This document shows, piece by piece, positions 1 through 33,207 of a stretch of 33,207 nucleotides of DNA. A program made the position numbers and the translations under genes. Position 1 is the stretch's first letter; each line of letters starts with the position of its first letter. Location: IMG/VR virus record IMGVR_UViG_3300028610_000993, positions 1-33,207 of that record. One strand, given 5' to 3'. The notes beneath the pieces were generated by a model, which worked only from the letters and a program-made list of their open reading frames with translations, had not been told where the DNA came from and did no database searches. This DNA comes from a virus.

Positions 1-19
1 ATGGTTTCGATAAGAGTAA

Positions 20-337
20 TTAGCGAAACCTTTCCTTATCAAGTGCTTCCCAAAAACCTAGCTCGCAAAATTCAGCCCCTGTCTGTTCAACTTTAATAAC
101 TGTCCAATTCATTTTTAGGTGGTCGTATTTTATTCCACCGATTTTATGAATTTTTTCAGTTGCTTCAATTAAATTATTTGCTCTTACAGCAATACGCTCA
201 AACCTATCCTCGTAATTATCAAAGTAACCATCTTCCATTATCGCATTTAGCAGAATGACCCCAATAAATAAAACTTGGTCAACTGATTCCAATGATTGCT
301 TCAAATATACGGAATATGCATTTGGATTCAATTCCAT
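20..337 (-). CDS. Hypothetical protein, 105 aa
   Basis: I do not recognise a family. The protein is soluble-looking and mainly helical, with an acidic and hydrophobic N-terminal half and no membrane segment. The first possible codon is GTG at 340. The ATG at 337 is preferred because AAGG lies six bases upstream of it, and the same AAGTGATG arrangement recurs at 6395 and 7353. It lies 20 bases downstream of the HAD gene on the same strand, so it is probably co-transcribed with it. The last codons and stop form half of an imperfect stem (GGTTTCG / CGAAACC) at the window edge. Confidence 0.7.
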   Translation of the reverse strand: MELNPNAYSVYLKQSLESVDQVLFIGVILLNAIMEDGYFDNYEDRFERIAVRANNLIEATEKIHKIGGIKYDHLKMNWTVIKVEQTGAEFCELGFWEALDKERFR

Positions 338-357
338 CACTTACCTTTCCTTTCTTC

Positions 358-795
358 TCATCTCAACATCTCAATCGCTCTCAAGGCGTCCTCTTTAGTC
401 AAGCCTACCGCGGGGTCGGTTTGGATCAATCTGTCTGAGATATAACCCATGTCGTCACGGTCGTCTAGGATAACGAATTTTTGTATAAATTCTTTATCAA
501 CTCGATATTTTAATAACCATGCCTGTATCTCCATACCGCGCGGCATATGATCTGTTACCCTTGTTTCCCCGACGACATTTCCAATTACCCCATACCGCTT
601 GACAAATTGTTTCAAGTCCAGCCCAAAGCGACGCCAATCGCTTGTTATTACAATTCCGATATCCCCTATGTCGGTTATAGTATTTAGATTCTCCACATTC
701 ACAAAATCAAACGGAGCGAACACGATCTCACTTTGAGCCTCTAAATATTTGGTGTTATTTAGAACGCCGTCGAAGTCTAGGAATATGATTTTCAT
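358..795 (-). CDS. HAD-superfamily phosphatase (Swiss Army Knife RNA repair type)
   Basis: This is a compact HAD-fold hydrolase. The nucleophile motif LDFDGVLNN is at residues 6-14, with D7 and D9 as the expected catalytic pair. Motif II is ITSDWRR (about 50-56), and a late acidic motif VILDDRDDMG precedes the C-terminal GLT...ALRAIEML helix. That layout and the length of 145 aa match the HAD domain found in RNA-repair polyproteins and in many phages. Family members can act as polynucleotide or small-molecule phosphatases; the substrate here is inferred, not shown. The start overlaps the stop of the upstream RHH gene by four bases (ATGA), which suggests translational coupling. Confidence 0.88.
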   Translation of the reverse strand: MKIIFLDFDGVLNNTKYLEAQSEIVFAPFDFVNVENLNTITDIGDIGIVITSDWRRFGLDLKQFVKRYGVIGNVVGETRVTDHMPRGMEIQAWLLKYRVDKEFIQKFVILDDRDDMGYISDRLIQTDPAVGLTKEDALRAIEMLR

Positions 796-989
796 AGTCG
801 TAATTCCCTCTCCTCTCCGTCGTTTTCCCTGATTATTATTTTATCGCCGTCTCTTATAATCTGCGAAATAACCAAACCTAGTCTAAAATACTCCTTGATT
901 AATTCTACAAGTTTTATGTTTTTTACCAATGCTTCTTTTTGAAGTTTGCCGAATAAAATATCGGGCATTTTTACTTTAAAGGTAACCAT
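792..989 (-). CDS. Small ribbon-helix-helix-like DNA-binding protein
   Basis: This 65-aa protein starts with a short beta-strand (TFKVKMPD) followed by two helices (ILFGKLQKEALVKN and KLVELIKEYFRLGL). That is the order expected of the Arc/MetJ/CopG ribbon-helix-helix fold. The C-terminal third is charged and beta-prone. RHH proteins act as dimers on short palindromes. No palindrome like those at the two promoter families was seen directly upstream, so its target is unknown. It is coupled to the HAD gene by an ATGA overlap and has a modest AGGAA ribosome binding site. Confidence 0.55.
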   Translation of the reverse strand: MVTFKVKMPDILFGKLQKEALVKNIKLVELIKEYFRLGLVISQIIRDGDKIIIRENDGEERELRL

Positions 990-1045
990 TATATATTTTC
1001 CTTTCTAATGCCAAAGCCTTATTTTGCCTAATTGCCTTTTGCCAT

Positions 1046-1429
1046 TTACAAAAAGTTTATCGTATTCTCTCTCAAGAACTGTCCAGGTCGCCCCACGACC
1101 TCCCACAGTCTTGTACCGTCACCTGGAACATAGGGGCGCCACACTTCAACAACATCACCGATCCAGTATTTCTTTGTACTAGTTGGCTTGTAATGTTTCA
1201 GGGTAGTCTGTACGCCGTTCTTTACATTGTAAAGCGGCTTCCCGGACAGGCTTGTCTTTGGGAGACTCAAGCGAGTCGTGAACTTTAATTGGACCCTACG
1301 AGTCCCTTTCGCCCCTGTCGAAAACGCAGGCTGTAATGTGGGATCGCCTCCGGGTACAACAACTCCCCCACCCTTTAACAGTGCCTCGATTGATAATAAT
1401 ATTTCTCGATCTGTTCTTTCGTCTGCCAT
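1046..1429 (-). CDS. Hypothetical protein after the portal, 127 aa
   Basis: No family recognised. It has an acidic N-terminal helix, then a glycine/proline stretch (GGGVVVPGGDP), then a beta-rich basic domain with several K/T-rich strands. Such a flexible linker before a beta domain fits a small virion or head-associated protein, and its place two genes after the portal supports that, but it is inference. Its ATG overlaps the upstream stop as TGATG, and GGAGG lies nine bases before it. Confidence 0.65.
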   Translation of the reverse strand: MADERTDREILLSIEALLKGGGVVVPGGDPTLQPAFSTGAKGTRRVQLKFTTRLSLPKTSLSGKPLYNVKNGVQTTLKHYKPTSTKKYWIGDVVEVWRPYVPGDGTRLWEVVGRPGQFLRENTINFL

Positions 1430-1662
1430 CAGTTTAAACCTCCGATTACTAAATGATTATAAAATCGTCTTACCATTCTAACACTCAAATTGTGGTTAGT
1501 TGTCTGACATCTTCCGGCGTGGATACCGAAAATACAAGCACAGCTTACACAAAACCCGCCGACACTCCGAGGGAGTCCGCAGTCGTCAAAGTCTGCAATT
1601 ACAAAATCGCCTATCTTTCCACAGGCGCACTTTATGGCGATAAAGACTTGGGGGTTATTCAC
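1429..1662 (-). CDS. Cysteine-rich small protein, GTG start
   Basis: This 77-aa protein has seven cysteines, including CACGK near residue 13-17, a single C in DDCGLP, and CVSCAC around 38-43, with a further H and C downstream. The spacing suggests metal binding, probably zinc. It begins with GTG, placed five bases after a strong GAGGAGGGG ribosome binding site that sits on the end of the portal gene. Function unknown. It is translated right after the portal and is coupled by one base to the next gene. Confidence 0.65.
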   Translation of the reverse strand: MNNPQVFIAIKCACGKIGDFVIADFDDCGLPRSVGGFCVSCACIFGIHAGRCQTTNHNLSVRMVRRFYNHLVIGGLN

Positions 1663-1664
1663 TT

Positions 1665-3260
1665 TTACCCCTCCTCTATTTCATCGCCCAAATCATCGTC
1701 GTCGTCCAGCGCCATAGCGAGTCCGGCCTGGATCGCCTGGAATCTCTCTGATTCTTGTATCTCTTGGATATCCTTATCAGACCACCCTTTCTTTTCTAAG
1801 AATAAAAGCAACCCAACACCAACACTCTGCGCGGCTGCGGCAGTTTTGTAAAATAACAACTCCTCTTCTAGCTCGTCCATGGGGTCGCTGTTGAACATCG
1901 GGCGAGACCCGATCATATGCTTTATTGTTCCCTCCTCGAAAGAATCAAGGCCAAATCCACTAAATTGTTCGTATTCTCTAAACCCACCTATCGCGATACC
2001 CATCATGTGAGCGGCCACTAGTCCAGCGTCGTAAGGTATTCTGTATTCGTCTCCCTTTGTTTGGGTCGGCTCCCTCGCGATCCTCAGAGCCCTACCCGAC
2101 AGGCTTTGTCCTTCAGCTTCAAGGGCGTCTAACCTTAACTCTGGATATTCCTTTTCGATGTTATCTAACATCATTTTTAGATTCCCCGATACGCCGTCGT
2201 AATTCAAAGGCTCGATCAAGCTGTGCGCCTTTGCGTTTTCCTTGGTTGTATAAAGAGCGACAATTTCTTCTCTCCCTGGATCTGGCCGGTCTGTAAAGGC
2301 GTCAGTATGAGCGGCGTTTATTTCCTCTATTCCCCGGATACCCGTAAACAGCTTGGGAGAGTTTACAGACTTTCTAACATGATCGTTCAGTGCCGAGGCC
2401 ATATCGTCGAGCTCGTGGAATAATACCCGGTTAGAATGGATCTCTGACTCACCATATGGTAACCCGTTATTAATATGATTGACCCATACGAAGGGGACAA
2501 ATCCATACTCAATCCTCCACTCCTCGCCCCGCCCTGCGTCACCCGACCAGTCGAAAGGCTCCTTATCTTTGAAGGTCATGTAGACTACATTTTTATCACC
2601 GTCGCGCTTTGCGATTTCTTTGTACCAAACCGTTTTGCTTTCGTCGTCCGGGTCTAGTCTTTGCTCGGCAATTGTGTACCCCTTGACATTCCCGAACGGG
2701 TCTAAGTCCACATTCTTAACCGTTCCAGGATGTACGATCTCGATATATACCTTTTTCCTGTCAATGTCGTCGACGATCTTTAGTCCTACGTCCCCCATTA
2801 CTACGCCGTATAAATAATAGAGCGGCCTTTGGCGCAACCAATTCGACCAATCCCAAAGAGCTTGTATCGACGGGAATAAATCCTTTGCGATCGCGTTTTC
2901 TCCAAACTCAATAGGTAAGAATCTGAAGCTTTTCACCTTTGGGTCGAGGGTCAATACCCCGCCCTGTAAATGATTTTTCCAGAAGTTCGCAAGCCGCCTT
3001 GTTGGGTTATAGATCGGGCGGGTGTATTTGTAAAGCGAGTAATCGGTTCGGTAAGTGGTTGACCACGTATTGATGTTTCGATAGGCTGTGTTTTGATAAA
3101 ACGACCAAAGGATCGCATATCGCAAACGTCTCGCGTCGTAATCGGTGTAATCATCGAATGGATCCGCAGCGTCCTTGGTAGTCATAATCGCTTCTTGAAA
3201 TGCTTTGAAGCCAGCCCCTACTCTTGATAAAAATCCTTTGCCTTTTATTTTATTAGCCAT
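1665..3260 (-). CDS. Phage portal protein (SPP1 gp6-like)
   Basis: The 531-aa product has the size and features of SPP1 gp6-type portals: an N-terminal helical part with Y/R-rich helices (YAILWSFYQNTAYRN), a central beta-rich region (VKNVDLDPFGNVKGYTIAE), a conserved FVPFVWVNHINNGLPYGESE segment, and a helical stem/crown region ending in an acidic tail (LDDDDDLGDEIEEG). Portal rings of twelve subunits form the DNA channel at one capsid vertex and dock the terminase. Position supports this: the large terminase gene lies about 1.4 kb upstream on the same strand. CAGGAG lies six bases before ATG, and the previous stop TAA directly abuts this start. Confidence 0.87.
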   Translation of the reverse strand: MANKIKGKGFLSRVGAGFKAFQEAIMTTKDAADPFDDYTDYDARRLRYAILWSFYQNTAYRNINTWSTTYRTDYSLYKYTRPIYNPTRRLANFWKNHLQGGVLTLDPKVKSFRFLPIEFGENAIAKDLFPSIQALWDWSNWLRQRPLYYLYGVVMGDVGLKIVDDIDRKKVYIEIVHPGTVKNVDLDPFGNVKGYTIAEQRLDPDDESKTVWYKEIAKRDGDKNVVYMTFKDKEPFDWSGDAGRGEEWRIEYGFVPFVWVNHINNGLPYGESEIHSNRVLFHELDDMASALNDHVRKSVNSPKLFTGIRGIEEINAAHTDAFTDRPDPGREEIVALYTTKENAKAHSLIEPLNYDGVSGNLKMMLDNIEKEYPELRLDALEAEGQSLSGRALRIAREPTQTKGDEYRIPYDAGLVAAHMMGIAIGGFREYEQFSGFGLDSFEEGTIKHMIGSRPMFNSDPMDELEEELLFYKTAAAAQSVGVGLLLFLEKKGWSDKDIQEIQESERFQAIQAGLAMALDDDDDLGDEIEEG

Positions 3261-3488
3261 TTATGACTCCTGTGGTAAGTTGATTGGCGCCCAATGGATA
3301 GCGTCCCAATTTAACGGCCTTGCATCGTCATTATAAATAAATCCTTCGTCAACATGATACCAACCACACTGTACCTCGTTGTCGCCATTGCACATTAATA
3401 TTTCTGGGTTACTAAAGAGCAATTCCCATATCTCTTTTTCCTCGGACGGTTTAGGTAATTCGTCCTCTGCCTTTATCCATTCTATCAT
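3261..3488 (-). CDS. DUF551-like small protein
   Basis: The 75-aa product carries the DUF551 signature: EWIKAEDELPKP at the N-terminus, a central CGWYHVDEGFIYND, and a terminal IHWAPINLP close to the usual W-x-P-x-P ending. DUF551 proteins are frequent in phages and have no firmly known function. The open frame extends upstream to a GTG at 3506, but TGGAGG lies six bases before the ATG at 3488, so the shorter form is chosen. A possible promoter overlaps the region just upstream. Confidence 0.78.
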   Translation of the reverse strand: MIEWIKAEDELPKPSEEKEIWELLFSNPEILMCNGDNEVQCGWYHVDEGFIYNDDARPLNWDAIHWAPINLPQES

Positions 3489-3504
3489 CGACAACCTCCA
3501 ACTC

Positions 3505-3533
3505 ACTATATCATATAAAAATATTTATTCCAA
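3505..3533 (-). promoter_or_regulatory. Candidate sigma70-type promoter before the portal pair
   Basis: Read on the minus strand: TTGGAA, 17-base spacer, TATAGT, with a TG one base before the -10 (extended -10). The right part of the spacer, TATGATATA, is identical to the right half of the family-A operator, but the left half is missing. It would start a transcript close to the DUF551 ribosome binding site. Moderate confidence because the leader would be very short. Confidence 0.45.
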
Positions 3534-3675
3534 ATTCTTTGAGCAAAAACACAGCAACCGCGGCGACCAGAGATAAAGCGATAAACGCTCTGATCTCTTT
3601 TGGTAGCTCTAACGCTCGGACAACGAATCCAAGTAGGGCGCCTACTAGCAGGGAGAGGATGATTTGATTAGGCAT
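3511..3675 (-). CDS. Small two-helix membrane protein, 54 aa
   Basis: Two hydrophobic segments (IILSLLVGALLGFVVRAL and AFIALSLVAAVAVFLL) separated by a charged turn predict a hairpin membrane protein. Function is unknown; such proteins occur as holin-like or accessory membrane proteins, but this one lies in the terminase-portal region, far from the lysis genes. The ATG at 3675 is chosen over a TTG at 3699 because AAGGT stands just before it. Its first eight bases overlap the end of the upstream gene. Confidence 0.62.
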   Translation of the reverse strand: MPNQIILSLLVGALLGFVVRALELPKEIRAFIALSLVAAVAVFLLKEFGINIFI

Positions 3676-3949
3676 TGTTACCTTGAGGGATGGTTTCAAT
3701 TTTAGGTTTGTTGATTGCGTCTAGGAAATTTGAAAGCAACACTCTAAGCTCTTCCGCATCTTCTTTTGAGATGTATAATGTCTTTGAATCCCTTTGCCAA
3801 TCAGGTCCAGAATTGTAAATAATATGTATCTTGCTTGGTACTCCGTTATTTGTCCTCCTGTTTATCTCCAGCGAGCTACCACTTTCCAGTGTTGTTTTTA
3901 TTCTTTCGACTAATTCAGTTGTCTTTTTTTCAGTTCTTTCTATGTCCAT
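3668..3949 (-). CDS. Hypothetical protein, 93 aa
   Basis: Unrecognised. The N-terminal part is a charged helix, probably coiled (ERTEKKTTELVERIKTTLE), followed by a beta-rich middle and a C-terminal helix (EDAEELRVLLSNFLDAI). The frame continues upstream, but AGAGG eight bases before the ATG at 3949 and the TAATG overlap with the previous stop favour this short form. Confidence 0.65.
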   Translation of the reverse strand: MDIERTEKKTTELVERIKTTLESGSSLEINRRTNNGVPSKIHIIYNSGPDWQRDSKTLYISKEDAEELRVLLSNFLDAINKPKIETIPQGNNA

Positions 3950-4380
3950 TATCGCAACCTCTTTAATAAACTTGCTACAAATCCCCAGGTCGGCGGCGGG
4001 TTCGTGAAGTATGGGGCACTCTTTATTATACTGATTATACCATTTTCCACAACCATCCAGCCACACTCACCCGGTACCTCGTCGACACTCTTGAACAACT
4101 CGGGCGGGGTCACATAATAGAATTGATTGCACAACTGGATTCCCTGGAGCCTTTTGGTGGGTACTTTCAACTCAGCTAACAGGTCACTCCGGCTCGCCTT
4201 TACCTCAAATGCGATCGACATATACATCGCTTCAGGTGAGAGATCAATAGACCACGCGTCGAGTCGTTGCTCAACTTGACCGGCAGATACCAAGAGCTCC
4301 TCAAAGAATAGGCAATTACCGCGACCGTATGTGTAGGCTAGGGCGTCGATGATTAAGCGGGTTGTTTGTGAGTCAGACAT
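3949..4380 (-). CDS. MmcB-like PD-(D/E)XK nuclease-fold protein
   Basis: The 143-aa product shows a restriction-endonuclease-like core: RLDAWSIDLS (acidic residue), then AFEVKASRSDLLAELK, where the E-x-K of the PD-(D/E)XK motif is visible, then a CNQFYYVTPPELF strand and GECGWMVVENG. This arrangement matches MmcB-type DNA-repair/phage nuclease-fold proteins with the conserved VKxSRSD segment. Activity is inferred, not shown. The ATG at 4380 has GAGG six bases upstream; an upstream in-frame start at 4401 lacks a good site. It overlaps the previous gene by eight bases. Confidence 0.72.
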   Translation of the reverse strand: MSDSQTTRLIIDALAYTYGRGNCLFFEELLVSAGQVEQRLDAWSIDLSPEAMYMSIAFEVKASRSDLLAELKVPTKRLQGIQLCNQFYYVTPPELFKSVDEVPGECGWMVVENGIISIIKSAPYFTNPPPTWGFVASLLKRLR

Positions 4381-4639
4381 CCAAACCCTCAACATAAGCA
4401 CAAATTAAATTCCAGTATCTATCAACCTGCTCTCTATCTGAATCCTTTTCTCTTTCAGACAAATCTGTGTAATTAGTGTCTATTTGGGCTTTCCATCTTT
4501 CAACTAGTTTCAAAGGTATTGTTAGAGAGCCGTTTTTATTTTCTTTGCAAAGAGTAAATTGATATCGCATCCAATCAGACCAGCGTTCGTGCTCAATCGC
4601 TGCCAATTTTTCATAAAGCCTATCATATAAATCTTCCAT
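4373..4639 (-). CDS. Small RyR-domain-like protein, 88 aa
   Basis: The sequence has IEHERWSDWMRYQ near residue 15 and EREKDSDREQVDRYW near residue 62. The pair HExRW ... EKDxDR resembles the core of ryanodine-receptor-type (RyR) domains seen in short phage and bacterial proteins. The resemblance is by motif only, so the assignment is tentative and no function is claimed. It is coupled to the large terminase by a TAATG overlap, with AAAGGA upstream. Confidence 0.55.
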   Translation of the reverse strand: MEDLYDRLYEKLAAIEHERWSDWMRYQFTLCKENKNGSLTIPLKLVERWKAQIDTNYTDLSEREKDSDREQVDRYWNLICAYVEGLDV

Positions 4640-6171
4640 TATCTAAAATCCTTTAGTGGATGTTCCCCGACCCCAACCTGCCCAGCCCGAGACTCATCCA
4701 ATCCGTTTACATATGCTTTCGCATACCTCAAAGTATCCAATCCATGATCGTCCAGCTTTACCGGCTTTTCCTTTATCTCTTTACCTTCGACATCCTTCGC
4801 CCACATATACGAGTCGAACTCCTGGACCGTCGTGAATGGCTTACCGGCTTCGACAAGGCTTTCGTCTCGCTCGATCAACGCGTCCTTGAAAAAGAATATC
4901 GACGGCTTGCCATTGTCTTTAAACTTCAGCCCACCTACTACGGCCTGGATACCTACCTCGACCGCCTTGTAAGCCCCCACGTTTGGATACCCTAACCGCT
5001 CCAACGTCGCCCGGTCCTCGGAGTCGTGGTCACAACCTACGATCTCGAACCTCTTAGGAGGCATCCATTCGAGCATACCCTCCCACCCTTTATTGTTATC
5101 GCCCTTGACCATTTCGTCAACTGTCCGGCCGGTCATATAAAACTCATTGACCAGGTACATATTATCATCATGGTCTAACGCCCAATCCTGCGCTACAAAT
5201 GGATTCTTATACCCGAAGTCGATAAAGAGAATCCGGCGCCAGTCACCCGGGATATCGAAAGGCTTTATTGAATGGACGTTATCGTCAAACGATTCGTAGA
5301 CCAACCCCTCCGCCCTCGCCCACTTGCCCAAGAATAAGCGGAGACGTCTATGTCCTGAGAGCTTATCCAAACGTTTGAGATATACCTTTCCCTGCTCTGT
5401 CCATTCGCCATTATTGAACAACCTCGGGTTGTCCTCGTGGACAGAGTTGAGCATTGTAGTAAGCCCAAGATCGCTCCGTTGTTTTAGCCAATGCCTCGGC
5501 GCCGATGGGTTTGAGTCCATTATCATTTGTTGATAAGGTACAACAAAGTTACGGAGTCGAGAGTTTAAGTCCTCGATCGTGCCCCTTGCCAACTCGACGG
5601 CCTCTTGGCAAAAGATAAGATCATATTCGGTTGACATGATCTTTAATTGTTTGTCGGGGCGATCAAGCCCGGTTATTATAAATTCAGATCCATTGGGATA
5701 GGTGTATTTTTGCCGTACTCGCCGGAGTCCCCCCCGTTGCAATACCGGGTGATCTTTACCTAATACGAAATCCTCGTAGGTCCTCAACCCAGATTCGTTG
5801 AGCGATTCCCGCGTCTTTCTCACGATCAACGCTCTCGCACCCGGATAAGTAGATAGTAATTCGTGGATTTTCCAAAGACATACAAACGATTTACCTGTCC
5901 CCGCGGCACCTACAATAAAGACCTCCTCATCTTCGTTCTTCATCAACTCTTTAGCCGCGCCCCTAAACTCTGGCTTATCGCCAAGCATGAGTTTTTTATC
6001 TATCTCGCCTTTTAGTTTGGCTATTGCGAGTTTGCGTTCTGCGCGGGGGGAGAGTTTGAGGGTCAGGGCTATTTGTCTCCTAGGGCTTTGAGGGCTTTTT
6101 CTAGCACACCAAAATTGCAATCGCATTCTTTCTCTACTACTCCCTTTACTCCGCCAACTAGAGATAGGCAT
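4639..6171 (-). CDS. terL: Terminase large subunit
   Basis: This is the ATP-driven DNA packaging motor and headful/cos nuclease. Counting from the ATG at 6171, Walker A GAAGTGKS is at 88-95, Walker B with catalytic Glu (DLIFCQE) at 184-190, and a coupling-like motif MIMDSNPSAP at 216-225. The RNase H-like nuclease acidic residues are D318 (FIDFG), D381 (VGCDHD) and the DDHGLD segment near the C-terminus. The first 35 residues are R/S-rich, lie over the upstream gene in another frame, and do not look like a natural N-terminus. A short form beginning around 6072-6066, after a TAGGAG site, would need a CTG or ATA start. The ATG at 6171 has an AAGGGGG site, so the true start is unresolved. Confidence 0.93.
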   Translation of the reverse strand: MPISSWRSKGSSRERMRLQFWCARKSPQSPRRQIALTLKLSPRAERKLAIAKLKGEIDKKLMLGDKPEFRGAAKELMKNEDEEVFIVGAAGTGKSFVCLWKIHELLSTYPGARALIVRKTRESLNESGLRTYEDFVLGKDHPVLQRGGLRRVRQKYTYPNGSEFIITGLDRPDKQLKIMSTEYDLIFCQEAVELARGTIEDLNSRLRNFVVPYQQMIMDSNPSAPRHWLKQRSDLGLTTMLNSVHEDNPRLFNNGEWTEQGKVYLKRLDKLSGHRRLRLFLGKWARAEGLVYESFDDNVHSIKPFDIPGDWRRILFIDFGYKNPFVAQDWALDHDDNMYLVNEFYMTGRTVDEMVKGDNNKGWEGMLEWMPPKRFEIVGCDHDSEDRATLERLGYPNVGAYKAVEVGIQAVVGGLKFKDNGKPSIFFFKDALIERDESLVEAGKPFTTVQEFDSYMWAKDVEGKEIKEKPVKLDDHGLDTLRYAKAYVNGLDESRAGQVGVGEHPLKDFR

Positions 6172-6395
6172 AAACAGCCCCCTTCGTGTCCCTGTTCCTT
6201 GCCAGCCTCTATCACATCCTCGGTTAGTTTATGCCGTAATTTAGTGAGGATTACTACTTCAATTTCTTCTCGACAATCAGAACACGTATAAAAAAACTCT
6301 TCTCCATAAAATCCATCCTCGTCTACAGTATCTCTTATGCTCACCCCCGCCTCATTCTCATGCTTACAATCCTTGCCATTAGTTGAATCGCCCAT
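6069..6395 (-). CDS. CxxC small protein lying between terminase subunits
   Basis: The 108-aa protein has CKHE near the N-terminus, a YTCSDC zinc-knuckle-like pair around residue 38, and a C-rich loop (CLCL, CDC) further on. It is related to the product at 7639-7947: both have CKHE, a central CxxC, a VILTK...VIEAG.E block and a final ALK-LGD/SLK-LGD, so they appear to be diverged duplicates. Function unknown. The ATG at 6395 is preferred over GTG at 6398 because AAGGAG stands seven bases before it. Its stop lies inside the longest possible terL frame. Confidence 0.7.
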   Translation of the reverse strand: MGDSTNGKDCKHENEAGVSIRDTVDEDGFYGEEFFYTCSDCREEIEVVILTKLRHKLTEDVIEAGKEQGHEGGCLCLSLVGGVKGVVEKECDCNFGVLEKALKALGDK

Positions 6396-6406
6396 CACAT
6401 TTCTCC

Positions 6407-7069
6407 TTATTCTTTACTAATCGGCACGTTCGCCTGTTTGAATAATCTCTCTGCCAAACTCTCCCCGCTCTTTTCTACCATCCATTCGTATTCTACCTTA
6501 CCCTCTCTGATTAACGCGACGATCTCTAATTCGGCTGTATCAATCTGGACCTTATCAGTAAACAATACATGGAATTTGCCCAAGAGTTCTAGTGCTTTTT
6601 GAGGATCGACAAAGGTGATATGGATTCCGTGTTTACCTTGTCGAAACGCTTTAACCATGTGTCCGTTCTTCTTTAGCGCATCCAAGTCCCAATCGACAAT
6701 CATATAAAAATCACCGTCGTCCTCTACCTCTCGGATATCTGTTATAAACTCCAACGGATTCGATTTGGCTTGTTGGGCGAGTCTTGTCAAAACCTCTCCG
6801 GCGCTCATGGCCTCGTCGGACAGTCTCGCGGCGATGTATTCTTTAATCTTGGGGATTCTTGTATTTCGACTCCCTTGTGCCGCGAGCGTCGTCTCAGACC
6901 CCGAATATCCCGCCGCGCCCGCCGACCATGTCGCATTTAACGACTCGATATAAGCATCAGCGAAAAGTAATTGCATGATGGTCAGTCCCCATTTGTCCAT
7001 TAATGCCTTTTGCGCTTTTGTTGGTCTCTTTGTCTTGGGTTTTTTGGGAGCTTTCTTTTTTCTTGCCAT
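6407..7069 (-). CDS. terS: Terminase small subunit (Terminase_2 type)
   Basis: The 220-aa product has a basic lysine-rich N-terminal tail, then the Terminase_2-like helical DNA-recognition core: LLFADAYIESLNATWSAGAAGYS, then AAQGSRNTRIPKIKEYIAARLS. The rest is an oligomerisation/C-terminal part (LTRLAQQAKSNPLEF). Small terminases recognise the packaging site and load the large subunit, whose gene follows two genes downstream. There is no Shine-Dalgarno site; instead a -10 box ends six bases before the ATG, so translation from a leaderless transcript is likely. Confidence 0.9.
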   Translation of the reverse strand: MARKKKAPKKPKTKRPTKAQKALMDKWGLTIMQLLFADAYIESLNATWSAGAAGYSGSETTLAAQGSRNTRIPKIKEYIAARLSDEAMSAGEVLTRLAQQAKSNPLEFITDIREVEDDGDFYMIVDWDLDALKKNGHMVKAFRQGKHGIHITFVDPQKALELLGKFHVLFTDKVQIDTAELEIVALIREGKVEYEWMVEKSGESLAERLFKQANVPISKE

Positions 7070-7075
7070 GTTTAC

Positions 7076-7103
7076 ATTATACAGGTTTGGGGGAATTGTT
7101 CAA
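7076..7103 (-). promoter_or_regulatory. Promoter for terS, leaderless type
   Basis: On the minus strand: TTGAAC, 16-base spacer, TATAAT, then GTAAAC and the ATG of terS. Transcription would be expected to start about seven bases after the -10, which is at the A of the ATG. The -35 box directly follows the stop codon of the upstream gene. No ribosome binding site is present. Confidence 0.7.
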
Positions 7104-7104
7104 G

Positions 7105-7353
7105 TTATGTAATATCTAAAATTCCAAAAAACATATCGATAGCCTCGTCTCCCCTTTGTACCACGCCCGAAACAATATCCTCTACCTCATAAAATAGAGT
7201 CGTTGCTAAAATATATTTGAGTCCCTCGCGGCGGATTACTTGCCGAAGTCCAATATTCATTTCGTCCATATCTTCAGGGGGGCGATAATATTCTTTGATC
7301 TGTTCTTTTGTAGCCTTATTTCCTGTATTGTATTCGCCTTTCTTTTCACCCAT
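7105..7353 (-). CDS. Hypothetical protein, 82 aa
   Basis: Unrecognised. It has a charged N-terminal half (KEQIKEYYRPPEDMDEMN) and a more hydrophobic C-terminal half without a clear membrane helix (YILATTLFYEVEDIVSGVV). The ATG at 7353 has AAGGAG seven bases upstream and overlaps the stop of a 15-codon upstream ORF as TGATG. It ends directly before the terS promoter. Confidence 0.65.
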   Translation of the reverse strand: MGEKKGEYNTGNKATKEQIKEYYRPPEDMDEMNIGLRQVIRREGLKYILATTLFYEVEDIVSGVVQRGDEAIDMFFGILDIT

Positions 7354-7400
7354 CACTTATCTCCTTTTTCTTGGGCGTGGATATTAGTTGGTTCCATCAT
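7353..7400 (-). CDS. Mini-ORF, 15 aa, coupled to next gene
   Basis: The peptide MMEPTNIHAQEKGDK has an AGGAG nine bases before its first ATG, and its TGA overlaps the next ATG as TGATG. The ribosome binding site of the following gene lies within its codons. It may be a translated leader that couples expression; coding value is uncertain. Confidence 0.35.
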   Translation of the reverse strand: MMEPTNIHAQEKGDK

Positions 7401-7425
7401 AATTAGATTCTCCTAAATGTGTGGG

Positions 7426-7572
7426 CTATTTGCTTTGCCACTCACCGGAACCCTCACCAGAATCCTTGTTACATTTAGAACAATATCTTGTATCACCCTT
7501 ATAAACCTGCATTGAGGCTATTCTAAACAACCTTCCACATCCTATACATTTTACAATTGTGTATTCACTCAT
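7426..7572 (-). CDS. Small zinc-ribbon protein, 48 aa
   Basis: A very short but convincing gene: AAGGAG seven bases before ATG, a KCIGCGRLFRI knuckle at residues 8-18 and a second YCSKCNK knuckle at 30-36, then a G/S/E-rich tail. Two CxxC pairs 18 residues apart fit a zinc ribbon. Such proteins in phages may bind nucleic acid or proteins; the role here is unknown. It lies among other tiny genes upstream of terS. Confidence 0.7.
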   Translation of the reverse strand: MSEYTIVKCIGCGRLFRIASMQVYKGDTRYCSKCNKDSGEGSGEWQSK

Positions 7573-7637
7573 CGGTACACTCCTTTTATTTGGTAAACTC
7601 TTCTTTTATTTACGGTAGATTTGTAATCCACGTTCAT
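7569..7637 (-). CDS. Possible mini-ORF, 22 aa
   Basis: A basic peptide starting MNVDYKSTVNKRRV. Its TGA overlaps the ATG of the zinc-ribbon gene (ATGA), and GAGGGTGG lies upstream within the end of the preceding gene. The coupling is the main support, so this may be a leader rather than a functional protein. Confidence 0.35.
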   Translation of the reverse strand: MNVDYKSTVNKRRVYQIKGVYR

Positions 7638-7638
7638 C

Positions 7639-7947
7639 CTACAATCCACCCTCAACAGTATCTCCTAGAACTTTTAGGGAAGCGTAAAAATTCCTTGCAC
7701 GCTCTTTCATAACATCAAGTCCATTTTCCATTGACGGAGGAAGGTCAAAGCTCTCATGGACAGGGCTAAAGAATTCCATATACTCCCTACCAGCCTCTAT
7801 CACAGCATCCATTAGCTCTTTGTGGGTTTTAGTGAGGATAACATAGTCCCCATGTAAAATAGAATTATCACAATTTACACAATATATATTAAAACCATAG
7901 GGATTCAGTGCCCTAATTTGTAGTTTCTCATGCTTACAATCACTCAT
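7639..7947 (-). CDS. CxxC small protein, paralogue of the gene at 6069-6395
   Basis: The 102-aa protein has CKHEKLQ at the N-terminus, a YCVNC zinc-knuckle-like pair at about residues 23-27, then VILTKTHKELMDAVIEAGRE and a final SLKVLGD. This order matches the product of the gene between the terminase subunits, so the two are likely ancient duplicates. Function is not known. GGAG lies seven bases before ATG, and the start overlaps the upstream stop as TAATG. Confidence 0.7.
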   Translation of the reverse strand: MSDCKHEKLQIRALNPYGFNIYCVNCDNSILHGDYVILTKTHKELMDAVIEAGREYMEFFSPVHESFDLPPSMENGLDVMKERARNFYASLKVLGDTVEGGL

Positions 7948-8051
7948 TACAATACTCCATATTGTCTAAGCGCCCACAACGCCCCTACACATCCGGCACA
8001 ACAAATAAATAAGAAAATCAATCCAACCAGCTTAATAATCAGTTTGCCCAT
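7947..8051 (-). CDS. Single-pass membrane miniprotein, 34 aa
   Basis: A 34-residue ORF with one hydrophobic segment (LIIKLVGLIFLFICC) after a short basic start, and two more small hydrophobic turns. AAGGAG lies eight bases upstream of ATG, and the stop overlaps the next ATG (TAATG). Likely a small membrane protein of unknown role. Confidence 0.6.
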   Translation of the reverse strand: MGKLIIKLVGLIFLFICCAGCVGALWALRQYGVL

Positions 8052-8103
8052 ACATTACACTCCTTATCTTAGTAGTTTCTTAGCGTTCAAATTTCGTTTT
8101 ATC

Positions 8104-8142
8104 TGACTAAATGGTCATTCTATATGACTAAGGTATTTAGTC
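8104..8142 (-). repeat. Nested inverted repeat
   Basis: Outer arms GACTAAAT and ATTTAGTC enclose inner arms GTCAT/ATGAC. It lies just after the stop of the gene at 8145. There is no U-run, so it is not a classical terminator. It could be a regulatory site or an RNA hairpin. Confidence 0.5.
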
Positions 8143-8144
8143 GG

Positions 8145-8501
8145 TTAGGAGGTTGGTTTTTCAAACATGTCAAACTCAATCACATTTACTTTGTTGTGGT
8201 CAAATTCTCGCCCAGGATTATATTTAAAATAATACCTCTTGCCATTTAAAAAGAACGCTCGACTAATAATGTCCTCTCCGTATTCGCTCCCTGGAAACAA
8301 ATCATCGGTCTCAATCAATAATACTTTAAATGCATTGTTCGTGTCCTCTTTTGCTTGGTTCCATTTTTCTTCGACATCCGTATATTCCTTTTGGTATAGC
8401 TCCCTAACTATTTTGTTTGCGATATATTTTCGCAACGCAATAAAAAACGGATGTTCGTCCAAGCTCTTATCGCCAATATTCTCGATAACTGGTTTAGTCA
8501 T
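8145..8501 (-). CDS. Hypothetical protein, 118 aa
   Basis: Unrecognised. It is helical in the first half (FFIALRKYIANKIVRELYQKEY and EEKWNQAKEDTNNAFKVLL), then a beta-rich part with aromatic residues (FFLNGKRYYFKYNPG). No membrane segment or metal motif is seen. The ATG overlaps the previous stop (ATGA) and GAGAGG lies seven bases upstream. Confidence 0.65.
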   Translation of the reverse strand: MTKPVIENIGDKSLDEHPFFIALRKYIANKIVRELYQKEYTDVEEKWNQAKEDTNNAFKVLLIETDDLFPGSEYGEDIISRAFFLNGKRYYFKYNPGREFDHNKVNVIEFDMFEKPTS

Positions 8502-8794
8502 TTGTAAGCCTCTCTGACGAGATAGATATCTACCGTATCGATATCAAGCCAAGCGTCCTCGCTAGCCGGATACTTAACCTCTAATCTATACGCCTTTTCG
8601 TCGACCTGAAAATATAACTCTTCCTCCTCCACTCCCTCAATCAGTTTTATAATATCATCCTCAATCTTCTCTCGGACGATTTTCGTTCTCGATTGTTCCG
8701 CTTCCGCCTTTTGTTTTTCTGTAATCGCCATTTCGTAATCTTTATCGGCGACCAAATACTCCTCGAATTTACTAGCGATCTTTTTTACGCTCAT
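8498..8794 (-). CDS. Hypothetical coiled-coil protein, 98 aa
   Basis: The first 55 residues are a long charged helix with Q/E/K repeats (ITEKQKAEAEQSRTKIVREK), likely a coiled coil, followed by a short beta domain with aromatic residues. Function unknown. The ATG at 8794 has AAGGAG seven bases upstream. An earlier in-frame start at 8812 has no site and would increase the overlap with the upstream gene. Confidence 0.65.
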   Translation of the reverse strand: MSVKKIASKFEEYLVADKDYEMAITEKQKAEAEQSRTKIVREKIEDDIIKLIEGVEEEELYFQVDEKAYRLEVKYPASEDAWLDIDTVDIYLVREAYK

Positions 8795-9113
8795 CCTCAA
8801 ACTCCTTTCCATAATTGGTTAACTGACTCTCCCATATCCAACCCTCTTGAACTGTAGGGTATTCTTTGCAAATTACATAAATCATCCGCCTACCCTTGAC
8901 AACCTTATCCTCGATACATTCAATGGAATCCCCGACTGTTACCTGTCCGGACATTTTCTTTTTCTCCGCCTCTTCCCATAAAAAGACCATATCCCCCGAT
9001 TTGTCTCCAGGGAATTTGATCCTAAACAATACCTGCTTTCCACAAGAGGGAGAATCCGGATCCCGCTCTATGCCTGATATTTCATCTTGGATGGAAGTTT
9101 TGAGTTTAGGCAT
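8772..9113 (-). CDS. Hypothetical protein, 113 aa
   Basis: Unrecognised. It is beta-rich with a region like a small OB-type or beta-barrel domain (VLFRIKFPGDKSGDMVFLW, QVTVGDSIECIED) and a charged C-terminus. This could suit nucleic acid binding but there is no diagnostic motif. It overlaps the downstream coiled-coil gene by 23 bases and the upstream gene by eight bases. The ribosome binding site is weak. Confidence 0.6.
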   Translation of the reverse strand: MPKLKTSIQDEISGIERDPDSPSCGKQVLFRIKFPGDKSGDMVFLWEEAEKKKMSGQVTVGDSIECIEDKVVKGRRMIYVICKEYPTVQEGWIWESQLTNYGKEFEDERKKDR

Positions 9114-9357
9114 TTATTTTCTTTTCTGCCTTTTCTATTACTGCACCCATTAAGCCCGCTTGTGTGTCTGTTATTGCCTGTTGGTACAACCTTTTCATAA
9201 ACCTGTGATCCGAGAACAAAAGCCACGGATATATATATTTACGAAAAAATGTGTTTCTTTCTTTGTACCAAGGTGATTCCCTCAATATACACAGCACATG
9301 ATATGCTGGAATATCCGAAAGAGACACCTCGATTCCGATTTTATCTAGTATGCTCAT
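9106..9357 (-). CDS. Hypothetical protein, 83 aa
   Basis: Unrecognised. It has an aromatic-rich middle (YKERNTFFRKYIYPWLLFSDHRFMKRLY), possibly membrane-peripheral, and a basic C-terminus. A short AGGA lies close to the ATG. Tightly packed with its neighbours. Confidence 0.55.
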   Translation of the reverse strand: MSILDKIGIEVSLSDIPAYHVLCILRESPWYKERNTFFRKYIYPWLLFSDHRFMKRLYQQAITDTQAGLMGAVIEKAEKKINA

Positions 9358-9362
9358 TTATC

Positions 9363-9572
9363 CTATATCCTTCCCGTAACAATACGGTTTTTTATTCTCG
9401 ATAATATACTCGGCTTCTTTGCCTTTCTCCTCATCAATATCCCAGGCGGGTTATGATGGTCCTGCCATAAATGAGCTCTATATAAAAACCTCGCCTCATC
9501 CAGTTTCTTGAGATCGCTAACCAATGTCAGCAAAGAAATCGCGGCGATCTCACAGGTCTGGCAATTATCCAT
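9363..9572 (-). CDS. Hypothetical basic protein, 69 aa
   Basis: An N-terminal CQTC pair is followed by a hydrophobic helix (AAISLLTLVSDL) and a strongly basic C-terminal tail (RRKAKKPSILSRIKNRIVTG). Unknown function. It overlaps the end of the membrane-protein gene by eight bases. Confidence 0.55.
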   Translation of the reverse strand: MDNCQTCEIAAISLLTLVSDLKKLDEARFLYRAHLWQDHHNPPGILMRRKAKKPSILSRIKNRIVTGRI

Positions 9573-9747
9573 AATTCATTCTTACCCAAAATACAACAAA
9601 CGAAAAGACCACAAAAGAAATCAAGGCAACAGCCCTGTAAACCTGACTTTCAACCAACATGTTTTTAACCGTCGATAAAATATATCCTACCCCACAAAAA
9701 AACCCACCGACTATAGATATCACTAAGGCAAGAATTGCGTTTATCAT
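9565..9747 (-). CDS. Small two-helix membrane protein, 60 aa
   Basis: Two hydrophobic helices (ILALVISIVGGFFCGVGYIL and AVALISFVVFSFVVFWV) joined by a short polar loop. It is the first gene after the family-A promoter at 9.78 kb, with GGAGG six bases before ATG. Function unknown; it could act in the membrane during the late phase. Confidence 0.65.
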   Translation of the reverse strand: MINAILALVISIVGGFFCGVGYILSTVKNMLVESQVYRAVALISFVVFSFVVFWVRMNYG

Positions 9748-9775
9748 TTACAGCCTCCGTTAATTGTTCCCACTT

Positions 9776-9804
9776 AGTATATCATAGATATACAACCGAA
9801 TCAA
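9776..9804 (-). promoter_or_regulatory. Family-A promoter with palindromic operator (9.78 kb)
   Basis: On the minus strand: TTGATT, 17-base spacer, TATACT. The spacer and -10 contain the perfect palindrome GTATATC-TAT-GATATAC (9777-9793). The core TATATCTATGATATA is also at 21864-21878 and, with one change, at 25134-25148. A TG one base before the -10 adds an extended -10. It drives the block that runs from the membrane protein towards the terminase genes, directly after a strong terminator. Confidence 0.82.
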
Positions 9805-9812
9805 TCTTAAAG

Positions 9813-9841
9813 AAAAAACTCCCCGATCACCGACCGGGGAG
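9813..9841 (-). terminator. Rho-independent terminator
   Basis: On the minus strand a CTCCCCG / CGGGGAG stem with a nine-base loop is followed directly by TTTTTTC. It ends the transcript coming from the 10-11 kb genes and the structured non-coding region, nine bases before the family-A promoter. Confidence 0.88.
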
Positions 9842-10044
9842 CTAACGGAGTATGAGGATTATATCCTCTACTAGAGGGAACCACCCCTCCCGAGAGATCG
9901 TATCAACTGGACGCGCATAATATTTTTGATCCTGTGATCTCAATCTCTCGGGAGAGCTCGAGCTCGGTTAAGTTTGGCTCGAGCATCCCGTAAAAGTAGT
10001 AGAGTGACTAAGCACTTTCAGTATATCAGGTTTGGGGAGCTCCG
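9842..10044 (-). ncRNA. Hairpin-dense non-coding region, possible attenuator RNA
   Basis: No gene is seen here. Inverted repeats stand in a row: GAGGAT/ATCCTC (9854-9859 / 9863-9868), CCTCTA/TAGAGG (9865-9870 / 9872-9877), TCCCGAGAGA/TCTCTCGGGA (9888-9897 / 9944-9953), GCTCGAG/CTCGAGC (9956-9962 / 9978-9984) and AGTG/CACT (10003-10016). The first two share bases and exclude each other. Read on the minus strand they precede a strong terminator. It could be an attenuator, a structured RNA or a DNA site; I recognise no known riboswitch or tRNA. Confidence 0.5.
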
Positions 10045-10302
10045 TCAATTTTTAGATAGAAATAATTTGAGTATATCATCCAGTTCAATAATTACATTTT
10101 CGTTAGCCGAGAGAATCCCATCTAAAAAAGCCCGAGAGTCCGCGTCCATTATCCCCCCCGTTTTTTCTTTGTTCTCTTTTTCTAGTTTCCTTTTTAGAGA
10201 TTCAATAGCGATTTTTATTTGTGCCAACCCTCTTAGATGCGCGCCAAATTCCACAAACTCATCGCCCGATTCGTTTTCAACTACTCTAATTTCTTCAGAC
10301 AT
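10045..10302 (-). CDS. Hypothetical helical protein, 85 aa
   Basis: Unrecognised. It is helical, with a charged coiled-coil-like middle (AIESLKRKLEKENKEK) and a hydrophobic C-terminal helix (VIIELDDILKLFL). AAGGAG lies eight bases before ATG. It is the last gene before the structured non-coding region and terminator. Confidence 0.65.
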   Translation of the reverse strand: MSEEIRVVENESGDEFVEFGAHLRGLAQIKIAIESLKRKLEKENKEKTGGIMDADSRAFLDGILSANENVIIELDDILKLFLSKN

Positions 10303-10681
10303 AATAAACTCTCCTTTTTTTCGCCGTCTCTTTTGCGGCTTCTAGTGTTTCAAAAATATTCCCTTTCATTACGATCATCGGGTGAATATGCGCGTTAGAT
10401 GCGGCGTTAACCCATTGTCGACCTGTCTGGATATCATATCCGTCAGTACAATCCGGCGCCCTACAAATCAGGGGTGACAACTTATCCTTAGTAAATCGCT
10501 TCTTATCGCCATCGTTCGGAAAGACCTCGACGACCCATTGTTTCGTGACCGGCAACTCGAAATCGTCCGGAGTCTTTAATATCTTGACTGTCAATATCCG
10601 ACCGATAGGTTTCGATTGCATTACTCGGCCGCCCTCTCTGAATTTTCGGGTTGTGATCTGGAGATAGTATTTTGGTTTCAT
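10295..10681 (-). CDS. Hypothetical protein, 128 aa
   Basis: Unrecognised. It is beta-rich (IGRILTVKILKTPDDFELP) with an unpaired CRAPDC pair and a helical end (TLEAAKETAKKRRVYYV). The start is the ATG overlapping the upstream stop (ATGA). An internal ATG at 10621 is less well placed. Confidence 0.6.
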   Translation of the reverse strand: MKPKYYLQITTRKFREGGRVMQSKPIGRILTVKILKTPDDFELPVTKQWVVEVFPNDGDKKRFTKDKLSPLICRAPDCTDGYDIQTGRQWVNAASNAHIHPMIVMKGNIFETLEAAKETAKKRRVYYV

Positions 10682-10872
10682 ACAACCAGCTCGACACAGC
10701 CCTCGATATTCTGAGGGCTGGTTGTTACGGTGTCAACCTCAACGGCTGGCTTCCCATAATGATGGCGCAGGCCGGATACAACTTTGAGTTTGCCGCCATC
10801 CTTGCGGGTTATCGTTGCGTTGCGTCCGATCCATCTAATTATTTTTACTTCGTGTCTTTGATATGTTAGCAT
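10678..10872 (-). CDS. Hypothetical protein after a family-B promoter, 64 aa
   Basis: Small beta-rich basic protein (HEVKIIRWIGRNATITRKDG) that could form an SH3-like or similar barrel. No family recognised. GGAG stands seven bases before ATG, and the gene lies directly downstream of the family-B promoter at 10.92 kb. It is coupled to the next gene by ATGA. Confidence 0.65.
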   Translation of the reverse strand: MLTYQRHEVKIIRWIGRNATITRKDGGKLKVVSGLRHHYGKPAVEVDTVTTSPQNIEGCVELVV

Positions 10873-10904
10873 TTTCTTACTCCGTTTGTTTTGATAGTTA
10901 CCTT

Positions 10905-10933
10905 ATTATAGACGATATATCGTATACCGTCAA
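10905..10933 (-). promoter_or_regulatory. Family-B promoter with palindromic operator (10.92 kb)
   Basis: On the minus strand: TTGACG, 17-base spacer, TATAAT. The spacer holds the perfect 12-base palindrome ACGATATATCGT (10912-10923), repeated identically at 13040-13051 and nearly so at 18495-18506. The -35 overlaps the stop codon of the membrane miniprotein at 10930-11055. Confidence 0.85.
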
Positions 10934-11055
10934 GGAACAAATACAGTATGCACCAAGACAAAACCGATCGCGGAGGCCATTATAAACCCCCATGCTACGA
11001 TAAACAAACCGATGAAAAAATAATGGACAAATGATCTTTGATCTTTAGTTGGCAT
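10930..11055 (-). CDS. Membrane miniprotein, 41 aa
   Basis: A short frame with an AAGGGG site five bases before ATG. After a charged start (MPTKDQRSFVHY) comes a single long hydrophobic stretch (FFIGLFIVAWGFIMASAIG) and a short tail, so a single-pass membrane protein. Function unknown. Its stop codon is part of the -35 box of the next promoter, and its start lies inside the end of the upstream gene. Confidence 0.6.
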   Translation of the reverse strand: MPTKDQRSFVHYFFIGLFIVAWGFIMASAIGFVLVHTVFVP

Positions 11056-11209
11056 TTTTACCCCTTCCGCCTTTATCGTAGCAAAACGGACAAACCATCT
11101 TGCCTTTTATCCTTATTTTCTTTGAGTAAACACGCCTGCAAAAACTACATTCTTTTCCATCCGGCGGGTCTGGCGGTCTTTGATTTGAGTATCTCCAAGA
11201 GTCCTTCAT
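11045..11209 (-). CDS. Small zinc-finger-like protein, 54 aa
   Basis: Two CxxC pairs (CSFCRR and CPFCYDK) with a basic 15-residue spacer indicate a zinc ribbon; the C-terminus is G/K/R-rich. AAGGA six bases before the ATG at 11209 and the ATGA overlap with the upstream gene favour this start over an ATG at 11266 that has no site. Possible nucleic acid binding; role unknown. Confidence 0.65.
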   Translation of the reverse strand: MKDSWRYSNQRPPDPPDGKECSFCRRVYSKKIRIKGKMVCPFCYDKGGRGKNAN

Positions 11210-11379
11210 GTCATATCCTTTCCGTTTGATCCTACAATCAAAACGATAAATATAAAAGCCAAGCATTTCGGGGCAACTGCGGTATGAGCTACAATCGCCG
11301 ACAAGGGAGTTTTGCCAATCGCGACTCCGCCATGGTTACAACCGTCACAACACCAGGAGAATTTAGGGAACTTTTCCAC
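11206..11379 (-). CDS. Small CCxxC membrane protein, GTG start, 57 aa
   Basis: Begins with GTG nine bases after GGAGG. The product has WCCDGC near residue 9, a middle polar part, and a hydrophobic helix CLAFIFIVLIVG near the end (about 39-50). Its TGA overlaps the ATG of the zinc-finger gene (ATGA). This coupling plus the good site supports a real gene. Function unknown. Confidence 0.5.
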   Translation of the reverse strand: MEKFPKFSWCCDGCNHGGVAIGKTPLSAIVAHTAVAPKCLAFIFIVLIVGSNGKDMT

Positions 11380-11791
11380 GGCCTACCGCCTCCGAGGTCA
11401 TTCGTTTAATATTTTCGACATGAGCTTTCATTCTGGAATGGTGTTGAGTCTCAAAGTATTTAGCCCAAAATTCTGTCCTATCTCTTTTAGAGAACTCCGG
11501 GGTGTCAAGGGCGCGAGTAAACGAAATTTTACGGCCACGTTCAGAATCATATTTTTGAGAATCCAATCTACAAAGATAAGCAAACCCCAATTTTATTACC
11601 GCGCCCCTGTAAATTTCACCCTTATCGTCCAAAGGGATTATCTCGCATACTGTACCACCAAAATATCCAGCGGTGCCGTTTTTTTCTGGACGTTTTTTTA
11701 ATTGCTCTGGGATTCGTTTGTCGGTACCTTTTGGATTGTAATGCTCAAAATCTACCGAATACAAGTTATCATCTATAATTAATTGAAACAT
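11363..11791 (-). CDS. Hypothetical protein, 142 aa
   Basis: Unrecognised but probably a known phage type. After a beta-rich start (FQLIIDDNLYSVDFEHYNP) there is a segment SERGRKISFTRAL and a C-terminal helical region rich in R/K/H. The GRKIxFTRAL segment recurs in phage proteins of unknown function that I have seen, but no function is claimed. GAGGAG lies eight bases upstream of ATG. Confidence 0.65.
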   Translation of the reverse strand: MFQLIIDDNLYSVDFEHYNPKGTDKRIPEQLKKRPEKNGTAGYFGGTVCEIIPLDDKGEIYRGAVIKLGFAYLCRLDSQKYDSERGRKISFTRALDTPEFSKRDRTEFWAKYFETQHHSRMKAHVENIKRMTSEAVGRGKVP

Positions 11792-11796
11792 TGTTT

Positions 11797-12687
11797 CTAC
11801 TCCTCGCCTACTTCATAGGCAATCAATTCCAACTCTTCTGAGATTTGTTTCTCTAGCTCTACCCGAGCGTCGTACAAATCCTCGTCTAAATGCTTTCTAA
11901 TATGTGTCTCTACCAGCGCAGCCAAGTAGGGAGGATCAATCGCGTCCAACTCCCAGGACGACTCGCCGTATTGAGATATATAGTCTTTCGCCCTTGAGTC
12001 GGTCACCTTGGCATAATTGGGCGGTGGCTTTAACTCCTCGATCTGCTCGAAGGTCAGCGCCAATCGATTGACTTCGCCGTCATTCAGGCCTCCAAGCAAA
12101 CGGATCCGGTCTCCGATATCTCTATCCATGTCTAACCCGCTTGGGTCGTGGTCTCCAAGATACAACATATAAACCCGTTGACCACCTTCGACATATGCCC
12201 TAATCTCACGAGCGATCTTGTATAGATGTGACTCCGACGAATACCCTTTCATTGCAGTAAATGGGACGTCAAGCTTTTCACAGACCGGACCAAGCACTCC
12301 GCTTAATGCGTCTTTTTCAACCATTACATATACTCGATTCTCTTGATCTTCCCACCGATCGAGCTTAAATATCTTTGACGCCATTGTGATGATATCCGAC
12401 GCTGAGTTAAAATGAGCGCTTCGATCTAATGACCGCCCACGGTCGACGATCATATCCCAATCGATGTAACCAGCGCGGCGACCCATCTTGACTATGTCGA
12501 CAATCTTTCGGTATTCATCTTTATTATTTGGGATTAGATTTCGAGCGACCATCTGATAATATAACTGCCTAACAGATAGATCATATCCTTGGTCTGCGTA
12601 CTCCTCAATTATATCGATCGCATGTCGTAGCTTTTGGATCCGCTCTTTCTTTTTTGGCTTCCAGTCTATGAATTTTCTTTTGGTCAT
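11797..12687 (-). CDS. TOPRIM-domain protein (Spo11/topoisomerase VI-A-like)
   Basis: The 296-aa protein has an N-terminal helical region with YDLSVRQLYYQMVARNLIPN (about 35-54) and a TOPRIM-like core: MVEKDALSG with the glutamate at 124, then LGDHDPSGLDMDRD with acidic residues at 179, 181 and 187. It ends with TDSRAKDYISQYGESSWELDAIDP. This pattern is a recurring phage family that resembles Spo11/topoisomerase VI A TOPRIM folds. A role in DNA strand manipulation or metal-dependent nucleic acid binding is inferred. GGAGGAGG is seven bases before ATG, and it overlaps the upstream zinc protein (ATGA). Confidence 0.78.
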   Translation of the reverse strand: MTKRKFIDWKPKKKERIQKLRHAIDIIEEYADQGYDLSVRQLYYQMVARNLIPNNKDEYRKIVDIVKMGRRAGYIDWDMIVDRGRSLDRSAHFNSASDIITMASKIFKLDRWEDQENRVYVMVEKDALSGVLGPVCEKLDVPFTAMKGYSSESHLYKIAREIRAYVEGGQRVYMLYLGDHDPSGLDMDRDIGDRIRLLGGLNDGEVNRLALTFEQIEELKPPPNYAKVTDSRAKDYISQYGESSWELDAIDPPYLAALVETHIRKHLDEDLYDARVELEKQISEELELIAYEVGEE

Positions 12688-12995
12688 TTAGTAACCTCCT
12701 CCAAAAAACCATCGTCTCCGAGTGTTTTCCATGGGGGTTTTATATCTTGCGGTAAATATCTATTCCCGAACATCCAAGCCCAAATCTCGCCCTCTGTGGT
12801 TTGTAATATTGATTCAAAAACTTTGCTATCAAGTCTTGAATCTTCCATAACTTTTTCGATAGGCGTTTGGTGATTTTTCAGTGACGAAAACGACTCCAGT
12901 CTTTCCCTAACCAGAGGAGCCAGACAAAAACGTCTATGTCTTTTTATACCCCTCTTGGTATATTCTCTTTTACAGGTTTTACAAATAACTTTCAT
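12684..12995 (-). CDS. Zinc-finger-like protein after a family-B promoter
   Basis: The 103-aa protein begins with CKTCKREYTKRGIKRHRRFC (residues 5-24), a C2HC-type finger with CxxC and HxxxC. The rest is acidic/helical with a W-rich segment (EIWAWMFGNRYLP). DNA or protein binding is likely, function unknown. The ATG at 12995 has GGAG seven bases upstream; an earlier frame start at 13025 is not supported. First gene of the family-B operon at 13.05 kb. Confidence 0.68.
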   Translation of the reverse strand: MKVICKTCKREYTKRGIKRHRRFCLAPLVRERLESFSSLKNHQTPIEKVMEDSRLDSKVFESILQTTEGEIWAWMFGNRYLPQDIKPPWKTLGDDGFLEEVTK

Positions 12996-13032
12996 TTTTC
13001 TACTCCGTTTGTTAGTTGATAACACTACCTAT

Positions 13033-13062
13033 ATTATATACGATATATCGTCTTTATGTCAA
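13033..13062 (-). promoter_or_regulatory. Family-B promoter with palindromic operator (13.05 kb)
   Basis: On the minus strand: TTGACA, 18-base spacer, TATAAT. The spacer has the perfect palindrome ACGATATATCGT (13040-13051), identical to the one at 10912. The -35 TTGACA overlaps the last codons of the upstream gene (Leu-Thr-stop). Confidence 0.87.
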
Positions 13063-13455
13063 GGCTTTTTTTCGCACATACCGCGCCCGTTCTCTCCCTC
13101 TCCTGGCGTTATCATTACAATCTTGGCTACAGTAAGCAACCGCGGGACTCGTCCTCTTGAACTCTGACCCACATAATTTGCAATTTCCCTTTTTGAATGT
13201 TTGGAGAAACTCTCCTTTTGTTTTGGCGCACACCTTACAAACCTTTGAGGCTGTCAGGAATTGGGTCGTGTATTTTAATTTCCCACAACCACCCCAGGCT
13301 AACGAACACATTTTACGCGCTCTCAATACTTGATCTCTTGTTCTTCCGCTTGGGTTAAATTGCAAGTTGGCTTTTTTGCAGCCAAGGACCTCGGCTTTTT
13401 TTATTACGGTCTTTGATGAACATTGCAGGGAATCCCAATCAAAGTTAAAAGACAT
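13054..13455 (-). CDS. Multi-cysteine zinc-binding protein, 133 aa
   Basis: At least ten cysteines: MCSLAWGGCGKL, KVCKVCAK, NCKLCGSEF and a final YCSQDC, which resembles the CxxCG...F...YCSxxC pattern of small zinc-finger domains. The C-terminus is basic (RRGRERARYVRKK). Nucleic acid binding is inferred. GAGGAG lies seven bases before the ATG at 13455, and the gene closely follows the methyltransferase. Confidence 0.68.
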   Translation of the reverse strand: MSFNFDWDSLQCSSKTVIKKAEVLGCKKANLQFNPSGRTRDQVLRARKMCSLAWGGCGKLKYTTQFLTASKVCKVCAKTKGEFLQTFKKGNCKLCGSEFKRTSPAVAYCSQDCNDNARRGRERARYVRKKALT

Positions 13456-13456
13456 T

Positions 13457-14824
13457 TTATTTCTCCTCAAATAAGTTTAGTTGTACCCCTTGCTTTTTCC
13501 AATATTCAAATCTTGCTTTTCCGATCTCGGCATATTCTGACTCTAATTCGATCCCTGCGATTTCTTCCCAGCCCGCACGCCAGCAACCAATCACTTCAGA
13601 AGCCACACCAGCGAAGGGAACAAAGATTCTGCGGGGGGCGTATTCTTTTGGCGGGAGGAGGAGAGTCGCAAGGTGTTCTATTAGGGCGATTGGTTTTAAA
13701 GTTGGATGCCCGCATCGTTCACCACCTAACCCCGCATTCCTTTCACTCACGCTAACCTTCGCCTGATAAACAAACGGATCAGCGTTTTCGATTGCCCAAT
13801 GGGATTGATGAAAGAATCTACTGGCACCACCGGAGTCGCCGTATTCTACGTTTGGCGTTCCAAATTCTCTACTGTCTGCCCCATATACGTTTCCCTGATG
13901 TCCTGCAGATGTAGCTTTTTTTACTGCACCTGTCCCGCTTGTCAAATGTCCCGATTGCCTATCCAACGCCAACACCGGACACCCATCAACGCATTCCCAT
14001 ATTGAGACACGCCCACCTTCCACTTCCTCAGATTCAAACTTTTCGCCAACAGCATCACCGAATGGTTTTGCTCCGTCTGTGAAACGGTTTATTTGATAGG
14101 AGTCCGATTCTCGATAGCCGATCATTTCGCATTGGGGGGAATGGGTATAGAGGGCGTTGGCGGGCCAGCGACCTTGTGGAAGGTTGGCGTTTTGCTTTCC
14201 ACCTTCCCATCCATCATCATTGATAGTGTGTTCGTGATGCCACCCCCCTGGCTGTTGGTTTATATCTCCCCCAATCCTCCCCCCGTCAATATTCAATGCC
14301 CCTGCCCCTGTTTCTGTGATGGAGTCTATCGGTCTACCTTCGTATGGCTTTTGGAATACTATGATAGGTTCTGATGCTGGCTTGAGGGCTTGGAGTCCGT
14401 AGCGGTGTCCTTCAAATATTTCGTTGTCTTTTATCCTGGTAGCTTTTGGGAATCCTGAACCAAAATTCCAGGACATTTGCGGGTGTATCCAAAATCCAGC
14501 GGACTCAATGGCTGTTGCCATCCTGTGCGCCGTTCTACTTCCCCCGAAAGCCATCCCGAATGCTCCCGGGTGTAGGATATTATAAAAGGCTTCCCAGGTT
14601 TCTTTTTGAAAGGCTATATCGCCCCCATCCCAGATCTTACCCATAAAACCAGTTGATAATCTTTTGAACGCCCCGTCTGTTCCTTCCTGTGCTGGGGCTG
14701 AGTCCTCTTTGCCAAATCGCTTTGTAATTGTGGTCAAATGGTATGGGGGGTCACAAATAATTGCATGATACAACTTTCCCTTGTATTCCTTCGCCCATTG
14801 GATAGCGTCAGCGTTAATTATCAT
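13457..14824 (-). CDS. DNA methyltransferase, DPPY type
   Basis: The 455-aa product has the catalytic motif CDPPYHL at 24-30 and the SAM-binding-like motif FAGVASEV near 404, followed by GCWRAGWEEIAGIELESEY, with HPTLKPIALIEHL between. Motif IV before motif I indicates the beta order of amino-methyltransferases, making N6-adenine or N4-cytosine. The middle region, with many G/N/D/H residues, is likely target recognition. A phage methyltransferase may protect DNA from host restriction; no restriction enzyme gene is next to it. The start overlaps the previous stop (ATGA). Confidence 0.88.
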   Translation of the reverse strand: MIINADAIQWAKEYKGKLYHAIICDPPYHLTTITKRFGKEDSAPAQEGTDGAFKRLSTGFMGKIWDGGDIAFQKETWEAFYNILHPGAFGMAFGGSRTAHRMATAIESAGFWIHPQMSWNFGSGFPKATRIKDNEIFEGHRYGLQALKPASEPIIVFQKPYEGRPIDSITETGAGALNIDGGRIGGDINQQPGGWHHEHTINDDGWEGGKQNANLPQGRWPANALYTHSPQCEMIGYRESDSYQINRFTDGAKPFGDAVGEKFESEEVEGGRVSIWECVDGCPVLALDRQSGHLTSGTGAVKKATSAGHQGNVYGADSREFGTPNVEYGDSGGASRFFHQSHWAIENADPFVYQAKVSVSERNAGLGGERCGHPTLKPIALIEHLATLLLPPKEYAPRRIFVPFAGVASEVIGCWRAGWEEIAGIELESEYAEIGKARFEYWKKQGVQLNLFEEK

Positions 14825-15438
14825 TCTTGATTCTTTTCTCCGTTGAGAAACTCCTCACCGTCGTATTGAGCCTCTACCGCATCGATAAAATCCATCACCA
14901 AGAACGCTATCCCCTGCGGTATCTCTTCTTTCCCCCGATTGAGATCAATCCTTTTCGCGTTCGCATACGCCCCTCTCATCCACTTGTACCAGACCGGCCG
15001 AGTATCCTCGTCCCGGTTATCTTCCGCGATCTGGGCGGCCAACTTACCGACCGGCATACGAATCCCGCCGTATAGATCAGCGCTCTCCTCTGCCTTTTGT
15101 AAATATTCGGTTGCTTTCTCCAAATCCCCCGCGGCCTTGGCGACAAAAAAATGTGAGTGGGTCAAAGACGGGTATTGTTCCCTGGTTTCTTTAGGATAAA
15201 AATTCGCCGTCGATCGGAGATCACCCACCCGGGCGCCGGACTTCCCGGACAATATCCCAACGTTTACCAAGATCGCCTCGGTTGACGCTTTGGGCGGTTT
15301 TTCTGCTACCGCCTCCTCCGCTAGATCACCAAGGACCCAAAGATTAGACGACAATGTTTCCCCGGCTTGGATGATCTTCTCTTGTAACGGATCGGCTATC
15401 GTTTCCCGTACTGTTACGGATAATTTATTCGAGTCCAC
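14821..15438 (-). CDS. Hypothetical protein, GTG start, 205 aa
   Basis: Unrecognised. It is mainly helical with LWVLGDLAEEAV near the N-terminus, a basic middle (SGARVGDLRSTANFYPKETRE) and LQKAEESADLYGG. The WxLGDL segment is like some phage DNA-binding or replication-associated proteins, but that is weak. The start is GTG at 15438 because AAGGAG lies seven bases before it; a TTG at 15471 is not supported. It lies in the replication block and is coupled to the methyltransferase. Confidence 0.7.
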   Translation of the reverse strand: MDSNKLSVTVRETIADPLQEKIIQAGETLSSNLWVLGDLAEEAVAEKPPKASTEAILVNVGILSGKSGARVGDLRSTANFYPKETREQYPSLTHSHFFVAKAAGDLEKATEYLQKAEESADLYGGIRMPVGKLAAQIAEDNRDEDTRPVWYKWMRGAYANAKRIDLNRGKEEIPQGIAFLVMDFIDAVEAQYDGEEFLNGEKNQE

Positions 15439-15808
15439 TGAGGAGCTCCTTTCGGACTTGGTCAGCGACAATTACCTCGGCCGCCTTTTCATTAAACCCT
15501 GTACTGTCCCCGAGAATCATATTGCCCGGAATAGTCGTCATTAAATTACTCGGTGTATACCTCGCCCCCTTCACCACGATCCAGCGCCGGTTGCCTTTCG
15601 GACCCTTGACAACTTCAATAAGTCCGGACTCCTCTAGGATATCCACTACTAGCCGGGCCTGTCTTTCGGTTTTGAGACCAAGGTGATCCGCGATCTCTTG
15701 ATTGGCAGGCGTGTTCCCGCCCCATTCGGATTTATATGCCTCGATAAAGATCAAGGCTTTGACGGCCCGATCGATCATTAGATCGGTGTGTGGTTTAGTT
15801 TTTGTCAT
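15425..15808 (-). CDS. Winged-helix DNA-binding protein, 127 aa
   Basis: The central part NQEIADHLGLKTERQARLVVDILEESGLIEVVKG contains a helix-turn-helix and a basic wing (GPKGNRRWIVV), as in LexA-like and other winged-helix regulators. No catalytic domain follows. It may be a transcription factor or an accessory to replication. AAGGAG is ten bases before ATG. It sits between the helicase loader and a hypothetical protein. Confidence 0.7.
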   Translation of the reverse strand: MTKTKPHTDLMIDRAVKALIFIEAYKSEWGGNTPANQEIADHLGLKTERQARLVVDILEESGLIEVVKGPKGNRRWIVVKGARYTPSNLMTTIPGNMILGDSTGFNEKAAEVIVADQVRKELLSGLE

Positions 15809-15826
15809 TTTCGTTTGACTCCTTTT

Positions 15827-16642
15827 CTATTTAGTTTGTCCAGCTACCGGCCGCACGCTCTTACCGGTTAGCTTTATAATTGTATTTTTGCCGAAACGAG
15901 AATCCCTTAATCGGTCTTGGATGTATGGCGCTAACGAATCCTCCGGAGCAAATTCACTTGTAAAGATAGTAATCCCGCGACCTTCCTCAGACGCGTTCCG
16001 GTATCTCTTTTGTAAGATCGTTTGGATCTTCTCCTCTGCCCATGGCGTCGAATACTGCGCCCCGAACTCATCCAGAACCAATAGGTCAAGGTCGATGATC
16101 TTATTTACCCGATCGGCGATTGGTGATTCGGCTGAGTATGCGTCCCTCAAATAATCTAACAGATCGGCGACCACCATGATCTCAGCGGACATCCCCTGTC
16201 GTAAAGCCTCGGCGACTGCGATAGATGCCGAAAAGGTTTTACCAAGTCCGTTGGCGCCGTGTAAGTAAAGCCAACCGTAACCGGTAGAGAGTAAGTCTTT
16301 TAGGATGTCTCTGGTTTGGTGTCCGTCGTTTATGGGGAGGATATCGCCCCAGCCCATATGTGTAAATTGTTCGGTTAGACCGAACAAGCTGTAGTTAATC
16401 GGGGAGGGGGGGAGGTTGGGGCAGTCGTGTAATTGTCCGAAGTTGGGATGACCTACTGGTACATCGTATCGAAGCAAGCCAAGACCTCCGCAAAATTCGC
16501 AACTCGGAATACATAAACCATGGTCTATCTTTAAGACTTCAGGCGGGGTTTTGCTTGAGTCAATAACGACTCGTCCCTTCCCTGGCTTTAGTGTGTGGGT
16601 GGTGGTTACGGTTACTTCGCTGATCGGTTTAGGTTTTGTCAT
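15827..16642 (-). CDS. DnaC-like helicase loader ATPase
   Basis: This AAA+ protein has Walker A GANGLGKT at 119-126 and Walker B DLLVLDEFG ending about 184, with a sensor-1-like IFTSEF and an arginine-rich DRLRDSR. A zinc-ribbon-like N-terminus is visible at C44, C48, C51 and C74. DnaC/IstB-type proteins load the replicative helicase at the origin. The gene follows the initiator after one intervening gene, as expected for a phage replication module. The host helicase is presumably recruited, because none is seen here. The ATG at 16642 has GAGGAGG nine bases upstream. Confidence 0.88.
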   Translation of the reverse strand: MTKPKPISEVTVTTTHTLKPGKGRVVIDSSKTPPEVLKIDHGLCIPSCEFCGGLGLLRYDVPVGHPNFGQLHDCPNLPPSPINYSLFGLTEQFTHMGWGDILPINDGHQTRDILKDLLSTGYGWLYLHGANGLGKTFSASIAVAEALRQGMSAEIMVVADLLDYLRDAYSAESPIADRVNKIIDLDLLVLDEFGAQYSTPWAEEKIQTILQKRYRNASEEGRGITIFTSEFAPEDSLAPYIQDRLRDSRFGKNTIIKLTGKSVRPVAGQTK

Positions 16643-17003
16643 TGGGGGAGTCCTCCTCAAACAAATCAGGTCTCTTGATTCTAATGCACGCTTCGACTAT
16701 GGCTTCTTGGGGGGTGGGGGCTGAACCCCTTGCCCTTGCCCCACCGTCCCACAACTCCACAAAACAAGTGCTGGTTAAGCCAACCATCTTCCACCCACAA
16801 GATACCTTTTTTAATCCAAGCATCGCATGATTGAGGTCTGCGAGGGGGGAGAGTTCATCTTGAGTCATAACAAAATGCCCATCATCTTCAAACCACACAG
16901 GGTCACCGAGGTATAAATCGCCCGATCTCAAATTCAACACATCCTCCGCAAACACTCGCTCGATCTCAGCTTTGGATAGATCGGTATACTTCTTTTCACT
17001 CAT
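16629..17003 (-). CDS. Hypothetical protein, possibly phage ABA-sandwich type
   Basis: The 124-aa product has a helical start and then a beta-rich part CGWKMVGLTSTCFVELWDGGARARGSAPTPQEAIVEACIR. The ending (x-PTP-EAIVEAC) resembles the short phage ABA-sandwich domain. The match is by eye and tentative. It lies between initiator and loader in the replication block. GGAG is seven bases before ATG, directly after the previous stop. Confidence 0.6.
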   Translation of the reverse strand: MSEKKYTDLSKAEIERVFAEDVLNLRSGDLYLGDPVWFEDDGHFVMTQDELSPLADLNHAMLGLKKVSCGWKMVGLTSTCFVELWDGGARARGSAPTPQEAIVEACIRIKRPDLFEEDSPNDKT

Positions 17004-17783
17004 CTACTCACTCCTCATCGCCTCTTCTAGTTCTTCTGTGGTCATTGCTTCGGATAGTTGGTTAGGTTGTTTTTTCTTGGCTGTTCTCTTTCGCTTTCCT
17101 GGGGGTGGGGCACCGACGCCATCTTGTAACCAACTTTGCACAATCTTATCGAGATAATTGATATTTGGTTTTTCTATGTTTCGCCCCATTCGTTGAATCG
17201 CTCTGACTAAAAACTCCTCGGAACCGATCCCCTTGTTTGGATGAGCTAACGGGGCGTCGTTTATAGAATGAGATATCTCATCATATAAAGCACCAAGCTC
17301 GGCATATATAAATTCTGAGATTGGAAGTCCACTTAACGATTGATAGGCTTTTATTACTTTTGAAAATCCTATATCATTATTATTAAATGATGGTTCTAAT
17401 GATGGTTCGGTGGACTCAGTTGTGTCCACTCTGGGATTTGAAATGTCTACTCTGGGGTCGGACAGGGTGGACATTTTGTCCTCTCTGTCTTTGTCACTAA
17501 TAAAGTCCTCTTTCTTGACTGCCCTTGACCAATCAACCTTGTATTCGTTGGGTCTATATCTTGAGTGAAGTCTAACTTTTACCAAAACCTTATCATCAAT
17601 CAGGAATTTAATAATCCTGCTTACCTGTTTTGAGCTATAGCCCGTTTTCCATGCTAAACGAGCAACAGAGGGAAACATCTTTTCGCCTAGATCGTTGGCG
17701 TGGTCTGTCAAGGCAAGCATTACTGATTGTTTATTGTGGGGGAATTCGTGTTCCCAAACTAAGGCCATTTGTTTAACGCTCAT
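17004..17783 (-). CDS. Phage replication initiator with N-terminal HTH and DnaD-like C-terminus
   Basis: The N-terminal 70 residues carry a winged HTH (KQSVMLALTDHANDLGEKMFPSVARLAWKTGYSSKQVSRIIKFL in outline), as in HTH_36 phage proteins. The C-terminal part has NYLDKIVQSWLQDGV, typical of DnaD/DnaB_2-type replisome organisers, and a basic tail. Between them is a low-complexity linker whose DNA (17386-17473) contains direct and inverted repeats like iterons. Such proteins bind the origin and bring in the helicase loader, whose gene is nearby. The ATG overlaps the previous stop (ATGA). Confidence 0.85.
   Translation of the reverse strand: MSVKQMALVWEHEFPHNKQSVMLALTDHANDLGEKMFPSVARLAWKTGYSSKQVSRIIKFLIDDKVLVKVRLHSRYRPNEYKVDWSRAVKKEDFISDKDREDKMSTLSDPRVDISNPRVDTTESTEPSLEPSFNNNDIGFSKVIKAYQSLSGLPISEFIYAELGALYDEISHSINDAPLAHPNKGIGSEEFLVRAIQRMGRNIEKPNINYLDKIVQSWLQDGVGAPPPGKRKRTAKKKQPNQLSEAMTTEELEEAMRSE
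17386..17473. repeat. Iteron-like repeat cluster, candidate replication origin
   Basis: Two direct copies of AATGATGGTTC (17386-17396, 17398-17408) are followed by TGTCCACTCTGGG (17423-17435) and TGTCTACTCTGGG (17444-17456), 21 bases apart. Inverted GTGGAC copies are at 17410 and 17467. An AT-rich stretch (TATCATTATTATTAAAT, 17371-17387) lies next to it. The layout, inside the initiator gene, is like the origin inside lambda O. Confidence 0.5.
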
Positions 17784-18157
17784 TCTGATTCGTCCTCTTC
17801 GTCTAGCCCCATAAAAGCTTTCATTTCAGCATCAGCGTTTATCATAAATTCCATTACCAACCATTTTCTGAAATCATCTAGTTTGTTGACCGTTAACTCT
17901 AGCCCGCTTTTTTCTCCGAATTTTTCAATCCAAACCCTTGATGCTTTTTGAAATTCTAGCAATGACTTGAGTAGCGTCAAATAATCATCTAAATGATCCG
18001 CGTTATCCATATACCAAGTTGGATCCATAAACCACGACGTTTCGTTTGCTTTCCCCATTAATTCTTTTAGTCCCTCTATTCTTACTCCTTGAATTAATAA
18101 TCCTAAATACATAATCCCTGTTTTTGTTGCATTAATTTCTCTTGAGTTTAATTCCAT
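17780..18157 (-). CDS. Hypothetical helical protein, 125 aa
   Basis: Unrecognised. It is helical and has an aromatic patch (SWFMDPTWYMDN) and an acidic C-terminus (GLDEEDESE). It is the first gene after the large hairpin, upstream of the initiator. A site AGGTGA stands four bases before ATG. A replication-related role is only inferred from position. Confidence 0.65.
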   Translation of the reverse strand: MELNSREINATKTGIMYLGLLIQGVRIEGLKELMGKANETSWFMDPTWYMDNADHLDDYLTLLKSLLEFQKASRVWIEKFGEKSGLELTVNKLDDFRKWLVMEFMINADAEMKAFMGLDEEDESE

Positions 18158-18170
18158 TTTTTCACCTAAT

Positions 18171-18224
18171 AATATTCAAGCCTGTTGTCAGCGACGCGAG
18201 ACGCCAACCACAGGCTTGAATATT
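18171..18224 (-). repeat. Long inverted repeat with 14-bp perfect stem
   Basis: AATATTCAAGCCTG (18171-18184) and CAGGCTTGAATATT (18211-18224) form a perfect 14-bp stem around a 26-base loop. It sits between the RHH gene and the replication genes. No U-run follows on either strand, so it is not a normal terminator. A weak -10 TATAAT at 18228-18233 would start the RNA at the stem, so a 5' stabilising or regulatory hairpin is possible. Confidence 0.6.
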
Positions 18225-18269
18225 CCAATTATACAGTTGATTACTCGCGTAGGATAAGTATACCATATT

Positions 18270-18440
18270 TTATTTATCTTGTTGTTTTTCTGCCACTGCT
18301 TTAAATTCCTTCTCTATCAAAAACTCAACCATGTTTGATTTGCTTCTAAGATAATGCTCTGAAATATGCTCAAGTCTGGCAAATGTTGTTTTGGTTACCA
18401 TGAGGTTAAAGCGTCTTGTTTTTTTATTTTTCTTTGGCAT
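18270..18440 (-). CDS. Ribbon-helix-helix repressor candidate (family B)
   Basis: The 56-aa protein has a basic tail (MPKKNKKTRR), a strand FNLMVT, then two helices FARLEHISEHYL and SKSNMVEFLIEKEF, the RHH (Arc/MetJ/CopG) pattern. Such proteins bind short palindromes as dimers or tetramers. It lies directly downstream of a family-B promoter with operator ACGATTTATCGT, so it may repress its own operon and the other family-B promoters. The ATG at 18440 is chosen because of GGAG seven bases before it. The regulatory link is an inference. Confidence 0.72.
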   Translation of the reverse strand: MPKKNKKTRRFNLMVTKTTFARLEHISEHYLRSKSNMVEFLIEKEFKAVAEKQQDK

Positions 18441-18487
18441 TCCATTACTCCGTTCACAAGTAGGGGTAGCCAAACGACTACCCCTAT

Positions 18488-18516
18488 ATTATATACGATT
18501 TATCGTTTACCGTCAA
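18488..18516 (-). promoter_or_regulatory. Family-B promoter with palindromic operator (18.50 kb)
   Basis: On the minus strand: TTGACG, 17-base spacer, TATAAT. The spacer contains ACGATAAATCGT (18495-18506), the family-B palindrome with one central change. It drives the RHH gene and probably the replication genes downstream. Confidence 0.82.
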
Positions 18517-18525
18517 CCAGAATCG

Positions 18526-18726
18526 TTATTCTTCAAGGTCTAACTTATACTCACCTTGGAAACAGTCAGCCATGCGTTGTCTGTTATCGTGAAAACCTCC
18601 GGCGCCATGGGTATGTTTATTTCCACAATACGGACACTCATCCACGATTATTCTTTCGCTATTGCTAAAACCGAACGGCGGTACAATTCTTGCCTTTGCT
18701 ATTCTAACTTCGATTTTCTCATCCAT
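18526..18726 (-). CDS. Small CPYC-type zinc protein, 66 aa
   Basis: Contains ECPYCGNKHTHGAGG near the middle and RMADC further on, a layout common to small phage zinc-finger proteins with CPxCGxxHxHG. The N-terminal part is basic and beta-prone. AGGAG lies ten bases before the ATG at 18726. It is the last gene of the block ahead of the family-B RHH operon. Function unknown. Confidence 0.68.
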   Translation of the reverse strand: MDEKIEVRIAKARIVPPFGFSNSERIIVDECPYCGNKHTHGAGGFHDNRQRMADCFQGEYKLDLEE

Positions 18727-18739
18727 TATTAATACTCTC

Positions 18740-19957
18740 CTAAAACGGTATCTCTTTTTGTCCGGCTTCTTGAGTCGCAACCGTCCAAACCATACGAGCC
18801 TCAGACGCGGCGATCTTGTCTATTTGCCAAGCATCACCGGAATCCTGCGAAGGCTTCAGCCACTCGTTCAACATCACCCACACCCACGGCGCGGGAATCT
18901 TCAACGTTGAATGTTCATCTGTCAAATACTTCGAGACATCTTTCCTCTTTTGCTCGACCGTCTTGGCGCCCTCCCCGATCCAGGCCAACTCCAGGGACAT
19001 TCTCAATAGTCCTCGCTGTTCTTTGCTAGATTGCTTCTTGACAGAATATTTATCCGATGCGACCTTGGCCTCTAGTCCCTTTTTCAATGTTTTGGGGTCG
19101 TAGGGTCTGACATGCGGGACGGGGGGAGTCGTTTCTTTTGCCGTCCCCTCAATAACCTCTCCGGTGATTTTATCCGCGGTAATTCCAGATCCGAGTTCTC
19201 CGGCGGTTTCAATAGGTTCTATTTCTGCTAGTTCCCTTTTCTCCGTTAGCTGTGCTTGGACCCATGATTTACTGGCCTTCAAAAATATAAGGCTTTTCTC
19301 GCGGCGGACTCTCTTGCCTCCCTCTCCTGGGGTCGAGATCATCTTGGGTTTTCGATGTAATAATATATCTATGTTCTGAAGTGATCCCCCGCCCATGTGA
19401 TACAACGCCGCCAAGTTCTCTGAGATTTGTCCTATATCGTACTGTGAACTCGTGTGTAATGTCAAAGACGCCAACTCACCCAAGATCGGAATTATTACCT
19501 CAAGCCGCCCAACGTGCTTTAAAAATACTGGCTGTTTTTTTCCCTTGGTGTCCTCGTAATGTGTAGCGGGTTCATCCGCGATATAAGGCCTCGGTGTGTC
19601 AGTTACAGCGTCGAGTCCATCTTTGATAATAACCCGTCCAGTATCCGGCTCCCTCAGATATAAATAAATCTCGCCGTCCGATCTCGCAACCATTGCCCCC
19701 GCGGTGTAGGCTTCGAGCCACGCGTCCCAACATTGCGAGATTTCTTTATACGGCAACCAGATCAATATCTCTTTTGGTTCGGGTCCGTAGTGGTTATTGA
19801 ATATCTCCGCGGCCTCAACCTCTAGCTCGTCAAACTCAACCCTGAAATAATCCAGGTCTTTCGGGAACTTGCTCTCCCCTTTTGGCTCTCCCTTGCGGAT
19901 GTTCCCTATCTTGGGGAAAGCCATGTTTCGATCTGTTAATCCTTTGATTGGTGACAT
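18740..19957 (-). CDS. Gp3-like recombination directionality factor homologue
   Basis: The 405-aa protein begins with FPKIGNIRKG...PKDLDYFRVEF..VEAAEIFNNHYGPEPKEI and continues with CWDAWLEAYTAGAMVARSDG. This order resembles the N-terminus of gp3-type recombination directionality factors of serine-integrase phages (phiC31 gp3) and the related widespread phage family. In phages without serine integrase the role is unknown. No integrase is seen in the window. The C-terminal half is helical and basic. AGGAG stands seven bases upstream of ATG. Confidence 0.65.
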   Translation of the reverse strand: MSPIKGLTDRNMAFPKIGNIRKGEPKGESKFPKDLDYFRVEFDELEVEAAEIFNNHYGPEPKEILIWLPYKEISQCWDAWLEAYTAGAMVARSDGEIYLYLREPDTGRVIIKDGLDAVTDTPRPYIADEPATHYEDTKGKKQPVFLKHVGRLEVIIPILGELASLTLHTSSQYDIGQISENLAALYHMGGGSLQNIDILLHRKPKMISTPGEGGKRVRREKSLIFLKASKSWVQAQLTEKRELAEIEPIETAGELGSGITADKITGEVIEGTAKETTPPVPHVRPYDPKTLKKGLEAKVASDKYSVKKQSSKEQRGLLRMSLELAWIGEGAKTVEQKRKDVSKYLTDEHSTLKIPAPWVWVMLNEWLKPSQDSGDAWQIDKIAASEARMVWTVATQEAGQKEIPF

Positions 19958-19967
19958 TTAAATTCTC

Positions 19968-20279
19968 CTATTTTATCTCAAGTTTGATTTCAGGCTTTCG
20001 GAATCTAAAACTAAACGGCCATACAATCTTTGGCTTGGCTTTGATGGTTTTTGAATCCCATAACAAGTCGAGGGTTTCTAAAATTTCTTCTTGATTGAGA
20101 TATATCTCGATCAAATCAGGGGCTTCGTTTTTGATTGCGTCCAATAGTGCCTCAATGTCTGTTACTCGTAACATCAATCCGTGTCCATCGGCTTCAGCTA
20201 CCATATCGAACGCCACGCGTTCACTGTCGTCGCTGGCGCCCCATAACCCTAGTACACTTTCAAACAAATTGCTCATCAT
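19968..20279 (-). CDS. Hypothetical acidic protein, 103 aa
   Basis: Unrecognised. The first two thirds are acidic and helical (DIEALLDAIKNEAPDLIEIYL, EILETLDLLWD), and the end is basic (FSFRFRKPEIKLEIK). AAAGGAG is seven bases before the ATG. Lies between the gp3-like and zinc-ribbon genes. Confidence 0.62.
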   Translation of the reverse strand: MMSNLFESVLGLWGASDDSERVAFDMVAEADGHGLMLRVTDIEALLDAIKNEAPDLIEIYLNQEEILETLDLLWDSKTIKAKPKIVWPFSFRFRKPEIKLEIK

Positions 20280-20291
20280 TTTGATTCTCCT

Positions 20292-20615
20292 TTAGAATCC
20301 TAAGTCGTTAATATTATCTTCAGCGCTTTTCTTTTCTCGTGGATTTGGATCCAGCGCCGGGTATGCTTTTTTTACTTCCTGTGAATTGAAATGATCCTCT
20401 GTCTTTTTTCTTTCAACTGTCGACTCATGCACAAACCCGCGGGTATCCTCGTCGCATGAAACACATAATACAAGATACTCGTCTCGATCCTCTTGTGCCC
20501 AGATCACTAGATTGCGCCAACAGCTTGAGCAAACAAAATCAAATGTTTTCCTCTGCGCTTGAGGGTAGGTGACGGGTCTGATATAGATAGAGGATTTATA
20601 AACGATGTTAGTCAC
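20292..20615 (-). CDS. Zinc-ribbon protein, GTG start, 107 aa
   Basis: Two knuckles, VCSSCWRNL and LCVSCDED, are separated by about 20 residues, a zinc ribbon; the C-terminal part is charged and disordered. The start is a GTG at 20615 that overlaps the DUF5131 stop as GTGA, with GAGAGG seven bases before it. An in-frame GTG at 20633 is possible but lies deeper in the upstream gene. Function unknown. Confidence 0.65.
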   Translation of the reverse strand: MTNIVYKSSIYIRPVTYPQAQRKTFDFVCSSCWRNLVIWAQEDRDEYLVLCVSCDEDTRGFVHESTVERKKTEDHFNSQEVKKAYPALDPNPREKKSAEDNINDLGF

Positions 20616-21445
20616 AACCTCACCTCTCCCCACTTGATCGGTGTTTGCTGGACTCGTATATCCTGCGGCCAGTGATTAAAATCGCCTCCTTTGGAATCGG
20701 TTACGTGTACTCTCCTAAACTTTGCCCAAGCTGATCCCATCTGTTTTACAAACACCGGGACATTTTGGGACTTACAATCGCCTACGACTCCCTGCATCCA
20801 CGCGGGGATACACATAGCGATATTCTTTGACCGGCCGGACTCACCCCCAACGACGACCCAATCGAACACACGGAACCCGCCAAACCCCAAAGCGTCTATT
20901 AGGACTGTGCCTTTTATATCTTTGACAAACGGCTCTAGCGATAACCACGTATTGATTGGTCTCGGAGTCAATTCCGCCGCGGCTTTTTCCAGCGTCTCAG
21001 TATCACAAGCCGAAACGCCGAACCAAATGTTATCGAATGAGGCGGCTTTACTGGCTACAAAGGAGGCCATCCGCCGCGGACGCTTTGTGAGGACTAAAAA
21101 GATCGCTTCAGGATTTGATGCACAGGTCATTAAGACTTCGTCAATCTGTTCATCGGTTATGAGCTCGTGGAAAAGGTCGGTCATATCACAAACGAATACA
21201 ACCTTTCCAGGTTTGACGGCCAACAACGACACGATCTCTTTTTTATTGATCCTAAACTCTATGGCTTTTTCGTTTAGCTTGGAGTAGGGGAGTCCGTTTC
21301 CGAGGCGGCGATTCATTGTCTCAGAATAACAATATTTACAACCCCGATTTACTTTTGTGCAAAACCAACCTTTCGCACGACCTTTGATAAATGGGCGGAT
21401 CGGGTTGCTTGAAAAATGGGCGTACTGTATTTTAGTTGCTTGCAT
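20612..21445 (-). CDS. Phage Gp37/Gp68 family protein (DUF5131)
   Basis: The 277-aa protein has WFCTKVNRGCKYCYSE with cysteines at 29, 36 and 39, a Cys cluster like the radical-SAM-type motif of DUF5131. It also has VFVCDMTDLFHE, IFLVLTKRPRRM, WFGVSACD, WLSLEPF and VVVGGESG. These are signatures of the Gp37/Gp68 family, common in phages, whose biochemical role is unsettled. A [4Fe-4S] cluster is inferred. GGAGG lies six bases before ATG. A 13-residue mini-ORF ends directly before its start. Confidence 0.87.
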   Translation of the reverse strand: MQATKIQYAHFSSNPIRPFIKGRAKGWFCTKVNRGCKYCYSETMNRRLGNGLPYSKLNEKAIEFRINKKEIVSLLAVKPGKVVFVCDMTDLFHELITDEQIDEVLMTCASNPEAIFLVLTKRPRRMASFVASKAASFDNIWFGVSACDTETLEKAAAELTPRPINTWLSLEPFVKDIKGTVLIDALGFGGFRVFDWVVVGGESGRSKNIAMCIPAWMQGVVGDCKSQNVPVFVKQMGSAWAKFRRVHVTDSKGGDFNHWPQDIRVQQTPIKWGEVRL

Positions 21446-21487
21446 TTAGCGCCTCCGTTTTTTTGTGGTATACTTTTTATGGTTCAT
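21446..21487 (-). CDS. Mini-ORF, 13 aa, strongly basic
   Basis: MNHKKYTTKKRRR, with AAGGA seven bases before ATG and TAA directly abutting the ATG of the DUF5131 gene, whose ribosome binding site lies in the mini-ORF codons. A leader peptide is possible. Confidence 0.35.
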   Translation of the reverse strand: MNHKKYTTKKRRR

Positions 21488-21502
21488 TTTATTTTCCTTG
21501 TT

Positions 21503-21536
21503 ACCGACCGTTGGGACCTCCTCCCCAGCGGTCGGT
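21503..21536 (-). terminator. Hairpin between RHH gene and DUF5131 gene
   Basis: ACCGACCG with TTGGG pairs with CCCAG and CGGTCGGT (13 pairs including a G-U) around an eight-base loop that reads GAGGAGGT in the minus-strand RNA, i.e. a Shine-Dalgarno-like loop. No U-run follows, so it may be a weak terminator, a processing site or a regulatory hairpin. Confidence 0.45.
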
Positions 21537-21540
21537 GATT

Positions 21541-21837
21541 TTAACCGGATAAGGTCCGGCCGCCTTCGTAGCGGTTGATGAGGCGGTTGTTGTCGTCGAG
21601 TAATGCCTCGCATTCTGCTTTGATAAAACCATAAACAGACATTCCGGAATAATCATCCATCATTAATTCGTTCCCAAAAAGATTATCGACAACCCGAATA
21701 GCCATCCTTACCGAATCTGATTGCGATTCAAGCCCGAACAATTCAACCTTGCTCTCCAATGCCTCGCGATCCACTTTCGCCAACCGGGTATTAAATATCT
21801 TTGTTTCCTTTTTTGTTACTGGTATTTGTTTTGCCAT
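21541..21837 (-). CDS. Ribbon-helix-helix repressor candidate (family A)
   Basis: The 98-aa protein has an N-terminal basic strand (ETKIFNTRLA), then helices DREALESKVELFGLE and SDSVRMAIRVVDNLF, the RHH pattern, and an additional C-terminal helix region. It lies directly after the family-A promoter at 21.87 kb, with GGAGG six bases before ATG. Autoregulation through the TATATCTATGATATA palindrome is a reasonable inference, by analogy with the family-B pair at 18.3-18.5 kb. Confidence 0.7.
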   Translation of the reverse strand: MAKQIPVTKKETKIFNTRLAKVDREALESKVELFGLESQSDSVRMAIRVVDNLFGNELMMDDYSGMSVYGFIKAECEALLDDNNRLINRYEGGRTLSG

Positions 21838-21861
21838 TTACTACCTCCGAAGTTTTAGTTA

Positions 21862-21889
21862 ATTATATCATAGATATACAAGTGGTTAA
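21862..21889 (-). promoter_or_regulatory. Family-A promoter with palindromic operator (21.87 kb)
   Basis: On the minus strand: TTAACC, 16-base spacer, TATAAT with extended -10 TG. The palindrome TATATC-TAT-GATATA is at 21864-21878. It drives the RHH protein gene directly downstream. Confidence 0.78.
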
Positions 21890-22074
21890 GGACTATCATC
21901 ATTTTCAAGGTCGACATTTTTTTCAATTTCGGATACTGTAAACGACGACGTAGTAATATCGAACCCAAAAAACAAAGCCATTGATCTACCAAGCATTTCC
22001 CAAAACGAGAACCAATCAACGCCGTCGCTATCATCAATTGTTAGCTCAAAATTAATTGTAAATGTTTTCTTCAT
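21886..22074 (-). CDS. Hypothetical acidic protein, 62 aa
   Basis: Small acidic protein with a beta-rich start (KKTFTINFELTIDDSDG) and an aromatic helix (WFSFWEMLGRSMALFFGF). Possibly peripheral to the membrane. The ATG at 22074 has AAGGAG six bases before it and overlaps the previous stop. The long in-frame extension upstream is a different frame of the gene at 22071-22247 and is rejected. Unknown function. Confidence 0.62.
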   Translation of the reverse strand: MKKTFTINFELTIDDSDGVDWFSFWEMLGRSMALFFGFDITTSSFTVSEIEKNVDLENDDSP

Positions 22075-22247
22075 TTCAATCTCCTTTGTCTCAAAATAAT
22101 ATCCTCTCCGTCGCTCTGTATTTTTGTCGTTTTCCATTTGAGCGGGGGATATCCTGGGGGCGGTTTGATAAACCCTCCCCATGCTTTCTTTTTTATCCGG
22201 ACTACTCGAGTGTACTTTCTCTCGATGTAAATGATTTGTTTGGTCAA
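22071..22247 (-). CDS. Small basic protein, TTG start, 58 aa
   Basis: The frame between two neighbours codes for a basic protein (IIYIERKYTRVVRIKKKAWG, then a proline-rich KPPPGYPPLKW). The TTG start overlaps the upstream stop (TTGA) and its TGA overlaps the next ATG (ATGA), which gives a chain of coupled genes. No strong ribosome binding site is seen, so translation would depend on coupling. Function unknown. Confidence 0.5.
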   Translation of the reverse strand: MTKQIIYIERKYTRVVRIKKKAWGGFIKPPPGYPPLKWKTTKIQSDGEDIILRQRRLK

Positions 22248-22501
22248 GTTGTTTCAGTCTCAACCTCGATAAATACATTCATTTCAACAGGCGGATTACT
22301 TCCAAGGAGAATGTGTTGTCCAAACATATCTATAAAGCCGTGCATTTGAAATTTTGTATATCCGTCTTTATCGGTATCATCTATCAGCTTCTTTTGTGCA
22401 AAATCACCGCCCCAATATTTCAAAAAGACAATCCTTCCGCTTTCTTTTAGCTTCACATACACATAATTATTGAGATTTGATTTTACTTTTTTGTGTGGCA
22501 T
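22244..22501 (-). CDS. Hypothetical protein, 85 aa
   Basis: Beta-rich protein with a basic start (HKKVKSNLNNYVYVKLKES) and GGDFAQKKL and FQMHGFIDMFG segments. No family recognised. AAAGGAG is six bases before ATG. In the accessory block. Confidence 0.62.
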   Translation of the reverse strand: MPHKKVKSNLNNYVYVKLKESGRIVFLKYWGGDFAQKKLIDDTDKDGYTKFQMHGFIDMFGQHILLGSNPPVEMNVFIEVETETT

Positions 22502-22502
22502 G

Positions 22503-23087
22503 TCACTCTCCTTTATTAAATATAATATTATGCGGTTTTTTCGGCATCACTGGAATCAATGATTCCCAACAACTATCCCAACTCGTAACAATACGAGCCG
22601 GTCGATTTCCTTGGCTCCACTCGACCTCACCAATGTCCCACAACTTCCGAGTCAATATCCCCGCCCAATCTTGCAACGGGGCGGAGGATGTATTTCGATA
22701 ATTGCGGATCGCTTTAAAATACTTGCCCTCGTGTTCTGCATGTGAGTCGGCGAAAAACTGACGGACGAACCAAGCCGGGACTCCTTCGATATCGAACAGC
22801 GCACCACCTGGGGCAGGGGTTACCTTTGCTGTTATCCGGATCTCTTTGAAAAACTCACGCTCGTCAATCGTCGATCCTCTTAGCTCTTGCAAAAACAATA
22901 GATCGCCGGTAATCGAAATTCTCTCCGCGGTCTCTGCCAAATGATTCCGCGCGTCTTTCCACAATAGATATATGCCCAAGACCAAAGAGGGGACCGCGAC
23001 CGACAACGCGTATATGTTTTTGTCCAAGACCCAATAGGCGGCTCCGAGGACTGATGCGATCAACAACACAAAGGCGTAAAAAGCCAT
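22503..23087 (-). CDS. Membrane-anchored hypothetical protein, 194 aa
   Basis: Two N-terminal hydrophobic segments (FYAFVLLIASVLGAAYWVL and YALSVAVPSLVLGIYLLW) anchor a cytoplasmic or external helical/beta part rich in W and charged residues. No known domain seen. GGAGGGG lies seven bases before ATG and the start overlaps the methyltransferase stop (TAATG). It may be a membrane accessory; role unknown. Confidence 0.65.
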   Translation of the reverse strand: MAFYAFVLLIASVLGAAYWVLDKNIYALSVAVPSLVLGIYLLWKDARNHLAETAERISITGDLLFLQELRGSTIDEREFFKEIRITAKVTPAPGGALFDIEGVPAWFVRQFFADSHAEHEGKYFKAIRNYRNTSSAPLQDWAGILTRKLWDIGEVEWSQGNRPARIVTSWDSCWESLIPVMPKKPHNIIFNKGE

Positions 23088-23773
23088 TAGTCAACCCCTC
23101 CCCCATCGAAGACGGGTGTCTCATTTTTAGGCTGTGGGTACGCAATTTGTGTTTTTATGTTAGATTCCGATTCGTTAAATCTCATTTCTTGCTGTGCGTG
23201 CATGGGCTTTCTCCACATGCTCAACAAACGAGTTCTGCGTTCGAATCCTGTGACAATGCCAATCAGCCCTTTTAATTCCCAATCCTTTCGTCTGAACGAT
23301 GGGTATTTTTCATCAAGCCACAGCAACCATCCACCCGGAACCAAAACCCTTTTTGATTCCGTCATTGTTTTTCTGGAGTTTATTAAACGTTTAACCTTGT
23401 ATCTGCTTGCATCCTCTTCTGAATAAGGGGGGTCTATCAATATGACATCAAATGAATTGTCAGAAAAAGGCAAATTTTCAACATCTGCGATTTGATCCAC
23501 TTCAGGTAAATTGTGAATATCTAAATTAATGGCTCCGTCAATACGGCACCGCCCACAACAAGAATGCAAAAACCTATTTTCTTTTGTTGGAAAGCCCGCC
23601 AGTATTCTTTTGACGAATGTGCTAGGAAATTGCCCATAGTATATTGCCTTTTGCCACGATGTGCCACAGTACCACGTACCATAAATCCATTTGTGTGAGT
23701 ATATCGTTGGTGGGTATTTTGGATATTTCTTATTGATTCTTTCAACTATTGATCGAGGTGAGTTATTTGTCAT
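23087..23773 (-). CDS. DNA adenine methyltransferase-like protein
   Basis: The 228-aa protein has a Rossmann-type methyltransferase core: a likely SAM-binding region around 70-87 (FLHSCCGRCRIDGAINLDI) and the catalytic motif IDPPYSEED, with DPPY at 114-117, followed by VLVPGGWLLWLDE. DPPY with FDVILI indicates an amino-methyltransferase acting on DNA. No separate target-recognition domain is visible, so it is a small, probably solitary enzyme. It is coupled to the upstream HTH protein (ATGA). Confidence 0.8.
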   Translation of the reverse strand: MTNNSPRSIVERINKKYPKYPPTIYSHKWIYGTWYCGTSWQKAIYYGQFPSTFVKRILAGFPTKENRFLHSCCGRCRIDGAINLDIHNLPEVDQIADVENLPFSDNSFDVILIDPPYSEEDASRYKVKRLINSRKTMTESKRVLVPGGWLLWLDEKYPSFRRKDWELKGLIGIVTGFERRTRLLSMWRKPMHAQQEMRFNESESNIKTQIAYPQPKNETPVFDGGGVD

Positions 23774-24204
23774 TGCGTCTTGATCCTCTTATAGTCTTTC
23801 GCCCGACATTTTTTGTCGTGGTACCGTTGGCGAGAATCGCGGGGTATAAAGTTTATCTTGCAAGGGGGATAAATACATTTTATCGACGCCCCCTTTATCA
23901 GTGTCCCCGGCCGAACATCACCCAGGACAAATACCTCAACCGCTCGCGCCTTGGCGATATCCGAATCCATTCCGTCTATCGCGGCGCCTAAAGATTGGAT
24001 CGCTCTTTTCATAATTTCAGAGGGGGCAGTCGACCCTTTCAAAACACCGTGTAAATATTCCGGAGACCAAGGTCTAGCGGGGGCGTTTACGCCTGCCATC
24101 TTCCACAACTGAAAAGCTAATTCTCGTTTACCGCTCCAACTGCCTATATCAATCTCTAGCTCCTCTGCGATCATTTGAATTGATTCTGTGACTGATTGAT
24201 CCAT
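23770..24204 (-). CDS. HTH plus zinc-finger protein, 144 aa
   Basis: The N-terminal part has WSPEYLHGVLKGSTAPSEIMKRAIQSLG, which looks like a lambda-repressor-type HTH, and the end has CIYPPCKINFIPRDSRQRYHDKKC, a CxxxxC...HxxxC zinc finger. A DNA-binding regulator is likely. AGAGGAG is seven bases before ATG. The start is preceded by the TCTTAGTAGTG tandem repeat. Confidence 0.62.
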   Translation of the reverse strand: MDQSVTESIQMIAEELEIDIGSWSGKRELAFQLWKMAGVNAPARPWSPEYLHGVLKGSTAPSEIMKRAIQSLGAAIDGMDSDIAKARAVEVFVLGDVRPGTLIKGASIKCIYPPCKINFIPRDSRQRYHDKKCRAKDYKRIKTQ

Positions 24205-24215
24205 TTACTCGCTCC

Positions 24216-24237
24216 TCTTAGTAGTGTCTTAGTAGTG
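24216..24237. repeat. Tandem 11-bp repeat in a leader
   Basis: Two copies of TCTTAGTAGTG (24216-24226, 24227-24237); on the minus strand they read ACTACTAAGA and lie just upstream of the ribosome binding site of the HTH/zinc gene. A third copy of the first ten bases is at 8067-8076, also before a ribosome binding site. The rest of 24205-24317 holds no gene and a weak CTAAT/ATTAG hairpin. Confidence 0.55.
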
Positions 24238-24317
24238 TTTTTTCGTTTTGGTCTGTGGGTGGGTCTCTTTATATGCCTAATTTGTAAAATCGATTAGAGG
24301 GGTGTTTTTTGGGGAAA

Positions 24318-25106
24318 TTAGATTATTGCCTCTTTTACTCCGAACTCGTAAACAAACACATAAGGGTTATAGTCCCAGGTGTAGCCGGATTTTTTGTTGA
24401 TGGAGTCCCAACCAAGAGAGAAAGCAATCTGTAAACAGTCTGGAACCAAAGCATTAGAAAGACTCCCGATATCGATCCCTAAAAACTTTGCACCAAACCC
24501 GCTTCTAATCGCCCCCTCAGCGATAATGTCGTTGTCTGTTATATCTTGCAACCTCTCAACCCTAACCGATTTGATCTCTAACCAGAAACGAGACATCCAC
24601 TTAAACATATGGATAGATGAACGCCAACGACCAAAATCTTTATGGGTTGAAAATGATCCGCCTTGTTTGTCTTGGTTGGGAAATAGAGAAGTATAAAAAG
24701 AGCCATCCTCTTTATCGTATTTAATTTCATATACTAACCCGTCCGCCCTAAACTGAATATGGTTTTCAGCATCCGAGGAAAAACCCTTGACCAAATTGTA
24801 GGCATATCTCCAACCCTCACGGACGTATAAAAGGTCTCCAGGGATTCCGAGGGGTGGGCCAACATATAAAATATCGTGTCCTCTTGAAAATGTCGCCCTG
24901 CTGTTATTGATCGATTCGTTTACGTTTACTATACAACCCCAACCGTCCGGATTTTTGTTGACCTCCTCCAACCCCCCTAGCCTCCGCGTGTGACTCTTGA
25001 ATGGCTTACCTGAGTCAATCGGCTCCGGCGGCCACACACCGACTGCCGTATTTTTGATCGCGTTCACCATTTCAGACTTGAATAATGTAGGTCTTGTTTT
25101 TGACAT
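24318..25106 (-). CDS. ASCH-domain-like phage protein, 262 aa
   Basis: The segment PTLFKSEMVNAIKN...HTRRL, then GDLLYVREGW, then HMFKWMSRFWLEIKSVRVERLQDITDNDIIAEG and a final W..NPYVFVYEF matches the recurring phage ASCH (PUA-related) family. The strings VRE-W and ERLQDI are characteristic. ASCH domains bind RNA or modified bases; function in this phage is not known. It follows the family-A promoter at 25.14 kb and an AACGGAGG site. Confidence 0.78.
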   Translation of the reverse strand: MSKTRPTLFKSEMVNAIKNTAVGVWPPEPIDSGKPFKSHTRRLGGLEEVNKNPDGWGCIVNVNESINNSRATFSRGHDILYVGPPLGIPGDLLYVREGWRYAYNLVKGFSSDAENHIQFRADGLVYEIKYDKEDGSFYTSLFPNQDKQGGSFSTHKDFGRWRSSIHMFKWMSRFWLEIKSVRVERLQDITDNDIIAEGAIRSGFGAKFLGIDIGSLSNALVPDCLQIAFSLGWDSINKKSGYTWDYNPYVFVYEFGVKEAII

Positions 25107-25131
25107 TTTCTACCTCCGTTTATTTTCCTAA

Positions 25132-25160
25132 ATTATAGCATAGATATACAAGGTTTGCAA
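25132..25160 (-). promoter_or_regulatory. Family-A promoter with palindromic operator (25.14 kb)
   Basis: On the minus strand: TTGCAA, 17-base spacer, TATAAT. The palindrome-like site TATATCTATGCTATA (25134-25148) differs from the other two family-A operators by one base (C for A). An extended -10 TG is present. Confidence 0.8.
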
Positions 25161-25253
25161 GCGAATTATCGTAAAGTGTGAATAAGAAAACCCATACTGA
25201 CAGTTCTTTTTGAGGAAAGATAATACCTTTAAAAAGATATTTATACGTCAAAG

Positions 25254-25277
25254 AAAAAAGCCCCGTATCGCTACGGG
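25254..25277 (-). terminator. Rho-independent terminator after the lysis block
   Basis: On the minus strand CCCGTA-GCGA-TACGGG (GNRA-type tetraloop), then GC and TTTTTT. A textbook terminator between the holin-like gene and the family-A promoter at 25.14 kb. The rest of 25107-25308 shows no gene. Confidence 0.88.
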
Positions 25278-25308
25278 ACTTCTCTTTACTTGACCTAATT
25301 AATTCTCT

Positions 25309-25647
25309 TTAGGAGTTCGACTTTCCTAAGATCGGGACTCCTCTAATCCCATCGTGGACTTTCCCAGAGATAACGGCACCCGCGGGCATAAAGCCGATCA
25401 TAGCGAGTCCGAAGCCTGCAACTGTCCGGGCGATCTCGTCGAAGTACAAAATGTCAATGTCTGGATAGAACGTCGCCAAGACATACAATAAAGCGAACAC
25501 AACCACGTTAAGGATTTTCGCCCATTGGGTCGCTTTACCTGGCTTGATTACGGTAAACCATTTCAGGACATTTACCACCAATGCGATCAACGCGGGGACT
25601 CCGACAAGAGCCTTTAAGAGTTCTACTACACTAAAATCTAATTGCAT
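25309..25647 (-). CDS. Holin-like membrane protein, 112 aa
   Basis: At least two hydrophobic helices (VGVPALIALVVNVLKW and ILNVVVFALLYVLATFY), with a third near FGLAMIGFMPAGAVI, and a charged N-terminus. It lies in the lysis region, four genes downstream of the endolysin. Size, topology and position fit a phage holin that forms pores for the lysin, but the class is not recognised. GGAGG is nine bases before ATG. Confidence 0.65.
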   Translation of the reverse strand: MQLDFSVVELLKALVGVPALIALVVNVLKWFTVIKPGKATQWAKILNVVVFALLYVLATFYPDIDILYFDEIARTVAGFGLAMIGFMPAGAVISGKVHDGIRGVPILGKSNS

Positions 25648-25685
25648 GTTTTACTACCTCCGATATCAAATAGTGGATGAATAGG

Positions 25686-25698
25686 TATACACAGTATA
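25686..25698 (-). promoter_or_regulatory. Extended -10 promoter/palindrome for the holin-like gene
   Basis: On the minus strand TGT-TATACT, with the palindrome TATAC-TGT-GTATA (25686-25698). No clear -35. The palindrome has the same short-arm, three-base-centre layout as the family-A operators but a different sequence. Confidence 0.45.
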
Positions 25699-25702
25699 AC
25701 AT

Positions 25703-25942
25703 CTATTTAATTATTGGGCGGAATAACCATCCGCGTCTTTTTGTTTCAGTTCTATACATTATTTTTTCTAAGACCCCCTCGTCTACAAGTTTGTTCAATC
25801 TTTCTAATGCGGTATTTCTTGATATGTCCCACTCATCCATAGCAATCTCCGAAGTAATATCCCCCGGCTGTAACTTGGCCGCTTTTCCTTCTTCAATTAT
25901 TTGTTTCATTACATCTTCAGGTAACGGTTTCACACCAGTCAT
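25703..25942 (-). CDS. Winged-helix DNA-binding protein, 79 aa
   Basis: A compact winged HTH: TSEIAMDEWDISRNTALERLNKLVDEGVLEKI with a basic wing region TETKRRGWLF. Typical of small transcription factors. The ATG at 25942 has AGAGAGG seven bases before it and overlaps the previous stop (ATGA). It may regulate the lysis block, since it lies between the phosphoesterase and the holin-like gene. Confidence 0.7.
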   Translation of the reverse strand: MTGVKPLPEDVMKQIIEEGKAAKLQPGDITSEIAMDEWDISRNTALERLNKLVDEGVLEKIMYRTETKRRGWLFRPIIK

Positions 25943-26817
25943 TTTATGACCTCTCTTGTTAAGTCCTCTCTTGGCTCTAACAGCCAGTGAGGGGTAAGCG
26001 GTTTTCCATTTACAAACTCCACAACACACATACCGATTATTGTCACAAATCTACTGCGAGTTACTTTTCTCGCGTAACCATTAATCAATTGATATGAGGG
26101 GATCAATAATCCAGTGGTCCTAACTGGCTTGTATTCTGGAAATTCTGTGATCGGTGTTTCTAGTGGTTCGTGGAAATGTGCTCTCACCACAAGGTCAGGG
26201 ATCGGTAATTTTGCGTTCATGTATTCTTTTACTATAGACCTTGTATATAACCTGAACACATTGCCCCGCGTCCATTCTCTGATTCCTGCCCCCGCTCCGT
26301 GATGGGCAAGGTCAATTTTTACACCGGCCACGGTGATGAATCCATGAGCATATGACTTTACATCTATTTCCTTGTGATCTGACAGGATCAACTCTCTCAA
26401 AAGTCTTGGGGCGGATCCGTTCTCAAACTCGTGGGAATCAGTACCCCAGATAAAACGCATCGATTTCGGTTTATTCTTTCGCGACAACCACGGCTCCTTA
26501 TTGGCCTTCGCAACTAAGACCTGATTCCCTACGTCGCTATACAAATCACCGCTTCCATATTTGTTCCCTTGAGTAATATCGCCCATATGAAATATATGAA
26601 ACGGATCCTTTCCAATAATGTCAAAGGCTATGTCAACGTGCTTGTCATATTGTTTCCATAGATATTTATTCTTAGGAGTCAGCAGCGGCTCGACGAAAAC
26701 CTCCTTCCCCGTCTTTAGGTCATGTTCTGTAAACAACATGTTTGGATTTATTAACCCTGACTTTGACCCCGCATGTGTATCTGAAATAAAGACTCCGACC
26801 TCTCGTTTATATGCCAT
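25939..26817 (-). CDS. Calcineurin-like metallophosphoesterase
   Basis: The 292-aa product has the metallophosphoesterase motif order: SDTHAG (D13, H15), MGDITQGN near residue 79, a GTDSHE block in place of the usual GNHE, then LAHHGAG and RAHFHEP. Two-metal phosphatases of this family hydrolyse phosphodiesters or monoesters of nucleic acids, nucleotides or proteins. The substrate is unknown. Being between the lysis genes is unusual. A GAGG site lies four bases before ATG. Confidence 0.82.
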   Translation of the reverse strand: MAYKREVGVFISDTHAGSKSGLINPNMLFTEHDLKTGKEVFVEPLLTPKNKYLWKQYDKHVDIAFDIIGKDPFHIFHMGDITQGNKYGSGDLYSDVGNQVLVAKANKEPWLSRKNKPKSMRFIWGTDSHEFENGSAPRLLRELILSDHKEIDVKSYAHGFITVAGVKIDLAHHGAGAGIREWTRGNVFRLYTRSIVKEYMNAKLPIPDLVVRAHFHEPLETPITEFPEYKPVRTTGLLIPSYQLINGYARKVTRSRFVTIIGMCVVEFVNGKPLTPHWLLEPREDLTREVIK

Positions 26818-26835
26818 CTAACCTCGCTTCACTAC

Positions 26836-26864
26836 TTGACATAATATAACATTGTCCATACAAT
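26836..26864 (+). promoter_or_regulatory. Plus-strand sigma70-type promoter facing the lysis genes
   Basis: TTGACA, 17-base spacer, TACAAT on the plus strand, against the direction of all genes. It would make an antisense RNA across the XhlA-like and endolysin genes. No plus-strand protein gene is supported. Could be a coincidence in AT-rich DNA. Confidence 0.45.
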
Positions 26865-26865
26865 T

Positions 26866-26926
26866 AAAAAGAATGGCGCTTGAATATTACCCGATCCCGC
26901 GGAGAACTGTATTATAAACAAGCGCC
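26866..26926 (-). terminator. Candidate long-loop terminator after the XhlA-like gene
   Basis: On the minus strand GGCGCTTG pairs with CAAGCGCC (8 bp, 36-base loop), followed by ATTC and TTTTT. The loop is long, so efficiency is unsure. It is read from the lysis genes towards the phosphoesterase gene. The 26818-26938 stretch holds no gene. Confidence 0.4.
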
Positions 26927-26938
26927 TAAACTCTTTAA

Positions 26939-27271
26939 TTACTTAGCTAACAAATCCCAAAACCACGCACCAACAGCACCCAAAAAGGCGACGGCAGGGA
27001 CAGCCAATATCCTCAATATGTTTTTCCTAAACCGATCTAATACATCTACTTTATGTTCAAGTCCTTTTGTGTGGTCCTCATCAGTTCCAAAGACGATAAG
27101 AGATAATTTGCTTAGAGCGTTAGTTATTTCTCGATACTCTCCTCGTCTTTCCTTTCGGTCAAGTCTCATTGCCAATAATAAGACCTTGCCCGTTTTGGTC
27201 GTTTCGACGTCGTCAGACGTTCCCTTTAAAAACTCCTCTATATCTTTTAATATCCCGTTTTCGTCTGTCAT
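26939..27271 (-). CDS. XhlA-like membrane protein, 110 aa
   Basis: The N-terminal part is charged and helical (IEEFLKGTSDDVETTKTG, LEHKVDVLDRFRKN), and the last 25 residues form one hydrophobic helix (ILRILAVPAVAFLGAVGAWFW). This layout resembles hemolysin XhlA-type proteins that act with holins next to an endolysin gene. It is translationally coupled to the GH25 gene (ATGA), which supports a lysis role. Confidence 0.6.
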   Translation of the reverse strand: MTDENGILKDIEEFLKGTSDDVETTKTGKVLLLAMRLDRKERRGEYREITNALSKLSLIVFGTDEDHTKGLEHKVDVLDRFRKNILRILAVPAVAFLGAVGAWFWDLLAK

Positions 27272-28128
27272 ATTATTGACTTCATCCCTTCAACCATTGC
27301 GTTAACTTCGTCGAGCGTATTATTACGGACTTCTGTATCATCCGGTGGGGTGGGTGGGTCTGGAGTTGGTGTGTCACCATCCATATTTAATCTTTCGCGT
27401 AAGTCTGCCCTCGTACCGTTATAAACATTCACGTCTACTTGCTTCTTGCCGACTATACCTAATTTTTCAGGGTCTCCATTCCATGAATATTGCCAGAAGT
27501 CCCAGGTACCCTTTAGTCGCTTTAATGGGACAAACCGCCTGTTGGGCCAATTGCCGCGCCAGTTACCCATTTCAGGTTGTTCGTTTATCTCAACACTAAA
27601 AGGATTCTTTATTCTTGACCCGGGCCAAGGAAGCCAAAATGGTGTATCGTTCAAAAACGCCACGTCTACAAAGGTCTCTAAAAATACCGAGTAGTCGTTA
27701 TTATTTCCATAAACCAAAACCATCCCATCAAAACCTATTCGCAAATATCGGATAGCTTCAGCCGCTTCCTTTGCCGCCCTGCGCGATAGTATGTTGTTTT
27801 TTGCTTCAAAGTCCCAGGCAATCATTTCGTACTTGGATCCGTTGGGGTTATTGGTAACAAGCTCTAAGAAATGATCGACCTGTTTCTTCCATGGTACAGC
27901 AGTTGAGTAGTAATGATAACCACCAAGGATATCGGTTATCTCTGAAATCTTCCCGCTGTGATTATCGTATTTAGAATCTACATGCAACCCCCAGGATGTT
28001 CTATGAAACGCAAAATCGATAGGAATCTGCGGTTCGGTTATATCATCACCCCAAGCCGATATGTCATAGCCGAACGCCCTGCGTTCATCAGTGTCCAAAT
28101 CTTCCCATAGCTTCAAATCAATTGTCAT
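27268..28128 (-). CDS. GH25-family endolysin (lysozyme)
   Basis: The 286-aa protein is a glycoside hydrolase 25 muramidase: GYDISAWGD (D22), FAFHRTSWG, GGYHYYST, then the catalytic AWDFEAK (D106 and E108), VLVYGNN, PFWLPWPG, WDFWQYSW and QVDVNVYNG. It cuts the glycan backbone of peptidoglycan at the end of infection. The C-terminal 30 residues follow a P/T-rich linker (TPTPDPPTPPDD). There is no signal peptide, so release would need a holin. An AAGGA site lies eight bases before ATG. Confidence 0.9.
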   Translation of the reverse strand: MTIDLKLWEDLDTDERRAFGYDISAWGDDITEPQIPIDFAFHRTSWGLHVDSKYDNHSGKISEITDILGGYHYYSTAVPWKKQVDHFLELVTNNPNGSKYEMIAWDFEAKNNILSRRAAKEAAEAIRYLRIGFDGMVLVYGNNNDYSVFLETFVDVAFLNDTPFWLPWPGSRIKNPFSVEINEQPEMGNWRGNWPNRRFVPLKRLKGTWDFWQYSWNGDPEKLGIVGKKQVDVNVYNGTRADLRERLNMDGDTPTPDPPTPPDDTEVRNNTLDEVNAMVEGMKSII

Positions 28129-28151
28129 GTTAAAAATCCTTGCGACTTCAT
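28125..28151 (-). CDS. Mini-ORF, 8 aa, coupled to the endolysin
   Basis: MKSQGFLT with AAGGAG nine bases before the ATG; its TGA overlaps the endolysin ATG (ATGA). The endolysin ribosome binding site lies inside it. Possibly a leader peptide that sets lysin translation. Confidence 0.35.
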   Translation of the reverse strand: MKSQGFLT

Positions 28152-28164
28152 CTTTTTCAACTCC

Positions 28165-28836
28165 TTAGAAAAATATAGGGGCGCCCCCAACAACAACATC
28201 GGGTATACCAGCAAAAGAAGCACCCGCGTATGCCCATTCGTCATTCCCTCCGTTGACAACCCACGTATCGGTTCCTCCCGATGGCTGTTCTTTATTGGAA
28301 ACACCCCATCTCGAATTGTCCAGGTTTAGGTCTAATTGTTCCACTTGGTCTACACCCCAAGTAAGAGCAGTTAAATGAACGTCGCTGTAAGCCGCGTCTT
28401 GTTGATAAGACCCGTCCGAGGTTGTTAAGTCGAATGTGGCCGAAGCTGCAGAGCGCTCTTGCGAACCTGTATCTTCTGGAGAGGCTTGGTTAGCGTCCTG
28501 GATAGAAGTTACCCAAATCAACAGCGTATTTGTGGACGGGACTGTACTTATCAATAATGCCTCGTTTACGCCGTCCCCCGGAAGATCAGTCTCAAGAACA
28601 TACCACACACCGGCGTAAGCGTTATCTCCTAAATTGTTTATGTCTATCGCCTCAGTAGCGGCCACTCCCCCATAAGTCAACGCTGACACATCTGGGTCTT
28701 GTGTTCCGTCCCTCATCATAATAGAAATTACAACAATCCTATTCCCGTTTCCAGCGCCAAGTGTATGATTAACGGCCACCCTGTCCGTATCTTCAGCGCT
28801 ATTGGTTACTGATACTCCGAACTCTGTTATTGCCAT
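28165..28836 (-). CDS. Tail/appendage-associated hypothetical protein, 223 aa
   Basis: Beta-rich and acidic, with few lysines; segments LTYGGVAATEAIDINNLGDN and YVLETDLPGDGVNEALL recall phage tail or receptor-binding proteins of metagenomes. No enzymatic motif. It is the last of the tail-like genes before the lysis block and overlaps the previous stop (TAATG). Confidence 0.65.
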   Translation of the reverse strand: MAITEFGVSVTNSAEDTDRVAVNHTLGAGNGNRIVVISIMMRDGTQDPDVSALTYGGVAATEAIDINNLGDNAYAGVWYVLETDLPGDGVNEALLISTVPSTNTLLIWVTSIQDANQASPEDTGSQERSAASATFDLTTSDGSYQQDAAYSDVHLTALTWGVDQVEQLDLNLDNSRWGVSNKEQPSGGTDTWVVNGGNDEWAYAGASFAGIPDVVVGGAPIFF

Positions 28837-29825
28837 TAATCATCACTCTCGGCTTCTAATGAATAAAAGATGTCAATCCCAATCAGTTCGGCATCTTCGG
28901 CCATGTCGTCGCTTCCGTGGGATGGATCTCTACCGAGCCTAAACTTAATTTGTTCATCGTCTCCAGGTGATCCGGCTATTGTTACCGCTCCACTTTCGGC
29001 GGAGATATACTGATCTCTACTTGCTGAGTCTGCATTGTCGACCACGGTAACAGCGGAACCAAACGCCACATCGATCGGGTTGCTGTTCGCCATTCCTACG
29101 GCTTGCAATGTCCAGGCGACACCGTCCGCATCTGCCGCGGTAGATGTCCACCTAACCCTAAATGTGATCGTGCCTTTATTCCATTTCTTAGGAAAGCCAA
29201 ACTCGAATTGAGCAAACTCCGCGGTTCCACCGTCAAACGCCAAGACAAGTAGCTCGGGTTGATCTGCGGTTAATTCTATTCGCGTAAGCGGTTCACACCC
29301 GTTCGTCGTTTGAGCAAACATGAAAGAGGCCGGAATATAAACAGTCTGTTTTGCTTGTGTCCCGTTAACAATATACCCCCGCCATGTCGTGCCATCTGAG
29401 TGAAGGTATGCGGTTTGACCGCGTCTCACAGTTACGATCGTCGCCGGTGCATCAGACTTTACAACTAAGTTCTCGCCGTCACCGTCCGCCGTATTGGTAA
29501 TCAAGAATGGGTGATTTGTAGCGGCTTCGGCGGGGAGTTCTACGTCCCTGCTTGTACCGTCTGGATCCAAATTCAGGATCACCCCGTCGGCATCGGTTAG
29601 AGTCCTTGTCGCTGATAGTGTCGCGGTGTCTGCGTCGTTCGCATCTGGGAGTCCTTGATTCAGCCTAGACTTAACATCTGTGTGCGCTCCGGCGACATCG
29701 GTTCCGAGTTCGGTTTCAATAGCCTCGATCTCGTCGTAAGCCTCATTTACATCTGTGGCGTCTGCATCCGATACACCGTCTGTTTGTTGGTCAAAACTCT
29801 TTATTGCACCTGGGTAGTCTGTCAT
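28836..29825 (-). CDS. Tail fibre/appendage protein, 329 aa
   Basis: The N-terminus DYPGAIKSFDQQTDGVSDADATDVNEAYDEIEAIETELGTD is a common phage fibre-type start: a short strand then a helix for trimerisation or attachment. The rest is acidic and beta-rich, with a C-terminal domain (WNKGTITFRVRWTS...IGIDIFYS) that looks like a jelly-roll. Probable structural protein in host contact. Overlaps its neighbour by one base (TAATG). Confidence 0.75.
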   Translation of the reverse strand: MTDYPGAIKSFDQQTDGVSDADATDVNEAYDEIEAIETELGTDVAGAHTDVKSRLNQGLPDANDADTATLSATRTLTDADGVILNLDPDGTSRDVELPAEAATNHPFLITNTADGDGENLVVKSDAPATIVTVRRGQTAYLHSDGTTWRGYIVNGTQAKQTVYIPASFMFAQTTNGCEPLTRIELTADQPELLVLAFDGGTAEFAQFEFGFPKKWNKGTITFRVRWTSTAADADGVAWTLQAVGMANSNPIDVAFGSAVTVVDNADSASRDQYISAESGAVTIAGSPGDDEQIKFRLGRDPSHGSDDMAEDAELIGIDIFYSLEAESDD

Positions 29826-29839
29826 AAATAACTCCTATA

Positions 29840-30580
29840 TTATCCGTAAGCAAAGGGGAGGGCGATCTCGATATCTTGGATCGCAACCGGTGAAGAAGTC
29901 GGTGTCCCTTTGATTCCGCTAATGTGATCGTATACAAAATTCGTGCCAGCCAATGCGCCGGTAAACGCGAGTTTGCCATCCGAGCCCAAGAATGGAGTCC
30001 AGAAGATATGACCGGGCATACCAAGGCCGCCGATCTTGGAGTCGTGTAGAGTAGCGAAATCGGCGGGGGTTAAGATTGTGTTGAATAGATTGATGTTCCA
30101 GATTTTGCCGTTGTAAAATAAAGCATCTATCGATCCTCCCGCCTTACCAACTTGCAAACCTTCAGTATCACCTAAATCAAACGATCCGGTTGGAGTGCTA
30201 AATTCGGTTACGTTTACTGGAACTCCATCTAAATATAAAATTGGAGCATTGTTTATATCTGACGCGTCCATAGAGATTCCAATCGAAATCTCCGTGCTTA
30301 CTGGAAATGTCGCGTTGTCTGTTTCCCATACTCCATCGTCTCCCGATGCAGAATGAACATAGGCCAAACGATTCGCTCTTGGATTACCAGAATCGTTTCT
30401 TACAATTGACCAACCCGCCGCGTCTCCAGCAGACGTTTTCCATAACAGACGGCCAACATTTGCGCCCCCGACACCATCCGACTCCGTCCTTAAAAATATA
30501 GACTTTTGGACAAGCCCATCATAAACAGAGTTGGCGGCGAACGCTATGAAATCGGCAATTCCGTCAAAATCAACAGGCAT
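29840..30580 (-). CDS. LamG/lectin-like tail protein, 246 aa
   Basis: A concanavalin/LamG-like pattern: FDGIADFIAF at the start, GWSIVRNDSGN, ISIGISMDASDINNAPILYLDGVPV and FYNGKIWNINLFNTILTPADFATLH near the end. Such domains bind carbohydrate, so a receptor-binding tail role is likely. The fold is inferred by eye. Confidence 0.72.
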   Translation of the reverse strand: MPVDFDGIADFIAFAANSVYDGLVQKSIFLRTESDGVGGANVGRLLWKTSAGDAAGWSIVRNDSGNPRANRLAYVHSASGDDGVWETDNATFPVSTEISIGISMDASDINNAPILYLDGVPVNVTEFSTPTGSFDLGDTEGLQVGKAGGSIDALFYNGKIWNINLFNTILTPADFATLHDSKIGGLGMPGHIFWTPFLGSDGKLAFTGALAGTNFVYDHISGIKGTPTSSPVAIQDIEIALPFAYG

Positions 30581-30909
30581 TAAAAGAACTCCTCAAACTC
30601 TTGTGGGATAGAATACAGCTTATCCCACATATAAAGCTCGGCGTAAATTTCTTCTATATTGTCTGGGTAGTTATCAATCATATAATCGTACAATTCTCCA
30701 CTGTGTTCATCTTCAAGATACAATTCAACCGTTTCAATAAATTCAAATGAGAATTCATAAACCAAATGACCGACTTCATGCAAGGCGGACTCCTCGGACG
30801 TAGCAAAAATCACATGACCGCTAGGAATCTCAAAGTGCATCCCCAGCGCGCCGCCATTGAGCCAAGTAACATAAATAGAAAGAATAAGCAAAGCGTTACG
30901 TAAACGCAT
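30580..30909 (-). CDS. Small exported HExxH metallopeptidase-like protein
   Basis: The 109-aa product has an N-terminal signal-like segment (MRLRNALLILSIYVTWLNGG) and the zinc-peptidase motif HEVGH at 44-48, with a possible third ligand Glu in IYAELYMWD near residue 91. The remainder is acidic. Compared with usual metallopeptidases it is very short. The ATG at 30909 has GGAG seven bases before it; the frame extends upstream but without a site. It lies among tail genes. Activity is not shown. Confidence 0.6.
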   Translation of the reverse strand: MRLRNALLILSIYVTWLNGGALGMHFEIPSGHVIFATSEESALHEVGHLVYEFSFEFIETVELYLEDEHSGELYDYMIDNYPDNIEEIYAELYMWDKLYSIPQEFEEFF

Positions 30910-31516
30910 ATCCAAACTCCAATCCGGTGATGATAATATCTCCAGCCGCGTCGTCGTCCGCTCCGGCTTCTGAGGCGTCACCGTCTCTATATAACAGTAT
31001 GTTGAATGAATCGCCCGCGGCCAAGGAGTCGGCGTTCGTCAAAGTTATCTCGACAACGGCATGAGTATCTGCCGCGTCCGGAACATTTACGACTTCTACA
31101 TTTGCGGAGCCGTAATCCTTGGCTTCGACATTCGTGTCACCAGCTGATATCGCCGCAATCTTTACGACTAGCGTTACTTGTTTGCTTGTGTTCGCCCCGT
31201 CCATGTGATAATGAATCCTTAAGGTCGGCGTTCCAACATAATCGGGAGGGCAAATATAGTTTCTAAGTTCTCGCGCCTCATCTGCGGAATCGTCTCCCCT
31301 ATTAGCGTAGCGCCTAACCTGTGGTGATGCGCCACTCGATTCGATAACATCCAACGGCATAGCAGTAATTGATTCCGGCACCGCTCCAGCCGCGAGAGCT
31401 AGGGGCAAATATCTGTTGTCCGCAATATGCTCAAAGTTAGCTTTCCAAAAAGTATTTGAATCAGAGGCAGTCCAAAGGTCGCCAGTGTTTTGAGTCGGTA
31501 TAGTTGTGTAACCCAT
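30896..31516 (-). CDS. Tail/baseplate-like structural protein, 206 aa
   Basis: Acidic beta-rich protein with an N-terminal helical part (DLWTASDSNTFWKANFEHIADN) and a C-terminal jelly-roll-like half (TLRIHYHMDGANTSKQVTLVVKI, AVVEITLTNADSLAAGDSFNILLYRDGD). Pattern and position indicate a virion protein of the tail tip or fibre. It overlaps the exported HExxH gene by 14 bases and the upstream gene by one base. Confidence 0.72.
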   Translation of the reverse strand: MGYTTIPTQNTGDLWTASDSNTFWKANFEHIADNRYLPLALAAGAVPESITAMPLDVIESSGASPQVRRYANRGDDSADEARELRNYICPPDYVGTPTLRIHYHMDGANTSKQVTLVVKIAAISAGDTNVEAKDYGSANVEVVNVPDAADTHAVVEITLTNADSLAAGDSFNILLYRDGDASEAGADDDAAGDIIITGLEFGYAFT

Positions 31517-32049
31517 TATTTCACCGCCTCAATTACTTTGTTTTGTCGCCTTAAGACCGCAGGGGTTTCGTCTGGTGTCCACGCTCTCCCCAGATCACCG
31601 CGGGCAGTTTTGATTAATGGTTTTGCATTAAGCGCCTTTGACAACTTTGTACCACCGACAGAATCGTCGACCGGCCTATCCATTAAAAGCTTCTCGATCT
31701 CTAATCTCTTTTTATCAGATGGGAACTTGACGGGGCGGGGGTGTCCTCCGTTGGCATGATTAAAACAATGGAAACAAAAGAATATGTTTTCGCCTGGAGT
31801 GACGTATTCTTGCGCTCCTGGATTGCACCCACACTTCGCCGACCATCTACCAAAATCTATAAATGCTACAACCGGGTCACCCTTTACCAAAGGATTCAAT
31901 ACAACCGGAGATCGCTTTTTTCTCCACATAGCAAATAGTTTTTGTTTTATCCATGCCTCATGAGTCAGCAATGGAATCCTTGGGGTCGAATCCCTCTCTG
32001 CCAAATCTAGCCCCGAGCAAATCCCTTTGGTTATAGTTGTTTCTTCCAT
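31516..32049 (-). CDS. Zinc-binding hypothetical protein in the tail region, 177 aa
   Basis: A central cluster KCGCNPG...FFCFHCFNH with CxC and CxxC, followed by ANGGHPRPVKFPSDKKRLEIEKLLMDRP, and an ending RAWTPDETPAVLRRQNK. A phage family with the same order of motifs exists but I do not know its role. The metal-binding cluster suggests a structural zinc. Overlaps the next gene by one base (TAATG). Confidence 0.65.
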   Translation of the reverse strand: MEETTITKGICSGLDLAERDSTPRIPLLTHEAWIKQKLFAMWRKKRSPVVLNPLVKGDPVVAFIDFGRWSAKCGCNPGAQEYVTPGENIFFCFHCFNHANGGHPRPVKFPSDKKRLEIEKLLMDRPVDDSVGGTKLSKALNAKPLIKTARGDLGRAWTPDETPAVLRRQNKVIEAVK

Positions 32050-32064
32050 ATAAATACTCCTAAC

Positions 32065-33207
32065 CTAATATCCCTGTATTGTTTCAATACCTATTTCTGA
32101 AGGATGGATCCAAAAAGCTGAAAGGTCACTAAACGGCTCTGTTTTCCAAGTCGTTCTAACTGCCTGACAGGTTGGATTAAGTGATTCGTGTCTGATAGCT
32201 CCGATCCTGTAATCGTCATCTATCCCAAGGGTGGGAATCTCGATGGTTACTCGTGATCCAAGATCGAGAGCAAACTGGATAGACGGCCTTCCCTCGACTC
32301 TTATCTCAGGAAACTCCTTGATCTCATTCAGGATCGTCCCTAAAAAGTTGGCGACGTCCGCCCCTTGCTGTGTGCTTTGCTGATATCTTGTATTGAATGT
32401 AAACGTCCTCGGTTGGTCGCTCCCCGAGTTATCCTGGATAAACGAGGATGAATAAGGGGAGTCTATTGCGTCGCCTCTCAACTGTGCCAAGGTCACAAAT
32501 CCAGCAACCGAGCCGTTATTCGAAATCCTTATCTTGGCGGTCTCTGCGAACGCGGTAGTTATGACCATCGTGAAGTCCGAGGATAGATCAGATCCGCCCC
32601 CGCCCCGTTCGTCATTGGCGGTCCAATCAGTAGACTCGACCGGAGTCGTTAATTCGGTCGCGGCGACCGTTCTATCTTCAAAGGTGAAATCTGCAAATAA
32701 CTCAAGAGATTGTCCAGCTTCTATTTTAGGTCTGTCGCCAAGCGTCCAAAGAACTTTAGCCGATTGCAATATCCTCGGATTTGTAACGACCTTTATTCGA
32801 TTCCGGTTCACTTCCCAAGGTTGGGGGACTCCGATATCTTTTAGTAATTCATCTTCCGATACCGTTAGTTCGCTTGATATAACTGTATTTCGTGATATAA
32901 ACACAGCCTGTCCGTTTGCGGCGATATAAAAGAATCCGATCTCCGACTCCACAAGTTCGTTTATAGACGCCGATCCGCTCCTCGCATCCTCCCAATAGAA
33001 CGGGATCGTATCGTCACCGGCACCAAGCGACCGTCCCCAAATCGAGGGCCATGAGATATCGTCCAATACCAACCCGATCGCGGCGTCGGTCGAGATATCT
33101 TGCTGTAGGGCGATCGAGGCATTTTCATCAAGCAACCAGCGCCAACCGTCCTTAACTGTAATATCTACAAATCGCGCGTTGTTATTCCTGCTCGGTTGTA
33201 TGTTCTC
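32065..33207 (-). CDS. Tail-associated protein, truncated at the window edge
   Basis: The reading frame is open to the end of the window, so the true start lies outside; the first seen in-frame start is a TTG at 33135. It is at least 380 residues. A segment ARSGSASINELVESEIGFFYIAANGQAVFISRN is typical of siphovirus tail-tip/minor tail proteins. The rest is beta-rich with TFTFNTRYQQSTQQGADVA and IRVEGRPSIQFALDLG. A distal tail or baseplate role is likely. Confidence 0.72.
   Translation of the reverse strand, partial: ENIQPSRNNNARFVDITVKDGWRWLLDENASIALQQDISTDAAIGLVLDDISWPSIWGRSLGAGDDTIPFYWEDARSGSASINELVESEIGFFYIAANGQAVFISRNTVISSELTVSEDELLKDIGVPQPWEVNRNRIKVVTNPRILQSAKVLWTLGDRPKIEAGQSLELFADFTFEDRTVAATELTTPVESTDWTANDERGGGGSDLSSDFTMVITTAFAETAKIRISNNGSVAGFVTLAQLRGDAIDSPYSSSFIQDNSGSDQPRTFTFNTRYQQSTQQGADVANFLGTILNEIKEFPEIRVEGRPSIQFALDLGSRVTIEIPTLGIDDDYRIGAIRHESLNPTCQAVRTTWKTEPFSDLSAFWIHPSEIGIETIQGY

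Follow-up and report, generated by a model that had tools for sequence, protein, structure and literature searches.

Two palindrome families in minus-strand promoters of a phage as candidate operators of two small repressors

Promoters, palindromes and the genes behind them

The DNA described here (the window) is a stretch of 33,207 nt, positions 1-33,207 of the IMG/VR virus record IMGVR_UViG_3300028610_000993, and a longer assembly of the same virus comprises 49,976 bp. An earlier note on this DNA had reported six minus-strand promoters that each carry one of two palindromes, and all six have been found where it placed them, in sigma70-type promoters whose -10 hexamers lie 24-47 nt ahead of a start codon. 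In family A, an exact TATATCTATGATATA at 9778-9792 overlaps the -10 hexamer of promoter A1 (9776-9804, minus strand; TTGATT-17-TATACT, scoring 9/12), a second exact TATATCTATGATATA at 21864-21878 overlaps that of promoter A2 (21862-21889, minus strand; TTAACC-16-TATAAT, 10/12), and TATATCTATGCTATA at 25134-25148 overlaps that of promoter A3 (25132-25160, minus strand; TTGCAA-17-TATAAT, 10/12). Family B consists of exact copies of ACGATATATCGT at 10912-10923, between the hexamers of promoter B1 (10905-10933, minus strand; TTGACG-17-TATAAT, 11/12), and at 13040-13051, between those of promoter B2 (13033-13062, minus strand; TTGACA-18-TATAAT, 12/12), together with ACGATAAATCGT (read on the transcribed strand), one change from ACGATATATCGT, at 18495-18506 between those of promoter B3 (18488-18516, minus strand; TTGACG-17-TATAAT, 11/12). 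As had been claimed for both families, the B palindromes lie entirely within the spacer, where one base separates them from the -10, whereas the A palindromes cover the first four bases of the -10. In either register, a bound protein would block RNA polymerase.

The genes behind the two promoter sets differ in content, and their families bear out the division into a replication set and an accessory set that had been proposed. The B set includes DnaD-like and DnaC-like replication genes, a DNA methyltransferase and a topoisomerase gene, while the A set includes phrog_874, a methyltransferase, DUF5131 and a Gp3-like gene, plus the entry to the terminase block. A terminator-like hairpin of 12 pairs (9817-9843, minus strand) lies just upstream of promoter A1 and parts the blocks. 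The first gene behind B3 (18270-18440, minus strand) encodes a 56-aa protein and starts 47 nt behind the -10, and the first gene behind A2 (21541-21837, minus strand) encodes a 98-aa protein and starts 24 nt behind it. Judged by sequence, each of these genes shares the operator in its own promoter with two others, B3 with B1 and B2, and A2 with A1 and A3. No Rfam match at the gathering score and no tRNA were found in the window.

Allowing up to three mismatches, family A is matched 8 times where shuffles average 1.39, and 0 of 100 shuffles reach 8; family B, at up to two mismatches, has 4 against a mean of 1.28, and 5 of 100 shuffles reach 4. Recurrence alone, counted as three copies no more than one mismatch away from perfect symmetry, is rare for A (1 of 300 shuffles) and not rare for B (45 of 300). 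In a matrix scan of the 50-kb virus, the A sites score at least 19.2, with the next best at 13.7, and the B sites 17.6-19.4, with the best other site at 12.3. The 49,976-bp assembly holds no further close copies of either palindrome, and outside the window it has just one decayed B-like promoter. A weak B-like sequence, ACGATAATTCGC (25161-25172, minus strand; score 10.5 in the same scan), abuts the -35 of promoter A3 and may be due to chance.

The weight of the palindrome evidence is carried by position and not by recurrence. The window contains 21 perfect palindromes of both shapes. Twelve promoter-like sites are followed by a ribosome site and an open reading frame, and 3 of the 21 palindromes lie between the -35 and -10 of such a site, against 0.08 expected by length, in a count designed after the sites were known; A1 is missing from the three because a different hexamer register was chosen there. 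An operator is present in all five promoters that score at least 10/12 with a ribosome site and an open reading frame behind. Generic promoter-like strings are not enriched between 6500 and 26400 (45, compared with 38.5, sd 7.0, in shuffles), and the three best strings in that region are the three B promoters (12, 11 and 11 of 12). The B promoters also resemble one another in the sequence that follows the -10 and near the ribosome site, as would be seen if the repeats had arisen by duplication of a promoter cassette and been retained for promoter strength, without operator function. This reading appears improbable, since promoter strength does not require dyad symmetry, four of the six sites are perfectly symmetrical, and in the B promoters the symmetry occupies otherwise free spacer.

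The two small proteins and other candidate regulators

By several profile tests, the 56-aa product is classed as an Arc-like ribbon-helix-helix (RHH) protein, and it is the candidate B repressor. With its upstream extension (18270-18473) it matches phrog_876 (E 6.5e-5) and phrog_3431 (E 2.2e-4), and trimmed to a 48-aa core it still matches both (E 0.049 and 0.004, respectively); phrog_582 matches it as well. On a profile built from the Arc-like proteins of phage phiC2 with Mnt and Arc, it ranks first among 64 open reading frames and is equalled in 0 of 1000 shuffles, a number that rises to 5 of 1000 once NikR joins the profile and to 659 of 1000 on a NikR-only profile. Pfam RHH_5 scores it at 13.7-14.9 bits, below the cut-off of 26, and RHH_1 has no hit at E <=10 anywhere in the 50-kb record. 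A single-sequence AlphaFold2 monomer model gives one long helix (pLDDT 91.9, pTM 0.49) and no RHH fold. Taken with the position of its gene directly behind B3, we think it probable that this Arc-like protein binds the B palindromes.

The 98-aa product is a candidate A repressor by the position of its gene and by weak similarity to the 56-aa protein. The earlier note had placed an RHH gene behind one promoter of each family; both positions stand, as does the Arc-like character of the B-side product, while the A-side product matches no RHH family. It has no Pfam match at E <=10 in trimmed forms, no NCBIfam match, no RHH protein in a PDB search and no transcription-regulator PHROG, and it does poorly on three RHH profiles, on which 66, 482 and 241 of 1000 shuffles are as good. 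The two small proteins are identical at 14 of 43 positions in the strand-helix-helix register (E 0.007 for a single comparison), an alignment that 4 and 11 of 3000 shuffles equal; with the 98-aa protein as the starting point, the phage product of 17004-17783 scores a little higher (45) than the Arc-like protein does (42). This short in-register similarity is the sole sign that the 98-aa protein might be of RHH type, and the assignment is weak. A likeness to NikR, good by eye when ungapped, lacks significance, since 416 of 5000 shuffles do as well and the protein ranks fourth among 64 open reading frames, and it was dropped as evidence. The single-sequence model is poor (pLDDT 51.1) and shows no RHH fold. 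The A half of a two-repressor reading is thus less well supported than the B half, and we put it at about even or marginally better.

It is rather unlikely that another phage protein binds one or both palindromes and that the small first genes are otherwise employed, although the A2 product is without a family match and other candidates are encoded. The 65-aa product of 792-989 is a third, weak Arc-like candidate that ranks second on the Arc/Mnt profile, and its signal fades on other profiles (across three of them, 4, 73 and 122 of 1000 shuffles do as well). Two winged-helix-like proteins, which may bind DNA, are encoded in the window, at 25703-25945 (weak matches) and at 15425-15808, and a 144-aa protein at 23770-24204 has no Pfam match. 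Against all of these, none of their genes comes first after an A or B promoter.

Relatives, recurring palindromes and known systems

Searches for relatives returned little beyond the virus itself. Among 50,697 phage records, megablast of 9000-26000 gave no match, and tblastn gave none with 18740-19954 at an E limit of 1e-5, none with the 56-aa protein at 0.1 and none with the 98-aa protein at 1 and then at 10; the 98-aa protein was also without a match in 72,556 plasmid records (limit 10). At E <=10 the 56-aa protein has four weak matches (E 4 to 8), three of them in Clostridioides phage records, where the gene is annotated as an Arc-like repressor, unannotated or hypothetical in one record each. 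IMG/VR scans with both small proteins and 18740-19957 found the same virus only, and scans of GTDB genomes with the same two proteins gave no match; distant relatives may escape these scans, since an exact 8-residue word is required. The longer assembly, the only other one, is identical across the operator region and therefore provides no independent conservation. With the topoisomerase as query, two further contigs were recovered (identities 50% and 45%), of whose available parts one shares a further gene (27% identity) and a 25-residue stretch and the other nothing; neither of their two listed promoter-like sites is A- or B-like, and on both counts they were dropped as comparators.

Both palindrome shapes occur in other viruses. 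An IMG/VR search for the A type (TTGTATATC-N3-GATATA) listed at least 119 stretches, and in 27 of the 79 examined a -10-like hexamer continues the match; among those listed, tblastn with the 98-aa protein reached E 2.3 at best in the A-type loci searched. The B shape, ACGA-N4-TCGT in promoter register, is found in 10 other viral contigs, in 7 of which an HTH-like gene lies downstream and/or a CI-like gene runs divergently, with a second copy nearby. Because the B shape recurs with these apparent CI/Cro-type HTH genes, the palindrome alone does not point to an RHH protein. The B palindromes could accordingly be operators of a CI/Cro-type HTH repressor from elsewhere, made for instance by the host or a resident prophage, in which case the B promoters would report an occupied cell. 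This would agree with the same half-sites lying in the same place between -35 and -10, with the occurrence of ACGATATATCGT-N-TATAAT in one unrelated contig, and with the absence of any HTH_3 match at E <=1 from the 50-kb record. The missing HTH_3 match also counts in favour of the two small phage proteins. In the seven contigs, however, paired sites lie between divergent genes, whereas the sites here are single and dispersed in same-direction promoters, with an Arc-like gene directly behind B3, and a 12-bp AT-rich palindrome may arise independently; we hold a foreign repressor to be quite unlikely.

The candidate assignment of two small phage-encoded repressors has precedents, and the earlier suggestion that such a two-repressor logic is new was too strong, because P22 already has two repressors and phiC2 two genes annotated as Arc-like repressors. 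In the available excerpt on P22, two repressors, Mnt and Arc, are described in one region, where they control the antirepressor gene (PMC2629481). P22 resembles this phage in having two RHH-type repressors, and the B3 product aligns with a profile containing Arc and Mnt; as far as that excerpt goes, P22 uses one small region, whereas this phage has two sets of three dispersed promoters and a second protein of weak RHH identity. The Clostridioides phage phiC2 likewise has two small annotated Arc-like repressor genes, p60 and p61, with a repeated palindrome, TGACGTCA, between them, and an exact TGACGTCAA is present just twice in its genome, each time between these genes; unlike the genes here, p60 and p61 are neighbouring and divergent.

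An example of a small RHH protein acting at its own and further viral promoters is given by the archaeal repressors SvtR of SIRV1 and F55 of SSV1, which are described, in the portion of the source available, as binding their own promoter and several other viral promoters (PMC5569661). Those systems differ in having archaeal hosts and promoters and other operators, and two operator sets per virus are not described in that portion. In SPbeta, the excerpted account gives SPBRE, a short repeat in many promoters, as the site of one repressor, MrpR (PMC10516654), which has a tyrosine-recombinase fold and keeps lysogeny, whereas in this phage the repeats are two, the proteins are small, and nothing matches an integrase or resolvase. 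Among the open-licence papers listed, covered by title and the start of the abstract, no phage with two dispersed operator families and two RHH genes was found. Two RHH repressors in one phage are already known, and the present case is a modest addition.

Proposed regulation and what it would mean

That two autoregulated repressors control separate operons, as first suggested, agrees with the two operator-like families and with a candidate regulator as the first gene behind one promoter of each, and is weakened by the weak RHH identity on the A side. We consider it slightly better than an even bet that the two palindromes are operators of two small phage-encoded repressors that shut off early promoters by autoregulation. 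From gene position alone, we infer which protein would act on which palindrome. RHH proteins bind DNA as dimers. On entry, the strong promoters would fire with the host RNA polymerase, and the Arc-like protein made from B3 would build up, bind the B palindromes as dimers and shut its own operon, with the replication genes, together with the operons behind B2 and B1. The 98-aa protein made from A2 would act likewise on A3, A2 and A1, of which A1 would restart transcription behind the terminator and into the terminase block. Genes on a single strand would then be run by two negative-feedback timers, each separate from the other.

A further version of this model, which we offer as a long shot, is that two related repressors split the early promoters into two linked regulons, where the B-like sequence at the -35 of A3 would let the B repressor reach the head of the A block and so create an ordered relay. 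In a bolder form, the B code would be common to the CI/Cro operators of resident prophages, and the phage would sense an occupied host.

If the two-repressor reading is right, this phage would offer a compact and testable pair of repressor-operator sets whose close sites are all known, in a genome that is probably near-complete. The two sets could serve independently as control parts, and they would show which unknown genes are controlled together. In an archaeal virus study, as set out in the excerpt available, regulatory sequences common to strong promoters led to the discovery of anti-defence genes (PMC11065993). By the same reasoning, as far as that excerpt conveys it, the small unknown genes that follow the A and B promoters would be candidate anti-defence genes.

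Two palindrome families within promoters

The palindromes claimed at six places were all confirmed in the sequence, and the promoters that carry them, A1 to A3 (palindromes at 9778-9792, 21864-21878 and 25134-25148) and B1 to B3 (10912-10923, 13040-13051 and 18495-18506), share one and the same direction, on the minus strand. On the transcribed strand, the B promoters read TTGACG GTAT ACGATATATCGT C TATAAT (B1), TTGACA TAAAG ACGATATATCGT A TATAAT (B2) and TTGACG GTAA ACGATAAATCGT A TATAAT (B3), and are the top three sigma70 matches within 6500-26400. The A sites have TTGTATATCTATGMTATAMT in common, with the right arm of the palindrome extending into the -10. The -10 and the start codon are separated by 28, 24 and 25 nt in A1, A2 and A3, and by 32, 37 and 47 nt in B1, B2 and B3.

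Recurrence alone was matched in 1 of 300 shuffles for family A and in 45 of 300 for family B; by itself, the recurrence of family A is unlikely as chance, while that of family B is not. Both families are backed by their position within promoters, where 3/21 perfect palindromes fell inside the 12 listed promoters versus 0.08 expected, a figure that is only indicative because the list was drawn up with the sites already known. In that list, all five promoters scoring at least 10 (of 12 matches in the -35 and -10) carry an operator, and one of the seven at score 9 lies at A1, in another register, the other six being without A or B. The operator finding is real at the level of sequence, and a matrix scan leaves a clear gap in score between the A and B sites and the remaining sequence.

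The 33,207-bp virus record and a second assembly, IMGVR_UViG_3300024265_000070 (G001; 49,976 bp), are one and the same virus, with 0 mismatches in two stretches (20,294 and 20,888 bases) that overlap and between them contain all six operators; other shared parts tested gave 14 mismatches in 6,360 bases and 0 in 6,847. G001 is probably a near-complete genome because its last bases repeat part of its first, with divergence thereafter (by reading). Each record has three A sites (up to two mismatches) and three B sites (up to one), with no further close copies. A fourth promoter, with perfect -35 and -10, TTGACA TTAT ACGACATTTCGA C TATAAT, lies outside the window at G001 39665 (L026:9665), where a decayed B palindrome stands in the register of the B promoters before a small cysteine-containing ORF. 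An inverted repeat, TTATATC-N10-GATATAA, was also seen near G001 43257 (L026 13257), where it precedes a small ORF among the structural genes.

Gene content and a putative structured RNA

The proposal that B serves replication and the 10-13 kb genes, and A the accessory block and entry to the terminase block, fits the genes behind the promoters. Downstream of A3 are phrog_874, a methyltransferase gene and some small genes. A2 has behind it the gene for the 98-aa protein together with DUF5131 and a Gp3-like gene, and B3 the Arc-like gene, a methyltransferase gene and genes resembling DnaD and DnaC. A topoisomerase gene (phrog_6247) stands behind B2 and a group of small, unknown genes behind B1; A1 leads into small genes and the terminase genes. 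Among the terminator-like hairpins of this region, the clearest (9843-9817, minus strand) lies between the B1 genes and A1, and transcription from the upstream promoters would run through to this site; weaker terminator-like sites say little because the scan gave 26 against 19.8 (sd 4.6) in shuffles.

The Gp3-like gene (18740-19957) encodes a domain of the recombination directionality factor type (PF18897, E 7.5e-21) in a virus whose longer assembly, G001, has no match to Phage_integrase or Resolvase at E up to 1. HTH_3 also found no match in G001 at that limit.

The stretch 9815-10014 (minus strand) contains no minus-strand ORF above 33 aa, has a promoter-like site at 10048-10020 and a terminator-like end, and folds at -83.1 kcal/mol (z -5.66; 0/200 shuffles as good). 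It is likely a structured noncoding RNA, for which no Rfam match at gathering score was found. The promoter-like sites at 10048-10020, preceding the putative RNA, and 7103-7076 (minus strand), preceding the terminase small subunit gene, share CCCCAAACCTG directly or one base before the -10, and CCCAAACCTG occurs at these two only in the 50 kb scanned; they possibly represent a further promoter class.

Candidate repressors

The earlier note placed an RHH gene behind one promoter of each family. For B this is borne out by the 56-aa product of 18270-18440, behind B3, which matches three PHROG repressor families (query including an upstream extension) and, trimmed to its 48-residue core, two of them more weakly (0.004 and 0.049). 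With an Arc/Mnt/phiC2 profile it ranks first among 64 selected window ORFs, with 0/1000 shuffles as good; its identity to the annotated Arc-like repressor of phage phiC2 is 34% over residues 1-46, at an E of only 8. Fold prediction in isolation gave a single helix, which does not support an RHH fold, but a model made without an alignment is weak evidence. The B half of the two-repressor reading is a good hypothesis. Hairpin arms GGGGTAG / CTACCCC (18463-18484, minus strand) lie near the expected mRNA start of this gene.

On the A side, the 98-aa product of 21541-21837, behind A2, had no family match in Pfam, NCBIfam, PDB entries for RHH or PHROG transcription regulators, and scored poorly with three RHH profiles. 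The one point in favour of the claim is its direct similarity to the 56-aa protein (14/43 identical with one gap, in strand-helix-helix register; E 0.007 as a single comparison; 4/3000 and 11/3000 shuffles as good), because of which the two may be distant relatives. It is the best of 63 other ORFs seen from the 56-aa protein, which in the reverse direction ranks only second, and it stands as a candidate repressor. One of the profiles gave a weak Arc-like signal for a third small protein (792-989), which direct comparison did not find similar to either of these two.

Other viruses and known repressors

A search of IMG/VR for the B architecture in generalised form gave 12 stretches on 11 contigs, two of the stretches belonging to the present virus, leaving 10 other contigs. 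Seven of these (L005, L029-L032, L034 and L035) encode a small downstream HTH-like protein, a divergent CI-like protein (assigned by eye) or both, with a second ACGA-N4-TCGT nearby; in L027, L028 and L036 neither protein was seen. Four distinct downstream proteins have HTH matches, all under Pfam cut-offs. L029 and L031 share one downstream protein and are probably near duplicates. Since HTH switches elsewhere use the B operator shape, the shape by itself cannot identify an RHH protein. In phiC2 (L155:1358-1492), two annotated, divergent Arc-like genes flank copies of TGACGTCA, which may be their operator; an exact TGACGTCAA is present only twice in that genome, each time between these genes.

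Published work describes Mnt and Arc as RHH relatives of AmrZ (PMC3325190), viral RHH repressors that control further promoters besides their own (PMC5569661) and a phage repressor recognising a promoter repeat (PMC10516654). The two-repressor logic had been taken as new, but P22 provides a precedent, its Mnt and Arc being described as two repressors within one region (PMC2629481), whereas the present phage has two dispersed operator sets of three each, an arrangement that may be unusual for a single phage. To what is known of repressor logic, the finding adds something modest, though testable.
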